Assembly: GCF_021353295.2 (NCBI RefSeq) | Contig: NZ_CP120635.1 | Coordinates: 1,939,501 to 2,003,500, forward strand | Length of the DNA: 64,000 nucleotides | Direction of reading: 5' to 3' | Source of the DNA: Pseudodesulfovibrio thermohalotolerans | GTDB taxonomy: Bacteria > Desulfobacterota > Desulfovibrionia > Desulfovibrionales > Desulfovibrionaceae | In this document: positions 1 through 64,000 of the stretch, piece after piece | Position numbering within the stretch: position 1 is the stretch's first letter | How the letters are laid out: every line of letters starts with the position of its first letter | Notes under the pieces: generated by a model | Told to the model about the DNA's origin: nothing | What the model saw: the letters and a program-made list of their open reading frames with translations, nothing else | The model's database searches: none | Program-made: the position numbers and the translations under genes

Positions 1-2
1 GC

Positions 3-332
3 CACCTGCGGGAATCCGGAAAGAAAGAGCGGACCCTTTACACCTACCGGAAGGACCTCGATGTAGTGGAGGTCTTCTTTGGGGCGGATCGCCAGCTCAC
101 CGAGATCCGGCTTCCCCAGGTCGGCAAGTTCTACAAGTCGGATCTGCTGCTCAAACTCCCCGACGGCAAGGAGCGGGCTGAACGCACCGTCGCCAAGACC
201 GTCCGGGTGTTCCGCATGATGATGGTATGGGCCAGGGAATCGGGGCGCATCGAGGAGCTGCCGCTGCCCAAGAGCACACCCATGGGTCACAGCAGGGTGA
301 AGGAGTCCAGCGATGAGCAACCGAACGGCTGA
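3..332 (+). CDS. Tyrosine-recombinase N-terminal (core-binding) domain protein, 5' end outside window
   Basis: The frame is open from base 3 and stops at 330-332, giving about 109 visible residues. They read like the helical SAM-like core-binding domain of phage integrases (YTYRKDLDVVEVFFG near the start, then TVRVFRMMMVWARESGRIEEL). The protein ends right after this domain, so the catalytic domain with its Arg-His-Arg-His-Tyr set is absent. Its last 20 bases overlap the start of the complete recombinase at 313, which suggests translational coupling. It may be a DNA-binding partner of the downstream recombinase or a truncated recombinase. The family is inferred from the fold-like pattern only. 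Confidence 0.6.
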   Translation, partial: HLRESGKKERTLYTYRKDLDVVEVFFGADRQLTEIRLPQVGKFYKSDLLLKLPDGKERAERTVAKTVRVFRMMMVWARESGRIEELPLPKSTPMGHSRVKESSDEQPNG

Positions 333-1227
333 CCTCGACCTGACGGGCGCGACAGAGGCGTTCTGTGCCCGCCTGTCGGCCGAAGGACGCTCCCCGGCGA
401 CCATAGCCGCATACCGCCGGGACCTTGCCCTGGTGGCCCGCGTTGCCGATGAGCTGGCCCCGGGCATCATCTGCCGGGCGATCACGGCCGGGCTCCTCGA
501 CCGGGCGTTCTCCGCCGGGGCGGTCACCGAGAGCGGGCGCGGCCCACGCTCGGCGGCCTCGCTCCATCGGATGAAGGCGGCGGTGCGGGCCTTTTTCGCC
601 TGGGCCTCCGAGGCTGGCGTGGTCGATGACAATCCGGCCCGGTCCATCCGCATGCATCGGCTGCCGAGAAAGCTGCCGGTGTTCCTGACCACCGCCGAAA
701 AGAAACGACTGCTCAAGGAACTCAAGGGACGGACCGACTTCTCCGCTCTGCGCGACCGCGCCATGATCGAGGTGCTGCTGGGCACCGGGATCAGGCTTGG
801 CGAGCTGGCCGCGCTCGACATGGATGACATCGACCTCGACGCCAAACATCTGCGGGTGCGGGCCAAGGGGAATGTACCGCAGGTCAAGTTCATCAAGACC
901 GACCTCCGCACATTGCTGCGCCGTTACCTGGCCGAGCGCCGCCGACATGGCCGTCCGGAAATGGAAGCCCTGTTCCTGTCGAACCGGGACGGCAGACTCT
1001 GCCAGCGGCAGATTGCCAACCGGCTCGCCCACTGGCTGCGGAAGGCCGGGATCGAAAAGGAACTGACGCCGCACGGGCTGCGGCATACCTTCGCCACCCA
1101 CCTCTACGGCGCGACCAATGACCTGCTCGTGGTGCAGCGGGCCTTGGGGCATCGGGACGTGTCCACCACCCAGATCTACACCCACCTCGTGGACGGCCAG
1201 CTCGAGGAAGCCCTCGAACGCCTCTGA
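313..1227 (+). CDS. Tyrosine recombinase/integrase (XerC/D-like)
   Basis: A 304-aa site-specific tyrosine recombinase. An N-terminal SAM-like core-binding domain (about residues 10-105) precedes the catalytic domain. Visible catalytic residues are R161 (TGIRLGELA), H254 and R257 (HGLRHTFATHL), H280 (GHRDVS) and nucleophile Y289 (QIYTH), so the active site looks intact. The start overlaps the preceding core-binding-only gene by 20 bp. An array of 25-bp site-like repeats begins about 200 bp after its stop. It could integrate this element or belong to a smaller transposon nested at its left edge; the window does not show which. Confidence 0.9.
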   Translation: MSNRTADLDLTGATEAFCARLSAEGRSPATIAAYRRDLALVARVADELAPGIICRAITAGLLDRAFSAGAVTESGRGPRSAASLHRMKAAVRAFFAWASEAGVVDDNPARSIRMHRLPRKLPVFLTTAEKKRLLKELKGRTDFSALRDRAMIEVLLGTGIRLGELAALDMDDIDLDAKHLRVRAKGNVPQVKFIKTDLRTLLRRYLAERRRHGRPEMEALFLSNRDGRLCQRQIANRLAHWLRKAGIEKELTPHGLRHTFATHLYGATNDLLVVQRALGHRDVSTTQIYTHLVDGQLEEALERL

Positions 1228-1429
1228 TCCTTCCGGACCCGACGATGGGAGCGGCCTCGGCTGCTCCTGTTTTCGTTGGGGAAGACAGTATCGAAGACAG
1301 TGAATGACAGTGCCCGCAGAAGAACACATCCGCCGATGATGAATGATCATGACGATGGTTCTCGGCCTCCCGGGCGGAGCGGGAAATATCGATTGACCGG
1401 AATTTCTCCTTTTCTGTCTGTCGGCCGCA

Positions 1430-1676
1430 CATCGCTATAACTGCTTGGCTTGTGCGCTCCGGGCGCGGAACACACATGGCAATATCTGCTTGGCTTATGT
1501 GGGGGCCGCTGCCGAAAAAATGGCTGTTTGCGGGGCCTGGCCGGTTCTGCCTGGGGCTCGACATGCCCATATTTACTTGGGTTGTGTGAGAGAGCCCCGG
1601 CGTGAACATGCCAATATCTGCTTGGCTTATGCGGCTCGGCTTATGCGCACACATGCCAATCGGGTATCGAGAGCTG
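1430..1676. repeat. Array of 25-bp recombination-site-like repeats
   Basis: Four 25-bp copies start at 1430, 1475, 1562 and 1607, and a split or degenerate fifth lies at about 1634-1676 (left half at 1652). Start spacings are 45, 87, 45 and 45 bp. In the best copy (1607-1631) an arm CATGCCAA and a partly inverted arm TTGGCTTATG flank a 7-bp spacer, the layout of a tyrosine-recombinase core site. The copies at 1475 and 1562 keep both arms with a few changes; 1430 keeps mainly the right arm. The rest of 1228-1836 shows no convincing gene. Recombinase binding is inference. Confidence 0.7.
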
Positions 1677-1836
1677 CAGGAAGAAATAGAGGAGTGGAAA
1701 TGATGATCGGCGGCCGAAGAATGCCGATTCCGAAAGTGCAAGGAACACGTCTTATCTGACATTCCCTCAGACAGAAACGCCGTAAACCCGCGTCCCTGGC
1801 GGTCTCTTTTCCGGGTCGCTCCGGTGTTATCCGACA

Positions 1837-2349
1837 TCATTTCCGCGTTTTCCTTCTCTTGGCCGACTTCCCGGCCGGTTTCTTTTGCGACTCGGCCAGT
1901 TTTTCCAGCAGGGCGGTGGCCCACTCAGCGGGTGTGGTTTCCGGTCCCCTGGAGGCTTCGCCCTCGCGGGCGATCTTGGTGGCCTTCAGATCCTTGAGAT
2001 GGCAGCGGATCATCCGGTCGAGTTTTTCGGAAGCGTCCATGTCCCCGTTGATCTGTGCCCTCACGAGCTTCACGGAGTAGACCGCCACCAGCTCGACCTG
2101 GAGGAAGTCGCTGGATTTGTTGAATTCGAAATCATTCCAGAGCCGCTGAATGATCTCCCTGAAAAGCTCCCGTTCCTCGTCGTTGAGGCACTGGTTGGCC
2201 CAGATGCCGTGGGTCATGGGGTTGAGGTTGTTTTCTGGGGCACCGGTACGCTTGGGCGGTTTGGCTGTTCCCTCGGCACGATGCCAGCGGTCCAGGTGCT
2301 GCTTGTCTTTTTCGTTCAATCCCACAGTCGGCTCCGGATATATGTTCAA
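1837..2349 (-). CDS. Phage small-terminase-like protein
   Basis: A 170-aa protein with a TTG start in this frame. The segment GAPENNLNPMTHGIWA, followed by a helical EERELF...LQVELVAVYSVKLVRAQ stretch, resembles small-terminase-like phage proteins that often begin with a GAP/N-rich HG motif. The C-terminus is very basic (KKPAGKSAKRRKTRK), consistent with nucleic-acid binding. No large terminase follows in the window, only the repeat array. A copy of the element's conserved upstream motif lies 86 bp before the start (2435-2466). Function is tentative; an unrelated DNA-binding protein is possible. Confidence 0.55.
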   Translation of the reverse strand: MNIYPEPTVGLNEKDKQHLDRWHRAEGTAKPPKRTGAPENNLNPMTHGIWANQCLNDEERELFREIIQRLWNDFEFNKSSDFLQVELVAVYSVKLVRAQINGDMDASEKLDRMIRCHLKDLKATKIAREGEASRGPETTPAEWATALLEKLAESQKKPAGKSAKRRKTRK

Positions 2350-2434
2350 AACAGAGATTCTTGTGTCCCCATCTCGGGGTTCGGGGCGGGAGGCGGATTT
2401 CGCCCCATATCGCGTCCTCGCGGACCGCCCCCTG

Positions 2435-2466
2435 GTTACCTACCGGAGGCCGCTTCAACGTGTCGG
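2435..2466 (-). promoter_or_regulatory. Element-specific promoter/operator motif, copy 1
   Basis: On the + strand it reads GTTACCTACCGGAG, 13 bases, then GTCGG; on the - strand CCGAC-N13-CTCCGGTAGGTAAC. It lies upstream of the leftward gene 1837-2349 and overlaps the 3' end of the gene before it. Three other copies with the same 13-base gap precede other leftward units of the element. Confidence 0.6.
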
Positions 2467-2705
2467 TTTTCGATCTCCTTCCGGTGTGCAGCGAGGATCT
2501 GATTGACCCGTCGTGTGGTGACTCCGGCCAGCTGGGCTATCTCCTTGGTGTTGACGCCCTGTTCATGCAGGGCAATGACGAGTTGGCGACGTTCCTGGTA
2601 GAAGCGGCTTGGGCAGGGAATCCAGAGCACACCGGTATGATATTTCTGGACCTTCTTGAGCAGTTCCTTGGGCAGGATCTTTCCCGCGTTGGCGTATCTC
2701 TTCAT
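2436..2705 (-). CDS. Small HTH protein, CD3324/Mor-like activator family
   Basis: An 89-aa protein starting at ATG 2705, which overlaps the stop of the upstream gene by 4 bp. RYANAGKILPKELLKKVQKY followed by a G-x-L-W-I-P segment is the hallmark start of CD3324-type/Mor-like proteins. The C-terminal half is a helix-turn-helix (NTKEIAQLAGVTTRRVNQIL). Mor-like proteins activate phage middle promoters, so this is a candidate regulator of the element. It is translationally coupled to the unknown gene at 2702-3451. Confidence 0.7.
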   Translation of the reverse strand: MKRYANAGKILPKELLKKVQKYHTGVLWIPCPSRFYQERRQLVIALHEQGVNTKEIAQLAGVTTRRVNQILAAHRKEIENRHVEAASGR

Positions 2706-3451
2706 TTGTCGGTCTCCACCTTCTTGAGCCATGGCTGCGGGACGTCCGGGTTGTAGAACCGCAGGGTGCTGGGCCGCTGTGTTCCCGCGCCATGGATGAT
2801 TTCAATGAATCGGTCCGTAACCGCTCCGATTTCCCGGTCTCCGTCGACAAAGCAGACCAGTCCGTAATCCTGGCCGCAGGGAAATCGAAACCGGCCCTGG
2901 TTCTGGTACAGCCGGGCCTCACGCCATCCCTTGGCCATGGCCTCCTCGCGGATGGCGTCCACTTTGGCAACGGCCCGGGAAGTCACCGGCTGCTTACACT
3001 TCCAGGCTTCTTCCGCGGGATAAATCCAGTCCTTTTTCTGATGCTTGGCGGGCGCTTCATACGTTTTCGGATTCAGGCTGCGAACAGACTTCTGCAGGGC
3101 CTTGTCGCCGAGCTCCTGAATCGCCAGTTCTTGTACGCGGTTGAACCGTTCCCGCAGGAGGTTCCAGGTTCTGTCTGGCAGTTTCCCGGCCTGATGGGCG
3201 TTGCGGGCCGCGACCATCCTGGAACGAAGCCAAGCGAAGTATTCGGGATCGAGCTGGCGGAATACTTTCCCGTCGTATTCAATGTCGCGATCCTTGGCTT
3301 CCACCTGGTCGAATTTCCGGAACTCCAGGTCGGTCGCCACGAAAAGGATGCGGGTAGGAACGGGAACTTCTTTGGTTTGCTCGACGGGATTCTGGACGGG
3401 CAACTCATCCTCTTTGCCGAGGTGAGTCATCATCGTTCGTAACAGGCTCAT
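2702..3451 (-). CDS. Hypothetical protein of the mobile element
   Basis: A 249-aa soluble protein that I do not recognise. ATG 3451 is chosen because GAGAGG stands about 7 bases upstream, two codons inside a longer GTG-started frame. It is rich in Lys, Arg and Trp (WREARLYQNQGRFRFPCGQ, FYNPDVPQPWLKK), has two Cys and no membrane segment. It forms a two-gene unit with the HTH protein 2436-2705 (4-bp overlap). The conserved element motif lies 39 bp upstream (3490-3521), with the iteron-rich putative origin just behind it. Confidence 0.7.
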   Translation of the reverse strand: MSLLRTMMTHLGKEDELPVQNPVEQTKEVPVPTRILFVATDLEFRKFDQVEAKDRDIEYDGKVFRQLDPEYFAWLRSRMVAARNAHQAGKLPDRTWNLLRERFNRVQELAIQELGDKALQKSVRSLNPKTYEAPAKHQKKDWIYPAEEAWKCKQPVTSRAVAKVDAIREEAMAKGWREARLYQNQGRFRFPCGQDYGLVCFVDGDREIGAVTDRFIEIIHGAGTQRPSTLRFYNPDVPQPWLKKVETDK

Positions 3452-3489
3452 ACGCACCTCTCCGGAAGTTGGGATTTACCGTTCTTCCC

Positions 3490-3521
3490 GTTACCTACCG
3501 GAGAGCCTGCCTGAACGTCGG
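3490..3521 (-). promoter_or_regulatory. Element-specific promoter/operator motif, copy 2
   Basis: The + strand reads GTTACCTACCGGAG, 13 bases, GTCGG, with all fixed positions matching copy 1. It sits 39 bp upstream of the leftward unit 3451-2436, the closest spacing to a start codon among the four copies. Confidence 0.6.
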
Positions 3522-3523
3522 GC

Positions 3524-3860
3524 TGCCGAATGTGCCGAAAGGTCTTTCGGCGCTCCGAGACTTTCGGCACCACCTTTCGGCGCAGCAGGCAGCCTTTTAT
3601 CTCCTTTTATTACAATAAGTTATAGATAGATGTAGATAGATATGCCGAAAGCGCCGAAAGGTTACGGGTATGTTTCCACGTGTGGAGCCATTTTTTCCTA
3701 CACAGCGCGTTCGAACCTGATGAGTGAAAAAAAATATCAAATATGGGGTGAGACCTCTGAAACCTTTCGGCACTTTCGGCGCTTGGCCTTAAATCCAGTA
3801 TTGACAAGCAGTTACAGCGCCGAAAGTACTTTCATGCCGCCGAAAGGTAGCTTTCGGCAA
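3524..3860. other. Putative replication origin with eleven GCCGAAAG iterons
   Basis: Eleven perfect octamers GCCGAAAG (either strand) fall within about 325 bp: forward at 3534, 3644, 3653, 3819 and 3839; reverse (CTTTCGGC) at 3544, 3561, 3574, 3764, 3773 and 3851. Some form inverted pairs (3534-3551, 3839-3858) and two form tandem pairs with a 9-bp period (3644/3653 and 3764/3773). An AT-rich stretch (about 3595-3643, containing TAGATAGATGTAGATAGAT) lies between the clusters. The block sits directly downstream of the primase-helicase gene, an arrangement typical of plasmid and phage origins. Origin function is inferred. Confidence 0.65.
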
Positions 3861-3876
3861 AGACTACATCGGGCAC

Positions 3877-3908
3877 AAAAAAAGCCCGAAGGCGTGAGCC
3901 AACGGGCC
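3877..3908 (-). terminator. Rho-independent terminator of the replication operon
   Basis: On the - strand a GC-rich hairpin (GCCCG...CGGGC arms) is followed by seven T. It lies just after the primase stop codon at 3930. Confidence 0.8.
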
Positions 3909-3929
3909 TGATATGAGCTGATTGTTGTT

Positions 3930-6900
3930 TCAGTCCGCTTGTATCGTGTAGAGCTTCGTGCCGTTCCTGTTTTTCGTGATGTGGACTTCGAATCCCGCCT
4001 CGCGCAAGGTCTCCAGGTCGTTTGCGAATCGCTGGGCGAACTGCCGGGATGAATCCATGTCGAACCGCAGGCCAAAATCGCGAGCGATGCGTTTCAGCGC
4101 CACGAAGAGGTCGCGGGAAAGGACGTTCTCGAGCCTTCCCTCATCGCTGAAGATGACCTGGTAACGCTGGACGAATTCCTGCACGTGATTTTCTTTCCTG
4201 TCGCTGTATGCCAGGTCCCGGTCCGCCTCGACGGCGTTGCGCCATGCCTTGAACAGCGTGGCCAGAGCCGTGGCGGTGTGATTTGAATCCCGGGCCGTTT
4301 CCCGGCTGGTCCGGTTTATGGCTTCTATCTGTTCGGTGAAGGACGGGACCAGGCGTTTCATCCCCGCCTCGATCTCTTCGGTGGGCGACCCGGCCAGGAG
4401 CATGAGATACATCAGGCTCAGGTACTCGTTGCACCGGCGCTTGTCGTGATTCCCAAGGGTCTCGTGCAGCAGTTTCATCGTCCGCGTCCGCAAACCGGCG
4501 CGCATCATGGCCAGGACTTCCCTGGTTCTCTTCATGATGGCCGAGATGATCAGGTCCCGGTGTTTCTGGATTGCGGCGATGATTTCGGACTCGATAAAGC
4601 AGTCGTTCCCCTGGTTGGCGATATCGAAGTTGATGACAAAGGTCCGAGACTGGATTTCCGAGAGTTCTCCCAAAAGAGGTTCAATGCCGGTGGTGTTGAG
4701 CAGGCATTTCGTGCGCTCGGTGACGGTCTCGCTGTCGGTGCCGCTCTTGCGCTTCTCCTTGGCGATGCCGGTGATACTGGTCAACATGAAGGTCGTCAGT
4801 TCTTCGGTCATCTGGCGGGCTTCGATATTGTCCAGCACGATGAGCGGATTCTGCGAGCCATCGGTGTAGTTGGCCGCGTCGGTGGCCTTCTTGTGCTGCG
4901 GCTCCCCGTAAAGCAGGGCCGAAATCAGCTTGCTGGCCGTGGTCTTGCCCGAGCCGGCCGGACCTTCGAAGCGGGTCATGGGGCGTGTCCCGGTGAAATC
5001 GAGCAGCAGGAAACAGGAAAGCCAGGAGAGGATGAGAAAGCGGTCGCCCTTGGGGCAGGTGATGTTGCCGACCAGCAGTTCCACCAGCTTGCGGTCGGCT
5101 TCCTCCGGATCGGCGTCGTCCAGGTACTTGATCGGCTTCATTTTCCGCGAGCCGTCGAGGATAATGCCGTCGGGGTTGCCGCCGTTTTTCATGATCTCGA
5201 TAGCGTCCGGTGTGATCTTGGCTATCTCGTGCTCGGCGTTGTTGAGGTTGAAATAGACCGTGTAGTTCGAGACATCGGTGTGGAGCCAGGAGAAGTGATC
5301 CCGCACCTGTCCGCGGATGATGGCCAGGCTCGGCAGCACCTCGAAAAACGTCCGGCCGCCGCCCGATGTCGGCACCAGCCCGGTGTGTTTATAGAGCATG
5401 GCCGCGTACTGGCGCTTGCGGCCTCGGTCCGGGGAGTCCATCCAGTAGATGGCGTTGTCAAAATACATGAACGGTTCGCCCTGCCGGGTGTGAAAGAACT
5501 GAGCGCCGTTGGCGGTGAACCAGTCATAGGCGGCCTCGGCGGCCTGGGTGTAGTCCGGAGCACCGTTTTCCAGCTCGGTGTCTATGAGGATTTCCTCAAT
5601 CCTGGCGCGGCAGGAACCGGATGGTGCGTTCGACCGCCGTTTCTCCCGCTTTTTCTCCTGTTTGGCCTGGGCGCGTTGGTCTTTCTGGATCGCCCGGACC
5701 TGGTCGCGTAGGGTGGCGAGGGACAGACCGGATTTGCCGAAGTGTTCCTGTATGAGTTTCAAGTGCCGGGTCTGCTCCAGGGGCGACAGTTGCGCCACCT
5801 CGCGCAGCACCGGTTCCAGTAAGCGGTTCCTCTCTTCCTCGGACACGTCCGCGGGCAGCCGCGAGATCCCGAACTCAAGCGGCATCTTCGCCTCGGCGAT
5901 GAGGCCTTCGAAATCCTCAGCGGTGTGCCCGGCGGCGAAGTAGTCGTTGACATCGATCTTGGCCGCGGCCAGAAGTTCTTCCGCTTCCCTGACTTCTTTT
6001 TCCGGTCGTCCGGTAAAACGCTGGGTGAGCTCCCGCGGACCCACCGCCGCGTCCAGGCCGAAGCGCTCCTTGAGCTCCTTGCGGGCGTTTTCCCGACGCT
6101 CGTCGAGGGGAAGGACCACCAGCCTGGTTTGAATCTTGTGTCCGGCGAGGACGGACGCGGTTTTGAGCGCACCGTGCAGTCCGGCTTCGGATATCTCGTT
6201 GTCCTGGCAGATATAGACGGTCTTGACGCTGCGCAGGCGAGGCAGCAGCCGTTCCCAGTCGGCCTCCCGGATATGGACCGTGACCGGCGACACCGCTGCA
6301 AACCCGTGTTCCATCAGAGAGATGCAATCGGTGACGCCTTCGGTGATGATCAACCGCTCCGGGTTGGCGAGCAGACAATCCTCGTTGAAGAGATACCCGT
6401 TGTTGACACAGGGGGCGATGTGTTTTTTGAAAGCGTCGTTATGGACCGGGAGCTTCTTGTACTTGCTATGCTCCCAGTTGGTATCGGGCGTCCACGGCGT
6501 TTTGCGTCCGATCATGAAGACCACGCGGCCGCGGCTCCAGTAAGGGAAAACGATCCGTCCTTTAAAGAAAGGGATAAGGCCGTCCTGGCCGGTCGGGACA
6601 AACGCTCCCGTGGCGGCGAGCTCTCGCAGACTGAAGCCGTGTTCCTTGCCGGTCAGCGTGGCGATGACGCCTTGACGATTTTCCGCGCCGGGACCATTGT
6701 CCGCGTAACCGATCAGCAGTTCCTCGATGGTCTCGTCTTTGATCCCGTACTTGGAGCGAAGCCACTGAAGCGCCTCCGGTGATTCCTTGAGGCGGCGGTG
6801 ATAGAATTTTGCTGTCTCGGTCAAGACCGCTTGAACGCGGAGTTCCAACATCCGCGCCGATTCGGCCTCGGCCATTTGCTCCGGCGACAACCCGTAGCTG

Positions 6901-7250
6901 GACAACGGGGGAAGCCCGGCCTTGGCGGCCAGGAAATCACGAGCCTGCTGGTGGCTCTCCGGCATGGGGCCGGACTGGCCCCGCGTTACGACTCCGAAAC
7001 GGACGAACTCCACCAACTGCAGCACATCGCCGCCCACGCCGCACCCGAAGCAGTACCATCCCTGCTTGTCCAGCATGACATGCAGCGACCGGTGGGATTG
7101 GCTCTTGTGGTTGGGGCAATCGCACTGAAGAAGGCGGGGGGACTCCTGCACGATCCTGCCGGCCAGAAGTTCTCTCGCCACGAGGCCGATGTCGACCTCG
7201 GTAACCAGGCGATAATACTCCTTAACGTTGTTCGGCTGTTCCGATGCCAT
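3930..7250 (-). CDS. Primase-helicase (CHC2 zinc finger, TOPRIM, P-loop ATPase)
   Basis: A protein of about 1,106 aa, or 1,115 aa if the GTG at 7277 is used. ATG 7250 is preferred because GGGAGCGG precedes it, whereas the GTG has no visible ribosome site. Counting from the GTG: a CHC2-type zinc finger (C52/C54, H57, C76, C79); a TOPRIM-like region (LIITEGVTDCISL near 310, ICQDNE near 355); a basic coiled region; and a C-terminal ATPase with Walker A GPAGSGKTT near 770 and Walker B-like LIVLDN near 810. It should prime and unwind DNA for the element's replication, acting at the neighbouring iterons as P4 alpha does. It is the last gene of the leftward operon. Confidence 0.88.
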   Translation of the reverse strand: MASEQPNNVKEYYRLVTEVDIGLVARELLAGRIVQESPRLLQCDCPNHKSQSHRSLHVMLDKQGWYCFGCGVGGDVLQLVEFVRFGVVTRGQSGPMPESHQQARDFLAAKAGLPPLSSYGLSPEQMAEAESARMLELRVQAVLTETAKFYHRRLKESPEALQWLRSKYGIKDETIEELLIGYADNGPGAENRQGVIATLTGKEHGFSLRELAATGAFVPTGQDGLIPFFKGRIVFPYWSRGRVVFMIGRKTPWTPDTNWEHSKYKKLPVHNDAFKKHIAPCVNNGYLFNEDCLLANPERLIITEGVTDCISLMEHGFAAVSPVTVHIREADWERLLPRLRSVKTVYICQDNEISEAGLHGALKTASVLAGHKIQTRLVVLPLDERRENARKELKERFGLDAAVGPRELTQRFTGRPEKEVREAEELLAAAKIDVNDYFAAGHTAEDFEGLIAEAKMPLEFGISRLPADVSEEERNRLLEPVLREVAQLSPLEQTRHLKLIQEHFGKSGLSLATLRDQVRAIQKDQRAQAKQEKKREKRRSNAPSGSCRARIEEILIDTELENGAPDYTQAAEAAYDWFTANGAQFFHTRQGEPFMYFDNAIYWMDSPDRGRKRQYAAMLYKHTGLVPTSGGGRTFFEVLPSLAIIRGQVRDHFSWLHTDVSNYTVYFNLNNAEHEIAKITPDAIEIMKNGGNPDGIILDGSRKMKPIKYLDDADPEEADRKLVELLVGNITCPKGDRFLILSWLSCFLLLDFTGTRPMTRFEGPAGSGKTTASKLISALLYGEPQHKKATDAANYTDGSQNPLIVLDNIEARQMTEELTTFMLTSITGIAKEKRKSGTDSETVTERTKCLLNTTGIEPLLGELSEIQSRTFVINFDIANQGNDCFIESEIIAAIQKHRDLIISAIMKRTREVLAMMRAGLRTRTMKLLHETLGNHDKRRCNEYLSLMYLMLLAGSPTEEIEAGMKRLVPSFTEQIEAINRTSRETARDSNHTATALATLFKAWRNAVEADRDLAYSDRKENHVQEFVQRYQVIFSDEGRLENVLSRDLFVALKRIARDFGLRFDMDSSRQFAQRFANDLETLREAGFEVHITKNRNGTKLYTIQAD

Positions 7251-7279
7251 GCCGGTTCCGCTCCCATTGATATCCACGC

Positions 7280-9511
7280 CTACAACTCGACCGAATTCGC
7301 CGAAGCGCGTGACGGTTCCACGGGAGGATGGGCAAGAAGCAACGAGAGAAATGTCTTTCTTTCATCCTGCCGGCGCTTTCGGGCGCAGTTCTGCATTCCC
7401 CAGCGATCCCCGATGATGACCGCCGTTTTCCTGGCCCTGGTCACACCGGTGTACAGGAGGTTGCGGTGATGCATGAACGAGTGGGCCTTGTGGACCACCA
7501 CTATGGCGCACGGAAACTCAGATCCCTGGGCCTTGTGTATCGTGAGCGCGTAAGCCAACTGCAGGTCCTGCAAATTCGGTGAGCCCGATTCAATATCTAC
7601 CGGCACTCCGTCGAATTCGATGGTCATCGATCCATCCCGGCCTATGTGCGTCACCTTGCCCATCGCGCCGTTCATCACGCCGAGTTCATAATTGTTGCGG
7701 GTCTGAATGACCTTGTCGTGGACGAGGAACTTCGGTCTGCGTCCCGGCTTCGGAACCGGTGCCTCGACGCCCCACAGCTTCTTCTGGATCAGCCTCTGAA
7801 GCTCGGCGTTGAGCGCCCTGGTGCCGAGTGGGCCCTTGTGCGTCGGTGTCAGGACCTGGACGTCGTCCCGGAGGTGAAATCTCAGCCGCTCATCGAGCAC
7901 GTTCTCGAACAGTTCGAGCAGGAATCTTTGCGCGTCGGATTGGTCGGTGAATTGATCGACCACATACCACGCCCGGCGACCGGAATCTTCCGGGTCACTG
8001 GTCTTGCGGATCTCGCCGCCCAGCACGGCTATGCTGTTTTCCTTGAGCACGCCCGCCTGACGAACGACCGTGTCCAACAGCACCATGGGGACGGCCCGTG
8101 ACTGTGTGAGGTCGCGAAGCAGGCTCCCGGGCCCCACCGGGGGCAGCTGGTTATGGTCCCCCACGAGAACCACCGCGGTACGCTCCAGGTCGATGGTCCT
8201 GAACAGGTGCCAGGCCAGCGGAATGTCGACCATCGACACTTCGTCGATGATGATGACATCGGCATCGATGGGATCTTCCGGGCCCCGCACATAGTTCTTG
8301 CCGTTGAAACCCAGGAGACGGTGAATGGTGCTCGCGGAATGCCCGACGACTTGCTCGAGCCGCTTGGCGGCCTTTCCGGTCGGCGCGGCCAAGACCACTC
8401 GCAGGTCGTGTTCCTCGAATATGTCCGTGACGGCTGAAACGGTGAAGGTCTTGCCGCTGCCCGCGCCGCCCGAAATGAGCGAGATGGAATTCTTCAGGAC
8501 GGTCAGAACGGCGGCCCGTTGCCCCTCGTTTAGCTGCGGCGCGACGTGTGAGATCAGCGTTTGCAGGTCGTCCTCACCGTCGAAGTGGGGATTCGCCCGC
8601 TTTCCGTTTGCGAGAGTCGCCGCCAGGTCCTCTTCCATTCGGCGAATCTCGGGTTTCGCCACAAGGAACCGTCCGCCCCAGGATGTACACGAGAGCGAGC
8701 CATCCTCTATAAGGGCGTCCAGCGACTTTTCGATCCGCTCACGGCTGTCGAGAACATCCATGACAAGCAACGTGTTGGCCCGGTCCACCAACTCCTCGTA
8801 CTCGACCCAGCAGTCGCCGTCATTGAGAGACTCCTCCACGCAATGGAGCAACCCGGCCCGGATGCGCGTACCGTGCTCCTTGGGCGTGCCCATCTTTCGG
8901 GCGATCTTGTCCACCCGTTTGAATCCGAAGCCGCGCACCTCCCGGACGATGATGTACGGGTCGGCTTTGAGCAGGCCGAGGACGTTGTTGCCGAGTTTCT
9001 TGACGAGGCTTGTCACCTGGTGGTGGGTCAGACCGAAAGCGGCCAGCCAGGTGATCGCCCTGTTGACCTCCCTGGTCTTCCGCCACTCGTCACGCAGCCT
9101 TTCGACCGCCGCCAGCGGAAGTCTCGCCGCTTCGGATACGGTTTCCGGTTGTTCAATGAGCACCCGGTCGAAATCCCCTCCGAAGCGTTCGGCGATGAGT
9201 CGCGCCTTGACCGGCCCGATGCCCTTGATCTCCGGATGATTGGCCAAGTAGTGGGCGAGTCCTTCCGTATCCAGCTCGAGGTCGTATTCCATGGCTTCGA
9301 CATCAAACTGGCGTCCGTACTTGGGGTGTGTGATCCAGCGGCCGCGGAGGACGACCTGCTCGTGCTCACGCACAAACAGCCGGCCCGCGAATTGGATCTT
9401 TTCGCCGGAGGGCGTTACCAGCCTGCCCGCGGAAAAGCGCGGACCGGCATAGAACACCGCTTCGACGCGACCGCGGACAGTTACTGGAGCTTGGGTTGTT
9501 TTTCTTCGCAT
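7280..9511 (-). CDS. RecD2-like ATP-dependent DNA helicase
   Basis: 743 aa from ATG 9511 (a longer frame to 9586 overlaps the upstream gene). An N-terminal OB-like region is followed by a helix-hairpin-helix segment (IKGIGPVKARLIAERFG), the RecD2 middle region, and an SF1 helicase core with Walker A SGGAGSGKT (about residue 347), Walker B IIIDEVSMV (about 420), and late motifs YALTIHKAQGSEFP and LLYTGVTRAR. RecD2-type enzymes unwind DNA 5' to 3' and need no RecBC. It lies between a nuclease gene and the primase-helicase, so replication or recombination of the element is its likely job. Confidence 0.9.
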   Translation of the reverse strand: MRRKTTQAPVTVRGRVEAVFYAGPRFSAGRLVTPSGEKIQFAGRLFVREHEQVVLRGRWITHPKYGRQFDVEAMEYDLELDTEGLAHYLANHPEIKGIGPVKARLIAERFGGDFDRVLIEQPETVSEAARLPLAAVERLRDEWRKTREVNRAITWLAAFGLTHHQVTSLVKKLGNNVLGLLKADPYIIVREVRGFGFKRVDKIARKMGTPKEHGTRIRAGLLHCVEESLNDGDCWVEYEELVDRANTLLVMDVLDSRERIEKSLDALIEDGSLSCTSWGGRFLVAKPEIRRMEEDLAATLANGKRANPHFDGEDDLQTLISHVAPQLNEGQRAAVLTVLKNSISLISGGAGSGKTFTVSAVTDIFEEHDLRVVLAAPTGKAAKRLEQVVGHSASTIHRLLGFNGKNYVRGPEDPIDADVIIIDEVSMVDIPLAWHLFRTIDLERTAVVLVGDHNQLPPVGPGSLLRDLTQSRAVPMVLLDTVVRQAGVLKENSIAVLGGEIRKTSDPEDSGRRAWYVVDQFTDQSDAQRFLLELFENVLDERLRFHLRDDVQVLTPTHKGPLGTRALNAELQRLIQKKLWGVEAPVPKPGRRPKFLVHDKVIQTRNNYELGVMNGAMGKVTHIGRDGSMTIEFDGVPVDIESGSPNLQDLQLAYALTIHKAQGSEFPCAIVVVHKAHSFMHHRNLLYTGVTRARKTAVIIGDRWGMQNCARKRRQDERKTFLSLLLAHPPVEPSRASANSVEL

Positions 9512-9942
9512 CGTCTCGAAACCTTCCGGTGAAATCGCAGTAAAAATTCCTCCACAAACCGGCAGGCGACCTGCCGGTCGGAGCAAAAGAAGACCGGAAT
9601 TTGGAAGTCGACGACGATGGAAAGGACGGTTCCAAGGACCGCGTTCGGATGGGCTCCTGATCGATAATGCCCGTTCAGGACATCACGCAGATCGGATTCG
9701 ACCACGACGCACGCGGCTTCGCACTCTTCAAGGCGCTGCAGCTCCCTGTAAAACCGCTTCCTGTTGCGGATGACGGTGGAGACGAAATCCTCGAGGGTCT
9801 TTCGCTCCACCGCCACGGAGTCTTCGAGTCCTTCAATCGAGTAATCTCCGGCGGGAAGTGCTCGGCGGACCACCTCGCACCGGGGATCGAAGGCGTAGGG
9901 CTCCTGTTCCCGCGTATCGACGACGACGGTAATCCGGTCCAC
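9481..9942 (-). CDS. ERCC4-type nuclease
   Basis: A 153-aa protein. GTG 9942 lies one base after the stop of the upstream gene and gives VDRITVVVDTREQEPY at once; the longer frame to 10008 only reads through that gene. DTREQ..., VERKTLEDFVSTV and the acidic pattern match the ERCC4/XPF/Mus81 nuclease fold (V-D-x-R-E and E-R-K motifs). It is a stand-alone nuclease domain without a helicase or HhH tail, as in many phage-type elements. It overlaps the start of the RecD2-like gene by about 31 bp. A role in processing branched DNA is inferred. Confidence 0.85.
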   Translation of the reverse strand: MDRITVVVDTREQEPYAFDPRCEVVRRALPAGDYSIEGLEDSVAVERKTLEDFVSTVIRNRKRFYRELQRLEECEAACVVVESDLRDVLNGHYRSGAHPNAVLGTVLSIVVDFQIPVFFCSDRQVACRFVEEFLLRFHRKVSRRCEEKQPKLQ

Positions 9943-9943
9943 G

Positions 9944-10432
9944 TTAGAACGGAGCCAGGGCGTCTTTGGCCGCGGTGTCGTACTCGTCGCCGCCGTCTTC
10001 GAGCACAATGCGCTTGTTGAGGTACACGTTTTCGTTTTCGCCCCGCGTGCGTTTGGTGACCTCCAGCTTGATGTTGATCAGCTTCTCGAGGTTGGCCGGA
10101 AGATCCGAGATCTTCTCAAGGCTCAACCCGCATGTGTGCAGGTCGGTCTTGAGCCACTTGATATTCTCTCGGGTGGCCATGACGTTGTTGCGCCAGAGCA
10201 GGCGTCCCCGGAACCGGGGCGCGATGATGCGCAGGGTCCACTTGAGCATCGGATTGCCCGAGGTCTGGGCGCGTGTCAGCTCCACCCGCTCGACGTTGAC
10301 CTGGTACTTGCCGTCGGGGATCGGCTCGAAATCGCGCTCTTCGACTTCCGCTTCGGCGAAATCATCGTCGAACTGCGTGAGATCGATGTCGTCCTGACCG
10401 TAGTCGTAGTTTCCGTAGTTTTCGTTTTCCAT
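9944..10432 (-). CDS. DUF669 family phage protein (ssDNA-binding-like)
   Basis: A 162-aa protein starting at ATG 10432, with GGAGG 9 bases upstream. The N-terminus is very acidic (DDIDLTQFDDDFAEAEVEERD) and is followed by PIPDGKYQVNVERVELT...NPMLKWTLRII, the usual beginning of DUF669 proteins. These sit beside phage nucleases and recombinases and are thought to act like single-strand-binding proteins. The neighbours, a Sak4-like ATPase and an ERCC4 nuclease, fit that setting. Confidence 0.8.
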   Translation of the reverse strand: MENENYGNYDYGQDDIDLTQFDDDFAEAEVEERDFEPIPDGKYQVNVERVELTRAQTSGNPMLKWTLRIIAPRFRGRLLWRNNVMATRENIKWLKTDLHTCGLSLEKISDLPANLEKLINIKLEVTKRTRGENENVYLNKRIVLEDGGDEYDTAAKDALAPF

Positions 10433-10455
10433 GGTTCTATCCTCCAATCAGGGGT

Positions 10456-11235
10456 TTATTTCCCGGCGGAAGCAGGCACCTTGCTCTGCTTATCCCCGGA
10501 GCCGACTTGAGACCGCGAGGCACTCGCCTTGTGCGCGGTCGCCGGCGCGTTGAACACTTCAATGAACTTGTTGAAATCGAGATCGATGGTCTCGGGAAGG
10601 CGTCCGGTGCGGTCGCCGGCCTCGTAGTTGGGACTCGGTTTCGTCCGCATCACACGGCGGTACGTGGGATTGCCGTCCTCGTCCTTCGTTACCTCGAGGT
10701 CGCAGAAGAGAATGAGATCGACCATGCCGAGCACGATCTTCCGCGCCTTGTCGGGCAGGGTCGGAACGATGCGGGTATGTTTGCCCGTGCGGGTTTCGAT
10801 CTCCTTTTCCTGGGAGTGCGAAACGAGAAAGAGGCCGTAGAACATGAAGGCCAGCTTGGTCAGGACGCGGTGGAATTCGTTGTTGATCAGCGCCCAGCCC
10901 TTGCCGTAACCGAGATCGGATTCATGCTCGATCTTGAATTTCTTGCAGATGTAATCGCTGCACATCCGGTAGGCGTTGTCGACGGTGTCGATGATGATGG
11001 TCTTGAATGGATGCTTGCCTTCGGCGATCTCGCCGCAGGCGGCAAGCAACTCGTCCCAACTGCTCACCGGAACCTGGAAGACATCCAGGGCGTTGAGTCC
11101 GGGTTCGGTCGCCAGGAACAGCGCGCCGTCGGACTTTGAACACCAGGTTGATTTGCCGATCTTGCTGCGGCCATAAACCAGCACCGTGAGATCGGCCAGG
11201 TCTTGTTTGGGTGGGGTTTTCTTCGTCGGTAACAT
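10456..11235 (-). CDS. Sak4-like phage nucleotide-binding protein (RecA-fold ATPase)
   Basis: 259 aa from ATG 11235; an ATG two codons earlier is too close to the GGAG ribosome site. Walker A is GRSKIGKST (residues 22-30) and Walker B is TIIIDTVD around residues 79-85. The family (phage nucleotide-binding proteins, Sak4-type) contains single-domain RecA-like enzymes that promote annealing or strand exchange with an ssDNA-binding partner. The adjacent DUF669 gene could be that partner. The tail is Ser/Ala/Lys-rich. Confidence 0.85.
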   Translation of the reverse strand: MLPTKKTPPKQDLADLTVLVYGRSKIGKSTWCSKSDGALFLATEPGLNALDVFQVPVSSWDELLAACGEIAEGKHPFKTIIIDTVDNAYRMCSDYICKKFKIEHESDLGYGKGWALINNEFHRVLTKLAFMFYGLFLVSHSQEKEIETRTGKHTRIVPTLPDKARKIVLGMVDLILFCDLEVTKDEDGNPTYRRVMRTKPSPNYEAGDRTGRLPETIDLDFNKFIEVFNAPATAHKASASRSQVGSGDKQSKVPASAGK

Positions 11236-11258
11236 GTTCATCTCCTTTTCTTTGGTCC

Positions 11259-12392
11259 TCAGAATGCCGGGGCCTCTTCGATGTGCGAGCCGCACAGGCA
11301 ATCTTGCGGTTCGCCACCGGTCCCGGCTTGCCGTGGCGGATTGTGTCGGCCACAACAGGCGTTTGCGCGGCGAGCACAATTCGCCTGCGGTGGCTCACCG
11401 CCCCCGTCCCGCAGCTCTTCATGCGGGGGGACTTTGTGGTACAGGTTCTCGATGACGTTGGGACTGCCGCCGGAGCGACACAGCGGGAAGTAGGCGCAAG
11501 GCCGGTGGTAGTGGAAACAGAAGGCGGTGTTGCGGTAGAAGACACCGCGCCTCCGCGCGTCCAGGAAAGCCTGGGTCAGTTCCCAGAGCTCCGCCTGCAG
11601 AGCGGCGAACTGGTCGCGGGAGATGTAGAGGGTCTCCCGGTGAAACATGCCGGGCTCGGCATATTTGGCGGCCAGCCGCTCCTGGAACGCTTCATCTGAT
11701 TCAGGGAGTTTGCGCTTGGCCGAACTCTTGCCGGTCTTTGACTTGGCGGCAAGACGCCGGCGGCGTTCCTCGAACTCCGCTTCCGTCTCGCCGCGGCCCT
11801 GCTGAAGTCGGGCTTTGACCAGGATATTGTAAAGAATGCCCGCGATGCGGAGCCCCAGCGTCCGCTCCACATACCAGGCGTAAAGAATGATCTGGAAGTC
11901 GGTCCACAACCGTTCCAGGTAATCGGCGTCGATCTGCGAGGCGGTCTTGTGCTCCAGCAGGAAGAACTCGTCGCCGATCTGGACAATGCCGTCGACTTTC
12001 CCCGCCAGGACGAAGCTCCGGGATGAAGCTCCCGTGGCAGGGTTGACGATCTTTCCCTTAAAGGTCTTCTCCAGCGCGACGACCTCAAACTCCTCGGTGG
12101 GGTAGCGCGCGGCGTAACCCTTCATCATGGCCGTGGCCAGATGCCAATCGCGCAGCTCGCGCTCGTCCTGGGCCTGGTTGGGACACGCCCGGTCGATGTG
12201 GTCCAGTACCCGCTTCAGTTCCCGGTCCCGATGCCAGATCTCCAGGCATTCATGGATCAGGGAGCCGAAGCTGAGATTGTGGTCGCGCTCCAGCGGCACG
12301 AGCTCATGCAGATAGCGCCAATCGCAGGCCTTCCGGCAGTTGCGGAAGAGACTCCACATCGAGTAGGTGGTCAGCATAGGCCCGCTCATCAT
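11259..12392 (-). CDS. RecB/Cas4-like PD-(D/E)XK nuclease with cysteine cluster
   Basis: A 377-aa nuclease. Active-site signature: H47 (SLIHECLE), D134 (GKVDGI), E147 and K149 (LLEHKT). Cysteines C23, C292, C299 and C305 bracket the nuclease domain in the pattern of Fe-S-containing AddB/Cas4 enzymes. The last 50 or so residues (from about 330) are of low-complexity character with extra cysteines and may be a poorly conserved tail. The start overlaps the upstream gene by 4 bp. It probably acts as an exonuclease in the element's recombination module. Confidence 0.85.
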   Translation of the reverse strand: MMSGPMLTTYSMWSLFRNCRKACDWRYLHELVPLERDHNLSFGSLIHECLEIWHRDRELKRVLDHIDRACPNQAQDERELRDWHLATAMMKGYAARYPTEEFEVVALEKTFKGKIVNPATGASSRSFVLAGKVDGIVQIGDEFFLLEHKTASQIDADYLERLWTDFQIILYAWYVERTLGLRIAGILYNILVKARLQQGRGETEAEFEERRRRLAAKSKTGKSSAKRKLPESDEAFQERLAAKYAEPGMFHRETLYISRDQFAALQAELWELTQAFLDARRRGVFYRNTAFCFHYHRPCAYFPLCRSGGSPNVIENLYHKVPPHEELRDGGGEPPQANCARRANACCGRHNPPRQAGTGGEPQDCLCGSHIEEAPAF

Positions 12393-12703
12393 GCCGCCCC
12401 CGTTGCCTGGAGTTTTCTTTCCTGCTCACCACTCTGGCCCAGACGTTCGACCCTGAAGGCCTCCTCGCCGAACTCACGAGTAATGAAGCCGGTGAAGATG
12501 CGGGCGATGTGGCGGCCCACTTCGGTGCCGGCGTCGACAACGCAGGTCCGTTTCTTCTCTTCCAGGCAGAAGGATGCGTCCAGCCGAACAAGGGAGCGCC
12601 CATGCAGACTCTCAGTCGCAAGCACCGCCAGGAGCAGCGACTCCTCCACGTCCCTGAACGGGACTCCGGCGGTGAAGTTGTATCTGTAAATTTCTCGGTT
12701 CAT
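12389..12703 (-). CDS. Hypothetical protein, first gene of the replication/recombination operon
   Basis: A 104-aa protein I do not recognise. It opens MNREIYRYNFTAGVPFRDVEESLLLAVLATESLHGRS, which suggests a small alpha/beta fold, and has two cysteines (C46, C54). The stop overlaps the nuclease start by 4 bp, so it is co-translated with the replication module. A copy of the conserved element motif (12806-12837) lies about 100 bp upstream, making this the likely start of a unit running to 3930. Confidence 0.75.
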   Translation of the reverse strand: MNREIYRYNFTAGVPFRDVEESLLLAVLATESLHGRSLVRLDASFCLEEKKRTCVVDAGTEVGRHIARIFTGFITREFGEEAFRVERLGQSGEQERKLQATGAA

Positions 12704-12805
12704 GACTTTGCCTCCGTTCCCTTCGATTGCTGTTTACAGAAGGGGCGCGCCCGGGTCCGATGCCGGGAAGCCTTGTTGCGCTTCCTCCGGACATCCGACC
12801 CGTTC

Positions 12806-12837
12806 AATACCTACCGGAGCAGGGCGAAGAGCGTCGG
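12806..12837 (-). promoter_or_regulatory. Element-specific promoter/operator motif, copy 3
   Basis: The + strand reads AATACCTACCGGAG, 13 bases, GTCGG, so only two positions of the 14-base block differ from copies 1 and 2. It lies five bases after the stop of the sigma-like gene and upstream of the seven-gene replication/recombination operon. Confidence 0.6.
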
Positions 12838-12841
12838 ACGA

Positions 12842-13429
12842 TTACAGGTAGTCCTTCAGGCCCGCGTCCTCGAAGATGGCGCGAAGCTTCTTGATGGACT
12901 CGTAGATCGTGCCCCGCGGGATGCCCGTGTCGCGGGAGATCTCCGTGACGCTCTCGGTTTGGAGCCGCTTGCACAGTTCACGGAGTTCGGGCGGCAGCGT
13001 CTGAACGGCGCTTCGGAGATCAATGGACAGATGCCGCAACTCGGACATGGGGCGGGAGAGCTTGCCGGTGCGTCGCAGGTAGTCTTCCTGGTCGATGGTC
13101 TCCATCCGCTCTATGGACCTGCCTTCTTCGTCCTCCAGGCGGTCGTTCAAAGAGCAGGAGCAGAGACGGTAATCCCGCATCCCGGCTTTCTGTGCCTCGA
13201 TGATCGTGGCGACCTTGTGCTCGACAATCCGAGCGATGAACGTGTTGCGCCCGGCGCGTTTCGGATCGAACTTCGGCAGGCGGCGGAGCAGGTCGAGCAC
13301 CATTTCCTGCTCCAGATCTTCGCGGTCGGACTCGGTAAACCCGACCCGTCCGACCAGTTGCCTTGCCTTGTACTTGATGAGCTGAACTGCATAGTCGTCG
13401 ATTCCCTGATAGCGATTTTCGTAACCCAT
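12842..13429 (-). CDS. Sigma-70-family (ECF-like) sigma factor or sigma-like HTH protein
   Basis: A 195-aa protein with AGGAGG 5 bases before ATG 13429. Region 2 is visible at about residues 33-80 (REDLEQEMVLDLLRRL, KFDPKRAG, TFIARIVEHKVATII). A region-4-like HTH lies near the C-terminus (LPPELRELCKRL, EISRDTGIPRGTIYESIKKL). There is no region 1 or 3, so it resembles ECF sigmas. It lies directly before the replication operon, and the conserved motif 12806-12837 stands between them. I infer that it may direct transcription of the element from the repeated motif. Confidence 0.72.
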   Translation of the reverse strand: MGYENRYQGIDDYAVQLIKYKARQLVGRVGFTESDREDLEQEMVLDLLRRLPKFDPKRAGRNTFIARIVEHKVATIIEAQKAGMRDYRLCSCSLNDRLEDEEGRSIERMETIDQEDYLRRTGKLSRPMSELRHLSIDLRSAVQTLPPELRELCKRLQTESVTEISRDTGIPRGTIYESIKKLRAIFEDAGLKDYL

Positions 13430-13461
13430 TTGAGCCTCCTCGAGGCCGAGGAGGAGCTCGT

Positions 13462-13612
13462 GTGGGTGCCGACATTCGCCGGGACGGCCGCGTTACCTGT
13501 GCCTTGCGGAGGAGCTGCGAGTTCGCCGGTTCTGGCGACACCCACAACGACCTCCGCTCTGCGGCCAGTCTGTTGTCTGGTGACCTTGTTTTGTGGCTCG
13601 GGACTTTACACC
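13462..13612 (-). promoter_or_regulatory. Structured leader-like element, copy A
   Basis: This untranslated stretch upstream of the sigma-like gene shares ordered blocks with 17202-17320: GTGTGG-TGCCG, CGCCGG-AC, then CACCCACAAC, GCTCTGC and GTTGTCTGGT. Within it TGTGGGTG (13461-13468) can pair with CACCCACA (about 13530-13537). A short hairpin (TCGGG/CCCGA arms) follows and reaches the 3' end of the next upstream gene. Two copies in front of different leftward genes suggest a conserved RNA structure or a regulatory DNA site; which of the two is unknown. Confidence 0.45.
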
Positions 13613-13938
13613 CGAACCGTCTCTTTCAAACTCATGCGGAAGGGGAGCCCGTGCTTGATTTCCAGGCTCAGCACCGTTCCGTTCCCCAGGCGGTCGAGCT
13701 GCGCGAAAAGCTCAACGGCCTGGGACTTCAAGGCGAAGTCTTCGACCGTCATCTCTCGCCTCGGGCCGTTTTCTCCGCCGAACTTGATTTCACGAACCAC
13801 TTGCGGGGGCGGATCGAAGTCCGGTTCGCCGTCGCGCACGGCCAGTTCCTCGATCCGCCCGAAGTTGATCCCCTGCATCAGTTCAAGCAGGCGTCTCCGT
13901 TGGGGAGACAGCGACGCCTTCGTTGCCACGTTGTTCAT
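13606..13938 (-). CDS. Hypothetical protein, possible regulator
   Basis: A 110-aa protein from ATG 13938 with AAAGGAGG upstream. The sequence LSPQRRRLLELMQGINFGRIEELAVRDGEPDFDPPPQVVREIKFGGENG is typical of small conserved proteins of phage-type elements in Desulfovibrio relatives and Geobacter, but I cannot name its function. It has no cysteines or membrane segment. Unusually, a perfect 12-bp-stem terminator with six T lies only about 30 bases before its ribosome site (13970-14016), so expression may depend on read-through. Confidence 0.65.
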   Translation of the reverse strand: MNNVATKASLSPQRRRLLELMQGINFGRIEELAVRDGEPDFDPPPQVVREIKFGGENGPRREMTVEDFALKSQAVELFAQLDRLGNGTVLSLEIKHGLPFRMSLKETVRV

Positions 13939-13969
13939 TCCGAACCTCCTTTCGCGCCTCGCGGCGCAC

Positions 13970-14016
13970 AAAAAAGCCCCTGGGAGGCAGGTCCGGCGAA
14001 GGGTCCTCCCAGGGGC
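13970..14016 (-). terminator. Strong terminator/attenuator in the leader of gene 13606-13938
   Basis: The arms GCCCCTGGGAGG (14016-14005 on the - strand) and CCTCCCAGGGGC form a perfect 12-bp stem, with a T run after it on the - strand. It is placed immediately upstream of a start codon, not after a gene; the previous leftward gene already has its own terminator at 14304-14330. This arrangement fits attenuation. Confidence 0.75.
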
Positions 14017-14303
14017 ACTCGCCCGGTTTCCCGGACGATGTTCTTACGGGGTGAAGGTCTCGCCGAACCTGTCACCCTTCTTTGGCGAAATTTCGTTCGA
14101 GGCTCGGATTGGTGTGGCCTGAAGAATGGAGCGGAAGGAGAAATGCTTGAAAAAGCGGTGGATTGGCGGAATCAGAGAGGAGAAATTTTTCTTAACTTTT
14201 TTTGCCGCCCCTCAGTGAAATTTCGCTGACCTCACCGATTACCGGACAATTCGGCAGGACAGCCGAAGGGTGCGAGCCAGGGACGGCGAGCATCAAACGG
14301 GCA

Positions 14304-14330
14304 TAAAAAAAGCCGCCCGCGAAGGTCGGC
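14304..14330 (-). terminator. Terminator after the serine-recombinase operon
   Basis: On the - strand a hairpin with a TTCG-containing loop (GCCGACC...GGGCGGC) is followed by seven T. It lies about 30 bases after the stop of the ParB/KorB-like gene. Confidence 0.75.
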
Positions 14331-14361
14331 CCCTGTGTCGGCTGCGGTATGTGGTTTACGT

Positions 14362-14784
14362 TCAGTCGGTGGTGAACCCGAACATGGCCCGCTGCTCCTC
14401 CCAGTCCACCGGGAAGGTTCTGGTCAGCTTGGCCAGCGACAGGCCGGCCGGCTGCTCGCCGTTCAGGATCGCTTCGATGATGTCGGGGGCGAGCGTGGTC
14501 AATTTCAGAATGCGGGCCACGTAGGAGTTGTCCACATCCAGGTTCGTCGCAAGTTCACTGATGGACTTGACCTCTCCGCTCTCGATCACCTCCGCCCAGG
14601 AGAACGCCCGGGCCAGTGCCTGCACGATGGCGGTCTGCACCGTTCCCGGGCTGTCGGAAACATCTCCGTCAAGCGCCTTGGGAACGATGATGACCTTCCG
14701 GCCGCGCATCCGGCGGATCAACATCGGAATATGGATATGCAGATTGCCCGTCTCGGTAACAGTGATGGTGGGTTGCTTGCTCAT
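14362..14784 (-). CDS. ParB/KorB-like HTH protein
   Basis: A 140-aa protein overlapping the recombinase stop by 4 bp. The segment ISELATNLDVDNSYVARILKLTTLAPDIIEAILNG is a helix-turn-helix of the ParB/KorB/RepB kind. The N-terminal 50 residues (MSKQPTITVTETGNLHIHIPMLIRRMRGRK) contain a basic beta-rich segment. Proteins of this kind regularly follow large serine recombinases with a zinc ribbon and may assist or regulate recombination. A specific function is not established here. Confidence 0.75.
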   Translation of the reverse strand: MSKQPTITVTETGNLHIHIPMLIRRMRGRKVIIVPKALDGDVSDSPGTVQTAIVQALARAFSWAEVIESGEVKSISELATNLDVDNSYVARILKLTTLAPDIIEAILNGEQPAGLSLAKLTRTFPVDWEEQRAMFGFTTD

Positions 14785-16367
14785 TTACCATTCCTCCGTT
14801 CCCTGACTTCACACGCCAGTCCGGTCAGCTCGGTGATGAGGGTGGTCAAGCCGTTGGTTTTGAGCTCCATATCGATGCCGGTTTCCCTGATTTCCACTTT
14901 CTCGACCAGCAGTCGCACAAGCCGGTTACGTTCCAGGGGAAACAGGTCTTCCCAGAAGGTTTCGATGCTCTCGAAGGCTTCCGATACATCCCGTTCGGTC
15001 ACATGATTACCCTCGAACACCCGCAGCCTGGCCGACACGTTTGCCAGATGTCGGGTCAGGGTCACCGCGCGCTGGTTGACCTTTGCCAGTTTTTCTTCCC
15101 GGTCAGGCTCGTTGTTGCCGGGTGACATCAGTTCAAGCGCCCGCTTGCGGACCGCAGCGAGGTTTTCTTCAAGTTGCTCTTTCTGTTTCACTAATCTTTC
15201 CCGCTCCGCTTCTTCCATCTCCTTGGCCGCGAAGTAGGTTTTTGCCACCAGCGTCGGGGTTCGGAATACAGCGCCCAGCTGTTCCAGCACAGCCTTCTCG
15301 ATGTCTCCGGCCGGGACCCGCTTCAGCGGACATCGGCTGACAGCCCGCTTGGCATCCTTCTCACAGATGTAATAGGTATAGCGCCGCTCACCCTTTTGGG
15401 TGTAGGTGGGGCCCATCGAACAGTCACAATGGCCACAGCGAATCACCCCCTGCAGGGGGGAGATCATCTTGGTCTTTGCTTTGCTGAGCTTGGCCCTGGT
15501 GTTTTCCGAAAGAATCGACTGGACTTTCTCCCACAACTCCTTGTCGACGATGGCCTGGTGCTCTCCGGGATAGCTTTCACCCTTGTGGACCACCTCGCCG
15601 ATGTATATGCGGTTGCCCAGCAAGCGGTAAATGTGGCCGGTGTTCCATTCGGTCCCTTCCCGATGTTTCCCTTTCTTCGTGACCCACGACTTGGTTTTGT
15701 ATCCCTGCTCATTGAGTTCCCGCGCCAGCTTTCTGGCCGATGCCAGTTGCGTGAATCGCCGGAAGATGTGTTGCACCAGCGGCGCTTCATCCGGATTGAC
15801 CAGCAGTTTCTTGTTCTCCCGGTCGACATCGTATCCGAGTATGGCCGGGCCGCCGCAGTATTTGCCCCGCCGTTTCGCCGCTGCCACCTTGTCCCGGATT
15901 CGTTCGGCGATGACCTCCCGCTCGTATTGCGCGAAGGTTATCAGGATGCCGAGAAACATCCGGCCGGTCGGGTCGGTGGTGTTGAAATGTTCGGTAACCG
16001 AGACGAAATTGACACCCTTCTTATTGAACAACTCTATCATGTTCATGAAGTCGAGCAACGAACGTGAAAGGCGGTCGATCTTGTAAACCACGATCACATC
16101 CACTTTCCCCGCGTCCACGTCGGCCAAAAGACGCAGCAAGGCCGGACGCTCCATGTTGCCGCCCGAGAATCCACCGTCGTCGTAGCGGTCGACCAGGGCC
16201 CGCCAGCCCAGCATTCGTTGGCTTTCGATATACGACTCGGCAGCCTCCCGCTGGGCATCCAGCGAGTTGAATTCCTGTTCCAATCCTTCCTCGTGACTTT
16301 TCCGGGTATAGATGGCACAGCGCAGCGGCTTCTTCCTGGTGGAGGTCATGTTGACGTTATCAGGCAT
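14781..16367 (-). CDS. Large serine recombinase with zinc ribbon
   Basis: A 528-aa site-specific recombinase. ATG 16367 is chosen for GGAGG 8 bases upstream. The N-terminal resolvase domain has catalytic S24 (YTRKSHEEG) and the conserved VVYKIDRLSRSL segment. A recombinase domain follows, then a zinc ribbon at about 305-345 (RCGHCDCS ... YYICEK ... RCPLKRV) and a C-terminal coiled coil (EERLVKQKEQLEENLAAVRKR). Large serine recombinases integrate and excise phages and elements using attP/attB. This gives the element a second, unrelated recombinase. Its start overlaps the DUF2924 stop by 8 bp. Confidence 0.93.
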   Translation of the reverse strand: MPDNVNMTSTRKKPLRCAIYTRKSHEEGLEQEFNSLDAQREAAESYIESQRMLGWRALVDRYDDGGFSGGNMERPALLRLLADVDAGKVDVIVVYKIDRLSRSLLDFMNMIELFNKKGVNFVSVTEHFNTTDPTGRMFLGILITFAQYEREVIAERIRDKVAAAKRRGKYCGGPAILGYDVDRENKKLLVNPDEAPLVQHIFRRFTQLASARKLARELNEQGYKTKSWVTKKGKHREGTEWNTGHIYRLLGNRIYIGEVVHKGESYPGEHQAIVDKELWEKVQSILSENTRAKLSKAKTKMISPLQGVIRCGHCDCSMGPTYTQKGERRYTYYICEKDAKRAVSRCPLKRVPAGDIEKAVLEQLGAVFRTPTLVAKTYFAAKEMEEAERERLVKQKEQLEENLAAVRKRALELMSPGNNEPDREEKLAKVNQRAVTLTRHLANVSARLRVFEGNHVTERDVSEAFESIETFWEDLFPLERNRLVRLLVEKVEIRETGIDMELKTNGLTTLITELTGLACEVRERRNGK

Positions 16368-16884
16368 TCTTGCCACCTCCGTTCTTTTTTCCGTAGGTCT
16401 TCTTCAGGCCGAAAAAGACCTTGCCGTTCCAACGGGTGCCGGTAATTTCCCGAGCCACCGCGCTGAGTGATCGAAAGATCCGGCCGTCGTATTCAAAGCC
16501 TTTTTCCCGGGCGACGACCTCATATCGACGGTCATTCCAGACCCTCACGAACCTTGTACCCGGCAGGATGTTTTCATTGGACTTGCGCTCCTCGGGCACC
16601 TTGCGCTCGACCGTCGCCACGGGATCATCCTGGGCGATTTGCCGTAGACGCGTCTTGGCGCTCTCGGACAGGCCACCGTAAAAGAGCTCCTGAATACGAT
16701 AGGCGAGGCGTTTGACGAGGAACTGTTTCTTGTACCGGGGCGGGTCGCTGCCATAAAGGTCGAGCCACTTCTCGCGAAGTTGCTCCAGCGTCATATTCTG
16801 TAACGTCGCCAGTTGCCGCAGGACGGAATTCCGGGTCCGTCCGCCGTTCTTCCCGTTGCGGGTTTGTTTTTGTAACTCATTCAT
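16360..16884 (-). CDS. DUF2924 family protein
   Basis: A 174-aa basic protein; ATG 16884 has GGAG 6 bases upstream. The features NMTLEQLREKWLDLYGSDPPRYKKQFLVKRLAYRIQEL and a late FEYDGRIFRSLSAVAREITGTRWNG segment define DUF2924. These proteins almost always sit directly upstream of a large serine recombinase, as here (8-bp overlap), and are presumed accessory DNA-binding factors. The late segment resembles a small DNA-binding domain found in several phage proteins. Confidence 0.88.
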   Translation of the reverse strand: MNELQKQTRNGKNGGRTRNSVLRQLATLQNMTLEQLREKWLDLYGSDPPRYKKQFLVKRLAYRIQELFYGGLSESAKTRLRQIAQDDPVATVERKVPEERKSNENILPGTRFVRVWNDRRYEVVAREKGFEYDGRIFRSLSAVAREITGTRWNGKVFFGLKKTYGKKNGGGKNA

Positions 16885-16947
16885 ACACAACTCCTTATCA
16901 TGCGTTCCGGACGCGTTTGTCATGAATGAATGCTTAAGTTCCTGCAA

Positions 16948-17169
16948 CTAATCAAGTCCTTCTCCGGCAGTTCCGGAAGATTCTTCGATATCCTCCATAC
17001 GCCAGCTGGAAGCGGCTTTGCGGACTTTCGAACGCAGCACAGCAACCGCCAGGATCGAGGCGATTGCCCCCAGTCTCTTTTCCGGGGAAAGGAGTTCGGA
17101 CTCGGGAAATACATCCGCTTCAAGCGGGTCGGGATCGGTTGTTTCAAGAGCAAAATCGGCATCCAACAT
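16948..17169 (-). CDS. Small acidic-start hypothetical protein of the serine-recombinase operon
   Basis: A 73-aa protein. The first 30 residues are acidic (MLDADFALETTDPDPLEAD) and are followed by a hydrophobic/basic helix (LGAIASILAVAVLRSKVRKA). I do not recognise it. It is 63 bp upstream of the DUF2924 gene in the same direction and probably opens that operon. The structured leader copy B and motif copy 4 lie upstream of it. Confidence 0.6.
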   Translation of the reverse strand: MLDADFALETTDPDPLEADVFPESELLSPEKRLGAIASILAVAVLRSKVRKAASSWRMEDIEESSGTAGEGLD

Positions 17170-17201
17170 CGTGACCTCCGGCTTGCGTGACCGGGTCGGT
17201 C

Positions 17202-17332
17202 GGTGTGGATGCCGGGAAACTCGCCGGACGGTTGGGATGCGGGTTCACTGGCACCCACAACCGCCTAAGCTCTGCTTCCGGTCAGTTGTCTGGTTTCTAA
17301 CTCTCAAGTCCGGGCGAAATGCCCGGCCCTGT
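17202..17332 (-). promoter_or_regulatory. Structured leader-like element, copy B
   Basis: This shares the block order of copy A (13462-13612). GTGGATGCC can pair with GGCACCCAC with one mismatch. The block around CACCCACAAC...GCTCTGC...GTTGTCTGGT is nearly identical between the copies. A perfect CCGGGC/GCCCGG hairpin with a 5-base loop follows at about 17310-17326. It lies in the leader of the serine-recombinase operon. Confidence 0.45.
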
Positions 17333-17337
17333 CGATG

Positions 17338-17369
17338 GTTACATACCGAAGGCGTTCCCCGACTGTCGG
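17338..17369 (-). promoter_or_regulatory. Element-specific promoter/operator motif, copy 4
   Basis: The + strand reads GTTACATACCGAAG, 13 bases, GTCGG (two changes in the 14-base block, invariant spacing). It lies 169 bp upstream of the leftward 73-aa gene and just before the rightward lexA-like promoter. Confidence 0.5.
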
Positions 17370-17391
17370 AAGGGTTTTTCCATAAGACTTC

Positions 17392-17420
17392 TTGACCTGA
17401 CGGATATCAGGTCGTATATT
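17392..17420 (+). promoter_or_regulatory. lexA-like gene promoter with embedded palindromic operator
   Basis: A -35 TTGACC (17392-17397) and a -10 TATATT (17415-17420) are separated by exactly 17 bases. A perfect inverted repeat ACCTGA-N6-TCAGGT (17395-17412) spans the spacer. A repressor bound there would block RNA polymerase, so this is the likely self-operator of the LexA-like protein encoded 50-60 bp downstream. Confidence 0.75.
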
Positions 17421-17472
17421 ATAGTTTTATTCGGCCCGATGGGGCTTTTCGTTTTTGGTAAATGTGGGAGCC

Positions 17473-18096
17473 ATGGGCAGAAGCAAAACAGACGAGATTA
17501 CACCACTGCAGCGGGAGACCCTGGACGAGATATGCCGCCATATCGACGCCAAGGGGTACCCGCCGACAGTGAAGGAATTGAGCGAGACCTTCGGGATCAG
17601 CCATTCGAGCGTGCATGAACGTATCAACCAGCTGGTCCGCAAGGGATATCTGAAACGTGAAGGCCGCAAGGCTCGCGGGCTGACCGTGGCCAAGCGGCCG
17701 GAAGACATGGCGGCCGCCCTCGTGGCGGTGCCCGTTATCGGTACGGTCGCTGCGGGACAACCCATCCTGGCGGAAGAAAACATCATTGGGGAAGTACTGG
17801 TTGAGGCATCCACGGTCAGGTCAGGAGAGTATTTTGCTCTCCACGCTTCCGGCGACAGTATGATCGGAGCGGGGATAAACGATGGCGACCTGATCATCGT
17901 GCGACGTCAGCCGCTGGCGGAAACCGGAGATATCGTCGTGGCTCTTCTGAATGACGAGGCCACTGTGAAACGATTGAGAATCGAGAATGAGCGTATCGAG
18001 CTCGTCCCGGAGAATCCGAGACACGCGCCGATTACGCTTCGTCCGGAGGATGACCTCCGGATATTGGGTAAGGTTGTGGGTTGGAAACGAACATGA
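17473..18096 (+). CDS. lexA: LexA-like transcriptional repressor
   Basis: 207 aa from ATG 17473; an in-frame alternative start at 17455 exists. An N-terminal winged helix (TPLQRETLDEICRHIDAKGYPPTVKELSETFGISHSSVHERI) is followed by an S24 peptidase domain with the A94-G95 cleavage site (TVAAGQP), catalytic S129 (SGDSM) and K166 (ATVKRL). All elements for RecA-stimulated self-cleavage are present. In this position it more likely controls the element's own genes than the host SOS network, though the sequence looks like a full LexA rather than a CI-type protein. Two unknown genes follow in the same direction. Confidence 0.9.
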   Translation: MGRSKTDEITPLQRETLDEICRHIDAKGYPPTVKELSETFGISHSSVHERINQLVRKGYLKREGRKARGLTVAKRPEDMAAALVAVPVIGTVAAGQPILAEENIIGEVLVEASTVRSGEYFALHASGDSMIGAGINDGDLIIVRRQPLAETGDIVVALLNDEATVKRLRIENERIELVPENPRHAPITLRPEDDLRILGKVVGWKRT

Positions 18097-18143
18097 GAGT
18101 AGCCCATGAAAGGAAACTGACGAACGGAAAGTAGGAGGAAAAA

Positions 18144-19310
18144 ATGGCAACTTTTAATCTACGCCGCTTTTCGAAGCCGGAAATGCTCCGGAGGATCGAC
18201 CGGGAGCACCTCATTGCATTTCTTGAACCGCATGCCGACTATTTTTCGGCTCGCGGCGTGGAGTTGCCATCGTTGAACACCGAGGACGAGCTGGATTACA
18301 ACGCTCTGAGCGAGGTCCTGCTCAACCCGAGCACTTCCACGCCGGAGGACTTGGCCGAAGCGCTGTATTACGTGAACGAGATGTCAACCCCGGAAGGCTT
18401 CGACTCCATCCAGGACGCGATTGACGGGACCGAGATCGACGTTGTCATCGACAAGGACGCCGCCCGCGCCGATCTGGCCATTCAGGTGTGGATGAAGGAC
18501 CGCGATCTCATTGAACGTCTTCATGCCGAACAGTTTCTCTTCCGTCCCCGTTCGTTCGAGTATTTCAGGGCCACAAACGGTTCCATCCCCGAGTTCGAAG
18601 ATCCTTCAGAAGAGACAATCCACGCCCTGGAGGCCGAACTTGACGAGTGGTTCTCCAAGAAGCGGCGGGGCCGGGCGTCAAAGGTGTTTGTGTATGTGAA
18701 GCCCGACTTTGTCTGGTTCCTGGTTCGCCACGGAGAACCCTTCACCCGCGAGAGCATCATCAAGGACGGGGAATCGTCGAGTGTCTACTATCGCCCCGAG
18801 AAATACGATGTCCTCGTTTACAACCCTGAGACCGGGGAAATCCGCATGAACGCCCGATCCAAGGGCGAGAAGGAACTCTACCGCACCAAGTTCGGCCAAC
18901 ATTTCTTTGGTGACAGCGAGTTCTTCAACGGCAAGAGCAAGTTCACCCTCGAGCCGCTGCGGGAGGTCGGCGAGGATTCCCTCCTGTGCGACGACATTGA
19001 CGGGCTGGAGTGGGTGAGGCTCAAAGAGTTCCAGATCTTCCGTGGCGGTTCTCAGAAGGAAGTGGAGATCCGCAAAGCCGAGGATATCTTCGCATCCTTG
19101 CGCGAGCGTGAACGGTCATTCCCCAACAGCGGTCCTATTATCAAGGCCAGCTTCCTGATCAAATTCACCGACTCCAAGACCGCTCGAACGGTCACCATAA
19201 GCTCCGGCAACAGGGCCGGGTTCAAGCGTGATGACGATGCTGACATCCTTGAAACCTGGATGACCAGGCGCGGGTTCATCATCGCGGATGCAGAGAACGG
19301 CGATGAGTGA
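18144..19310 (+). CDS. Unknown protein in lexA-like operon (gene 1 of a two-gene cargo)
   Basis: A 388-aa soluble protein with AGGAGG 6 bases before ATG 18144. I do not recognise it. It is highly charged. The N-terminal 130 residues are acidic (LNTEDELDYNALSEVLLNPSTSTPEDLAEALYYVNEM). The middle has a beta-rich stretch (ASKVFVYVKPDFVWFLVRHG, YYRPEKYDVLVYNPETGEIRMN). The C-terminus reads FKRDDDADILETWMTRRGF. There is no signal peptide, membrane segment or Walker motif. It sits 47 bp after the lexA-like gene and overlaps the next unknown gene, so the three probably form an operon under the ACCTGA-N6-TCAGGT operator. Confidence 0.75.
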   Translation: MATFNLRRFSKPEMLRRIDREHLIAFLEPHADYFSARGVELPSLNTEDELDYNALSEVLLNPSTSTPEDLAEALYYVNEMSTPEGFDSIQDAIDGTEIDVVIDKDAARADLAIQVWMKDRDLIERLHAEQFLFRPRSFEYFRATNGSIPEFEDPSEETIHALEAELDEWFSKKRRGRASKVFVYVKPDFVWFLVRHGEPFTRESIIKDGESSSVYYRPEKYDVLVYNPETGEIRMNARSKGEKELYRTKFGQHFFGDSEFFNGKSKFTLEPLREVGEDSLLCDDIDGLEWVRLKEFQIFRGGSQKEVEIRKAEDIFASLRERERSFPNSGPIIKASFLIKFTDSKTARTVTISSGNRAGFKRDDDADILETWMTRRGFIIADAENGDE

Positions 19311-20376
19311 ATACGCGATCTGGAAATACCTGGAAGACTTACCCGGCCAAGCCGCTCCTCTGGTCGAGTGGAATCAGCACCTTGACGGGTGGCCGGGATT
19401 TCAGGGGTTTCACGGACGCTACCTCAAACTGACCCGCGATCACGCAACGGCTGTGGATTGCCCGACGGAATGTGGCCTGGGGTGCCCGCGCAAAGTCGTA
19501 ACGCACTCTCGCAACGACATCGTGGCCGTGTGCCCTGAGCAGGAGGAAAAACCATACCCCCTCAAGCGGCAGGACATTCTCATCTATTCGGTGAACAGAG
19601 CTTCCCTGCACAAAGACATCTGTTCGGCGTTGGGGATCGAGCATCGCGAAAGCAAGGTCGACGCATGCCGGCGAACGTGGCGTCTGGGTGACTTTGTGCC
19701 CACGGCCGGGCTGGTCTTTCCCGTATTCCTGACTCAACAGGAAAATCCGGACGAGTTGCTTGAGGTCGTAAAGAACATTTGTCTGCTCCATGGCGATCCC
19801 TTCGTACTCTTGGCTCCGACGCGGCGACGGGTGTCCCCTCCAGTTGAACAGATCCTGGCGCAGCGCAACGCCATCTTCCTGGCACTGGATGAAGAGATGC
19901 CGTTCGACGAGCAGGGCTGCCTCCAGGTACGTCGGACTCCCGACGAGCTGTTCGCACCGCTCCACGAAAAAGTCCCGGAGCCTGGTTCCGGTGGCATGGT
20001 GCATTTCCCAACGCCGGCTGGAACCCGTTGGTCCGATATCAAGATTCAGTTCCGGGATGGATTCACAGTCACAGTCTGGGCTGGCGAAGAGTCTGGGCGA
20101 TACAATTACACCCAGATGGGCATGGCCAACAAACGGAATGGAGAAGCGACAAAGCAGTGGACGCTCCTCCTGGACTTTGCTGAAAACCGCGGGGAGATTG
20201 ATAAAAACAGCCGCAAAGAGACCCCGTATCATTTCTTGAAAAAACGAAAGCAGGAACTGTCGAGATGCCTGCGGGAATTTTTCCGCCTTGACGAGGACCC
20301 CATCGAATGGGTCAAGGGAGAAAAATGCTACCGCTGCCGGTTCCGTATCCTGCCCGAGAGCGCCGACGATTATTGA
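19303..20376 (+). CDS. Unknown cysteine-cluster protein in lexA-like operon (gene 2 of a two-gene cargo)
   Basis: A protein of 357 aa from ATG 19303, which overlaps the preceding stop by 8 bp; a start five codons earlier (19288) is possible. I do not recognise it. A cluster C53-x3-C57-x3-C61-x15-C77 suggests zinc or Fe-S binding, and a CYRC pair lies near the C-terminus (GEKCYRCRFRIL). The middle (PTRRRVSPPVEQILAQRNAIFLALDEEMPF) and WTLLLDFAENRGEID look like folded globular parts. There is no signal peptide or P-loop. It is the last gene before the element's right edge, a typical place for accessory or defence cargo; that role is inference. Confidence 0.75.
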   Translation: MSEYAIWKYLEDLPGQAAPLVEWNQHLDGWPGFQGFHGRYLKLTRDHATAVDCPTECGLGCPRKVVTHSRNDIVAVCPEQEEKPYPLKRQDILIYSVNRASLHKDICSALGIEHRESKVDACRRTWRLGDFVPTAGLVFPVFLTQQENPDELLEVVKNICLLHGDPFVLLAPTRRRVSPPVEQILAQRNAIFLALDEEMPFDEQGCLQVRRTPDELFAPLHEKVPEPGSGGMVHFPTPAGTRWSDIKIQFRDGFTVTVWAGEESGRYNYTQMGMANKRNGEATKQWTLLLDFAENRGEIDKNSRKETPYHFLKKRKQELSRCLREFFRLDEDPIEWVKGEKCYRCRFRILPESADDY

Positions 20377-20688
20377 TATTCCCCGCCGGGAAATCCGCAT
20401 TAATCCCATTTCTCAAATCCTGCGAGGGACTTTTGGTTCGAAAATTCGGGTGTTTTTTCATACCACAGGACGTGTTTCCATAACTCCCAAACTGGCTGGT
20501 CGGCTCAAATCCTTAATATATCAGGGATTGCCCCACCGGACGAGCTTCGGACTTCGTCCAGAGAAAACAGAGAATCAGGGGGCAAACAGAGAATGAAAGA
20601 CTGGAGAATGGTAGAAATGAGGCGGGTGGAGAGGGGGCGGGCGTCGATGTGAAAATCGCTCAAACCCTTTGAAAACAAGGGGAAATAG
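20377..20688. other. Gene-free right edge of the element
   Basis: About 310 bp with no credible coding frame, lying between the last cargo gene and the tmRNA terminator. GC content is mixed, with a G-rich run (GGTGGAGAGGGGGCGGGCG) near 20626-20644. The attachment junction of the element probably falls here or in the tmRNA 3' end, but no repeat partner is visible inside the window. Confidence 0.4.
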
Positions 20689-20737
20689 AAAACCCGTCGT
20701 CCCGGAGAATAACCCCGGAGAGACGGGTTGTCTTTTT
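20689..20737. terminator. Bidirectional terminator between cargo operon and tmRNA
   Basis: AACCCGTC and GACGGGTT arms (about 8 bp) enclose a roughly 30-base loop. TCTTTTTT follows on the + strand, and a weaker T-rich tract follows on the - strand. Confidence 0.6.
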
Positions 20738-20742
20738 TCAAA

Positions 20743-21127
20743 TGGTGGAGGCGGGGAGAGTCGAACTCCCGTCCGAGAACGATCCGCGAAAGCGTCTACA
20801 GGTTTAGGTCCGGAATGAAGTTTCGCCAGTCGGGTTGCTCCGGGCCAGACGGCCGACTGACTAGTCCCTTAAAGAGTTTCGCATCAAGGGCAAGGAACGA
20901 ACGCTTGATGCTAGCCCTATGGTTTGACGATTCAGCCCGCTTATAAGGCGTCGGCGAGTGAATCGTGACAAGCTATGTTGTCAGGTGCAACTCTGCAATT
21001 AAGCAGCCATTGCGTATTCGTAATTGTCGTTGGCAATTATCTTTGTGGTCGATTTTAACGAGGCCATCGACCAACCTCGACCTGCAGCTTCGGCTTCAAC
21101 TATCCCCGTCGAAACCAGTGCGCCCCC
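20743..21127 (-). ncRNA. ssrA: tmRNA
   Basis: On the - strand the RNA begins GGGGGCGCACUGGUUUCGACGG and ends UUCGACUCUCCCCGCCUCCACCA (written in pieces: 5' GGGGGCG pairs with 3' CGCCUCC before ACCA). The tag frame is GCC AAC GAC AAT TAC GAA TAC GCA ATG GCT GCT TAA, giving ANDNYEYAMAA, the kind of tag expected in Desulfovibrionaceae. It rescues stalled ribosomes together with SmpB. Its 3' end faces the mobile element, consistent with ssrA as the integration target. Confidence 0.95.
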
Positions 21128-21154
21128 ATGTCAAAGAACTATTCGGACAAGATC

Positions 21155-21182
21155 TATATAAGTTCTTTCCCCTGTTTGGCAA
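21155..21182 (-). promoter_or_regulatory. ssrA promoter
   Basis: On the - strand TTGCCA (21182-21177) and TATATA (21160-21155) are separated by 16 bases, placing transcription start about 20 bases before the mature 5' end, as expected for an RNase P-processed precursor. Confidence 0.65.
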
Positions 21183-21646
21183 CCAAAACCGGCGTTTTCC
21201 TTTTTTTCGTGGATATCTGAACTTTTAAAATAATACGCAATATTATCAATTGGATGAGAAAAGTCTAGAAAAAGTCTAGATATAATCTAAATTTCTAGTG
21301 ACCCGAAATTGTCTAGTCTTACGGTGCAAGACGCATCGTTTGTGTGTGTTTTTAGGTGGCTTGATAGCGGATTTTGCGCATGTTGTGCATTGACTCGGGC
21401 TATGCGCATAAAGGCGACTGAATTGAGAGGAGGAGAGTGGGACGGGCGGCATCATCCGAATAGGTCCGGATGCCTGTGTCGAGGTTTGGAAGACGAATTG
21501 ATGGGGTCGGCAACCGTTTGGACAAAGGGTTCATGAAGAGTCTTGTCACTATGATGGTGAGTCTGGAACGAAACTTGGTGGAATGACTTGGCATGAGAGG
21601 CCGGGGATGTTGTGTGCGTCCTATGTGGCGCGCACGACCCGCGTGG
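21183..21646. other. Intergenic region with TCTAGA repeats
   Basis: No gene is supported here. TCTAGA occurs at 21264 and 21275 (11-bp period within an AAAAGTCTAGA repeat) and TCTAG at 21294 and 21312. The setting is AT-rich, upstream of ssrA and downstream of the ABC operon. A protein-binding site is possible but unproven. Confidence 0.4.
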
Positions 21647-22780
21647 CTAATCCAAGGTCCGGCGGTAGCGCTTGAGGCCGATGGCGACGATTACAAGCCA
21701 GAAAAGGAGAATGGGCCAAACATGGATCATGGACTCCTCCCATCCGTTGCCTTTGAGCAGAATGCCTCGAATGAGGCGCAGATAGTGGGTCAGGGGAAGA
21801 ACAGAACCGATCCACTGCGCCCATTGGGGCATACCGCGAAATGGAAACATGAAGCCGGACAGGAGCAGAGAGGGCATGAAGAAAAATATAGAGACCTGAA
21901 CCGCCTGCAACTGATTCCGCACCGCAGTGGAGATGGTGACGCCCACGGACAGGTTCGCGCCGATGAAGATCAGGGACAGGGCGAAGACCAGGGGTATGCT
22001 TCCATGCATGGGCACGCCGAACAGGAGATTTGCGGTAGTGATGATGAGAGTTATCTGGATGTAGCCGACGAAAATATAAGGGATAATTTTACCAAGCATG
22101 ACTTCAAGAGGGCGGACGGGCGTGGCGAGCAGATGTTCCATGGTGCCTCGTTCCGACTCTCGGGTGATGGCCAGGGAGGTAATCATGACCAAGGTCAGGG
22201 TCAGGATGACGCCCATAAGGCCGGGTACGATAGTGTATTGCGTCTCGACTTCTGGGTTGTAGTCGTAATGAACGCGAATATCTACCGGCGGTTGGTTCTG
22301 GTTTAGGGCGAGAGCCGGGCCGGTCAGGTCCTTGGCAAGGGCGCGGCGCACGATCTCGGGGAACGCGCTGCCTGCATTGCCGGTGGCCATGGGGTCCGTG
22401 GCGTCGGCTTCTAGGAGCAGCACGGGGCGGTCTCCCCGAAGCAGGTCTCGGGCGAACTGCTCGGGAATGGTCAGGACGAACTGCACTGTTCCTTCGTTCA
22501 ATAGTTGTTCGGCCTCGGACCGGGTTGCAGGGTGCTTAGTGATATCGAAAAAGGTGCTGGCCTGCATTCCGGCCACAATGGATCGGGAATACGATGAATT
22601 GTCGCCGCTGAGTATGGCGGTTGGCAGATGCCTGGGATCGGAATTGATGGCATATCCAAAGAGAATAAGTTGGAAAAGCGGAATGCCGATAAGCATGGCA
22701 AAGGTCAGCCGGTCCCTGCGCATCTGCACGAATTCCTTGGCGATCATGGCCCCAAAACGCTTGAAGGAGAAGGAACTCAT
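21647..22780 (-). CDS. ABC-2 type transporter permease (YbhS/YhhJ-like)
   Basis: A 377-aa inner-membrane permease. It has an N-terminal membrane anchor (LTFAMLIGIPLFQLILFGYAI), a large periplasmic domain (about 45-170), then five or so membrane segments (PGLMGVILTLTLVMITSLAI; FVGYIQITLIITTANLLFG; ALSLIFIGANLSVGVTIST and others). TRESERGTMEHLLATPVRPLEVMLGK is the ABC-2 signature. It overlaps the ATPase gene by 4 bp and belongs to a three-gene tripartite exporter operon for drugs or similar hydrophobic compounds. The substrate is unknown. Confidence 0.9.
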   Translation of the reverse strand: MSSFSFKRFGAMIAKEFVQMRRDRLTFAMLIGIPLFQLILFGYAINSDPRHLPTAILSGDNSSYSRSIVAGMQASTFFDITKHPATRSEAEQLLNEGTVQFVLTIPEQFARDLLRGDRPVLLLEADATDPMATGNAGSAFPEIVRRALAKDLTGPALALNQNQPPVDIRVHYDYNPEVETQYTIVPGLMGVILTLTLVMITSLAITRESERGTMEHLLATPVRPLEVMLGKIIPYIFVGYIQITLIITTANLLFGVPMHGSIPLVFALSLIFIGANLSVGVTISTAVRNQLQAVQVSIFFFMPSLLLSGFMFPFRGMPQWAQWIGSVLPLTHYLRLIRGILLKGNGWEESMIHVWPILLFWLVIVAIGLKRYRRTLD

Positions 22781-23712
22781 TTGAGCGCCCCCTTACTTTG
22801 TTGCGTGAGGTCGATGAAGACTTCTTCCAGGCTTGTCTCGATCTTGGACCACGCATAGGGGCCGCCGCGGAACGGTTCGATGTTTCGTTCAAGCTTTTCG
22901 GCGTCTCGCCCGCTGACATGCAGCGTATTGCCGAAGGCCACCACTTGCTCCACGCCGGGGAGCGGCTTGAGTTGTTCAGCCAGGGTGTGAAGCGGGGAGC
23001 CGCTGTCTTTTGAGCTTACGGCCCAGGTTGTGAGTTTCGCGTCCCGGATCATTTCTTCCAATGTGCCCCTGGCCAGAAGTTTGCCGTAGGCGATGTAGGC
23101 CAGCCTGTGGCAGCGTTCCGCCTCGTCCATATAGTGGGTGCTGATGAGGGCGGTGATGCCTTCGGCGGCAAAGGCATGAACTTGGTCCCAGAAATCACGC
23201 CGCGCGCCGGGGTCAACTCCCGCAGTGGGTTCGTCGAGCAGGAGAAGTCTCGGGGAATGCAAGGTGGCCACGCCGAGGGAAAGACGTTGTTTCCAGCCGC
23301 CGGACAGATTTCCAGCCAATTGCTTTTCGAAGGGGCCGAGCCCCATGCGCTCTATGCATTCGGTTGTCCTTTTCGCGGGAGCGGGGAGTTCGAAGATGCG
23401 GGCCGTAAATGCAATATTTTCCCGGACGGTCAAATCCTCATATAAACTGAACTGTTGGGTCATGTAGCCAACATGCGGTTTGATCTTGGCTGACTCGGTG
23501 ATGACGTCGAAGCCGAGACAGGTGCCGGAACCGGCGTTAGGTTTGAGAAGTCCGCAGAGCATACGGATGGAAGTGGTTTTGCCCGAGCCGTTGGGGCCAA
23601 GAAATCCGTAGATTTCGCCTTTGCGAATCTGCATGTCCAAACCGTCCACCACGGTCTTGGGACCGAATGATTTGGTCAGTCCCTGGACGTCGATGATGAT
23701 GTCGGAAGCCAT
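22777..23712 (-). CDS. ABC transporter ATP-binding protein (YbhF-like)
   Basis: A 311-aa ATPase. Walker A GPNGSGKTT, Q-loop (YMTQQFSLYEDLTV), signature LSGGWKQRLSLG, Walker B LLLLDEPTAGVD and switch His (STHYMDEAERC) are all visible. The C-terminal 70 residues form an extra regulatory or docking region ending SLEEVFIDLTQQ, typical of multidrug ABC-2 systems. It has a single ATPase domain where some YhiH homologues have two. It pairs with the permease at 21647-22780. Confidence 0.92.
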   Translation of the reverse strand: MASDIIIDVQGLTKSFGPKTVVDGLDMQIRKGEIYGFLGPNGSGKTTSIRMLCGLLKPNAGSGTCLGFDVITESAKIKPHVGYMTQQFSLYEDLTVRENIAFTARIFELPAPAKRTTECIERMGLGPFEKQLAGNLSGGWKQRLSLGVATLHSPRLLLLDEPTAGVDPGARRDFWDQVHAFAAEGITALISTHYMDEAERCHRLAYIAYGKLLARGTLEEMIRDAKLTTWAVSSKDSGSPLHTLAEQLKPLPGVEQVVAFGNTLHVSGRDAEKLERNIEPFRGGPYAWSKIETSLEEVFIDLTQQSKGALK

Positions 23713-23727
23713 GGCTGGGCGGCGGGG

Positions 23728-24696
23728 TCAGGGGGCAAGGCCTGGCACAGTGACGTCCACAGGCTGCCCGGGGTGGAGCTTGGCCGCGTCTTTGGGGGAC
23801 GGGGCGGCTTTGAGTTGGAAGACCAGCTTGGCCCGGCTTTGGCTGGAATAGATGACCGGGGGCGTATATTCGGCGGACGGAGAAATATAGGAGACGGTAG
23901 CTTCCACTGGGGACGCTGCCCCGTCAAAATTGACATTGACCTGCTGGCCGATTTGCAGCTTGCTCACCACGGTTTCCGGCACATAGAAGCGCACTTCAAT
24001 GTTTTTGGGCGGCAGTAGGGAGACCACGGGTTGTCCGGCGGGTATCCATTCGCCTTCCCGGAACAGGGTGTCGAACACAAATCCGTCGGCCGGGGCGGTC
24101 GTTTGCTTCTGGTCTAGGTTCCATTGGGCCTGATCGAGTTGAGCCCGGGCCTGGCGGACTTCGGATTCGGCTGCCAGAATGAGATCGCTACGCGCACCCA
24201 GGCGGGCGGTTCGCAGTTCTGATTCTATTTCACTTACGAGTTGCTGTTTTTGTTCGTAATCGCTTTCGGCCCGGTCCAGCTCCTCCTGGGAGATGGTTTC
24301 CGCGGCCACGAGCTTGACGCGGCGTTCATATTCGATCTTGGCCAGGGAAACGGAAGACTTGGCTTTTTGCAGCCGCGCCTGGATGGAGGCTATCTCCGAA
24401 GGCCGTTGGCCCTTGCGGAGGTTGGCGAGATTGTCCTGTGCGCGTTGCAGCCCGTGCGTCGCTTCGTCCACGGCAGCTTGTTCGTAATCGCGCTCCAGAG
24501 CAAACAGGGGAGCTCCTGCGGCCACGATTTGGCCTCGTTTTACGGCCAACTGCTGAAGGGTGCCGCCCAAGGCGGCGGCTACATGCACGTACTCGCCTTC
24601 CACATACCCCTGGAAGACGTTGCCGGGTTCACGGGAGCACGCCGCTAAAAAAAGCAGGGCGAGGAATATCTGTATGAAACGTGTCGTGTTCAGCAT
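23728..24696 (-). CDS. HlyD-family membrane fusion lipoprotein
   Basis: 322 aa from ATG 24696. The signal peptide ends in a lipobox (FLALLFLAAC), so the protein is probably a lipoprotein. A biotinyl-lipoyl-like hybrid domain flanks a long coiled coil (EATHGLQRAQDNLANLRKGQ ... AESEVRQARAQLDQAQWNL), followed by a beta-barrel region with YVPETVVSKLQIGQQVNV. It joins the inner-membrane ABC transporter to an outer-membrane TolC-like channel. It is the first gene of the operon, 15 bp ahead of the ATPase. The longer frame to 24831 has no support. Confidence 0.9.
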   Translation of the reverse strand: MLNTTRFIQIFLALLFLAACSREPGNVFQGYVEGEYVHVAAALGGTLQQLAVKRGQIVAAGAPLFALERDYEQAAVDEATHGLQRAQDNLANLRKGQRPSEIASIQARLQKAKSSVSLAKIEYERRVKLVAAETISQEELDRAESDYEQKQQLVSEIESELRTARLGARSDLILAAESEVRQARAQLDQAQWNLDQKQTTAPADGFVFDTLFREGEWIPAGQPVVSLLPPKNIEVRFYVPETVVSKLQIGQQVNVNFDGAASPVEATVSYISPSAEYTPPVIYSSQSRAKLVFQLKAAPSPKDAAKLHPGQPVDVTVPGLAP

Positions 24697-24898
24697 GATG
24701 CACCGATTTCTTTGGAATATTTCTACCCTTGTTTTGAAAAGAAAACAATATGGCTCGGTGTATTGGAGCAAACGTGAGATTCGATTCACTCCGTATGTCG
24801 GAAATTCGGGCCATACTCTGGAGGGAATCATGTGTTTTCCCGTTCTGCCAAGAATGTGCGGCGGAACGGGAAAACATGAGGCATATGTTGTGAAGAGA

Positions 24899-24937
24899 AG
24901 AAAAAAGTAAAGCCCATGTATTGCTACATGGGCTTTG
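24899..24937 (-). terminator. Terminator of the PEP-CTERM gene
   Basis: AAAGCCCATGTA and TACATGGGCTTT form a perfect hairpin with a short loop, and ACTTTTTT follows on the - strand, just after the stop at 24955. Confidence 0.85.
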
Positions 24938-24954
24938 AGGGGGGATTGATTAAG

Positions 24955-25815
24955 CTATTGCTTGCGCTGCATCCTTCTGCCGACAAAGGCCAGGGTGGCG
25001 ATGCCGAGACCAAAGATGATGAAGGTGGACGGCTCGGGAACGGGCGGGGTGCCGGTGACCGTCAGTTCGGAATCAATCAGGGTCAGGGTGTCTTCCGGGG
25101 TTTCCCAGCCGAAGTACAATCCGCTTTCAGGGACGTAGTAGTAGGGGCTACCTTCGGTCTGCAGCAGATCCCACACGGAGGCGTAACCGCCGCCAGTGGC
25201 CGGGGGACCCATGTGCATGGCGGTCAGGCTGTCCGGATTGATAGGATCGATGCCGTTGAGGAACGAGAAGGAGTACTCCCAATCATCGTACATGAAGGTC
25301 TGCGAGGCAGCCTCGGGGTTCAGCAGAATGAACAGGTCGTTGGTGTTCGAGAATTCGGAATTGTTCGAAGTTTCGAAGAACAGGAATTCCAGAACGGTGG
25401 AGAAGGTTGCGACGGTGTCGGAGTAGGGATTGTAGCCCTGCAGGGTCAGAGTCGCACTCAGCTTGCCGCTCATGAGAGAGTCGGTGCTTGCACTGATGGG
25501 CTTGTTGAGGTGGAACAGATGGGCTTCGATGGTGGTAGAGCTGTTGGTAGTAACGTTGCCGGTTTTATCCACGGAACCGATGGAGCTTCCATCAGGGTGT
25601 AACGCGTCAACGCCCCAAGTAAGCGTCCATCCATCATATCCCGTGGGGGTTAAGTCGAGGGTCATTCCATCCTGGGTGCCCGCTTCATTCGTGTAATCAC
25701 TCAGCTCGTAGGAGAGCGAGTAAGACCATTCATTGATGAAAGCCGCATACGCAGGTTGCGTCACGAGCATCATCAGGAAGAAGGCTGCCAATAACTTGAT
25801 CGAAATCTTTTTCAT
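24955..25815 (-). CDS. PEP-CTERM sorting-domain protein
   Basis: 286 aa from ATG 25815 with GGGAGG upstream. A Sec signal peptide (KLLAAFFLMMLVTQPAYAA) comes first, then an acidic, Ser/Thr/Tyr-rich beta protein with a THxN-like character. The C-terminal sorting signal is VPEPSTFIIFGLGIATLAFVGRR, i.e. PEP motif, membrane helix and basic tail. Exosortase is expected to cleave at PEP and send the protein to the envelope or extracellular matrix, often with exopolysaccharide. No exosortase gene is in this window. A candidate sigma-54 promoter lies directly upstream, and a dedicated terminator makes it monocistronic. Confidence 0.92.
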   Translation of the reverse strand: MKKISIKLLAAFFLMMLVTQPAYAAFINEWSYSLSYELSDYTNEAGTQDGMTLDLTPTGYDGWTLTWGVDALHPDGSSIGSVDKTGNVTTNSSTTIEAHLFHLNKPISASTDSLMSGKLSATLTLQGYNPYSDTVATFSTVLEFLFFETSNNSEFSNTNDLFILLNPEAASQTFMYDDWEYSFSFLNGIDPINPDSLTAMHMGPPATGGGYASVWDLLQTEGSPYYYVPESGLYFGWETPEDTLTLIDSELTVTGTPPVPEPSTFIIFGLGIATLAFVGRRMQRKQ

Positions 25816-25842
25816 AACGGTCCTCCCATTTTTTGAGGGATA

Positions 25843-25859
25843 ATGCACAACCCGTTCCA
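25843..25859 (-). promoter_or_regulatory. Candidate sigma-54 promoter of the PEP-CTERM gene
   Basis: The - strand reads TGGAACGGGTTGTGCAT. GG and GC are 12 positions apart as required for -24/-12 elements; two positions deviate from TGGCAC-N5-TTGC. It lies 28 bases before the start codon. Inverted half-sites GTGTAAA (25925) and TTTACAC (25957) stand 70-120 bp upstream as possible activator sites. PEP-CTERM genes are commonly under sigma-54 with PrsR. Confidence 0.6.
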
Positions 25860-25864
25860 TTTAT

Positions 25865-26714
25865 GTAACCATCTGTAGTTACTTCTTTTCTAGGTCAAAT
25901 TATGGAACTAAAAGGGCATATTTGGTGTAAATTATTCCGACAGGAGTGGGCGTTGGTTTACACTTTTTTGTTTCGCCGGGGTTCGATTGTTCGGACGACT
26001 ACGCAGCGTCACATCTGCTAATTCAATAACTATTCTGATTTATCGCTAATCATAGCTTTGGATTGCTGATTTTTAATGTCGCGTGCGAGCAATTGAGGCA
26101 GAGCTGGGAGGAGTCAGGTGATGCCTGGGTTGAAAAGAAAAGACCTTTTTATTTGTGCCGAAGGAAATGGGGTTCAGTCTCATGTCCTTCCGTTGTTTTT
26201 CGGCGTTTTATACAGGAAAATCATCTCGCTAAACCGAATGCCTTTTTTGGTTCACGTTGGTTATGACTTGGTTGAGACGGGCCAATTTCGCGTCACGCCG
26301 GATGCCGTTCAAGGTACCTGAAGTATGGCGGGTTTTACGGGCGATTTTCGTAAGCTTTCGTTTTCGAAGACCGTACGTCGGAATCCATTACATGCTAACC
26401 GACTGATCCAGTACGCGATCCGTGGCCGCATATATAATGATATGAGGCCGGTCCGGATAATCCGCTACACTAGATAAGTTGGGCATGGCTCGGTTTGTCG
26501 AGATTCGCTTTCAAGCCACATAGGCGGTCATGTGTGAATGAAACATCGAAATGTGAACCCGCCAAAGTTGGGTGGAAGAAGGCGTAATCGGCAGGGCGGG
26601 AAGGCGAGTCTCCAATGAGAATCGAGAAAAGGACGGAAACCTATTCCAAGTGTTGCCTTAAAGACGAATCCCTCGGAGGTACGTGTAAGTAAACGGCCGG
26701 GGCGTGAAATATGG
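25865..26714. other. Long intergenic region
   Basis: About 850 bp lacking a convincing gene. The only frames (for example 26063-26321 and 26528-26752) have no ribosome site or recognisable product. The first 100 bp hold the inverted half-sites for the PEP-CTERM promoter and a GTAAC/GTTAC inverted repeat near 25864-25881. I see nothing else. Confidence 0.4.
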
Positions 26715-26761
26715 CAAAAAAAGAAAGCCCTTGGAATCTGATGTGATTTCAAGGGCTTTCG
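26715..26761 (-). terminator. Terminator after tRNA-Met
   Basis: An 11-bp stem (GAAAGCCCTTG/CAAGGGCTTTC) is followed by seven T on the - strand, just downstream of the tRNA. Confidence 0.85.
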
Positions 26762-26771
26762 ATTTCATTCG

Positions 26772-26848
26772 TGGTAGCGAGGAGAGGACTTGAACCTCCG
26801 ACGCTGCGGATATGAGCCGCATGCTCTAACCAACTGAGCTACCTCGCC
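26772..26848 (-). tRNA. tRNA-Met (CAT anticodon)
   Basis: A 77-nt cloverleaf on the - strand: acceptor GGCGAGG/CCTCGCT with encoded CCA, D-arm AGCTCAGTTGGTTAGAGC, anticodon loop CTCATAT with anticodon CAT, and T-arm GGAGGTTCAAGTCCTCT. The sequence resembles elongator tRNA-Met. A tRNA-Ile precursor with lysidine at CAT cannot be fully excluded from sequence alone. Confidence 0.93.
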
Positions 26849-26941
26849 ACGTTTGTTCCGTCGAAGCGGTCACAGTCTATAGACCGTCTTTTTGGGCTTG
26901 GCAAGTGGAAAATCCTTGTTTAGGCAAAAAAAAGGAACATA

Positions 26942-27733
26942 TTACAAAAACAGGAGAATCAGGGCCGCCAGGATAACGCGGTAGACCGCAAATGGACGCA
27001 GTGTGAGCCTGCCGAGCAGGACGATGAATCCTTTTACTGCAAGCCAGGCGGAAATGAAGGAAACCACAAAGCCTATGAGCAGGAAAAGGAGGTCTCCGCT
27101 TTCGAATAGTTTGTAGTTTTTGAGAAAGTCGTAGCCGGTAGCGGCGAACATGATGGGCACGGCGGCGATGAATGAGTATTCAGCGGCAACGGTGCGTTTC
27201 GTGCCCAGGAGCATACCGCCCATGATGGTGGACGCCGACCGCGAGAAGCCGGGCCACAGCGCAAGGCATTGGAACAGGCCGATGCCGAAGGCTGTCTTGG
27301 GAGTGAGGTCATCCAGGGAGTGGGTGACAGCGCGTTTGTTCATGCCTTCCACAATGAAAATGAGTCCCGCGCCTACGGCAAGGGCCAGGGCCACGGTGAA
27401 GGGGGAGAACAAGTATTCCTTGATGTAGCTGTGCGTCAGCAGGCCGACGACCGAGGCGGGCAGGGACGTCAGGAACAGAAGCCAGAGGCCGTAGATTCCG
27501 GAAAACTTGCGGTCTTTGGGGGGAAAGAGCAGGCCCACGAAACGGTCCCAGTACAAAACCACCACGGCCAGGATAGCCCCAAGTTGGATGACGATCTCGA
27601 AGGTTTCGGCCTTGGGCCCGGTGAAATCGAGGAGGTTGCCCGCAATAATCAAGTGCCCGGTGCTTGAGATGGGCAGAAATTCGGTCAGGCCTTCGACAAT
27701 GCCGAGAATGATCGCAACATACCAGGGTGCCAT
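26942..27733 (-). CDS. uppP: Undecaprenyl-diphosphatase
   Basis: A 263-aa integral membrane protein of the BacA/UppP family. It dephosphorylates undecaprenyl diphosphate to recycle the lipid carrier for peptidoglycan and other surface glycans. Signatures: EGLTEFLPISSTGHLI near the N-terminus and PGFSRSASTIMGGMLLG in the middle. About eight hydrophobic segments are visible. Length and both motifs are normal for the family, and it is transcribed alone. Confidence 0.95.
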   Translation of the reverse strand: MAPWYVAIILGIVEGLTEFLPISSTGHLIIAGNLLDFTGPKAETFEIVIQLGAILAVVVLYWDRFVGLLFPPKDRKFSGIYGLWLLFLTSLPASVVGLLTHSYIKEYLFSPFTVALALAVGAGLIFIVEGMNKRAVTHSLDDLTPKTAFGIGLFQCLALWPGFSRSASTIMGGMLLGTKRTVAAEYSFIAAVPIMFAATGYDFLKNYKLFESGDLLFLLIGFVVSFISAWLAVKGFIVLLGRLTLRPFAVYRVILAALILLFL

Positions 27734-27871
27734 ATAATCCTCAGGGGGTAATGAAAGGTTGGGGTGCGTATTACGCTACGATCTAGACCAACTAACACCG
27801 TCTTGCAACCCCTCGGAAGCTGGTGTATTTCCAGTTCCACTGGGAGCACGTTAAAAGACAGGAGACTATTC

Positions 27872-28054
27872 ATGACGACCGTAATGCCTCAGAGCGAATT
27901 GAGCCGCAAGGCCGTGGCCTGGATCTGCGAGATGCGGGACAACGGAGACGAGAGAGCCATCTCCGCTCTTATCGAGGAAGCGGGCGCCCGCTTTAACCTC
28001 GGCCCGAAGGATATGGAGTTCCTCCTGCGCTTCTTCAAGGAAAACAAGGGCTGA
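27872..28054 (+). CDS. Small conserved hypothetical protein upstream of lptF
   Basis: A 60-aa protein; ATG 27872 has AGGAG 7 bases upstream, and the longer frame to 27764 is unlikely. It is helical and charged (SRKAVAWICEMRDNGDERAISALIEEAGARFNLGPKDMEFLLRFF). I do not recognise it beyond small proteins of this kind in Desulfovibrio relatives. It lies 9 bp before lptF and is probably co-transcribed. Confidence 0.7.
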   Translation: MTTVMPQSELSRKAVAWICEMRDNGDERAISALIEEAGARFNLGPKDMEFLLRFFKENKG

Positions 28055-28063
28055 TTTCAACCT

Positions 28064-29230
28064 GTGAAGCTTCTCCACCGCCAAATATTTCTCGAACTTC
28101 TCAAGCTCTTTGGCTTGACCGTATCCTGCCTTTTGGGTCTGATCCTTGTGGGCAGGATGCTTCAGTTGCGTTCGCTTTTTCTTTCGCAGAACATCGGCAT
28201 TCTGAACATCTTCCAACTGTTCTTTTTCCTGACGCCGTTTTTTCTGCTGCTGATAACTCCCATCGCCACCATGCTCAGCGTTTTTCTGACCTTTCTGCGC
28301 ATGAGTTCCGACAACGAGCTCGTGGCGCTCAAGGCCAACGGAGTCAGCTTGTATCGGATGCTTCCCGCTCCCTTGCTTTTTTGCAGCCTGTGCACGCTGT
28401 TCGCCTTCTTTATTTCCTTCTGGGGATTGGCCTGGGGCATGGATATGTTCAAGACCAAGCTTTATGAGTTCGCCAAGACGCATTCCAAGTTCGCATTGCA
28501 GCCGGGCGTGTTCAATAAGGAATTCCCTAGGATCACCTTTTATGCCCATCAGGTCGACAACGAGAAGGGTGAGTTGAAGTTCGCCTTTGTTCGCGATGAC
28601 TCCGTCAAGGGCGTCTCCGTGGTCGTGGTGGCCCCTGAGGCCGAGATCGTTTCCAACCCGCAGGAAGCGAAGATTCACGTTGTTTTTCATAACGGTCGGA
28701 TTTTTCGGCAGGACGGCGACGAGTTGAATATTCTCCGTTTTGGAAGATACGCCATCAAGCTCGATCTCGGAAAGCTGCTGACAGGCTTTAATTTCGCCGA
28801 ACAAAAGGCCAAGGACATGCCGTTTTTTCGTTTGCGGGATATTCGAAAGGATCACAGTCTCATGCCGAAGGAAGGCGACCGCTTCTTCAGAAAGGTGGAT
28901 ACCGAGTATTTCAAACGACTGACGCTGCCGTTGGGATGCTTTATTCTCGGTATGTTCGCCATTCCCATCGCTTCGGTGTTCAGAGGGTTGAAGCAGCAAT
29001 ACGGCCTGCTCTTGGCCATGGGTTTGTTCATGGTCTATTACACCATGTTCTCCGTCGGCGTGAGCATGGGTGAATCAGGAGCGATTCCACCGCAGTACGG
29101 AATGTGGGCTCCGAATCTCCTGTTTGTATTCGTGGCCCTGTTCGGTATGCGGTACGCCAATCTGGAAAGGACGCCTTCGGTAGTCCATCGTCTGTTGCAT
29201 TTGCGGCTGCGAAGGAGGGCCAAGGCGTGA
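28064..29230 (+). CDS. lptF: LPS export permease LptF
   Basis: A 388-aa LptF/LptG-family (YjgP/YjgQ) membrane protein, GTG start. An N-terminal group of three membrane helices (FGLTVSCLLGLILVGRML ...), a periplasmic beta-jellyroll (about 130-260) and a C-terminal group of helices (LGCFILGMFAIPIASVF ...) match the family. With LptG and the ATPase LptB it extracts LPS from the inner membrane. The next gene overlaps by 4 bp (GTGA) and is the LptG partner. The assignment to LptF rather than LptG rests on gene order. Confidence 0.88.
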   Translation: MKLLHRQIFLELLKLFGLTVSCLLGLILVGRMLQLRSLFLSQNIGILNIFQLFFFLTPFFLLLITPIATMLSVFLTFLRMSSDNELVALKANGVSLYRMLPAPLLFCSLCTLFAFFISFWGLAWGMDMFKTKLYEFAKTHSKFALQPGVFNKEFPRITFYAHQVDNEKGELKFAFVRDDSVKGVSVVVVAPEAEIVSNPQEAKIHVVFHNGRIFRQDGDELNILRFGRYAIKLDLGKLLTGFNFAEQKAKDMPFFRLRDIRKDHSLMPKEGDRFFRKVDTEYFKRLTLPLGCFILGMFAIPIASVFRGLKQQYGLLLAMGLFMVYYTMFSVGVSMGESGAIPPQYGMWAPNLLFVFVALFGMRYANLERTPSVVHRLLHLRLRRRAKA

Positions 29231-30360
29231 AGATCATCGGCGTTCTGAGTCGGTATCTTATCCGGCAGAATCTTTATCTCATGGCCATTTGTCTGGCCGT
29301 GGGCACGAGTCTTTATCTCTTGTCGGACGTTTTCGACCGGCTGGACGATTTCATTCGGGCGGAGTTGGGCGCACAGACCATCCTGTTTTATTTCATCGTC
29401 AAGATTCCGCTTATTGTCTCGCAGCTCATGCCTGCGGTCTTCCTGCTGGCCATGGTCATTCAATTGGGAATTCTGGCTCGTTCCAGAGAGATGCTGGCCC
29501 TGCGCGCCGGGGGCGTGTCTTTCGGCTGGTTTATTCGCTTTTTTGTCGTGTATGCCCTGATCTGGAGCGCGGGACAGTTGGTCTTTTCCCAGGTTCTTGG
29601 CGTATTCGGCGAGCGGGAGGCCAACCGAATCTGGAAGGAGGACGTCCGCAACAAGCAACTGGACGAGATGACAATCCGGGACCTGTGGTTCAGGGACGGC
29701 CCGTTCATTGTCCTGGCCAAGGAAGCTCAGCCAAGCAAAAGCCGGGCGAGCGACATCACCGTTTACGAATTTACCACGGACAATCAGGAACTTATCCGCA
29801 TTCTGACCGCCAAGAAAGCGCTCATCGACGATCATGGGTGGGGGCTTCTGGATGTACATGAATTGGACACCAGAACGTTTGTTACCGTGGCCCGCCAGTC
29901 TCAGTTCTTGTCGGTGCGGCAGAACCTCAAGGCTTATGCGGCGGTGGAGCTCAAGGGAGACACGGCACAGTTGCCGCTGCTTGAGTTGTCAAAGGCCATA
30001 CAGCGCCTGAAGGAGTCGGGCTCAAACGTCGAGATGCTCCAGACCATTTGGCACGGCAAGCTGTCCTATGCTTTTTCCATAGTAATAATGGCGTTGCTGG
30101 CCCTTACCCTCGTGACCTATTCGGAGAACGTCTACGCCAATATCGGCCTGTCGCTCATTATCATATTCATTCAATATGGGGTGCATGTGGTCGGAGAGAC
30201 GGCCGGGGAAAAGGGCGTACTGCCGCCGATCTTGGCGTCGTGGCTCGGCAATGGCGTCATGGGCGCGTTGGCTTGTGTGCGTCTGGCCTGGGTGGCCATG
30301 CCCGGTTTCAAGCCCATGATCCTAACGGCTGTCGAGGGACTTCTTCCCCGGCGGGCGTGA
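29227..30360 (+). CDS. lptG: LPS export permease LptG
   Basis: 377 aa from GTG 29227, which overlaps the lptF stop by 4 bp; the longer frame from 29104 lies inside lptF. It shows the same architecture of three N-terminal helices, periplasmic domain and three C-terminal helices (ALLALTLVTY...; GVLPPILASWLGNG). It is the second permease of the LptBFG complex in the inner membrane. Its stop directly abuts the engB stop on the other strand. Confidence 0.88.
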   Translation: MKIIGVLSRYLIRQNLYLMAICLAVGTSLYLLSDVFDRLDDFIRAELGAQTILFYFIVKIPLIVSQLMPAVFLLAMVIQLGILARSREMLALRAGGVSFGWFIRFFVVYALIWSAGQLVFSQVLGVFGEREANRIWKEDVRNKQLDEMTIRDLWFRDGPFIVLAKEAQPSKSRASDITVYEFTTDNQELIRILTAKKALIDDHGWGLLDVHELDTRTFVTVARQSQFLSVRQNLKAYAAVELKGDTAQLPLLELSKAIQRLKESGSNVEMLQTIWHGKLSYAFSIVIMALLALTLVTYSENVYANIGLSLIIIFIQYGVHVVGETAGEKGVLPPILASWLGNGVMGALACVRLAWVAMPGFKPMILTAVEGLLPRRA

Positions 30361-30942
30361 TTACGCCCCGACGTATTCTCCGAGCCTGGTCCAAAGCTTC
30401 TCCTCGCCTTTCCCCGTCTTGCTTGAAAAGAGCAGGGGGAGGCTGTCCTGTTGCAGGATATCCTGCCACTGCTTTTGAAGCTTCGCCAGATCGCGCTGCT
30501 TGGGCTTGTCCGCTTTGGTCAGGATGGGAATGACCGGAATGGACAGGCCGCGAACGTAGGAAGTCAGCTCCAGGTCGAGTTTTTGCGGGGCGAGTCTCGA
30601 ATCCAGAAGCACTGCCACGGCCTTGAGGCGTGTGTTGTTCTTCATGTAGGCTTCGATGAGCTTGGCCCATTTGAGCCGCTCCTGTTTGGAGCACTTGGCG
30701 TATCCGTAGCCGGGCAGGTCCACCAGAAAGTAGCCGTCGGGCTCCACCCGGTAGTAATTGAGACTGCGCGTCTTGCCCGGCTTGGAGCTGATCTTGGCCA
30801 ACGCCTTGCGTCCGGCCAGCCGGTTAACCAATGAGGACTTGCCCACATTGGAGCGGCCCGCCAAAGCGATTTGGGGTTCCTCGAAATCTTCAAGCTGCTT
30901 GATTTCGTATATTGTTTTGACTAACTCGATGGTTCGGTTCAT
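30361..30942 (-). CDS. engB: GTP-binding protein EngB/YsxC (YihA)
   Basis: 193 aa from ATG 30942; the longer frame to 31410 runs under aroQ. G1 GRSNVGKSS, G2 region KPGKTRSLNYY, G3 DLPGYGYAK, G4 TKAD and G5 SSKTGKG are present. EngB GTPases assist 50S ribosome assembly and cell division. The stop is immediately adjacent to the lptG stop, leaving no intergenic space for a terminator. Confidence 0.95.
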   Translation of the reverse strand: MNRTIELVKTIYEIKQLEDFEEPQIALAGRSNVGKSSLVNRLAGRKALAKISSKPGKTRSLNYYRVEPDGYFLVDLPGYGYAKCSKQERLKWAKLIEAYMKNNTRLKAVAVLLDSRLAPQKLDLELTSYVRGLSIPVIPILTKADKPKQRDLAKLQKQWQDILQQDSLPLLFSSKTGKGEEKLWTRLGEYVGA

Positions 30943-31050
30943 AACTAGGTACCGTTTTGTAGTTGTTTTTTTTCGCCCTACTGTTCTTTTTTTCTCGGGG
31001 CGCGTCAAGGATGCGGGCAATACACCATCCCGCCGCACAAGGGAAGACGC

Positions 31051-31509
31051 ATGGCTAATCTTAAATTTCTTATACTGAATGGCCCCAATCTCGGCCATAT
31101 AGGCAAACGCCAGCCCGAGATTTACGGTTCCCGGACCATGGACGACATGCCCGAGCTTCTGATGCAGGTTATGGGCGACAAAGCCGAGGAAGTGGACCTG
31201 GTCCATTTTCAGTCCAATTCCGAGGGCGGACTTATCGACCGGCTGGAGCAGGCTCGGGAAGAGGGCGTGGACGGCGTGGTTTTCAATGCCGGTGCCTACA
31301 CGCATACCTCGCTCGCTCTGGCCGACTGTCTGGCCTGGATCGGTATTCCCTGCGTGGAAGTGCATATCAGCAACATCTGGGCGCGCACGGACCAGCCCTT
31401 GCGGCAACAATCCCTGATGGGCGAGAGGTGCGTCGGCGTCATTGCCGGATTCGGGATTCTAGGTTATGCCCTCGGTGTTCAGGCGCTGTTCCAACGGCTT
31501 CGCGGCTGA
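31051..31509 (+). CDS. aroQ: 3-dehydroquinate dehydratase, type II
   Basis: A 152-aa shikimate-pathway enzyme converting 3-dehydroquinate to 3-dehydroshikimate. Motifs: LNGPNLG at 9-15, catalytic Y25 (RQPEIYGS), FNAGAYTHTS around 78-88 and H105 (VEVHISN). It has the normal length for the dodecameric type II class. It is followed 50 bp later by efp, the common aroQ-efp order. Confidence 0.95.
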   Translation: MANLKFLILNGPNLGHIGKRQPEIYGSRTMDDMPELLMQVMGDKAEEVDLVHFQSNSEGGLIDRLEQAREEGVDGVVFNAGAYTHTSLALADCLAWIGIPCVEVHISNIWARTDQPLRQQSLMGERCVGVIAGFGILGYALGVQALFQRLRG

Positions 31510-31559
31510 TTCATTGAACAATACCCGGGGAATCCCCGGAAACCATTTGGAGACGATAT

Positions 31560-32117
31560 ATGATTTCAACCAAGGATTTCAGGACCGGCCTGAAGATCGA
31601 GATTGACGGCAAGCCCTTCGAAATTATCGAGTTCCAGCATTTCAAGCCCGGAAAGGGCGGAGCCATGGTTCGCACCAAGCTGCGCCAGATGATGACCGGC
31701 CAGGTGCTCGACAAGACTTTCCGTTCCGGCGAAAAGGTTCACAAGCCTGACATGACCGTCACTGAGATGCAGTACATCTTCAAGGATGGCGATAACTTCG
31801 TCTTCATGGACCTCGAAACCTACGAGCAGATGCATGTGCCCGGCGCCAATGTGGGCGAGAAGGGCGGTTTCATCAAGGAAGGGGACACCGTGAAGGTCCT
31901 TCTGTACAACGGCGAGCTCATCGGCGTGGACCTGCCCGCCAATGTCAGCCTGACCGTGTCCCAGACCGATCCCGGCATCCAGGGCGACCGCGTGAGCAAC
32001 GCCACCAAGCCCGCCACCATGGAGACCGGACTGAAGGTCAACGTCCCGCTCTTCATCAATGAAGGCGACGTAATCAAGGTGGACACCCGGAGTGGAGAGT
32101 ATCTTGGTCGCGAATAA
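31560..32117 (+). CDS. efp: Elongation factor P
   Basis: A 185-aa translation factor that relieves stalling at proline runs. The N-terminal KOW-like domain carries the modification-loop lysine K32 in KPGKGGA. OB domains II and III follow, ending [12 protein letters not shown]. It lies downstream of aroQ and has its own terminator at 32151-32188. Confidence 0.96.
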
Positions 32118-32150
32118 AGCGGACTTGCAACACCTTGTGTAAATTGCGTA

Positions 32151-32188
32151 AAAAGGTCGTGGGCGGGTTGCCGTCCAGGACCTTTTTT
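32151..32188 (+). terminator. efp terminator
   Basis: AAAAGGTC and GACCTTTTTT arms flank a GC-rich loop, followed by a T run; located between efp and ftsK. Confidence 0.8.
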
Positions 32189-32203
32189 ATCAAGTGAGGC
32201 TTA

Positions 32204-34468
32204 ATGGCGAGACGACGGAAAACCACTGTTCAGGTAGAGAAGCGGAAGGGGCGCGGCAACGAAGCTGTCGGGCTCTTCTTCCTTTTTCTCTCCGCTTTTC
32301 TTTTTCTGAGCATTCTATCCTTCAGCCCAGGCGACCCGAGCTTCAACCAGGCCGTCACCGCCGGGCGGAAGGTGCAGAACGTGGTCGGGTACGCCGGAGC
32401 CTACTGCGCCGGCTTTCTCGTGGAAATGTTCGGTATGGGGGCTGTTTTCTGGCCTCTATACTTCCTGTATCTTGGTTTGGCCCGTTTCGTGACGCGGCTC
32501 AAGCTTTCGCCTTTGCGTTGGCTCGGCCTGATCGGTCTGTTCGTGGCCTTTGAAGCTTGGGCCATGCACCCCTGGTTTTTTAACGTGCCCGAGGACGCCT
32601 ACGGCCTGATCGGCAGCGGTTTTGTCGGTCGGTCGATCATTACCCAATACACCATGCCGTACCTGCGGCCCGTGGGATCGTTCCTGCTGTGGCTGTTCGT
32701 GACCATAGTTTCCTTGCAGGCGGTGATTGGTTTTACTTGGGCTTCGGTCTGGTCTCTGTTTGTTCGTTGGTGGGGCGCGTACCGCGAGGGAGCCGTAATC
32801 CGGGCCGAAAAACGGGCCGAGCGGCGTGCTGAACGCCGGGCGGCCAAAGCGTTGGCCGAAGAACGGGAAGCCGAACCTGCCGATGAAGAGGATCTCGGTC
32901 TTCAGTTTGTGGATTTGTATGCAGGTGAGGAGGACCAGTCGGTCAAGCCTGTGAAAGTGGCCAAGCCGGTCAAGCCTGTCAAGCCGAAAAACAAACCGGC
33001 TCCGGCAAAATCTGCGGCGGCCAAGGCTTCGGCTGCGCCCGGCGGTCTGCCCAGCGTGGATCTGCTGACCGCACCGCCGACTCAGCAGACGTCACAGACT
33101 TCGGCCGTGTTGCAGCCCCTGGCAGACAGGCTCAAGGAATGCCTCAACGATTTCAATGTGCAGGGTGAAATGCAACGGGTGGTTCCCGGCCCTGTGGTCA
33201 CCATGTTCGAATTCAAGCCCGCGCCCGGTATCAAGGTCTCAAAGATCGAGAACCTGACCGACGATATCGCCCTGGCCTTGCGTGCCGAATCCGTGCGCAT
33301 CGAGGCTCCCATTCCGGGCAAGGACAGTGTGGGCGTTGAGATTCCGAATATCGAACGGGAGATGGTGTATCTGCGCGAGGTCTTGGAATCCAAGGAATTT
33401 ACCGGGTCCAAGTCTCCGCTGACCCTGGCTCTGGGCAAGGATATTCAGGGTGCCACCAAGGTGGCCGACCTGGCGCGTATGCCGCATCTCCTGGTGGCTG
33501 GCGCGACCGGCGCGGGCAAATCCGTCGGCATCAACGGCTTTCTGCTTTCCCTGCTGTACAAGGCCGGGCCTGAAGACGTGAAGTTGCTTCTGGTGGACCC
33601 GAAACGCATCGAGCTGGCCCCGTATGCGGACCTGCCGCATCTGGTCCATCCCGTGGTCACTGACATGAACATGGCCAAGAGCGCTCTCGAATGGGCTGTT
33701 TTCGAGATGGACTGTCGCTATGAGAAGATGGCTCAGCTCGGCGTTCGCAATATCGAGGGATACAACAAAAAACTGAAAGAGATGGGCGACGATATTCCCG
33801 AGGAATTCGAGAACATGAAGCACATGCCCTATCTGGTCATCATCATTGACGAGCTCGCCGATCTGATGATGACCGCTGCCAAGGATGTGGAACAGTGCAT
33901 CGTGCGTCTGGCCCAGTTGGCCCGAGCCGCAGGCATCCACATGGTTCTCGCCACGCAGCGGCCCAGCGTGGATGTTGTCACCGGCCTCATCAAGGCCAAC
34001 TTCCCTACGCGTATTTCCTTTTTCGTGACGTCCAAATTCGACTCCAGGACCATCCTCGACGCTGTGGGCGCGGAGCGTTTGCTCGGCAAGGGCGACATGC
34101 TCTTCAAGCCGAGCGGCGGCAAACTCCAGCGAATGCACGGCGCGTACGTGGACGAAACGGAAATTGCGCACGTGGTTGATTTCTGGAAGGAGGCAGTGCC
34201 TCAGGAATTCGATCTGGATTTCAGCGATTGGAGCCCCAAGGGGGGCAATGACAGTGAATCCGGCGGGGTCGGGGCTACGGGTGATCCCGTGTATGACGAA
34301 GCGGTACAGTTCGTGCTTTCCCAAGGCAAAGCGTCCATCTCCCTGTTGCAGCGCAGGTTGCGCATTGGTTTCAACCGGGCGGCGCGGTTTATTGAGCAGA
34401 TGGAAATGGACGGGATTCTCGGTCCCCAGGAGGGGAGCAAGCCGCGCAAGGTCATCAAGCCGGAATAA
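32204..34468 (+). CDS. ftsK: DNA translocase FtsK/SpoIIIE
   Basis: 754 aa. Four N-terminal membrane helices (about residues 25-195), a short Lys/Pro/Ala linker (KPVKVAKPVKPVKPKNKPAP) and a motor domain with Walker A GATGAGKS near 432 and Walker B VIIIDELADL. A C-terminal winged-helix gamma domain (QFVLSQGKASISLLQRRLRIGFNRAARFIEQM) reads KOPS-type DNA signals. It couples chromosome segregation to division and activates XerCD; a XerC/D gene lies at 59412. It is followed 15 bp later by lolA. Confidence 0.96.
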   Translation: MARRRKTTVQVEKRKGRGNEAVGLFFLFLSAFLFLSILSFSPGDPSFNQAVTAGRKVQNVVGYAGAYCAGFLVEMFGMGAVFWPLYFLYLGLARFVTRLKLSPLRWLGLIGLFVAFEAWAMHPWFFNVPEDAYGLIGSGFVGRSIITQYTMPYLRPVGSFLLWLFVTIVSLQAVIGFTWASVWSLFVRWWGAYREGAVIRAEKRAERRAERRAAKALAEEREAEPADEEDLGLQFVDLYAGEEDQSVKPVKVAKPVKPVKPKNKPAPAKSAAAKASAAPGGLPSVDLLTAPPTQQTSQTSAVLQPLADRLKECLNDFNVQGEMQRVVPGPVVTMFEFKPAPGIKVSKIENLTDDIALALRAESVRIEAPIPGKDSVGVEIPNIEREMVYLREVLESKEFTGSKSPLTLALGKDIQGATKVADLARMPHLLVAGATGAGKSVGINGFLLSLLYKAGPEDVKLLLVDPKRIELAPYADLPHLVHPVVTDMNMAKSALEWAVFEMDCRYEKMAQLGVRNIEGYNKKLKEMGDDIPEEFENMKHMPYLVIIIDELADLMMTAAKDVEQCIVRLAQLARAAGIHMVLATQRPSVDVVTGLIKANFPTRISFFVTSKFDSRTILDAVGAERLLGKGDMLFKPSGGKLQRMHGAYVDETEIAHVVDFWKEAVPQEFDLDFSDWSPKGGNDSESGGVGATGDPVYDEAVQFVLSQGKASISLLQRRLRIGFNRAARFIEQMEMDGILGPQEGSKPRKVIKPE

Positions 34469-34482
34469 TTGGAGCAAATTCT

Positions 34483-35175
34483 ATGTCTAGAATGTTCGTT
34501 GTCGTTTTCGCCACTGCGTCCTTATTGCTGCTGCCTGTTTTTGCGCAGGCTGCGGAGTCCATTCCGGCGCAGGATTTGCCGGACCTGATCCAGAAACGAT
34601 ATGAGACCATGAAAACGTTTCAGGCCACTTTTTCCCAGGAGCTGACCAACGTGGCCAGCGGCGAGGTGGAGAAGCGCGAAGGGAAGATCTGGTTCCGCCA
34701 GCCTTCTCAGGTCCGTTGGGAAACCTCTGCTCCCGAGAAGGAACTCCTCGTGGTCGGTCCCGAGTTCGCTTGGGATTACATTCCGGACGAGGAGCTGGCC
34801 ATCAAGTATGGCGTGAGAACGTTGCTTGATTCCAAGACCATCCTTCGTTTTCTTTCCGGACAGGCCAATATCAAGGAAGACTTCGTGGTCAAGACTGATT
34901 GGCCCAATGCGGACGAGGTCCGGTCCAAATGGGGAAAGGATTTGACCGTGTTGCAGCTTCTGCCCAAAGAGGCTGAACCCGGCATGGTCCTGGCCTTCAT
35001 AGGCGTGGAGCCGGATACCGGACTGCTCAAGCAAGTCATGATCGTGGATTTTTACGGCAACGGCAACGAAGTCAAGCTCGACAACCTTGAAATCGATGTT
35101 GACCTTGCCCCCGAGATGTTCACCTTCACCCCACCTCAGGGTACGCAGGTTGAGGACAACACCCAGGGATTCTAA
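34483..35175 (+). CDS. lolA: Outer-membrane lipoprotein carrier protein LolA
   Basis: A 230-aa periplasmic protein with a Sec signal peptide (MFVVVFATASLLLLPVFAQA). The LolA fold is recognisable from KTFQATFSQEL, GKIWFRQPSQVRWE, and FTFTPPQG at the end. It ferries lipoproteins from LolCDE to the outer membrane. It directly follows ftsK. The stop overlaps the stop of the convergent pseudouridine synthase gene. Confidence 0.9.
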   Translation: MSRMFVVVFATASLLLLPVFAQAAESIPAQDLPDLIQKRYETMKTFQATFSQELTNVASGEVEKREGKIWFRQPSQVRWETSAPEKELLVVGPEFAWDYIPDEELAIKYGVRTLLDSKTILRFLSGQANIKEDFVVKTDWPNADEVRSKWGKDLTVLQLLPKEAEPGMVLAFIGVEPDTGLLKQVMIVDFYGNGNEVKLDNLEIDVDLAPEMFTFTPPQGTQVEDNTQGF

Positions 35176-35927
35176 AGCCCGACGTTCTTTTTGAGCGCGG
35201 CTGTTTCCTCGGCGGTCAGTTCACGCCATGCGCCACGCTTGAGGTTGCCCAGGGCCACAGGTCCCTGGCTGACCCGCCTGAGGCGCAGGATGGTCAGTCC
35301 GAGTTCGTCGCACATCCTGCGAATCTGCCTGTTGATCCCTTGAATAAGCGTAATTTCGAGCTGTTGCGTTCCGGCAACCGGCTTTTTCAGGCGCACTTTG
35401 GCCGGGGCGAGTTTGTCGCCTTCCTTGAGGGTCATGCCTTGGCGCATGGTCTGCACCGCTTTTTGCGGGACACTGCCCCGGATGGTCACAAGATAGACCT
35501 TGGGGAGATGGTATTTGGGGTGCGTCAGCCTGTAGCAAAGGTCGCCGTCCGTGGTCAGCAAAAGCAGGCCTTCGGAGAAGAAGTCCAGTCTTCCCACGGG
35601 GAAGGGACGTCTCTTGCGGATTTCCGGGGGCAGAAGGTCCAGGACGGTCTTGCGGCCCTGGGGATCCTTGGCGGTGGTCATGGTTTCCACCGGCTTGTGC
35701 AGCATGATCGTCAAGTCGGCGGCGTCAGCTTGCTGTCCGATGGACTTGCCATCCACGCAAACATTGTCCCGACCGGGCGTAACCTTGACGCCGGGCGAGT
35801 CGGCCACGGAGCCGTTGATGGTCACCCGGCCAGCAAAGACCATTTCGTCCGCGCCGCGACGGGACGCGACGCCGCATTGGGCGATAAATTTGTTCAGCCG
35901 TATGGAGTCGGAAGGGGCATTTGTCAT
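35172..35927 (-). CDS. 23S/16S rRNA pseudouridine synthase (RsuA/RluB family)
   Basis: 251 aa from ATG 35927. An N-terminal S4 RNA-binding domain (IRLNKFIAQCGVASRRGADEMVFAGRVTING) is followed by a catalytic domain with GRLDFFSEGLLLLTTDGDL, containing the active-site Asp. RQIRRMCDELGLTILRLRRVSQGP is also typical. The closest match by pattern is RluB, but RsuA or RluE cannot be excluded. The convergent lolA stop overlaps by 4 bp. Confidence 0.9.
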   Translation of the reverse strand: MTNAPSDSIRLNKFIAQCGVASRRGADEMVFAGRVTINGSVADSPGVKVTPGRDNVCVDGKSIGQQADAADLTIMLHKPVETMTTAKDPQGRKTVLDLLPPEIRKRRPFPVGRLDFFSEGLLLLTTDGDLCYRLTHPKYHLPKVYLVTIRGSVPQKAVQTMRQGMTLKEGDKLAPAKVRLKKPVAGTQQLEITLIQGINRQIRRMCDELGLTILRLRRVSQGPVALGNLKRGAWRELTAEETAALKKNVGL

Positions 35928-35937
35928 GCCCCGTCTT

Positions 35938-36564
35938 CTAGACCCGAATGGTCTTGGTGGCAAGCTGGAAGCTGGTGACCACGTCGAGCATGTTGGTCAC
36001 GTCGCCCACGCCGCGCTGATCTGTCAGGCCGAAAAATTCCAAACAGGTGCCGCAAACCAGAATGGAGACGCCGCTTTCCTCAAGCTTTTTAAGCTCTTCG
36101 AAGCATCGGCTGCCGGGTACCGCGAGCTTCACGCCGCCATTGACCAGGATGATGCGCCACAGCTCGTCTCCGAGTTCCTTCAAGGTAACCATGAAGTTGA
36201 ACATCAGGCTGGCGCCGAGTTCGTCGTCGCCCGAGCCCATGGTCTCGGCGGGCACGAAGACAAGTGTTTTTTCGCTGACGGGGATTTTGGGGTCGGCTTT
36301 GGCGAGGACGGCGCATTCATCGGAGTCCGTGCCAGCTTCAGCCGTGTTTTCCCGTTGGCCGGTAACAATGTGGTCCGAACCGGAGCGCTCCGTTTGCACC
36401 GCATAGCCCTGCATGGTCAGGAAACGGGATACGTTTTCCCTTGCGGCGTCGTTGTCCACGACGACCACCAGTTTGGCCGGGCCGTCCTTTTCGATGGTTT
36501 CCTTGCAGCGCAGCACGGGCTGGGGGCAGGGAAGTCCTTTGCAATCAATGGAAATGTCGGACAT
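35938..36564 (-). CDS. yedF: YedF family sulfurtransferase-like selenium metabolism protein
   Basis: A 208-aa protein. The N-terminal TusA-like domain has the CPxP motif (DCKGLPCPQPVL). The C-terminal DsrE-like domain contains the cysteine pair region ILVCGTCLEFFGL. This two-domain layout defines YedF, often linked to selenium metabolism or sulfur transfer in anaerobes. It is 10 bp upstream of the pseudouridine synthase and runs in the same direction. Confidence 0.88.
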   Translation of the reverse strand: MSDISIDCKGLPCPQPVLRCKETIEKDGPAKLVVVVDNDAARENVSRFLTMQGYAVQTERSGSDHIVTGQRENTAEAGTDSDECAVLAKADPKIPVSEKTLVFVPAETMGSGDDELGASLMFNFMVTLKELGDELWRIILVNGGVKLAVPGSRCFEELKKLEESGVSILVCGTCLEFFGLTDQRGVGDVTNMLDVVTSFQLATKTIRV

Positions 36565-36730
36565 GTCTACTCCTTATATACTTGAACTCAGCATAGAATT
36601 TCTCTTCTGGTCAAATTGATAAGATGTATTGATATGTTCAGTCTTAGAGAATTCGTCGATGATTTTGTCCTCTTGCCCTTCGTCGGGCGAGCCTGTAAAG
36701 AAAGGAAAATCCGGAAACGAGCGACCAAAT

Positions 36731-37378
36731 ATGAAAACACCGATTGATTCCGCCGCGTTTACGCCTTTCATCGCCTCGCTGTTCAAATTGTGGGTGCGTA
36801 CGATCCGCTTCGAGCCGGTGGGCGAGTCTGAACGTTTGCTTGATGCGAACCGACAAGGTTCCCCAACGGTCCTGGCCCTTTGGCATGGCGAGATTTTTCC
36901 TGTGGCCGCCTACGGCTTGACCATGAGTTCGCATTTGGTGACCTTCGTTAGTCAGAGCAGGGACGGCGAGTTCATTGCCCAGGTTCTGGAGCGGCTGGGG
37001 CATACCACGGTGCGCGGTTCCAGTTCGCGGGGCGGAGTCAAGGCGCTGCTCCAGGCAAAGCGTGTCATGGAGCGGGAGAACCGCATGGCCGTTTTCACCA
37101 TCGACGGCCCGAAAGGCCCGCTCCACAAAGCCAAGGACGGAGTTATCTTTTTGGCTCAACGGGTTGGAGCCAAGATTATCCCGCTTCGCGCCTACCCCAA
37201 GCGCAAAAAAATCTTCGACAAATCCTGGGACCATTTCGTCCTGCCCATGCCGTTTACCCGATGCCCGATCTACATCGGTGAGCCCATGGAAGTGACCTCC
37301 GAAAAGTTGACCAAGGAAGTCCTTGCCCAAGAAGCAGCCAGGCTTGAAGCCCGGATGCTCTCCCTTGGCCCGGAGTAG
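36731..37378 (+). CDS. DUF374 lysophospholipid acyltransferase family protein
   Basis: 215 aa from ATG 36731; the frame extends upstream to 36629 without support. LWHGEIFPVAAYG replaces the HX4D motif in the manner of DUF374 proteins. TIDGPKGPLHKAKDGVIFLAQRVGAKIIPL is the second family block. The fold is related to acyltransferases of the LPLAT superfamily and is often encoded near LPS genes. The acyl acceptor is unknown; a role in lipid A or phospholipid acylation is inferred. Confidence 0.88.
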   Translation: MKTPIDSAAFTPFIASLFKLWVRTIRFEPVGESERLLDANRQGSPTVLALWHGEIFPVAAYGLTMSSHLVTFVSQSRDGEFIAQVLERLGHTTVRGSSSRGGVKALLQAKRVMERENRMAVFTIDGPKGPLHKAKDGVIFLAQRVGAKIIPLRAYPKRKKIFDKSWDHFVLPMPFTRCPIYIGEPMEVTSEKLTKEVLAQEAARLEARMLSLGPE

Positions 37379-37446
37379 GGCGTTTCCACAGGATTCATCT
37401 TTTTCAACTTATGGATGATGATGTTGTTTTGTGTGATTGCACGGCG

Positions 37447-37480
37447 AAAAAAAGCCCCCGGCCTGTGAGCCGGGGGCTTT
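37447..37480. terminator. Bidirectional terminator between acyltransferase and gcvT
   Basis: AGCCCCCGGC and GCCGGGGGCT form a 10-bp GC stem with a short loop. Seven A precede it, which serves the - strand gene gcvT, and TTTGGTTT follows it. Confidence 0.85.
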
Positions 37481-37501
37481 GGTTTGATCTTTCGGAAACA
37501 G

Positions 37502-38587
37502 TTACTCCGTTTTCATCCTGGCCGTTCCTTCTTTGTAGAAGGGAAGGCCGGTCTTTTTCGCTTCCAGTTCGGCGCGGGCGGTCTTGATGATGAAGGTGTC
37601 CTTGTCCGCGTCTTCGGCCCTGACGTAGGCCAGGGCAACGCAGTGCCCGAGGCTGGGGGCGAAGGAGCCGCTGGTTATCACGCCGGTTTTCTTGCCGCCG
37701 GGCAGGAAAACTTCATCGTGATGCCGGGCGGTTCGGCGGCCTTCAATGGTCAGGGGGATCAGAGATTCGTCCACCCGGCCGAGGCCTGATTTGCCGATGT
37801 AATCGGATTCCTTCTTGAGGAAGAATCCGGCTCCCGCTTCTACGGGGGTGCGCTGCTCATCCAGGTCTTGACCGTAGAGCGGATAGCCGATCTCCAGGCG
37901 CAGAGTGTCGCGAGCGCCCAGACCGACAGGCTCGACGCGCTCGTCGGCGATCAGTTTCTCCCAGATTTCCAAAGCCTTGTCGGCGGGGAGGTAGAGTTCG
38001 TAGCCAAGCTCGCCCGTATAGCCGGTGCGGCTGACGATCATGGGAAAGCCCAATGCGTCGGTCGATTCGAAATTGAAGTATTTCAGGTGATTCCATTTTG
38101 ATCCGAAGAGGTCGTTGAGCACGTCAAGACTTTCGGGACCCTGCACGTCGATTTTGCCGGTCTCGTCGCTGATGTCGGTGAAGGTCAGGCCGTCGGGCAG
38201 GTTGGCCGCGATGTGGTCGAAGTCCTTTTGGCGGCACGCGCCGTTGACCACGAGCATGTAATCATCCTCGGCCTTGCAGTAGATTATCAGGTCGTCGTTG
38301 ATGCCGCCGGTTTCATTGAGCAGGAAGCCGTAGCGGCACTTGCCGGGGCCCAGCGTGTCCAGGTCGTGGCTGACGATCTTGTTCAAACCGTCCTTGGCGC
38401 CGCTGCCGGAGAGCGTGAATTCACCCATGTGGCAAATGTCGAAGATGCCGGCCTTTTCGCGGGTGTGCTTATGCTCGATGATAATGCCTTTGTACTGCAC
38501 CGGCATGTCGAAACCGGCGAACGGGGCCATCTTGGCGCCGTTATCCCTGTGCCATCGGGTGAGCGGGGTGGTCTGCAGGTTTTCCAA
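37502..38587 (-). CDS. gcvT: Aminomethyltransferase (glycine cleavage T protein)
   Basis: A 361-aa protein. MAPFAGFDMPVQYKGIIIEHKHTREKAGIFDICHMGEF is the GcvT start, and GYTGELGYELYLP and the late SGSFAPSLGHCVALAYV blocks complete the fold. It transfers the aminomethyl group to tetrahydrofolate, releasing ammonia. Other gcv genes (H, P) are not in the window, and the downstream terminator makes gcvT end the unit. Confidence 0.95.
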   Translation of the reverse strand: MENLQTTPLTRWHRDNGAKMAPFAGFDMPVQYKGIIIEHKHTREKAGIFDICHMGEFTLSGSGAKDGLNKIVSHDLDTLGPGKCRYGFLLNETGGINDDLIIYCKAEDDYMLVVNGACRQKDFDHIAANLPDGLTFTDISDETGKIDVQGPESLDVLNDLFGSKWNHLKYFNFESTDALGFPMIVSRTGYTGELGYELYLPADKALEIWEKLIADERVEPVGLGARDTLRLEIGYPLYGQDLDEQRTPVEAGAGFFLKKESDYIGKSGLGRVDESLIPLTIEGRRTARHHDEVFLPGGKKTGVITSGSFAPSLGHCVALAYVRAEDADKDTFIIKTARAELEAKKTGLPFYKEGTARMKTE

Positions 38588-38608
38588 TGTATGCTCCTTG
38601 CGGTGTTG

Positions 38609-40420
38609 CTATTGTCCCGAACCGGTCTGGCTTGATACGCGGGATTTCCGGATGGAACGGAACTCGTCGAGCAGCATGACCAGCTGTTGGTACAGTTTCT
38701 TGATGTCCCGCCCGTAAGGCGAGAGGTCCTTGTCCTCCCGGTGTACGTATTTACGCAACAGGTAGGAATCGGAGATCACGTCATTGCCGATGATCAATAT
38801 CTTGACCACGAGTTTGTCGAAATAGTTTACGATTTCGAATTTGAGATCATTCAGGATCTCGGTCATCAGTTCCAGCATTCGTTTATACGAAATGGTCTCA
38901 CCCTTGTACTTGCGACAGCGCAAATCTTCAAGGACCCTTATCTTTCTCGCCTGCTGAATCTGTCCGTATCGCGACCAGACTTCCTGATGCAGGTCGTGGA
39001 GTTCGTTGAATATTTCGTAGTTGTCCGGAGCCAGGAGATAGGCGTCCAGAACGCGGACCAACTGAGCGTAGTAGTCGTCGGAGTAGTCGACGATGCGGTG
39101 CATGTGCTTGGAAAGCCAGACGAACAGTACCTTGAGTCGGTTTTCGTGGGTTTCGGTGTTCTCAAGCAGTTCCTGGCGTTTGTAGTTTACCGGAATTCGG
39201 TATTCGCCGCGTACGATGTCGTTCAGGCGCAGAAGCATGTTGCGCACGTTCTGGATAATGTTCAGCCCCTCGATCGTGCGTCCGGTTATGGGGTGGATGA
39301 TCTCCTGCTTGAATACGGACAGGGCGCGGTCTTCGCGTACGTTCTTCGGGTTGTAGTCGTGTTGCTGATAGGTGACCCTGAGAATGACCACGCGTTTTTT
39401 GGGGTCGATGAAGAATCCCTGGTCCTTGAGGACTTCGGCTAGCTCCTTCTGATTCTCGTTGACCTGGATCAGGGCGATTTTTTCCACCCTGGGATACTTC
39501 ATGGACCGTCGGGGAGTGCCCCTGGGGGGAGACATCAGGGTGGTGATGGTCCGGTCGCTCTGGCCCAACACCCGCACGATGAACCGCTCATGCTGGCGGA
39601 GCAGCCGAATGGCGAACATGGCCGAGGAAGTACGCCGTTCCGAAACGATGGGGAAGCCGTACAACTCCATCATGAACTGATAGACGAACAGGCGGTTGCA
39701 CTCATAGAGCAGGTTGTTGCCCGGTTTGAACTTGCCGATCTTCAGCCCGAATTGCTTGAGTTCACTATCCAGGTTGGACGGCAGGGAGGCATATACGCCC
39801 TGTAGCGTGAATTCCCCGGCGGAGTTCAGCGCCAGGACGTGCGCCCGCTCCAATTGCAGGAGAAAGGGCAGCATTTTGTCGTAGTTGCGGATGCTGCAAA
39901 TGTCTTTGGAGTCAATTTTGCCTTGGAAATCCGGGTGGTAACGTTTGGGAAGGCGGCTCAGGAATGTGCGGATGTTGGTGGCCCGGGCGTTTTCTTCCAC
40001 TGAACAGGAGTCCTGGACCACCATCTCTTCCCAGTCGGACGGTGAGTGCAGGGCATCGAACTGGAAGATTTCCTGAAAGGAGTTGAGCTGCCGCTCGAAG
40101 GCGACCATGGAAAAGCCAGGCAGGTTCTTGTGTTCGTACAGATCGACTTCGAAGGAGGGCAACAGCTCTCGCGCTTCCACAAGTGGATAATTCTGCTCTT
40201 CGAAATACGGTCTCAGCAGGCAGTGCTTGATGTGCTCGTAATCAATGAACTCCTTGAACTCCTCAAGGGTTTCGAGCCTGATGCGGGACTTCTTTTTCCC
40301 TTTACTTTTATAGCCAGGCGCCTGGCTGAATGCTTTTTTCCACATCGGGAGCGGTCCGGGTCGAGTCAAAAGAGCGGAGGCGGTCAGCCTCATGTGATCA
40401 TCACATATCTTTATACTCAT
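38609..40420 (-). CDS. Large conserved hypothetical protein
   Basis: A 603-aa soluble protein that I do not recognise. ATG 40420 is used; a start at 40393 or 40345 would shorten a basic N-terminus. It is rich in Arg, Leu, Tyr and Glu, with an all-helical look in the second half (LLRLNDIVRGEYRIPVNYKRQELLENTETHENRLKVLFVWL). A positively charged middle stretch has SPPRGTPRRSMKYPRVEK. There is no signal peptide, transmembrane segment, P-loop or cysteine cluster. It is 21 bp upstream of gcvT on the same strand and may share its transcript. Confidence 0.75.
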   Translation of the reverse strand: MSIKICDDHMRLTASALLTRPGPLPMWKKAFSQAPGYKSKGKKKSRIRLETLEEFKEFIDYEHIKHCLLRPYFEEQNYPLVEARELLPSFEVDLYEHKNLPGFSMVAFERQLNSFQEIFQFDALHSPSDWEEMVVQDSCSVEENARATNIRTFLSRLPKRYHPDFQGKIDSKDICSIRNYDKMLPFLLQLERAHVLALNSAGEFTLQGVYASLPSNLDSELKQFGLKIGKFKPGNNLLYECNRLFVYQFMMELYGFPIVSERRTSSAMFAIRLLRQHERFIVRVLGQSDRTITTLMSPPRGTPRRSMKYPRVEKIALIQVNENQKELAEVLKDQGFFIDPKKRVVILRVTYQQHDYNPKNVREDRALSVFKQEIIHPITGRTIEGLNIIQNVRNMLLRLNDIVRGEYRIPVNYKRQELLENTETHENRLKVLFVWLSKHMHRIVDYSDDYYAQLVRVLDAYLLAPDNYEIFNELHDLHQEVWSRYGQIQQARKIRVLEDLRCRKYKGETISYKRMLELMTEILNDLKFEIVNYFDKLVVKILIIGNDVISDSYLLRKYVHREDKDLSPYGRDIKKLYQQLVMLLDEFRSIRKSRVSSQTGSGQ

Positions 40421-40619
40421 CTGCCCTGAAATACAATGATTAGCGTATTATAATCGCGTTAAGCGCTTGCATCCCGCCTGTGGGGCGCTCAAGCGCGTTC
40501 AGCCGGGGCGGGATGAAACAATGGGCCTGAATAATTGACTCTCTGTCTGCTGTTGGCTAATGTGACAAAGCTTTTAAGCATCAATCGTACCGCACATCTG
40601 CGTGATCAGAGGGGTCGTC

Positions 40620-40823
40620 ATGAAAAAGAAGGATCAATGCCCGCGATCGAAAATCAACGAGCAATATTGTACTTGCACCCATAACTGCGACAAACATGGC
40701 ATTTGTTGCGAATGTCTGCACTACCATCGGCAGAGAGGAGAACTCCCCGCCTGCTATTTCACTGCGGAAGAGGAGAAGACCTTCAACAGGTCCGTGGAAT
40801 TTTTCATCCAGCGCAGGTCTTGA
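40620..40823 (+). CDS. DUF6485 family cysteine-rich protein
   Basis: A 67-aa protein starting at ATG 40620. Cysteines and histidines are arranged as C-x-C-x3-C..., ([32 protein letters not shown]), suggesting metal binding. This pattern matches the small DUF6485 family in anaerobes. Its biochemical role is unknown. Confidence 0.85.
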
Positions 40824-40891
40824 GACCGTGCGACCGGGATATTTGAGCAGGGCGGCCGGTTGACCGCCCTTTTCTTTGAGGAGAGTCATAC

Positions 40892-41686
40892 ATGACGGGT
40901 GATTTCGACGCCACGCGAGTTATGCAAGGGCTTGAGCGCGTTGCGGACAGGGCCGGAGAAATCGTGCGGGAAGGCGCCGGCCGGACCCGAACCATCAGGC
41001 ACAAGGGCCGTATCGACCTGGTTACCGAGACCGACATGGCCGTGGAGACCATGCTCAAGGACGAGCTTGCCGCGCTGCTGCCCGGATCGGATTTTCTGGC
41101 CGAGGAGACGGCCAAGGATACTGAGCCCGGCGAATTGACCTGGATCATCGATCCCGTGGACGGGACTACGAATTTCGCCCATGGCCTTCCATTCGTGGCC
41201 AACTCCATCGCTTTGTGGCATCGTGATCGGGTGGTTCTCGGCATGGTCAACATGCCTCTCATGAATGAACGGTTCACCGCCATGGAAGGGCGGGGAGCTT
41301 TCCTGAACGGCACTCCCATCAGTGTGACCGGCGAAGCCGATCTTGAGCAATCCCTGTTGGCCACGGGTTTCCCCTACGACATCGAGAAGCACCTCGAAGA
41401 CATTCTTCGGAATCTCCGTACGCTGCTGCCTTTGACGCAGGGCATCCGCCGGGCGGGCGCGGCTGCCGTGGACCTGGCATATGTCGCCTGCGGACGGCTG
41501 GATGGTTTCTACGAGCGCGCTCTGAATCCGTGGGACACGGCGGCCGGAACGCTGCTTGTCCGCGAGGCGGGCGGCATGGTGAGTGAGTACGAAGCCTCCA
41601 GGCCCTATTCGTTCGCATCGCCTTGTATCCTGGCCACCAACGGCCGGATTCACGGAAAGGTAAGCGGGCTTATCGCGAAGGGTTAG
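40892..41686 (+). CDS. suhB: Inositol monophosphatase family protein (SuhB-like)
   Basis: 264 aa. Metal-binding motifs: EE in FLAEETAKD, IDPVDGTTNFAHG, and the second-site NPWDTAAGTLLVREAGG. The family hydrolyses myo-inositol monophosphates or related sugar phosphates such as fructose-1,6-bisphosphate and PAP; the exact substrate cannot be read from the sequence. It follows the DUF6485 gene. The stop overlaps the convergent NUDIX stop by 4 bp. Confidence 0.9.
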   Translation: MTGDFDATRVMQGLERVADRAGEIVREGAGRTRTIRHKGRIDLVTETDMAVETMLKDELAALLPGSDFLAEETAKDTEPGELTWIIDPVDGTTNFAHGLPFVANSIALWHRDRVVLGMVNMPLMNERFTAMEGRGAFLNGTPISVTGEADLEQSLLATGFPYDIEKHLEDILRNLRTLLPLTQGIRRAGAAAVDLAYVACGRLDGFYERALNPWDTAAGTLLVREAGGMVSEYEASRPYSFASPCILATNGRIHGKVSGLIAKG

Positions 41687-42219
41687 GCCGGCACGAGCAG
41701 GCCGGATTCCCACAGAATGACGAGGTTCGGCGTAAGCAGCTCCCGGAATTCCTTGACCAGGCAGGTCAGCTCCTCCGGAGAGTAGTAGAATCCTTCGGAC
41801 GCCGAGTCTTCATTGGGGACAACGGACAGGGTGTTTCTGGTCACCTCGAACAGAGAGACGTGTTCGAATCCGGTTTCAGGCCCGGCGGGCAGCTCTCTGA
41901 CCAGTTGGGGATGTTCGATTTCCAGATTCAGCTCTTCCTTGAGGGCGCGCACGGCGGCATCGAACGCGGATTCACCGGCCCGGGGATGGGTCCGGGCGGA
42001 GATGTCCCATCTGCCCGGAAAGAACAGTTTGTTCTGGTTGCGCTTTTGCAGGAAAATTTTTTTTTCGGGATTGAAAACGAGCACCTGGACGGAACGGTGC
42101 ATCAGCAACTGGCGGTGTACGCTGCGCTTGGAAAGCACGGCCAGCGGGCGGTTGTCCTTGTCGATGACTTCGACCAGATGGTTCGCGTCTTGTTCGAGGG
42201 AGTCTTGGGGAGAGATCAT
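41683..42219 (-). CDS. NUDIX hydrolase
   Basis: 178 aa from ATG 42219. The N-terminal half (EVIDKDNRPLAVLSKRSVHRQLLMHRSVQVLVFN) and KRNQNKLFFPGRWDISARTHPRAGE resemble the isopentenyl-diphosphate isomerase-like NUDIX group. The Nudix box is partly degenerate (GESAFDAAVRALKEELNLEI: the E of the usual REU is Ala, while the EE pair is kept). The substrate is unknown. Confidence 0.85.
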   Translation of the reverse strand: MISPQDSLEQDANHLVEVIDKDNRPLAVLSKRSVHRQLLMHRSVQVLVFNPEKKIFLQKRNQNKLFFPGRWDISARTHPRAGESAFDAAVRALKEELNLEIEHPQLVRELPAGPETGFEHVSLFEVTRNTLSVVPNEDSASEGFYYSPEELTCLVKEFRELLTPNLVILWESGLLVPA

Positions 42220-42305
42220 ATCCGTGTGCTCTTTTGTTTTGCTTTCAAACCCTGTATACACGCAATGTTTCAACATATCCAGCCCCATATGGGCGCGGAG
42301 GGGCA

Positions 42306-42761
42306 ATGAGAGACGTGGTCGTCGAATTGGGAGCGCCGGATGTCGGCGACCTCATCGAGCTTGAAGCGCTTTGCTTCGATTATCATTGGACCGAGGAGCA
42401 GTTCCTGCTTGGTCTTGAGGCGGGAGCCTTCAAGGTAATCGGCGTGCGCAGGGGCGGCATTCTTGCCGGGTACATGGCTTTTTCTCTCATTGCGGACGAG
42501 ATGGAGATACTCAACCTGGCCGTACATCCGGATTTTAGACGGCAAGGGCTGGGCGAAGCCCTGCTGGCCAGGAGTTTCGAGATATGCCGCCAAAGCGGCA
42601 TCGCCAAAAGTTTTTTGGATGTAAAGGTCTCCAATGATCCGGCCTTGGCATTATACCGCAAGTTCGGATACAAGAAGATTGGCATAAGGAAGAAATATTA
42701 CCCGGACACCAAGGAAGACGCACTGTTGTTCCGGTACGATTTTCAAAACAACGAAGCGTGA
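42306..42761 (+). CDS. rimI: Ribosomal protein S18 alanine N-acetyltransferase (RimI-like GNAT)
   Basis: 151 aa from ATG 42306 with GGAGG upstream. The GNAT acetyl-CoA motif is RRQGLGEALL, preceded by EILNLAVHPDFR and followed by VSNDPALALYRKFGYKKIGIRKKYYPDTKEDALLF, which is the RimI signature ending. RimI acetylates the N-terminal Ala of S18. It stands 11 bp ahead of pgk and may be transcribed with it. Confidence 0.9.
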   Translation: MRDVVVELGAPDVGDLIELEALCFDYHWTEEQFLLGLEAGAFKVIGVRRGGILAGYMAFSLIADEMEILNLAVHPDFRRQGLGEALLARSFEICRQSGIAKSFLDVKVSNDPALALYRKFGYKKIGIRKKYYPDTKEDALLFRYDFQNNEA

Positions 42762-42772
42762 GGATTTGACGT

Positions 42773-43969
42773 ATGCTGTTTATAGATCAGGTGGATATCG
42801 CAGGAAAAAAAGTACTCTTCAGAGTGGACTTCAATGTTCCCATCGAAGACGGTGTCATCACCGATGACAACCGTATTCGTGCGGCCCTGCCGACCATCCG
42901 GTACGCCCTGGACAAGGGGGCTTCGGTCATCCTCTGCGCACACCTGGGCAAGCCCAAGGGCAAGGTTGTGCCCGATCTTGCTCTTGGCCCGGTGGCCAAT
43001 CGGACCGGCGAGCTGCTCGGCAAGGGCGTGCCGCTGGTGCCGGGCCGGATCGGCGATCAGGCCGTAAAGATGGCGGCCGAGCTCCAGCCGGGACAGGTCA
43101 TCATGCTCGACAACCTGCGTTTCAATCCGGAAGAGACCGGCAAGACGCCGGAGGAGCGGGGCGATTTCGGCAAGCTGCTCGCGTCCCTGGCCGATGTGTA
43201 CGTGAACGACGCCTTCGGGGTCGCGCATCGCGAAAACGCTTCCGTAGTGGACGTTCCCAGGCACGCCAAGGTCTGCTGTTGCGGCTTTTTGCTTCAGCGC
43301 GAGTACGAGTATCTCGGCGAGGCGCTGAAGGCCCCCAAGCGGCCTTACGTCTGCGTCTCGGGCGGTGCCAAGGTGTCCACAAAGCTGGGTATCCTGAATA
43401 ATCTGCTGGGGAAGGTGGACGACATCATCATCGGCGGAGCCATGGCCAACACCTTCCTGCTGGCTCAGGGGTACGACGTTGGCCAGTCGTTGGTGGAGCC
43501 TGACCTGGTGGACGCAGCTGCGGAGATCATGGCCAAAGCCAAGTCCATGGGATCGGTGCTGCATCTGCCTGTGGACTTTCTTTACGCCAAAACGCCCAAG
43601 GCCAAGCAGGCCGAAGGTGTATGTACGGCCAAGACCATTCCGTCGGACGCGCTGGTATTGGACATCGGGCCGGAAACCATCACCAATTTCGTTTCCGTTC
43701 TCAAGCTGGCCAAGACCGTTGTATGGAATGGGCCCATGGGCCTTTTCGAGACCACGGCATTCGCCAACGGCTCGTTGGCTGTCTGTGAGGCCATCGCCGG
43801 GCTGGACAACTCTCTGACCATCGTGGGCGGCGGGGATACCGATGCCGTTGTGCATCTGATGAAACTGGAGGATAAGTTCAGCTTTATCTCCACCGGCGGC
43901 GGCTCTTTCCTGGAATTTCTCGAAGGCAAGGAGCTTCCGGCCTTCAAAGCCTTAAAGGAGTGCATCTAA
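42773..43969 (+). CDS. pgk: Phosphoglycerate kinase
   Basis: A 398-aa glycolytic enzyme catalysing 1,3-bisphosphoglycerate + ADP = 3-phosphoglycerate + ATP. The N-terminal RVDFNVPIEDGVITDDNRIRAALPTI and the late nucleotide-binding GGGDTDA and STGGGSFLEFLEGKELP are typical. It is full length. The stop is 2 bp before tpiA. Confidence 0.97.
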   Translation: MLFIDQVDIAGKKVLFRVDFNVPIEDGVITDDNRIRAALPTIRYALDKGASVILCAHLGKPKGKVVPDLALGPVANRTGELLGKGVPLVPGRIGDQAVKMAAELQPGQVIMLDNLRFNPEETGKTPEERGDFGKLLASLADVYVNDAFGVAHRENASVVDVPRHAKVCCCGFLLQREYEYLGEALKAPKRPYVCVSGGAKVSTKLGILNNLLGKVDDIIIGGAMANTFLLAQGYDVGQSLVEPDLVDAAAEIMAKAKSMGSVLHLPVDFLYAKTPKAKQAEGVCTAKTIPSDALVLDIGPETITNFVSVLKLAKTVVWNGPMGLFETTAFANGSLAVCEAIAGLDNSLTIVGGGDTDAVVHLMKLEDKFSFISTGGGSFLEFLEGKELPAFKALKECI

Positions 43970-43971
43970 TA

Positions 43972-44727
43972 ATGAAGAAGCTGATGGCAGCCAACTGGAA
44001 GATGTACAAGACCTGGGACGAGGCGCAGGCCACGGCTCGGGATCTGGTCGGCCTGGCCGCGGGCAAGCTCCCTGCGGACAGGGAGGTGCTTGTCTTTCCT
44101 CCTTTCACCGCACTCAAGGCGGTGAGTGATGTCCTGGACCCTGTGCCCGGTTTCTCAACCGGAGGGCAGGACTATTACTATGAAAAGGAGGGGGCTTTCA
44201 CCGGGGAGATATCTCCGGCCATGCTCAAGGATGTCGGCGCGGCCTACGGCCTTACCGGACATTCCGAGCGCAGACACATCCTTGGCGAAGGCGACGAGTG
44301 TGTTGGCCGAAAAACAGCCTATGGGCTCTCCAAGGGGCTGAAGGTCATCCTGTGCATCGGCGAGCTTATCGAGGAACGCAAGGCGGACCGTGTCGAGGAA
44401 GTGCTGGAGCGGCAGTTGCGGATAGGTTTGAAGGATGTTTCTGCGGACTTTGATCCTGAGCAACTGTCGGTTGCCTACGAACCCGTCTGGGCTATCGGCA
44501 CCGGAGAGGTGGCCGGCCCGGCTGAAATTGTCGAAGCACACACTTTTATTCGGAAAAATCTCATTTCTCTCTTCGGAGAAAAAGCTAATGAAATGAGGAT
44601 ATTATACGGAGGAAGTGTCAAGCCGGAAAATTGCGGCGACATTATTGCGCTTGACAACGTGGACGGAGTGTTGGTAGGAGGCGCGAGCTTGCACGGCGAA
44701 AGCTTCAGTCGGATCGTACTGGCTTGA
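43972..44727 (+). CDS. tpiA: Triosephosphate isomerase
   Basis: 251 aa from ATG 43972. Catalytic elements: AANWKMYK (Lys), GHSERR (His), and AYEPVWAIGTG (Glu in the active-site loop). It interconverts dihydroxyacetone phosphate and glyceraldehyde-3-phosphate. It sits 2 bp behind pgk in a pgk-tpiA-secG cluster, a common bacterial arrangement. Confidence 0.97.
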   Translation: MKKLMAANWKMYKTWDEAQATARDLVGLAAGKLPADREVLVFPPFTALKAVSDVLDPVPGFSTGGQDYYYEKEGAFTGEISPAMLKDVGAAYGLTGHSERRHILGEGDECVGRKTAYGLSKGLKVILCIGELIEERKADRVEEVLERQLRIGLKDVSADFDPEQLSVAYEPVWAIGTGEVAGPAEIVEAHTFIRKNLISLFGEKANEMRILYGGSVKPENCGDIIALDNVDGVLVGGASLHGESFSRIVLA

Positions 44728-44767
44728 TATTGCAAGCGGAAAGAAGTTTTAAGAAAAGGGAAAAATT

Positions 44768-45118
44768 GTGGAAACCATCGTCATAGTCATACATGTTTTG
44801 GCTTGCATCTTTCTGATCGGTGCTGTAATGCTTCAGTCCGGTCACGAGGGGATGGGAGTCATCTTCGGCGGCGGGAGCAGCACTATGTTCGGCAGCACCG
44901 GCGCAGGCGGACTCCTGGTTAAGGTAACCGCTGGACTTGCAACGGTTTTCTTGGTAACCTCCCTCGGATACAATGTCCTGACTGGCAACAAGGTATCCAA
45001 TCAAGACTCCATCATGCTGCAGCAGAATGTGCCTGCGGCTGAGACTGAGGCACCGGCCGCACCGGCCAAGCCCGGAGTCACCTTCAAGGATACCGGAGAC
45101 GACGCCAAGAGCGAATAA
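44768..45118 (+). CDS. secG: Preprotein translocase subunit SecG
   Basis: 116 aa with a GTG start. Two membrane segments are visible (VIVIHVLACIFLIGAVMLQ and VKVTAGLATVFLVTSLGYNVL) with the family linker GMGVIFGGGSSTMFGSTGAG between. The Ala/Glu/Pro-rich tail is extended, as in delta-proteobacterial SecG. It is part of the inner-membrane SecYEG channel. Confidence 0.93.
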   Translation: METIVIVIHVLACIFLIGAVMLQSGHEGMGVIFGGGSSTMFGSTGAGGLLVKVTAGLATVFLVTSLGYNVLTGNKVSNQDSIMLQQNVPAAETEAPAAPAKPGVTFKDTGDDAKSE

Positions 45119-45134
45119 GCTCAAAGCATATCGT

Positions 45135-45221
45135 GCCGAGGTGGTGGAATTGGTAGACACGCTGTCTTGAGGGGGCAGTGGAAGAAATTCCGTGGGGGTT
45201 CGAATCCCCCCCTCGGCACCA
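45135..45221 (+). tRNA. tRNA-Leu (GAG anticodon)
   Basis: An 87-nt class II tRNA with a long variable arm. Acceptor GCCGAGG/CCTCGGC with encoded CCA; anticodon stem CTGTC/GGCAG, loop TTGAGGG with anticodon GAG; T-arm GGGGGTTCGAATCCCCC. It lies 16 bp after secG. Confidence 0.95.
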
Positions 45222-45231
45222 CGAGAATAAG

Positions 45232-45264
45232 AGGGTTGCAGCTAACAAGCTGCAACCCTTTTTC
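45232..45264 (+). terminator. Terminator of tRNA-Leu
   Basis: AGGGTTGCAGC and GCTGCAACCCT (about 11-bp stem with a short loop), then CTTTTTC; located 10 bases after the tRNA CCA. Confidence 0.88.
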
Positions 45265-45425
45265 TTTTTTGCGATCGGTTACAGCTAAAAGGCCCGAAAT
45301 ACCGTGGTTGAGTCAAGTGTGCCAAACCGGTGGGTCAAACTCTCTCGAAAACCAGGGGGGAGATGAGGCTGTTTCCGTATGCAACTAACGCCATTGTGCT
45401 CCCTCGGCACCGTTAGTCCGGTGAG
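45265..45425. other. Intergenic DNA with partial tRNA-Leu 3'-end repeat
   Basis: No gene. CCCTCGGCACC at 45401-45411 repeats the tRNA-Leu 3' end (45210-45220), 191 bp away. It could be a relic of an attachment site. The IS200-like insertion starts right after it. Confidence 0.4.
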
Positions 45426-46022
45426 CCCCCCCCCAGCTTTGCTGGGGGACCAGCAAAGTTTGACTTATGTGGGAATAGCATAAAGCCTCCCCTGGTGAGC
45501 TGCTCAAAGTGAGCACAGGAGAGGCTTCATGAAGTGCAATTCAAGCCTATGTCACACGCGGTGGGGCTGCAAGTATCACATCGTTTGGATACCCAAGTGC
45601 CGCCGGAAAATCTTGTTCGGAAATATTCGGACGTACTTGGGAGAAGTCTTCCATAAGTTGGCAAATCAGCGTGAGAGCCAAATTTTGGAAGGGCATTTAT
45701 GCAAAGATCACGTGCATATGTATATCGCGATTCCATCCAAATACTCCGTGGCGCAAGTCGTTGGTTTCATAAAAGGAAAAAGTGCAATCCACATAGCTCG
45801 TGAAGTCCAGGATCGAGCGCGTGGTTATGCTGGCCAAAGCTTTTGGGCAAGAGGGTACTTCGTTTCGACCGTGGACGAGATGAAAAGTGATTCGCGAGTA
45901 TATCCGTAAGCAAGAGCAGGAAGATCAGCGAATCGAGCAACTGAAATTCCGCCTTTAGGCGGTTCTTAAAGCCGCTTTGAGCGGCTCACAAACTTAAGCC
46001 CCCGGCTTTGCCGGGGGTACTA
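45426..46022 (+). mobile_element. IS200/IS605-family insertion sequence, probably inactive
   Basis: The left end has a hairpin (CCCCCAGC/GCTGGGGG, 45430-45448) and the right end has one (GCCCCCGGC/GCCGGGGG, 45998-46018), typical IS200 subterminal imperfect palindromes. Between the left end and the transposase start, a large stem (45483-45527) buries the GGAGAGG ribosome site next to ATG 45529, the usual IS200 translational repression structure. The transposase is frameshifted. Confidence 0.82.
45529..45958 (+). pseudogene. IS200-type transposase TnpA, frameshifted
   Basis: The reading frame runs 45529-45909 (126 aa). The HUH motif (KDHVHMY) is present, along with SFWARGYFVSTV. Then the frame is lost near 45875-45890: GTGGACGAGATGAAAAGTG lacks bases expected for a VGRDEKV-like segment. 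The downstream frame resumes as IREYIRKQEQEDQRIEQLKFRL and stops at 45956-45958. The catalytic tyrosine motif (YIRKQ) therefore lies in the other frame. Unless a programmed frameshift occurs, the enzyme is dead. Confidence 0.82.
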
Positions 46023-46093
46023 TGACTCGGTTATTTTTTTGTCTTCATACTTCGGATTTCATAAGTCGACATTTCCAAGGTGAGCATAGCGCC

Positions 46094-47215
46094 TTAGTTG
46101 TAGTTGCAGTTCCAGCCGTCGGCATCGAAATATCTGACGCTTTCCACACTGGGATTAAGACGGACCGAACTTCCCAGCTCCGGGACGGCCTCTCGCGTAT
46201 CCCTGCGGCTGATGGTGTTTATCCCCAACTCTTCAACATTGCAGTAGATCAAAAAGGTCGATCCCAGGTCTTCAATATTGGTGACCACAGCCCGCAGTCC
46301 GGTTTCGTTCATGTCGGTGTGGACACGCAGCCGGCTTGGTCTCACCCCGATGGAGCATTCGCCTTGCAGGTTGGACGGGGCCGATATCTTGATTTCTCCG
46401 ATCTGCAACACGCCCGATTCAACGACTCTGCCCGGAATGATATTGATTTTGGGGGAGCCAATGAACTCCGCAACGTCCCGGTGTTTGGGATTCCTGTAAA
46501 TGTTCCTGGGGGCATCGACCTGGATGAGCTGGCCGTCCATCATCAACGCAACCCTGTCCGAAAGCGTCATAGCCTCTTCCTGGTCGTGCGTGACATAGAC
46601 GAAGGTGGTGCCCAGGCGGCGGTGGATGGCCGCCAGTTCGGTACGCATGTGGGCGCGCATTTTCGTATCGAGATTGGAAAGCGGTTCGTCCATTAAAAAG
46701 ACTTCGGGATTCCGGACCATGGCCCGTCCAAGCGCCACCCGCTGCCGTTGGCCGCCGGAAAGCTGCGAGGGCTTACGGTCGAGCAGGTTTCCGATGTCCA
46801 GCACATTGGCGGTTTCTTCGACTTTGAGCCGGATCGAGTCGTGGACGGATCGAGCATTGCCGATGAACCGTCCGGCAAACGGTATGCGCTGGAAAGCGGA
46901 TAGCCCTCGCATGACCAGCGGCATGGACATGTTCTGTCGGACGGTGAGGTGCGGATACAGTGCGTAAGACTGGAAGACCATGGATACTTTTCTATTTTTG
47001 GGCGTCACGGCGGACACATCCTTGCCGCCGATAAGAAGCGTTCCATCCGTCTGCTGTTCCAGGCCGGATATAATGCGTAACAAGGTGGACTTGCCGCATC
47101 CCGATGAACCGAGCAACGAAATGAATTCTCCGTCCTTGATGTCGAGGGATATGTCTTTCAGTACTTTTGTCGCGCCGTAGGATTTTTGGATGTTGTCGAT
47201 GGTTATGGAAGCCAT
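46094..47215 (-). CDS. ugpC: ABC transporter ATP-binding protein, UgpC/MalK type
   Basis: A 373-aa ATPase. Walker A GSSGCGKST, signature LSGGQRQRVALG, Walker B VFLMDEPLSNLD and switch His (VTHDQEEA) are intact. The C-terminal TOBE domain (about 240-373) is typical of carbohydrate/glycerol-3-phosphate importers. It energises the permeases at 49952-51694. It is the last gene of the leftward uptake operon; the ugpC assignment rests on the glycerol-3-phosphate context (GlpP). Confidence 0.9.
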   Translation of the reverse strand: MASITIDNIQKSYGATKVLKDISLDIKDGEFISLLGSSGCGKSTLLRIISGLEQQTDGTLLIGGKDVSAVTPKNRKVSMVFQSYALYPHLTVRQNMSMPLVMRGLSAFQRIPFAGRFIGNARSVHDSIRLKVEETANVLDIGNLLDRKPSQLSGGQRQRVALGRAMVRNPEVFLMDEPLSNLDTKMRAHMRTELAAIHRRLGTTFVYVTHDQEEAMTLSDRVALMMDGQLIQVDAPRNIYRNPKHRDVAEFIGSPKINIIPGRVVESGVLQIGEIKISAPSNLQGECSIGVRPSRLRVHTDMNETGLRAVVTNIEDLGSTFLIYCNVEELGINTISRRDTREAVPELGSSVRLNPSVESVRYFDADGWNCNYN

Positions 47216-47224
47216 AATTCGCTC

Positions 47225-48037
47225 CTACAAAGGTTGATGATGGGATTGGGCAACCGTCTGATACAGGGCGTATGTTGAAGGAAGCACAAGGCGGGGCTCC
47301 TTCAGATTGTCCGGGTATTGCGTCGCATTGTTGGTCAGCCAGCAGGCGTCGATGCCTGCGGCGATGGCCCCGGCAATGTCCGTGGCGGGCGTGTCCCCGA
47401 CCATGAGGCATTCCGAAGGCGTGACTCCGAGCGTGTCGAGGATGTGCTGAAAGGCATAGCCTTCCGGCTTGGTGACGGCCTGGGGCTTCCGCCCGGTCAC
47501 AGCTTCGACGGCGGCGGCCAGCGATCCGGTTTCCGGTTCGCGCATCCCGTCGTCTCTCGGATGATAAAGATCCATATTGGTGCTGTAGAATTCCGCCCCT
47601 TGCTGCACGTGTCTGGCGCAGTGGCGCAGGGTGTCCATGGAAAAGGCCGTGTCGCGTCCGAGCAGCATGATGGTGCACGCGTTCTCACTGTGAATCGGAA
47701 TGCAGGTGTGGCCGAACGATTCAATTTCGCGCACGAGACTTTTTGTTCCCGCCACGCACACGCTCGTCCCGCCAAAACGTTGCAGCAGGTGGATTCCCGT
47801 TATGGTGGACGCCAGGAAAATCTGTTCGCGCTTTACGCTAATCCCCATTCCCCGCAGTTTGTCCTGCATGGAGCGCGGAGAATGAGTGGAGTTGTTGCTC
47901 AAAAAGGCGATGCGTTTTCCCTGGTTCTTCAGCAACGATACAAGCTCGGAAGCACCGGGGGCAACGGTTTCTCCGAAATGAATGCACCCGTCGAGATCGA
48001 ATATATATGTTGAATATTTTGAAAAATTATTTTTCAT
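47225..48037 (-). CDS. HAD-IIA phosphatase (NagD/phosphoglycolate-type)
   Basis: 270 aa. HAD motif I is FDLDGCIHFGE, motif II FLSNNSTHS, and motif III/IV GDTPATDIAGAIAAGIDACWL. The HAD-IIA cap domain lies between. In a UgpABCE/GlpP operon it probably dephosphorylates an imported phosphoester such as glycerol-3-phosphate, but that is inferred. It overlaps the GlpP-type gene by 11 bp. Confidence 0.9.
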   Translation of the reverse strand: MKNNFSKYSTYIFDLDGCIHFGETVAPGASELVSLLKNQGKRIAFLSNNSTHSPRSMQDKLRGMGISVKREQIFLASTITGIHLLQRFGGTSVCVAGTKSLVREIESFGHTCIPIHSENACTIMLLGRDTAFSMDTLRHCARHVQQGAEFYSTNMDLYHPRDDGMREPETGSLAAAVEAVTGRKPQAVTKPEGYAFQHILDTLGVTPSECLMVGDTPATDIAGAIAAGIDACWLTNNATQYPDNLKEPRLVLPSTYALYQTVAQSHHQPL

Positions 48038-48596
48038 TGCGGAAATTCCAGAGGCGTTGTTCGCTCATGGCCAGTGCGTCCACCCCCGCATCCAGCATGG
48101 ACCGAACCTCGTGTTCGTGCCTGATGAGTCCTGCGGCGAACAGGGGGACGTTTAGCAACGCCTTGAATTGTCCTGCAATGGAGGGGACCAGGCCGGGCAT
48201 GAGTTCAACCGCGTCCGGCTTGACGGATTCTATGTTTCGAATGCCGGTGTGCAGAGCTTGGGTGTCGATGAGGAAAATCTGCAATATGGTGGTCACCCCG
48301 AGGTCCCTTGCCGCCGCGAGAAGGTGGGGCTTGGTTGAGACAATGCCGTTCAAAGGACCTTGCTCCACCAGAAACGCTATCCCTTCCTGATCGCGCCCCA
48401 GTCCTTTCACCAGTTCGGCGTGGAAGAAAATGTGCTTGTCCGCCTCATAGGCCTGACGGGCCAGGTCCCGTACAAGGGAGACGGTGCCTCCCATCATGAA
48501 AATGGTGGAGACTTCACTTTTCAGCGCGAGCTGAAATTCTTTTTCCGTCCGTACCGCGGCGATGATCGGCCGCTTGGTAAATGTCTTGAATTTCAA
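48027..48596 (-). CDS. glpP: GlpP-type glycerol-3-phosphate-responsive antiterminator
   Basis: A 189-aa protein matching the GlpP family: PIIAAVRTEKEFQLAL, STIFMMGGTVS, HAELVKGLGRDQEGIAFL, LMPGLVPS and AAGLIRHEHEV. GlpP binds glycerol-3-phosphate and prevents termination in the leader of glp transcripts. Its placement inside the uptake operon, and a terminator-like hairpin at the head of that operon (52682-52734), suggest it regulates its own operon. Confidence 0.92.
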   Translation of the reverse strand: MKFKTFTKRPIIAAVRTEKEFQLALKSEVSTIFMMGGTVSLVRDLARQAYEADKHIFFHAELVKGLGRDQEGIAFLVEQGPLNGIVSTKPHLLAAARDLGVTTILQIFLIDTQALHTGIRNIESVKPDAVELMPGLVPSIAGQFKALLNVPLFAAGLIRHEHEVRSMLDAGVDALAMSEQRLWNFRNEK

Positions 48597-48653
48597 GGTG
48601 TAATACTCCAGAGGCAGGAAGGAGGGTGTTTCCCTCCTCCCTGTAGTGGGGTG

Positions 48654-49907
48654 TTAGCGGGGAAGGAGGGCCTGCACTTTGTGCGCGACGTCCTTGAGAA
48701 CACCATCGGCGTCGGTGGTCTTCCCGGTGGCCAGGCTCTCCATGCCTTCATAGATCACATCGGTGATCTTCAGACCGTTTGCACCAGGGAAGGCATACCA
48801 GCCGGTCATAAGGGGCAGGCTTTTGACGGCGGTAAGGTTGTTCGGATTCTTTTCGTAGAATTCCTTGAGGTTTTTTACAGCCAGTTGGTTGGCGGGCATG
48901 TAGCCGGTGTAGCGAGCGACGATTTCCGCGCCTTCGGGACCGCACCAGAACTTGATGACGCGCCAAGCCGCTTCCTGCTTCTCTTTGTCCTTGGTGAGCA
49001 TGAGGACGCCGTTTCCGCCTGCGGGCAGGGTTCCGCCGGGTTTGACGCTCGGGAAAGGAACGGTTTTCAATTCGAACAGGCCGCCGATGCTCTTGTTGAA
49101 AGCGGCCAAGGTAGAGGTGGAGGTGAAGTAGCAACCTGTTTTGCCGGTGACGAAGTTCGTCTTGGAAGCCTTGCGGCTGCTGTTGGGCTGCTTGCCCTTG
49201 GTAATCATGTCGCGGAAGGTGTTCATGGCCCATTTACCTTCCGGGCCGTCAAAGGCGACTTTTTTCTCGTCGGGAGTCAGCATGGCGCCGCCCTGGGAGA
49301 AGACAAGGGCCTGGAAAAGCCAGTTTCCGGTGATACCGTAATCGAAAAACATGCCGTCCACTTCGTCGCCGAGGGCGTCCACCTTGGCGGCGTAAGCGAT
49401 GACCTCGTCCCAGGTCTTGGGAAGAGTTTCTTCCGTGTAGCCGGCCTTTCTGGCCAGATCCATGTTGTAATAGGCGATGGGCAGAGAGATGGCGAAGGGC
49501 AGGGCGTAGATATCGTTTTTGAACCGGCCCGAATTAATCATGCCTTCGTGGAAGCCTTCGGCGCTGATATCTTTTTCCTGCTTGATGAATCGTCCCAGGG
49601 GCTGGGCGATCCCACGGTCCACGAAAATGCGGAAACGGTTGAGGCCCTGGAAGGTGATGTCCGGCGTGTTGCCGGTCATGGCCTGGCGCAACACGTTCTG
49701 GGTCGCATCTTCATAGCTGTCGTAAGTCGAACGGATTTCCACGTGGATATCCGGATTTTTCGCCTCGAACGCTTCGATGATGCGGTTGTGCACCTCGCTA
49801 AACATGAAAGCGTAGGGGTATTCCAGGGTAATGGTGGTTTTGGCGAACGCGTTTTGGGCCAGGAGGCAGGTCACGAGACATGCCGCAATGAGTACAAATC
49901 TTTTCAT
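48654..49907 (-). CDS. ugpB: ABC transporter substrate-binding protein (UgpB-like)
   Basis: 417 aa from ATG 49907; the longer frame to 50240 reads into the permease. A cleavable signal peptide (MKRFVLIAACLVTCLLAQNAFAK) precedes a family-1 periplasmic binding protein (EAFEAKNPDIHVEIRSTYDSYEDATQNVLRQAMTGNTPDI). The order of genes and GlpP make glycerol-3-phosphate or a glycerophosphodiester the likely ligand. Confidence 0.9.
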   Translation of the reverse strand: MKRFVLIAACLVTCLLAQNAFAKTTITLEYPYAFMFSEVHNRIIEAFEAKNPDIHVEIRSTYDSYEDATQNVLRQAMTGNTPDITFQGLNRFRIFVDRGIAQPLGRFIKQEKDISAEGFHEGMINSGRFKNDIYALPFAISLPIAYYNMDLARKAGYTEETLPKTWDEVIAYAAKVDALGDEVDGMFFDYGITGNWLFQALVFSQGGAMLTPDEKKVAFDGPEGKWAMNTFRDMITKGKQPNSSRKASKTNFVTGKTGCYFTSTSTLAAFNKSIGGLFELKTVPFPSVKPGGTLPAGGNGVLMLTKDKEKQEAAWRVIKFWCGPEGAEIVARYTGYMPANQLAVKNLKEFYEKNPNNLTAVKSLPLMTGWYAFPGANGLKITDVIYEGMESLATGKTTDADGVLKDVAHKVQALLPR

Positions 49908-49951
49908 GAGGTTCTCCGATTTGAGGTCTAAACGTTTTTCAAGCAGACGGA

Positions 49952-50791
49952 CTAACCCTTCAGCCCTGCCTGCATGGCGATACCTTTGATGAATTTTTCC
50001 TGAGCGGCCAAAAAGCCCACGACGAGAGGCGCGATGATGACGGTGGCCGCGGCCATGAGCGCGCCATAGTCGTTGCCCGCTTCGTCGTTGGCGAAGAAGC
50101 TGACGCCGAGCGGCGGGGTATAGGTGTGCTTGCTGCTCAGGACGATCAGGGGCCAAAAATAATCGTTCCAGTGAGCGACAACGGAGATGATGCCGAAGGC
50201 CGTAAGGGCCGGAACGGCCATGGGAACCATGAGGCGCCAAATAATGCTGAATTCGCTCATGCCGTCCAGGCGCGCGGCGTCGAGGATTTCATCCGAAACG
50301 GTGAGAAAGAACTGGCGCATCAGGAAGATGCCCAGAACGGATATGGTCCAGGGGATGATGAGCGCGCTGTACGAGTCCAATGCGCCAAGCTTCCAGAGGA
50401 GCAGGTACACCGGAATGGATATGGCCTGCGCCGGGATCAGCAGCCCCACCAGGATAAGGGTGAACAGCAGTTTTTTCCCTTTGAAGTCCAGTTTTGCCAA
50501 GGCGTAGGCGCACGGCGTGGCGATGCAGGCTTGGAGCACGAAAATGGCGCTGGTCACGATGGCTCCGTTTATCATGAACGTCAGCAAGGGCTGGGCCGTA
50601 AACGCCTTGCTGTAGTTCTCGATCACGTACCAGCGCTCCGGAAGGAGTTGAAAGCCGCTGTTGAAGATTTCCTCCGGCGGCCGCAGGGAGGCCAGAAACA
50701 TCCATACAAAGGGAACCAGCATGATACATGCGCCGGAAAGCAGTATTGCGTGTCGCAGGAAAGGCTGCCAGCGGAAGTGTTTTGTTTTCAT
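49952..50791 (-). CDS. ugpE: ABC transporter permease (UgpE-like)
   Basis: A 279-aa inner-membrane protein of the binding-protein-dependent transporter family, with about six membrane segments (LLSGACIMLVPFVWMFLASL at the start). The EAA loop DAARLDGMSEFSIIWRLMVPMAVPALTAFG contacts UgpC. It pairs with the UgpA-like permease 9 bp upstream. Confidence 0.92.
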   Translation of the reverse strand: MKTKHFRWQPFLRHAILLSGACIMLVPFVWMFLASLRPPEEIFNSGFQLLPERWYVIENYSKAFTAQPLLTFMINGAIVTSAIFVLQACIATPCAYALAKLDFKGKKLLFTLILVGLLIPAQAISIPVYLLLWKLGALDSYSALIIPWTISVLGIFLMRQFFLTVSDEILDAARLDGMSEFSIIWRLMVPMAVPALTAFGIISVVAHWNDYFWPLIVLSSKHTYTPPLGVSFFANDEAGNDYGALMAAATVIIAPLVVGFLAAQEKFIKGIAMQAGLKG

Positions 50792-50800
50792 GTCCCGCTC

Positions 50801-51694
50801 CTAATTGTAGTGGACGTGTTTTTCGGCCACATAGGTTTTGATGAGGGTGAATCCGAGAACGCAAAGGAGAAAAATCACCGTGATCGCCGACGCATATCCG
50901 GTGCGAAAGAATTCGAAGGCTTCCTTGAACATGGTGTAGATGAGCACTTCCGAGGCATTGTTCGGGCCGCCCTGGGTCAGGACGTGAACCGCGTCGAAGA
51001 CTTGAAAGGAACGGATGGTCGTGATGATCGAGACAAACAGGGTCACCGGCGAAAGCAGCGGCCAAGTCACCAACCAGAAGCGACTCCACCCGCTTTCCGC
51101 ACCGTCCAGGGCGGCGGCCTCGTGCAGTTCCTTGGGGATTCCGGAAAGCCCGGCCATGAACAGGACCATGTTGAATCCCATGTTTTGCCAGATTCCTATG
51201 CCGCAGAGTGTAATCAGCACCGTGTTTTCGTTGTGAAGCAGCTCGAATCCTCCCAGTCCGAAGAGGGGGAGTATGTGGGCGGCCAGTCCCACCCGCGGAT
51301 GCAGAACGAATTCCCAGGTGATGGCCATGGCCACGGAGCAGGTCATCACAGGCAAAAAGAATACTGCCCTGTAGAATTTCTTGAGGGATTGGCCTGATTC
51401 GATAAGCAGGGCCACGCCAAGTCCCATGAAGATGGTGAGCGGTACGGTGACGAGTGTATAGATGCACGTGTTGCCGAAAGAACGTCTGAATGTTTCGTCG
51501 GCGAAAATCTGCGCATAGTTGCGCAAGCCGATGAACTCCAGGGTGTCGCTGCCGAACTGCCAGTCCGTGAAGGAGAGGCCGAACACCACGAGCAGCGGGC
51601 CTATGAGTAGAAGGAACAGTAGCAGAGTGGCAGGCGTTACAAGGAGATACGCTACCCGTACCTGCGCCGCTTGCAGGGAAGATTTGAAAGCCAT
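50801..51694 (-). CDS. ugpA: ABC transporter permease (UgpA-like)
   Basis: 297 aa from ATG 51694 with AAAGGA upstream; the frame to 51775 is too long. Six membrane segments begin YLLVTPATLLLFLLLIGPLL. The EAA loop is GIPKELHEAAALDGAESGWSRFWLVTWPLLSP. Partner of the UgpE-like permease in the imported-phosphoester transporter. Confidence 0.92.
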   Translation of the reverse strand: MAFKSSLQAAQVRVAYLLVTPATLLLFLLLIGPLLVVFGLSFTDWQFGSDTLEFIGLRNYAQIFADETFRRSFGNTCIYTLVTVPLTIFMGLGVALLIESGQSLKKFYRAVFFLPVMTCSVAMAITWEFVLHPRVGLAAHILPLFGLGGFELLHNENTVLITLCGIGIWQNMGFNMVLFMAGLSGIPKELHEAAALDGAESGWSRFWLVTWPLLSPVTLFVSIITTIRSFQVFDAVHVLTQGGPNNASEVLIYTMFKEAFEFFRTGYASAITVIFLLCVLGFTLIKTYVAEKHVHYN

Positions 51695-51719
51695 GATGGG
51701 TCCTTTGAAAGGGGTTCTT

Positions 51720-52631
51720 CTAGCGGAAGAAAGGTTGCGTCCAGGCTTGGCAGCCGTAGTTCCCGTGCACCTCAACCCGCGCGTAGGGCGTGGTGTGCTC
51801 TTGGAAGCTCCACTCCAAGGCTTCGGAGAGTTCTGTCTTCAGGCAAATCCCCGCCTGACCGATCACCCGGATCAGCGCTTTGTCGGGCAGGCTGACTCGG
51901 ATCGTGTCCCCTTCCCGTTCAATGTGTGTGAAAGCCGGTCCGTTCGACGCGTAGAACCGGCCTTTTCCGAGTGCATCGAAGATGCTTTCGGGCGATTTGT
52001 CGTCGGCGTTGACCATAATCCACCCTCGGCCGACACCGTCGCTTTGGTGCGCATCGTCGCTGGCAAAACCCAACAGCCGGAAGCCGGAGCTAAGCAGGAT
52101 GTCCCATTCCCTGACGGCGTAGGCGTCTCCTTCCAGGCGATCGATCACGGCATTATAGATTTCCATCCCGTCAACATGGGGGGCGGTGGTCAGCAGGGTG
52201 GCCAGATCATAGTGGCGCGGAAGTTTCCAGTTCGGGTGGTTGATGACGGTCAGCACCGAATTTCGGTCGGAAGCGAGCAGGGTCCGTAGCTCTCTCGGCG
52301 GAAGCAGGGCCGCGAGAGCCTCGCTGTCGAGGCTGTAGAGGCCGAGGTGATCCTGATGGGAAACGACGGAGTCGCCCATGGAGCCCATGCGTGAGTTCCA
52401 CTCGAATCCCGGGAGGAGTGTCAGATTGGGATGTTGGGCAGGGGTGATCCCCATATGGTCGGAGACGGAGATGAAGTCATATCCTTTGCCTTCGTAGCAG
52501 AGGAGCAGTTCATCCAGCGAAATGCGGCCGCACGGGCTGGCGGGCGAGGAGTGTGAATGGAGGTTGCCTTTGTACCAGGAACGGGAAGCCGTGACGGAGT
52601 CATACGGATTTTGCCAGTTGACCGTTTGCAT
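51720..52631 (-). CDS. PHP-domain phosphoesterase
   Basis: A 303-aa protein. PHP metal-binding motifs: KGNLHSHSS (about 22-30), SDHMG (57-61), NHPNW, and FASDDAHQSDG. There is a C-terminal beta domain. It opens the operon whose other genes import a glycerol-3-phosphate-like compound, so it may hydrolyse a phosphodiester such as a glycerophosphodiester. No signal peptide is visible, so it is presumably cytoplasmic and acts after uptake. Confidence 0.88.
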   Translation of the reverse strand: MQTVNWQNPYDSVTASRSWYKGNLHSHSSPASPCGRISLDELLLCYEGKGYDFISVSDHMGITPAQHPNLTLLPGFEWNSRMGSMGDSVVSHQDHLGLYSLDSEALAALLPPRELRTLLASDRNSVLTVINHPNWKLPRHYDLATLLTTAPHVDGMEIYNAVIDRLEGDAYAVREWDILLSSGFRLLGFASDDAHQSDGVGRGWIMVNADDKSPESIFDALGKGRFYASNGPAFTHIEREGDTIRVSLPDKALIRVIGQAGICLKTELSEALEWSFQEHTTPYARVEVHGNYGCQAWTQPFFR

Positions 52632-52681
52632 AAGAGATTCCTTTTTGAACGCCCTTGAAGGCGATGCTAAAATATACAGAA

Positions 52682-52734
52682 AAACTTCCGGCCCATTCCA
52701 GATGGCGGGGCCTTTTTCGATTCACACGGAAGTT
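52682..52734 (-). promoter_or_regulatory. Leader hairpin with terminator features upstream of PHP-ugp-glpP operon
   Basis: On the - strand AACTTCCG and CGGAAGTT can pair around an inner GGCCC/GGGCC stem, and a T-rich tract (TTTCTGTATATTTT) follows, ending 50 bases before the start codon at 52631. A termination-prone leader fits control by the operon's GlpP-type antiterminator. The rest of 52735-52953 shows nothing clear. Confidence 0.55.
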
Positions 52735-52953
52735 AGTCTGCGTAAGGAATTTCTCTTTAGCTCTTCCCTCAGCACAGGATGGCGAAACATACCCGGAAAA
52801 AACGACGGGAGTATTTCCGCAATAAGGCAAGTATGTGACAAGAACAGAATCACGATTTCGTTTTCGGTGTTCGTGCTCGACGGGCCCTTTGTCAGAACAG
52901 GGGCTGGATAGGGAGACCGCGAAGCCTAGAAGAGGAGGAAAGCGGCAGCGGTA

Positions 52954-53388
52954 TCAGGATAGTTCCAAATGCAGGAGTGGAAAGGGCTTTCCCTGCCCGT
53001 CCAGAGAGGAGCGGCCTACAACCTTGAAACCGAAGTTGATATAAAAGCCCAAGGCTTGAGGATTTTGTTCGTTGACGTCCACCTTGGTCACGCCGAGCGT
53101 ATCCACGGCATGGCGGCAAAGAGCCGTGCCGACGCCGTTGTTCCGGCATTCTGGTCGGATGAAAAGCATCTCCAGGGTTTTTCCGCCGACTCCGCAGAAG
53201 CCAAGGATGAGGCCTTCGGCGTTTCGCGCGCAGCGCAATTCCACGGCATCGAAGTATCGCTCTAGGATGAGCGGCTTCAGGAATAGGATGTCTTCTTCGG
53301 ACAGGAAGTCGTGGGTCGCGCGGACCGATGCCTCCCATACGGCGAGGAGTTCCGGGAAATCGTCTTTGCCGCCACGTTCGATGCGCAT
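52954..53388 (-). CDS. GNAT family N-acetyltransferase
   Basis: 144 aa from ATG 53388. The acetyl-CoA site is RNNGVGTALCRHAV, preceded by EMLFIRPECR and followed by VNEQNPQALGFYINFGFKVVGRSSLDGQGKPFPLLHL. The sequence resembles YjaB-type acetyltransferases. The substrate is unknown. The upstream frame to 53538 is not needed. Confidence 0.88.
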   Translation of the reverse strand: MRIERGGKDDFPELLAVWEASVRATHDFLSEEDILFLKPLILERYFDAVELRCARNAEGLILGFCGVGGKTLEMLFIRPECRNNGVGTALCRHAVDTLGVTKVDVNEQNPQALGFYINFGFKVVGRSSLDGQGKPFPLLHLELS

Positions 53389-53416
53389 GAATACCCCTCT
53401 CATTTCCTTGAGTTGA

Positions 53417-53719
53417 TTATATGAAATGGCGCAGAAGGACCAGTGAGCCGACACCAGCCGCCAAGGCGAGGGGCATATTCCGAAATCGCAGGGAAACGAG
53501 GAGGGTGACGCCCGAAGCGATGGCCTCTGCCGTTCCAACGGTAAAGACGAGGGGGGCGAGAAGGGCGGTCAGGATGGAGCCCGGCAAGCGGGACAGGCAC
53601 GCTTCCACCCGGCGGTTGCCCTGAACCAGCCGCACCAGCCATGGGCCGCTTATGCGGGTCAGGTAGGTGACGGCGGCCATGCCGAGTATGGCGAGCAGGC
53701 TATCTGTCTGCATTGGCAC
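53417..53719 (-). CDS. azlD: AzlD family branched-chain amino-acid export subunit
   Basis: A 100-aa protein with three or four membrane segments (SLLAILGMAAVTYLTRISGPWL; LPGSILTALLAPLVFT; LALAAGVGSLVLLRHFI). Together with AzlC it forms a small two-component exporter for branched-chain amino acids or analogues. It overlaps azlC by 20 bp. Confidence 0.88.
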   Translation of the reverse strand: MPMQTDSLLAILGMAAVTYLTRISGPWLVRLVQGNRRVEACLSRLPGSILTALLAPLVFTVGTAEAIASGVTLLVSLRFRNMPLALAAGVGSLVLLRHFI

Positions 53720-54392
53720 CCCACAATCCGGTCAGGCTTCCGGCCAGTCCTCCGGCCACGATGTACCATTTTCCTGGCAGGAAATGATGAACCGCCAGAG
53801 CGGTAACAGCAGCCGCAAGCCACGGAGGAATGTCGCCTTTTCCCTTCCAGAGCCCGGCCAGCAGGGACAGGAACACGGCGGTGAAGGCGAAATCGAGGCC
53901 GAATGCCTCGGGATCGGGGATGGCGGCTCCGGCCAGCCTGCCCGTGATGGTGGCTCCCATCCAGGCAGCCCACAAGAGCAGGCCGCTGCCCAGAAGAAAA
54001 CCGATGTCCGCCTTGTCCCGCTGCACGGCTCCGTAAGTCATGGCCCAGCTTTCATCCACCAGGAGGAAGAGCAGAGGCAGGGTGGTGCGGGGCGGAAGCC
54101 CGCGCATCCACGGAGCCAGGGACGCGCTCATGAGCACATGGCGGAGATTTACAATGAATGTGGTGAAGATCAGGGCCGTTATGGGTAACGGATGTGTCCA
54201 CATGTCCAAGGCTACGAATTGGACCGAACCGGCAAAGACAAGCCCGCTGGACAGGATTGATTCCGTCATGCTCAAGCCAGCCTGGCGGGTAAGCAGTCCG
54301 TAGACCATGCCATAGGCAAAGACGCTGAGGGCCACCGGCAGGGTGCGCAAGGCACCCTGCCGGGCCGATTCGAGGGAGAGTCGTGCCGTCAC
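53700..54392 (-). CDS. azlC: AzlC family branched-chain amino-acid transporter
   Basis: A 230-aa membrane protein. Its start matches AzlC (GALRTLPVALSVFAYGMVYGLLTRQAGLSMTESILSSGLVFAGSVQFVAL), with LLFLLVDESWAMTYG later. Five or more membrane segments are present. It works with the AzlD subunit encoded next. Confidence 0.92.
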   Translation of the reverse strand: MTARLSLESARQGALRTLPVALSVFAYGMVYGLLTRQAGLSMTESILSSGLVFAGSVQFVALDMWTHPLPITALIFTTFIVNLRHVLMSASLAPWMRGLPPRTTLPLLFLLVDESWAMTYGAVQRDKADIGFLLGSGLLLWAAWMGATITGRLAGAAIPDPEAFGLDFAFTAVFLSLLAGLWKGKGDIPPWLAAAVTALAVHHFLPGKWYIVAGGLAGSLTGLWGANADR

Positions 54393-54395
54393 GGT

Positions 54396-56474
54396 CTAGA
54401 ACGGGTAGATCAGGGTGCTTTCACCCTCGCTTTTTTCTTCACCCATTTTTTTGTCGATGGCGTCGATGCGGGCCTGGGCGGCAACTCGCTGCTCCTTGCG
54501 GGCCGCGTTGCGCACCACCGTGCCGAGCAGTCTTTTGGCAGTTTCGTACTTGCCCCGTTTTTCGTAGATCAGGGAGGCGCGATACATGGCGGTCAAGGCC
54601 CAGATGTTTTCCTGGGGATATTGCCAGGCCAATTTAAGGTAATAGTCCAGCGCCTTGTCGGGATTGCGCATGGCCTGTTCGCCTTCACCGAGCCAAAACA
54701 AGGTCTCGGCCTGCAAAGCTGTGGTCATGGTAGCGCGGGCATCCCACATGGCCAACAGTTCCTTTTGAGCGGCCTCGTATTCCCTTCGCTGCTGGTAGAG
54801 AAGCGCCATACGCAGGCGGGTCATCACCGGAATGGGTTCGTCGGTTTTGACCATGTCCTGATAGGTTTCAAGGGCTTTGCCCTGGCTTCCCGCGTCCAGT
54901 TCCAGCCGGGTTTTGATGTCCAGCCAGGCCATCCGCAATTCGGGGGGCAGGGTGGTCTCGTCTATCCGGTTCAGATAAAAGGCGCCAAGCTGTAATTGCT
55001 TGGCCTTTACCGCGTCGTCGGCGAGATAAATCAGGCTGCGAATGCCGAAGGAGGTGTCGTCAAAAAGATACGCGCCACGCTTGGCCAACTCAACGGAGGG
55101 CGAGTCGGCAAAACGCTGTTGCCAATAGGCCAAAAGCAACAGTCGATCCAGGGGATAGCTGACAGTGGACAGAACCTGCAATTGGTCCTGCGGCGCGGCG
55201 GTCCAGAAGGGGGCCTCGGTATCGGGATGGACGTCCATGCCGGCGGCGCCGGAAAGAGCGGCCAAAACGGGATAAAGGGTGAAGGCTTCGCTCGGTGTTT
55301 CGGGTAAAACTTTGTTCAAGTGTTCCTTGAAGGTCAACATCCCAGCCAACCGCAAACAGATAGGAAGCGATGTTTTATCCGTGCTGTTCCAAGTGGTTGC
55401 GGCAGCCTGAGTATTGCCGTTGGCGAGCGACAGGGCGAGTTTGAAGTTGCGTAGCAAGGCGGCAGTCTGCTCGGAAATGAGCATGGAGCCCAACTCGTTG
55501 TCGATGGCCTTTTCCGCCTCGACCGCGGGCATGTTCAGGATGTTGTTGCGGAACTTGGTCCAGGCGGCGGAGTCTGGATTGCCCAGAAACCAATCGGTTC
55601 GCGACTTGGAGTAAGGGGCCAGGATATTGCCCGACCAGAACGCATGAGCCTTGAGGTAGTTTCCTTCGAGAAATGCATCAACGTTTGTGGGAGTGTTGCC
55701 GCTGTTGAGGAAATACAGGGTTGAAGTCCAGAATTGGCGGACCATCTCGTTGGACAGCTTGGCGATATGGGCCGTGGCTTCATCGAATTTCTCAAGTGAA
55801 ACTGCTGCCATAGCCTGGGCGATGAGCATGGTGTCGTTCTGCGGCACCAGGACAGTGGCGGGCACCGCAACATCTGTTGTCGAATTGGCAGCCAGCGTCT
55901 TGTTGCTCAGGAGAGCGTGGACGCCGTTCCAAAATTCGTTGGGCCAGACTTTGAGGCCAACGGTCATAATCAGATCGAGGGCCTCCTTCTGGGAATCCCT
56001 GGAAAGAGTGTGGTTTGCAAGCCATGACCAGTACATTTTAAGCCAGACATCATGCCAGATGGGTTCCAGATCGGGCTCAGCCTTGAATCGGGAGAGAACC
56101 TCTTCGTCGGGCATGAATTTGGCGGCTTGGGTGTACCAGAGCACGGCTTTGGTTAGATCGCCCAGACCTCTATGAGCCTGGCCTCCGAGCCACAGGCGGT
56201 CGGCTTCGGCTTGCCCGGGAAAAGCGGGTGTCATTTCGATGAGTTCAAGAGCTTTGTCCGGAGAATTGAGGTTCAGGTAGACCTGAGCGCGTTTGAGCAC
56301 GGCGCCGGGAGTGTCGGCGGAGGGCTCATGAGCATATTCCTTTTCCAATCTGTCCCAGGCCCGGTAGTGTTCAAGCCATTGCTCGAAGGACTGTTTTTCT
56401 TTGGCATGGGCGGGGGTCATTCCGGCAAACGCCAAAAAAGCCGCCAGAAGCGAAAATACGAGTCTCGATTTCAT
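54396..56474 (-). CDS. Large periplasmic TPR-type protein
   Basis: 692 aa with a signal peptide (MKSRLVFSLLAAFLAFAGMTPAHA), so probably periplasmic or exported. Helical repeats resembling TPRs occur at both ends (ALELIEMTPAFPGQAEADRLWLGGQAHRGLGDLTKAVLWYTQAA; AETLFWLGEGEQAMRNPDKALDYYLKLAWQYPQENIWALTAMYRASLIYEKRGKYETA). The partner is unknown; such proteins act in envelope assembly or polysaccharide export. It stops 3 bp before azlC begins. Confidence 0.82.
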   Translation of the reverse strand: MKSRLVFSLLAAFLAFAGMTPAHAKEKQSFEQWLEHYRAWDRLEKEYAHEPSADTPGAVLKRAQVYLNLNSPDKALELIEMTPAFPGQAEADRLWLGGQAHRGLGDLTKAVLWYTQAAKFMPDEEVLSRFKAEPDLEPIWHDVWLKMYWSWLANHTLSRDSQKEALDLIMTVGLKVWPNEFWNGVHALLSNKTLAANSTTDVAVPATVLVPQNDTMLIAQAMAAVSLEKFDEATAHIAKLSNEMVRQFWTSTLYFLNSGNTPTNVDAFLEGNYLKAHAFWSGNILAPYSKSRTDWFLGNPDSAAWTKFRNNILNMPAVEAEKAIDNELGSMLISEQTAALLRNFKLALSLANGNTQAAATTWNSTDKTSLPICLRLAGMLTFKEHLNKVLPETPSEAFTLYPVLAALSGAAGMDVHPDTEAPFWTAAPQDQLQVLSTVSYPLDRLLLLAYWQQRFADSPSVELAKRGAYLFDDTSFGIRSLIYLADDAVKAKQLQLGAFYLNRIDETTLPPELRMAWLDIKTRLELDAGSQGKALETYQDMVKTDEPIPVMTRLRMALLYQQRREYEAAQKELLAMWDARATMTTALQAETLFWLGEGEQAMRNPDKALDYYLKLAWQYPQENIWALTAMYRASLIYEKRGKYETAKRLLGTVVRNAARKEQRVAAQARIDAIDKKMGEEKSEGESTLIYPF

Positions 56475-57188
56475 TGTTCCTCAAATTTGGCCGTAACGGC
56501 CTTTTTGTCTGTTTGTGATGGGGCATCATTAACAGCCGCATAAAAAATGCTCAATGGTCACCTTGATCGGTAGCTCGAATGTCCACAGGTCGGTTTGAGG
56601 CATTCCTCGTTCGGACTGAAGAGAAGTCGAAGGGCAAATTTCGAGGGTGACGATTACCCTTGTTTCGGCCTTCATTTGTTCAAAGTTTACATAATTTATA
56701 TTATGAGACAAATTCACAACATACTGAAAATAAGAACTTAAAAACTTAAAGTGTTCGAATTGGATTACGTAGATCGTCGCCTACTGATGGCTTGCCGAAT
56801 AAGTGGATTCGACAAATGCCCTGTGCCGCATTTTTGCCTCGCAGGCCGACTGTGGGCATCGTCTTGGCGGGTAACGTTGCTCAGGAATAAATCTGGAGTG
56901 AAATAAATTGTGGGGACTTTTGGGATGGGCAAGGAATGTGTCTTGTCCAGAGGATGATGCCCCCGACTCTTTGCGGCCTTACGACTTTTAATGAGTCAGC
57001 GCGTTTCAGGGGAATCCCCTTTTGTATTCCGATGTCTGCATCCTTGTCTTACGAGACCCGGATCAGAACGTGGACGGCGCTTGTTCGTTCGTATGCCTTC
57101 GACAATTCGCCTGTGTCGCGTTTTAAGCCGATTTGTGTGCGGACGTTCCTCCTGGTGTAGAAACGGGCTTTGGCCGGAATGAGGGCAC
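56475..57188. other. Long intergenic region
   Basis: About 710 bp with no supported gene. A minus-strand frame (56529-56717, 62 aa) has no ribosome site. The region 56690-56760 is AT-rich. I see no RNA gene or repeat here. Confidence 0.4.
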
Positions 57189-57213
57189 AAAAAAAGGCCC
57201 TAAGTCGGGCCTT
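57189..57213 (-). terminator. Terminator of gene 57239-57514
   Basis: GGCCCGACTTAGGGCC hairpin with seven T on the - strand, about 25 bases after the stop. Confidence 0.8.
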
Positions 57214-57238
57214 TGTCTTTTGGGTATGGGCTGGTCGC

Positions 57239-57514
57239 CTATTCTTCGTCCTTGGGGACCGATGCGCCGATGCGCTTCAGGTATTTGTCCCGGCATTCGT
57301 AGGAACAGAAAACGTGGACCTTATCCCCTTCGCGAACACGGATGTCGCCATCTTTTTCCACATAGGTGCCGCAGGACGGGTCCTTGACCATTTCACCAGA
57401 GGCAACCTTCTGCTTGATGGATTTGTCCTTTTGCTTGTCCCGTTTTTGCTTGTCGCCCATGAAGAGCTTGTAGACCAAGAACAATGCAGCCGCGATGACA
57501 AGGAATTTAAGCAT
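57239..57514 (-). CDS. Membrane-anchored TRASH/YHS-like metal-binding protein
   Basis: A 91-aa protein with an N-terminal membrane segment (MLKFLVIAAALFLVYKLFMG), a lysine-rich linker, and a C-terminal cysteine domain MVKDPSCGTYVEKDGDIRV...HVFCSYECRDKYLKRI. The C...CxxxC spacing resembles TRASH/YHS metal-binding domains. It may bind a metal at the membrane; function unknown. It lies just downstream of folK on the same strand (25-bp gap). Confidence 0.8.
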   Translation of the reverse strand: MLKFLVIAAALFLVYKLFMGDKQKRDKQKDKSIKQKVASGEMVKDPSCGTYVEKDGDIRVREGDKVHVFCSYECRDKYLKRIGASVPKDEE

Positions 57515-57538
57515 GGGTAGCCTCGTTGGTTGGTTTTA

Positions 57539-58042
57539 TCAGGAGTCCTGCCAGATCTTGCGATCTTCCAGCCTGTACTTTATGCCGTCCAGGGCCTCGT
57601 CGACGGTTGTGCCGTCAGGGAAGACATAATCCGGCGCGATCTCTTTGAGCGGCACGAGGACGAACGCCCTTTCCTTGGCGCGGGGATGCGGCAGGGTCAG
57701 GAAATCCATGTCCATAACGGTGTCGCCCCACGCGATGATGTCCATGTCCAAGGGCCTGGGGCCGCCGGGGACAGCCCTGGTGCGGCCCATTTTGGCTTCG
57801 ATGGCCGTGCAGGTGGACAGGAAACCCGGCGGCGACCAGATTTCGGCGTCGATTTCAAGCTCCACCACCTGGTTGGTGAACCATGGCTGATCCTTGACCT
57901 CCCCCTGGGGCTCGGTCACGTAATAATCAGAGACCTTCCGCAAGCGGATGTCGTCGCCGTAGTCCTCAAGCAGGACCAGTGCCTCGTGGAGGTTTTCTTC
58001 AGTGTCTCCCACGTTGGAGCCTAGGCTCACGTAGCAGATCAC
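57539..58042 (-). CDS. folK: 2-amino-4-hydroxy-6-hydroxymethyldihydropteridine diphosphokinase
   Basis: A 167-aa HPPK. SLGSNVGDTEENLHEAL at the N-terminus, and the metal/ATP region GPRPLDMDIIAWGD plus LPHPRAKERAFVLVPL, are diagnostic. It transfers pyrophosphate to 6-hydroxymethyl-dihydropterin in folate synthesis. The start overlaps the dapL stop by 4 bp. Confidence 0.95.
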   Translation of the reverse strand: MICYVSLGSNVGDTEENLHEALVLLEDYGDDIRLRKVSDYYVTEPQGEVKDQPWFTNQVVELEIDAEIWSPPGFLSTCTAIEAKMGRTRAVPGGPRPLDMDIIAWGDTVMDMDFLTLPHPRAKERAFVLVPLKEIAPDYVFPDGTTVDEALDGIKYRLEDRKIWQDS

Positions 58043-59205
58043 AGTTTCGAAATTCTGGATACGGCCTCCTCAAGCTTGTCGTTGTTCACGGTCAGGGAAA
58101 TGCGGAAGTACCCTTCCCCGGGAGTGCCGAAGCCGTTGCCGGGAGTCAGCACCACGCCGGTCTTCATGAGCACGTTCGTCACGAATTCAGCGGACTTGTA
58201 CCCTTCGGGGACGTTGCACCACAGGTAGAAGGATGCGTCCGGGACACGGTGTTTGATGCCGATCTTGGTAAGAGCGGCGCTGACCACGTCCCTGCGCTCC
58301 TTGTAGATGGCCCGGAAGCTTTCGGCAAAGGGCTCGCCCTCTCTCAGGGCGGCGACGCCGGCTTCCTGCACGGCCTGGAAAATGCCGGAGTCCACGTTTT
58401 CCTTGATCTTGCCAAGGCCCGCGACGAGGCTTGCGTTGCCCACGGCCATGCCGATACGCCAGCCGGTCATGTTGTAGGTCTTGGACAAGGAGTGGAATTC
58501 GATGCAGACGTCTTTGGCGTCCTTGCATTCCATGATGGACAAAGGCTTGTTCTCGGGATCGTAGTAAATTTCGGTGTAGGCGGCATCGGAAACAACGATT
58601 ACGTTGAATTCCTTAGCTTTTTCGATGAGCTTTTCATAAAACGGCTTGGTCGCCGTGGCTGCGGTCGGGTTGTTCGGGTAGCAGACGAAGATCATCTTGG
58701 CCTTGGCCCAGGTGTCGTCGGAAACCGCGTCCAGGTCGATGAGGAAGTCGTTTTCCTCAAGCAGAGGCAGATACTCTACCCTGCCGCCGGCGAATTCGGT
58801 GGCGATGCCGTATACCGGATAGTTGGGAGTGGCCACCAGGACCGTGTCGCCGGGATTGACGTAGGCCAGCGGGAAGTGGGCGATGCCCTCCTTGGAGCCG
58901 ATCAGGCTGACGATCTCGGTTTCGGGGTCAAGGTCGACGTTGAAGCGCTGCTTGTACCAGTCGGACACGGCCTGGCGGTAGGCCAACATGCCGATGTAGT
59001 CCGGGTACCTGTGGTTCGGGGCCTTCTTGGCGCTTTCGTAGAGGGCTTCGATGATGAAATCCGGGGTGGGCAGATCGGGATCGCCGATACCCAGGCTGAT
59101 GATGTCCATGCCCTTCTTGGCTACTTCCGCCTTGGCCTTGTCAATGGCGGCAAAAAGATACGGAGGCAGGGTCGACAAACGGTCGGCCAATTTGAAATCA
59201 GACAT
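58039..59205 (-). CDS. dapL: LL-diaminopimelate aminotransferase
   Basis: A 388-aa class I/II PLP enzyme. LGIGDPDLPTPDFIIEAL, VCYPNNPTAATA, VVSDAAYTEIYYD and the PLP lysine in SLSKTYNMTGWRIG are visible. The sequence is of the DapL2/bacterial type used for lysine and peptidoglycan in many delta-proteobacteria, bypassing the acylated intermediates. The closely related alanine/aspartate aminotransferases are alternative labels. Confidence 0.88.
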   Translation of the reverse strand: MSDFKLADRLSTLPPYLFAAIDKAKAEVAKKGMDIISLGIGDPDLPTPDFIIEALYESAKKAPNHRYPDYIGMLAYRQAVSDWYKQRFNVDLDPETEIVSLIGSKEGIAHFPLAYVNPGDTVLVATPNYPVYGIATEFAGGRVEYLPLLEENDFLIDLDAVSDDTWAKAKMIFVCYPNNPTAATATKPFYEKLIEKAKEFNVIVVSDAAYTEIYYDPENKPLSIMECKDAKDVCIEFHSLSKTYNMTGWRIGMAVGNASLVAGLGKIKENVDSGIFQAVQEAGVAALREGEPFAESFRAIYKERRDVVSAALTKIGIKHRVPDASFYLWCNVPEGYKSAEFVTNVLMKTGVVLTPGNGFGTPGEGYFRISLTVNNDKLEEAVSRISKL

Positions 59206-59411
59206 GTATATCTCTCCTTGAAATCCGATATTGAAGAACTTTCATAATGGGGGCATGACCCAGTGTCAATGCGAACCATTGCGCTTTGACCCTCACCTTG
59301 GTAGCAAGGATGCTGACAATTGCGCTTGTTTCCCGTGCAGTGTGGCAATTACCTTTTTATCCAGGATATCATCCAATACTTTAATAGTATCAAACCGATT
59401 CGGCAAAGATT

Positions 59412-60335
59412 ATGACACACCCGGAAAAAGAAAAAAACATCAACGAGTATAGTCATCCCTGGGTGGACCGTTATCTTGAATACCTGCTGATTGAAAAGGG
59501 GTTGTCCGAGAACAGCCTGACGGGGTACGCCAACGACCTCGGTTCCCTGCTCGCCTTTTTGGAAGAGAAGTCCTTTGCCCTGAAGGACCTGACGGACAGG
59601 ACCCTCTTTCTTTATCTTACACATCTGCGGGCCAGAGGGTTGAAGAGCCGTTCCCTGGCGCGTCACCTCTCCTCCCTTCGTGGTTTCTTTGCCTTCGCTG
59701 TGGGAGAGAAATGGTACAAGGAAGACCCCGGGCAACTTCTTGAAAATCCCAAGCTGCCACGCAAGTTGCCGGAATTCCTCACTCGTGAAGAGATGGGACG
59801 AGTCCTCGCCCTGCCCGACACCTCCACTCCGCTTGGTATGCGCGACAAGGTGATGCTGGAGCTTCTTTATGCTGCCGGATTGAGAGTCTCCGAGCTTATC
59901 GGCATGAAGGTTCTGGACTACGACCCCCAGGTCGGGATGCTCAAGGTCTTCGGCAAGGGCGCCAAGGACCGGCTTATCCCCATCCATTATACGGCCCAGG
60001 ATTTTCTCAATCATTATCTGGAGTTCACCCGGCCCGGATTCAAGCCGTGCATGGATTTCATGTTTTTAAATCGATCGGGCAAGGGGCTGACTCGCCAGGG
60101 CGTATGGAAACTCATCAAGAAATACGCCGAGGCCGCGGGCATAAAGCGGCCCATTTCTCCTCACACCTTTCGGCATTCCTTTGCCACACATCTGCTGGAG
60201 GGCGGCGCGGACCTGCGCGCCGTGCAGATTCTTTTGGGTCATGCGGACATCAGCGCCACCGAGATTTATACCCATGTGGAGTCCAGCAGGCTGAAGAACC
60301 TGCACCGGAGATTCCATCCGCGATCAACCATGTGA
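59412..60335 (+). CDS. xerD: Tyrosine recombinase XerC/XerD
   Basis: A 307-aa chromosomal recombinase. SAM-like core-binding domain (about 15-105) and catalytic residues R158, K182, H251, R254, H277 and Y286 (AAGLRVSELIGM, SPHTFRHSFATHL, GHADISATEIYTH). It resolves chromosome dimers at dif together with its partner and FtsK. It differs clearly from the element's integrase at 313. Whether it is XerC or XerD is not settled. Confidence 0.92.
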   Translation: MTHPEKEKNINEYSHPWVDRYLEYLLIEKGLSENSLTGYANDLGSLLAFLEEKSFALKDLTDRTLFLYLTHLRARGLKSRSLARHLSSLRGFFAFAVGEKWYKEDPGQLLENPKLPRKLPEFLTREEMGRVLALPDTSTPLGMRDKVMLELLYAAGLRVSELIGMKVLDYDPQVGMLKVFGKGAKDRLIPIHYTAQDFLNHYLEFTRPGFKPCMDFMFLNRSGKGLTRQGVWKLIKKYAEAAGIKRPISPHTFRHSFATHLLEGGADLRAVQILLGHADISATEIYTHVESSRLKNLHRRFHPRSTM

Positions 60336-60359
60336 TCTCAGCAACCGCCAGAATACCAA

Positions 60360-63047
60360 ATGAAAAACATGCCAGAAAAGATAAAGGCCCCGATCGTGAT
60401 CACGGCCCACGCCAATGCGGATTTTGACGCCTTGGGAGCCATGGTTGCGGCCAGCAAGCTCTACCCCGGCGCAGTGCTCATTTTTCCCGGCAGCCAGGAA
60501 TCCAACCTTCGCAATTTTTTTATCGAGAGCACCACTTATCTCTTCAACTTCAAGCCCTTCAAGGATATTGATCCCGAGTCCGTGGAGCTGCTGGTGGTCG
60601 TGGACACACGGCAGCGATCGCGGATTCCCCACGTTCGGCCGGTCCTGGACAACGATGGGTTGCGCATTCATCTCTACGACCATCACCCCGACAGCGAGGA
60701 GGATTTGCCCGCCGAGAAGGTCGTGGTCCGGGATTGGGGCTCCACCACTACCATCATCGTGCATGAAATAAGGGAACAGGGCTTGTCCCTCAATGCCGAG
60801 GAAGCCACTTTGCTCGGCGTCGGCATTTACGAGGACACCGGCTCTTTTGGCTTCAACACCACCACTCCGGAGGATTTCGAGGCCGCTGGCTGGCTCAAGT
60901 CCCAGGGCATGAATCTTGAGGTCATCGCCGACCTGCTGTCTCATGATCTGTCCGCCGTGCAGGTCACGTATCTTGGCGAATTGTTCAAGAACGCCAAGAC
61001 TTACGACATCCATGGTATTGATGTGGTCATCACCGAGATGTCTACGGACAAGTTTGTTCCGGACTTCGCCCTGCTGGTCCACAAGCTTATGGACATGGAG
61101 AAGATCAAGGTCGTCTTCGCGCTGGGCCGCATGGCCGACCGTATCCATCTGGTGGCCCGGTCCAAAAGCCCGGACGTCAACGTCGGCCGCATCTGCGCAT
61201 CTCTCGGGGGCGGCGGGCACGATTCGGCGGCCTCGGCCACCATCAAGGACCGCACCCTTGCCGAGGTGCGCGACGACCTGTTCGCCCTCTTCTATTCCCA
61301 GATCAATCCGCAGATCGTGGTGGAATCACTCATGTCCCGACCTCCCGTCGTTATCGAGAGCAACAAGACCATTGCCGACGCCGTGGAGCTGATGACCCGC
61401 TACGGGCTCAAGGACGTGCCGGTGGTGAAGGGCGGCACGATGCGATGCATTGGCATCATCGGTCACAAGATCGCGGACAAGGCCCTCTCCCACCACTTGG
61501 GTGAGGTAGGTCTGAGCGAATACATGACCAGGAATTTCGAGACGGTGGAATCGAAGACCGATCTCTATCGGGTCATGGAGATAATTTTGAACAACCGCCA
61601 ACGGATGCTTCCCGTGGCGGACGGCGAGAACCTGGTCGGGGTCATCACCCGCACCGATCTCATGAACATGCTGATCGAAGAGCCCGCACGTATCCCGGAC
61701 TCCCTCATGCCGGACCGCCGCCGGGAGAGGAATATCGCCGCCCAGGCCAGGAACCGGCTGCCACAGCGTATGCTCGACCTGCTCAAGGAGGCCGGGGATC
61801 TGGGGGCCGAACTGGATTGGGAGGTCTATGCGGTCGGCGGCTTCGTGCGCGACATACTGCTCGGGCGGCCCAATCTTGACCTCGACCTGGTGGTTGAAGG
61901 CGACGGCATTGTTTTCGCCAAGCGTTTCGCAAAGAAGCTCGGCGGTCGGGTCAAGGCGCATTCCAAGTTCAAGACCGCTCTGGTCATCCTTGAAGACGGC
62001 CAGCGCGTGGATGTGGCTACAGCCCGACTGGAATACTATGAATACCCCGCCGCCTTGCCCACTGTGGAGCTTTCCTCCATCAAGATGGACTTGTACCGAC
62101 GCGACTTTACCATCAACGCCCTGGCCTTGCGCATCAACCCTGGGCGTTTCGGCCAGTTGGTGGACTTCTTCGGCGCCGACCGGGATATCCGCAACCGGAC
62201 CATCCGCGTGCTGCATTCCCTGAGCTTCGTGGAAGATCCCACCCGTATTCTGAGGGCCATACGGTTCGAGCGGCGTTTCGATTTCCAGATCGGCGGTCAG
62301 ACCATGCGCCTCATCAAGAACGCCCTTAACCTCAAGCTGTTCAGCAAGCTTTCCGGGACTCGTGTTATGCATGAGTTGCAGCTCATCATGAATGAGGATG
62401 ACCCTCTTTCCTGCCTGCTGCGTATGCAGGAACTGGGGATCATGGAAGCCATCCATCCCCTCCTTTCCCTTGACAGGGATCGTATCCAGATTCTGACGGA
62501 ATTGGCCAAGGTCCACAATTGGTACAAACTTCTTTATCTGGAACCGTCTGTTATCCCGTGGAAACTCTACATTCTGGGCATGACCATGGGCATCAAACGC
62601 GAGGACATCGGCCAGGTGACCAAGCGGCTGCATTTCACCCAAAAAGAAGAACGGGATTTCTTCCAACTCCGGGATATGATCGGCGAGGCGCTGATGAAGC
62701 TCATGGGCTGGAAGGAAGGGCGCTCCAAGTTGAGCCGCCTCTACCAGATTCTTCACCCTGTCCCGGTCGAGGGTGTTCTCTTTCTCATGGCGCGTAGCCG
62801 AAAGGAATACATCAGGAGGAATATTTCTCAATATCTCGCAAGATTGCAATACATTGAGATAGATGTTAACGGCAAGGACCTCAAAAACATCGGCATTGAG
62901 CCCGGCCCCATCTATACGGCCATTCTGGACAAGCTGATGATTGCCAAGATCGACGGTCGTGCTGAGACTCGTCACGAACAATTGAATCTGGCCAAGAGAT
63001 TGAACAGGGAACTCGCGGCGAGTTTCATCGAAAAGAGCGAGGACTAG
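60360..63047 (+). CDS. DHH-CBS-tRNA nucleotidyltransferase fusion (A- or CC-adding)
   Basis: An 895-aa multidomain protein. DHH phosphoesterase domain (NADFDALGA near 20, DHHPDSEED near 107) with a DHHA1 part (GGGGHDSAASATI), then a pair of CBS domains (about 315-450), then a class II polymerase-beta-like nucleotidyltransferase head (AVGGFVRDILLGRPNLDLDLVVEGD near 490) and a tRNA-binding tail. Homologues in Aquifex and delta-proteobacteria are CC- or A-adding tRNA enzymes with such an N-terminal extension. The CBS and DHH domains may sense nucleotides. It starts 24 bp after xerD. Confidence 0.92.
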   Translation: MKNMPEKIKAPIVITAHANADFDALGAMVAASKLYPGAVLIFPGSQESNLRNFFIESTTYLFNFKPFKDIDPESVELLVVVDTRQRSRIPHVRPVLDNDGLRIHLYDHHPDSEEDLPAEKVVVRDWGSTTTIIVHEIREQGLSLNAEEATLLGVGIYEDTGSFGFNTTTPEDFEAAGWLKSQGMNLEVIADLLSHDLSAVQVTYLGELFKNAKTYDIHGIDVVITEMSTDKFVPDFALLVHKLMDMEKIKVVFALGRMADRIHLVARSKSPDVNVGRICASLGGGGHDSAASATIKDRTLAEVRDDLFALFYSQINPQIVVESLMSRPPVVIESNKTIADAVELMTRYGLKDVPVVKGGTMRCIGIIGHKIADKALSHHLGEVGLSEYMTRNFETVESKTDLYRVMEIILNNRQRMLPVADGENLVGVITRTDLMNMLIEEPARIPDSLMPDRRRERNIAAQARNRLPQRMLDLLKEAGDLGAELDWEVYAVGGFVRDILLGRPNLDLDLVVEGDGIVFAKRFAKKLGGRVKAHSKFKTALVILEDGQRVDVATARLEYYEYPAALPTVELSSIKMDLYRRDFTINALALRINPGRFGQLVDFFGADRDIRNRTIRVLHSLSFVEDPTRILRAIRFERRFDFQIGGQTMRLIKNALNLKLFSKLSGTRVMHELQLIMNEDDPLSCLLRMQELGIMEAIHPLLSLDRDRIQILTELAKVHNWYKLLYLEPSVIPWKLYILGMTMGIKREDIGQVTKRLHFTQKEERDFFQLRDMIGEALMKLMGWKEGRSKLSRLYQILHPVPVEGVLFLMARSRKEYIRRNISQYLARLQYIEIDVNGKDLKNIGIEPGPIYTAILDKLMIAKIDGRAETRHEQLNLAKRLNRELAASFIEKSED

Positions 63048-63165
63048 GCGCTTTACCCCCTTGCCCTCCACGGGCAAGCCGTGTAGAAAATCAAGATGTT
63101 GGTATGTGCGAGCGGTTGTCGCCAACATATTCTTCAACCGCATGAAATTGAAACGGAAGTGGATA

Positions 63166-63654
63166 ATGGATGTTCTGTGGGCGCCTTGGCGTCTTGAATA
63201 TATACTCGGTCCTAAACCCGAGGAATGCGTCTTTTGCATACCCGAGGGCACGAGTGAGGACGAGGAGCGTTGCATCCTCGCCCGCGGCGAACATTGTTTC
63301 GTAATTATGAACAAGTTCCCATACAACAACGGGCACCTCATGGTTACGCCTTACCGTCATGTGAGCCACCTGACGGATTTGACTTTGGAAGAGTCCCAAG
63401 ACTGTATGCTCTGGATAAGGCGCTGCATCGAAGTGCTGGAAAAGGCATTCCACCCTCAAGGGATCAATATGGGACTTAATCTGGGCGAGGCGGCAGGGGC
63501 CGGTATCGCTCAGCACATGCATTTTCAGATTGTCCCCCGGTGGAATGGGGACGCGTCGTTTATGGCCGTCTTCGGCGAGACCACGGTCATCCCCGAACAC
63601 CTGTCTTCAACCTACAGCCGTCTCAAGCCGCTGTTCGATGCAATAACAGCTTAG
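63166..63654 (+). CDS. HIT family nucleotide hydrolase/phosphorylase
   Basis: 162 aa from ATG 63166. The histidine triad is QHMHFQIVPRW, with VFCIPEGTSEDEERCILARGEHCFVIMNKFPYNNGHLMVTPYRHV upstream. The family hydrolyses Ap4A-type or AMP-linked substrates; the sequence resembles the Ap4A phosphorylase-like HIT group with N-terminal APWR. It lies ahead of a LapA-like gene 9 bp downstream. Confidence 0.9.
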   Translation: MDVLWAPWRLEYILGPKPEECVFCIPEGTSEDEERCILARGEHCFVIMNKFPYNNGHLMVTPYRHVSHLTDLTLEESQDCMLWIRRCIEVLEKAFHPQGINMGLNLGEAAGAGIAQHMHFQIVPRWNGDASFMAVFGETTVIPEHLSSTYSRLKPLFDAITA

Positions 63655-63663
63655 GAGAACCGC

Positions 63664-64000
63664 ATGCGTTTTATCAAGGTCCTGTTTCTGTTGGTGCTTT
63701 TTGTCTTTTCCATCTTGTTCTTCAGCCAGAACAATGATGTCCTGCTTCAGAACCTGGTACTGGTTCTCGATATTCCTTACGTAGCCACCCTGCATTCCAT
63801 TCCCCTGCCCTTCGGGTTCCTGATTCTGACCGCATTCGTGGCCGGCTCCCTGCTGACCATGATCTATTTCGCGGTGGATAAATTCCGCAGCGCTTCCAAG
63901 CTCAAGGAATGCCGCACCCGCATGGCCAGCCTGGAACAGGAACTCAACTCCCTGCGCAACATGCCTATCAGCGCGGATACCTCCTTCTCCTCCGTCGAGA
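63664..64000 (+). CDS. LapA family (DUF1049) membrane protein, 3' end outside window
   Basis: At least 112 residues starting at ATG 63664 with AGGAG 6 bases before; the frame is open at the window edge. Two membrane helices (FIKVLFLLVLFVFSILFF and FGFLILTAFVAGSLLTMIYFAV) are followed by a coiled-coil (KLKECRTRMASLEQELNSLRN). This is the LapA/DUF1049 layout of LPS-assembly-associated proteins. It follows the HIT gene by 9 bp. Confidence 0.85.
   Translation, partial: MRFIKVLFLLVLFVFSILFFSQNNDVLLQNLVLVLDIPYVATLHSIPLPFGFLILTAFVAGSLLTMIYFAVDKFRSASKLKECRTRMASLEQELNSLRNMPISADTSFSSVE

Follow-up and report, generated by a model that had tools for sequence, protein, structure and literature searches.

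Repeated promoter-like sites in a Pseudodesulfovibrio thermohalotolerans prophage and their probable recognition by a phage-encoded ECF-type sigma factor

Bacillus prophages encode sigma-like positive control factors, among them Xpf of PBSX, that act on a late promoter. To our knowledge, only few phage sigma factors with mapped promoters are known, above all in temperate phages. Phage-borne sigma factors are frequent in databases, with 13.4% of 4,350 phage genomes encoding one (PMC9429907). Phages phiEco32 and 7-11 encode a sigma factor of their own, and their gene clusters are preceded by a small number of well conserved promoters (PMC4331800). Here, we analysed a stretch of 64,000 nucleotides of Pseudodesulfovibrio thermohalotolerans (the window), which contains one end of a prophage that is cut by the window. 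Judging from the sequence, repeated bipartite sites in this prophage are probably promoters read by a phage-encoded ECF-type sigma factor (gene 12842..13429, minus strand). A literature search by title, with subscription papers mostly outside its scope, found no description of the motif or of the leader RNA treated below.

A first-pass annotation had reported four copies of one sequence with a gap of exactly 13 bases, and a pattern search recovered all four at the same coordinates, all read on the minus strand. The coding-strand layout is CCGAC-N14-TCCGGTARGTAAC, with TCCGGTARGTAAC as the second block and a fixed spacer. A single sequence holds exactly for only two of them, site 3 (3490..3521) and site 4 (2435..2466), whereas site 2 (12806..12837) and site 1 (17338..17369) carry two mismatches each and read AATACC... 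and GTTACATACCGAAG..., respectively. At up to three mismatches, 0.00 sites are expected by chance (largest count 0 in 100 shuffles). The weaker fifth copy suggested at 14234-14265 was absent from the matches of both patterns, allowing up to three and up to two mismatches. The stretch between the blocks had been called variable, and its middle is indeed poorly conserved, but among 102 distinct sites, many of them orthologous, the bases after CCGAC favour R-N-(T/A)-T-C.

In the case of site 1, the predicted promoter (+1 at about 17333) belongs to the DUF2924/recombinase operon, which includes a large serine recombinase (14781..16376, minus strand). Site 2 begins 4 bp after the stop codon of the sigma gene and precedes recombination and replication genes (predicted +1 at about 12801). 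Site 3 lies ahead of gene 2702-3457 (predicted +1 at about 3485), and site 4 ahead of a terminase-small-subunit-like gene, 1837-2349 (predicted +1 at about 2430).

Across the own genome, 18 sites were found with up to two mismatches, and all 18 lie inside two related prophages; beyond the window, five are located to its left in the same prophage and nine in the second one. The search of related elements that had been proposed showed that the bipartite site recurs in relatives, in genomes labelled as many phyla, where it precedes integration, recombination, packaging, head and tail genes. In all 10 viral loci and in 12 of 19 genome loci, the distance from the sigma stop codon to the start of the site is 4-8 bp. 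Genomes of the group with 60-61% sigma identity yielded no more than 3-4 sites each, and relatives at 36-39% (L054-L056) yielded none. A de novo motif search in these Magnetococcales loci and in Wolbachia phage WOVitA1 gave nothing above shuffles, or unrelated tandem repeats only. The position of the sites at boundaries of functional modules would also suit packaging, recombination or module-exchange sequences. We regard this as very unlikely, given that longer contigs hold seven to ten copies each and that the copies are oriented with the next gene, also in the inverted operon of prophage B.

A spacer of 14 gave 60 matches with 0-2 mismatches. Of the matches at spacers 17 and 18, all 17 and 28 of 29, respectively, take their second block from a spacer-14 site. 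Site orientation equals the direction of transcription, including the inverted operon mentioned above. Within 230 bp, 53 of 55 sites are followed by a start codon in the same direction that has a ribosome-site word and opens an ORF of at least 50 aa; on the opposite strand this applies to 28 of 55 sites, and among 2000 random positions to 1035. A pyrimidine-purine step sits at the expected transcript start: purines occupy +36, +37 and +38 in 34, 31 and 34 of 37 sites, and +35 in 14 of 37. The site is asymmetric, with the -35/-10-like layout noted earlier, and the start-like purine run falls at a fitting distance. CCGAC(RNWTC) would then be the -35 element (about -36 to -27), TCCGGTARGTAAC an extended -10 element (about -17 to -5), and transcription would start at the purine run, 36-38 bases past the first C of CCGAC. 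An element acting at the RNA level in leaders (an antiterminator, a processing or a translation signal) would likewise precede genes along the direction of transcription. Nonetheless, it is a far-fetched explanation: the short blocks, fixed spacing and poorly conserved middle fit DNA better, conservation stops about 7 bases past the second block (102 distinct sites), just beyond the predicted start, and the structured RNA found nearby is real but distinct from the motif. Leftward sigma-70-like promoters are absent in 1500-18200 (2 hits on both strands versus 4.0 expected), which is weak evidence.

The sigma-like gene of the first-pass annotation proved to be of ECF type by family profile and by fold. 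Its product of 195 aa reaches 45.6 bits with TIGR02937 (sigma70-ECF, cut-off 42.9) and 25.4 bits with PF04542 (region 2, cut-off 24), matches phrog_1740, and also agrees with the ECF type in region 4. Sigma1.1 and sigma3 are missing, and the predicted model consists of two helical domains joined by a low-confidence linker. The best Foldseek hit of this model is an ECF sigma; its pLDDT is 75 (67 in an earlier poor model), and whole-chain superpositions are loose, with rmsd above 10. No anti-sigma gene was recognised among the scanned neighbours. The arrangement CCGA-N15-TCCGGTAA resembles the sigma-28 layout; a sigma-28 identity was ruled out, the FliA_WhiG family score being 16.8 bits against a cut-off of 189.6. 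A GGAAC-type -35, usual for ECF factors although not strictly defining, was not found, and CCGAC stands instead. Mtb sigma H reads GGAAY in the -35 region (PMC6411747), which the -35 block of the motif does not contain.

Regarding co-occurrence, 14 of 15 genomes of the class with at least two exact sites encode the sigma factor. Three sigma-bearing genomes without exact sites have the variant (G/C)CCGGTAYGTA, and the motif variants differ between two diverged sigma groups, each with its own. One result runs against the promoter reading: in the relative G031 an exact site precedes recombination genes, a lexA-like gene lies where sigma normally does, and no sigma was found there or elsewhere in the 22-kb contig. 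Because of G031, our confidence in the promoter reading was lowered slightly, and it remains high. Among 33 motif-picked contigs, 19 lack sigma, also by profile search: in 15 the usual place apparently lies beyond the contig end, three show a single site without a clear relation, and one is G031. The co-occurrence of site and sigma is partly linkage.

Separate regulators act at Mu middle promoters and at mycobacteriophage stoperators, and a separate phage activator or repressor could in principle bind the present sites. One candidate is a small helix-turn-helix protein (2436..2732, minus strand), whose gene overlaps site 4 at its 3' end. It had been called a Mor-like activator, a designation that the profile does not bear out (Pfam Mor 17.4 bits, cut-off 24.9). 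At 53-70% identity it occurs in 17 of 37 records, and in 15 of 33 motif-picked contigs compared to 14 of 33 for sigma. It was not found in seven site- and sigma-bearing stretches that extend 15 kb or more beyond sigma (G002, G012, G014, G026, G047, G133 and contig 10 of G087) nor in the G031 contig, although remote versions could escape detection. A Mor/C regulon, which would call for a Mor-family activator in the site-bearing phages, is not borne out by this profile score and these seven stretches. The second candidate, a small protein encoded immediately before sigma (13606..13971, minus strand), adjoins it in many relatives and was not found in G031, nor in G012 and G034, where the place before sigma is covered. 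Since the asymmetric site, the -35/-10 layout and the start-like purine run also speak against it, a separate regulator appears improbable, and the Mor-like protein is a less likely reader of the sites than sigma. Altogether, the proposal of an element-specific regulon under the sigma-like gene is supported by its ECF type, the fixed spacer, codirectionality, the start purines and the group-specific variants.

Sigma would join the host core RNA polymerase to read the sites and turn on the phage modules, the operon at site 1 included. A LexA repressor gene (17485..18096, plus strand; TIGR00498 176.9 bits, cut-off 110.95) adjoins this first operon of the prophage. Its predicted sigma-70-like promoter (17392..17420, plus strand, TTGACC-17-TATATT) contains a predicted LexA-type operator, GACCTGAcggataTCAGGTC (17393..17414), 23 bp from site 1. 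SOS inactivation of this LexA may release the first operon and, by some route, also sigma. It is important to add that the gene pair 13606/12842 has no site directly ahead and is separated from site 1 by an intrinsic terminator (13970..14016, minus strand; 12-pair stem followed by U6, z -3.19), located between the recombinase operon and the gene preceding sigma, which counts against the promoter reading.

The sigma leader holds a new, covarying two-hairpin RNA (13514..13584, minus strand; model R1, 92.2 bits as a training sequence), with a second copy downstream of site 1 (17236..17297, minus strand; 48.2 bits, E 3.1e-08), which was outside the R1 training set. One measure does not favour the leader RNA: on A3, 438 of 500 shuffles matched or surpassed it in pair types. 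Rfam gave nothing above cut-off, with a single chance-level hit elsewhere. ACAAC and GTTGT of this RNA form a candidate pseudoknot. Closer to the gene, a predicted hairpin (13435..13456, minus strand) pairs with the Shine-Dalgarno sequence GAGGAGG of sigma, and an alternative long-range pairing GCGGAGG/CCTCCGC holds in 10 of 19 leaders. We tentatively propose, with somewhat more doubt than confidence, a widespread temperate-phage family, undescribed in the literature that was searched, in which one ECF sigma runs the whole programme behind a post-transcriptional gate; the two copies of structured RNA and the RBS-masking hairpin might act as an RNA switch or an antiterminator by which sigma synthesis is linked to excision.

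Here, sequence alone gives the promoter, its spacing and the likely base at which transcription starts, and the natural sigma-motif variants are material for a specificity test. The system provides a way into prophage induction in sulfate-reducing bacteria and others that have been little studied, an orthogonal pair of sigma and promoter and, in the leader RNA, a candidate new RNA regulator.

Compared to known systems, the locus is similar to PBSX in having a sigma-like positive control factor in a prophage. The sigma-70 domain protein of Wolbachia phage WO is a homologue at about 25% identity (7 phage records), but WOVitA1 lacks a repeated bipartite site above shuffles. HK022 put RNA consists of two adjacent hairpins, in two copies per phage, in leaders; the leader RNA is alike in hairpins, copy number and leader location, and unlike in sequence and placement. 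With phiEco32 and 7-11 the locus shares a phage sigma and conserved promoter-like sites. The lytic phage 7-11 differs in its motif, as its promoters, predicted for the middle and late classes, have a TGATGT core (PMC4331800); here, an integrated prophage with serine recombinase and LexA has sites ahead of modules of the early, middle and late phases. Finally, bacterial ECF sigmas (SigH, SigE, AlgU, RpoE) are likewise sigma2-sigma4 proteins with rigid promoter spacing (PMC6411747); unlike them, the present factor is phage-borne and is paired with a CCGAC -35 and a long -10.

All four copies of the spaced motif that the first-pass annotation had described in the window were confirmed, two exactly and two with 2 mismatches, and 0 were found in shuffles of the window. 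In coding direction the site reads CCGAC-N14-TCCGGTARGTAAC. A whole-genome scan gave 18 sites with at most 2 mismatches, every one inside two related prophages: nine in prophage A, spread over 1.910-1.957 Mb (the window, 1,939,501-2,003,500, covers only the right part of A), and nine in prophage B, spread over 2.865-2.914 Mb. Matches with 3 mismatches added four more places, scattered elsewhere in the genome. In prophage A, sites lead into the DUF2924/serine-recombinase operon, genes of recombination and replication, and gene 2702-3457. Others stand ahead of a terminase-small-subunit-like gene, of genes for the portal, a DNA methyltransferase, a tail protein and a baseplate wedge protein, and of one gene with no match in PHROG. 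In the case of prophage B, the recombinase operon is reversed, and its site is reversed along with it. The lexA/recombinase block there (2.909-2.917 Mb; loci L037 and L038) has the opposite orientation to that of A; it also contains additional inserted genes, and its lexA-like ORF is short.

The expectation that related elements would carry the motif was borne out. Relatives of the sigma-like protein (gene 12842-13429, minus strand) were found at 10 viral loci (on 9 contigs) and 19 genome loci, and a site starts 4-8 bp past the sigma stop codon in 10/10 viral loci, a count that takes in L028 with its 4 mismatches, and in 12/19 genome loci. Titles of the latter span many phyla, including Desulfosarcina, Acidobacteriota and Planctomycetes bins, and as mostly metagenome bins they may carry wrong host labels. 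Among the genome loci, L042 has its site about 2.5 kb further from sigma than usual (10585-13089 lies between), L052 stops at the sigma gene, in L053 and L057 only part of sigma is matched, and L054-L056 (36-39% sigma identity) show no site after sigma. Longer contigs hold 7 to 10 sites each when up to 3 mismatches are allowed. Regarding spacing, 581,715 bases gave 60 matches with 0-2 mismatches at spacer 14, zero at spacer 13 and 22 at spacer 17 or 18. Allowing up to 3 mismatches, 17/17 spacer-17 and 28/29 spacer-18 matches take their second block from a spacer-14 site; they were therefore rejected as separate sites and are shifted readings of the spacer-14 ones.

A same-direction start codon lies within 230 bp of 53/55 sites, compared with 28/55 on the opposite strand and 1035/2000 random places. 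The 102 distinct sites were selected at no more than 1 mismatch over 14 positions, so the conservation of these positions reflects that selection. Outside them, information is found at R-N-W-T-C following CCGAC, at the Y-T that precedes CCGG, and at purines +36-38 from the first C. Counting eight stretches, one per lineage (A, G009, G002, G047, G014, G028, G012 and G034; 37 sites; excluding B, G005, G013 and G026), purines stand 36, 37 and 38 bases from the first C in 34/37, 31/37 and 34/37 sites, with 14/37 at +35 and 27/37 at +33; all 12 stretches give 60/66 at +36 versus 24/66 at +35. These conserved purines would place CCGAC at about -36 to -32, with the second block at about -17 to -5. 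Passages in PMC6411747 place the -35 element of M. tuberculosis sigma H at -34 to -29 and describe little tolerance of spacing changes. A sigma-70 scan of 1500-18200 gave two overlapping matches, both at lexA on the other strand, and none leftward. This supports promoters read by the phage's own sigma factor only weakly, since two matches overall are fewer than the 4.0 expected by chance.

In the class, 35 of 297 genomes show a match with 0-1 mismatch and 15 have at least two exact sites; sigma is present in 14 of these 15, and was not found in the fragmented assembly of G251, nor in G162 and G305 with a single exact site each. Sigma occurs in 17 of the 297 (E up to 1e-10), including three without exact sites (G044, G047 and G133), where the second block is changed to (G/C)CCGGTAYGTA. 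Starting from the motif gave at least 80 loci from at least 120 motif-bearing stretches; 33 of these records, plus 4 from the viral sigma-relative set, were searched for two proteins, sigma and the Mor-like one (a small HTH ORF, 2436-2732, minus strand). The Mor-like protein, which could itself read the sites, was found in 15 of the 33 motif-picked records and sigma in 14; a profile search still yielded no sigma in the other 19. In six of these (G008, G013, G023, G030, G033 and G035) the Mor-like gene lies near the contig edge, and the usual place of sigma, about 10 kb upstream of it as in G003, falls outside the contig. Nine others (G006, G007, G010, G016, G017, G021, G025, G032 and G037) show only late genes or a nearby contig end, and G004, G018 and G022 each carry a single site and show no clear relation. 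G031 counts against sigma as the reader: its exact site precedes recombination genes, the next upstream gene is a divergent lexA-like one and not sigma (L324, 408-1306), and sigma, the Mor-like protein and the small protein encoded before sigma (13606-13971, minus strand) were all not found on its 22-kb contig. Either sigma sits in the unseen part of this genome, or the site functions without it.

Against the Mor-like protein as reader, tblastn, which remote versions could escape, did not find it in seven stretches with sigma and sites that extend at least 15 kb past sigma. The 13606-13971 protein, the other rival, was likewise not found in two stretches covering its place, with the same reservation. 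As for sigma, the group at 60-61% identity has a clear motif variant, (G/C)CCGGTAYGTAT (8 distinct sites), and G014 (35%) another, (c)CCGGTAGGTAGa (4 sites); TCCGGTARGTAA is common to the remaining sigma groups.

LexA is encoded beside the first site (17338-17369, minus strand), and a palindrome, GACCTGAcggataTCAGGTC, lies inside the lexA promoter, 23 bp from that site. By eye, a similar palindrome with matched half-site changes stands upstream of the first site in 8/13 relatives and is absent in 5/13; as a bare pattern, its frequency in the window is not above chance. This arrangement suggests that the programme may be under SOS control via LexA. A strong terminator is predicted ahead of the gene pair ending in sigma.

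The sigma transcript would also carry a leader RNA of 71 bases (13514-13584, minus strand), with two adjacent hairpins showing paired changes. A covariance model trained on 16 sigma leaders detected a second copy at 17236-17297 (minus strand; E 3.1e-08). The leader RNA occurs in 22 stretches with sigma, and in 18/22 a second copy lies directly downstream of a motif site (E up to 0.01); L043 has one at E 0.066, and none was found at E 0.01 in G002, G014 and G026. Of further loci, L052 has the second copy, and L022 and L024 do not. Over 36 distinct rows, two-sided changes occur in 11/21 pairs (shuffle mean 5.0, reached in 0/500), in an alignment biased towards the model to which it was fitted. 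No Rfam family was matched. A hairpin masking the sigma ribosome-binding site (13435-13456, minus strand) recurs at or close to the same register in most of the 19 leaders compared, and in L186 it is, by eye, retained despite base changes on both sides. Simple serial antitermination does not hold as a rule for all members, because the two leader copies of prophage B sit on different operons.

Other repeats were seen in the window. A 29-base repeat (ACATGCCAATATCTGCTTGGCTTATG) recurs four to five times at 1429-1648, between a tyrosine-recombinase-like ORF and the terminase-like gene; this region may serve in packaging or binding. The stretch at 3524-3859, adjoining the primase-helicase gene, is dense in direct and inverted GCCGAAAG/CTTTCGGC repeats and resembles an origin array. 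A tmRNA gene (20743-21127, minus strand) lies rightward of the prophage genes, a possible integration neighbourhood.

Phage sigma factors are frequent: one survey (PMC9429907) reports them in 13.4% of 4,350 phage genomes. In INPHARED (E up to 1e-3), homologues of this sigma (about 25% identity) were found only in 7 records of Wolbachia phage WO. Phages phiEco32 and 7-11 have their own sigma plus promoters (PMC4331800), as is proposed here; what looks new is the use across a temperate phage genome, the motif as such and the leader RNA.
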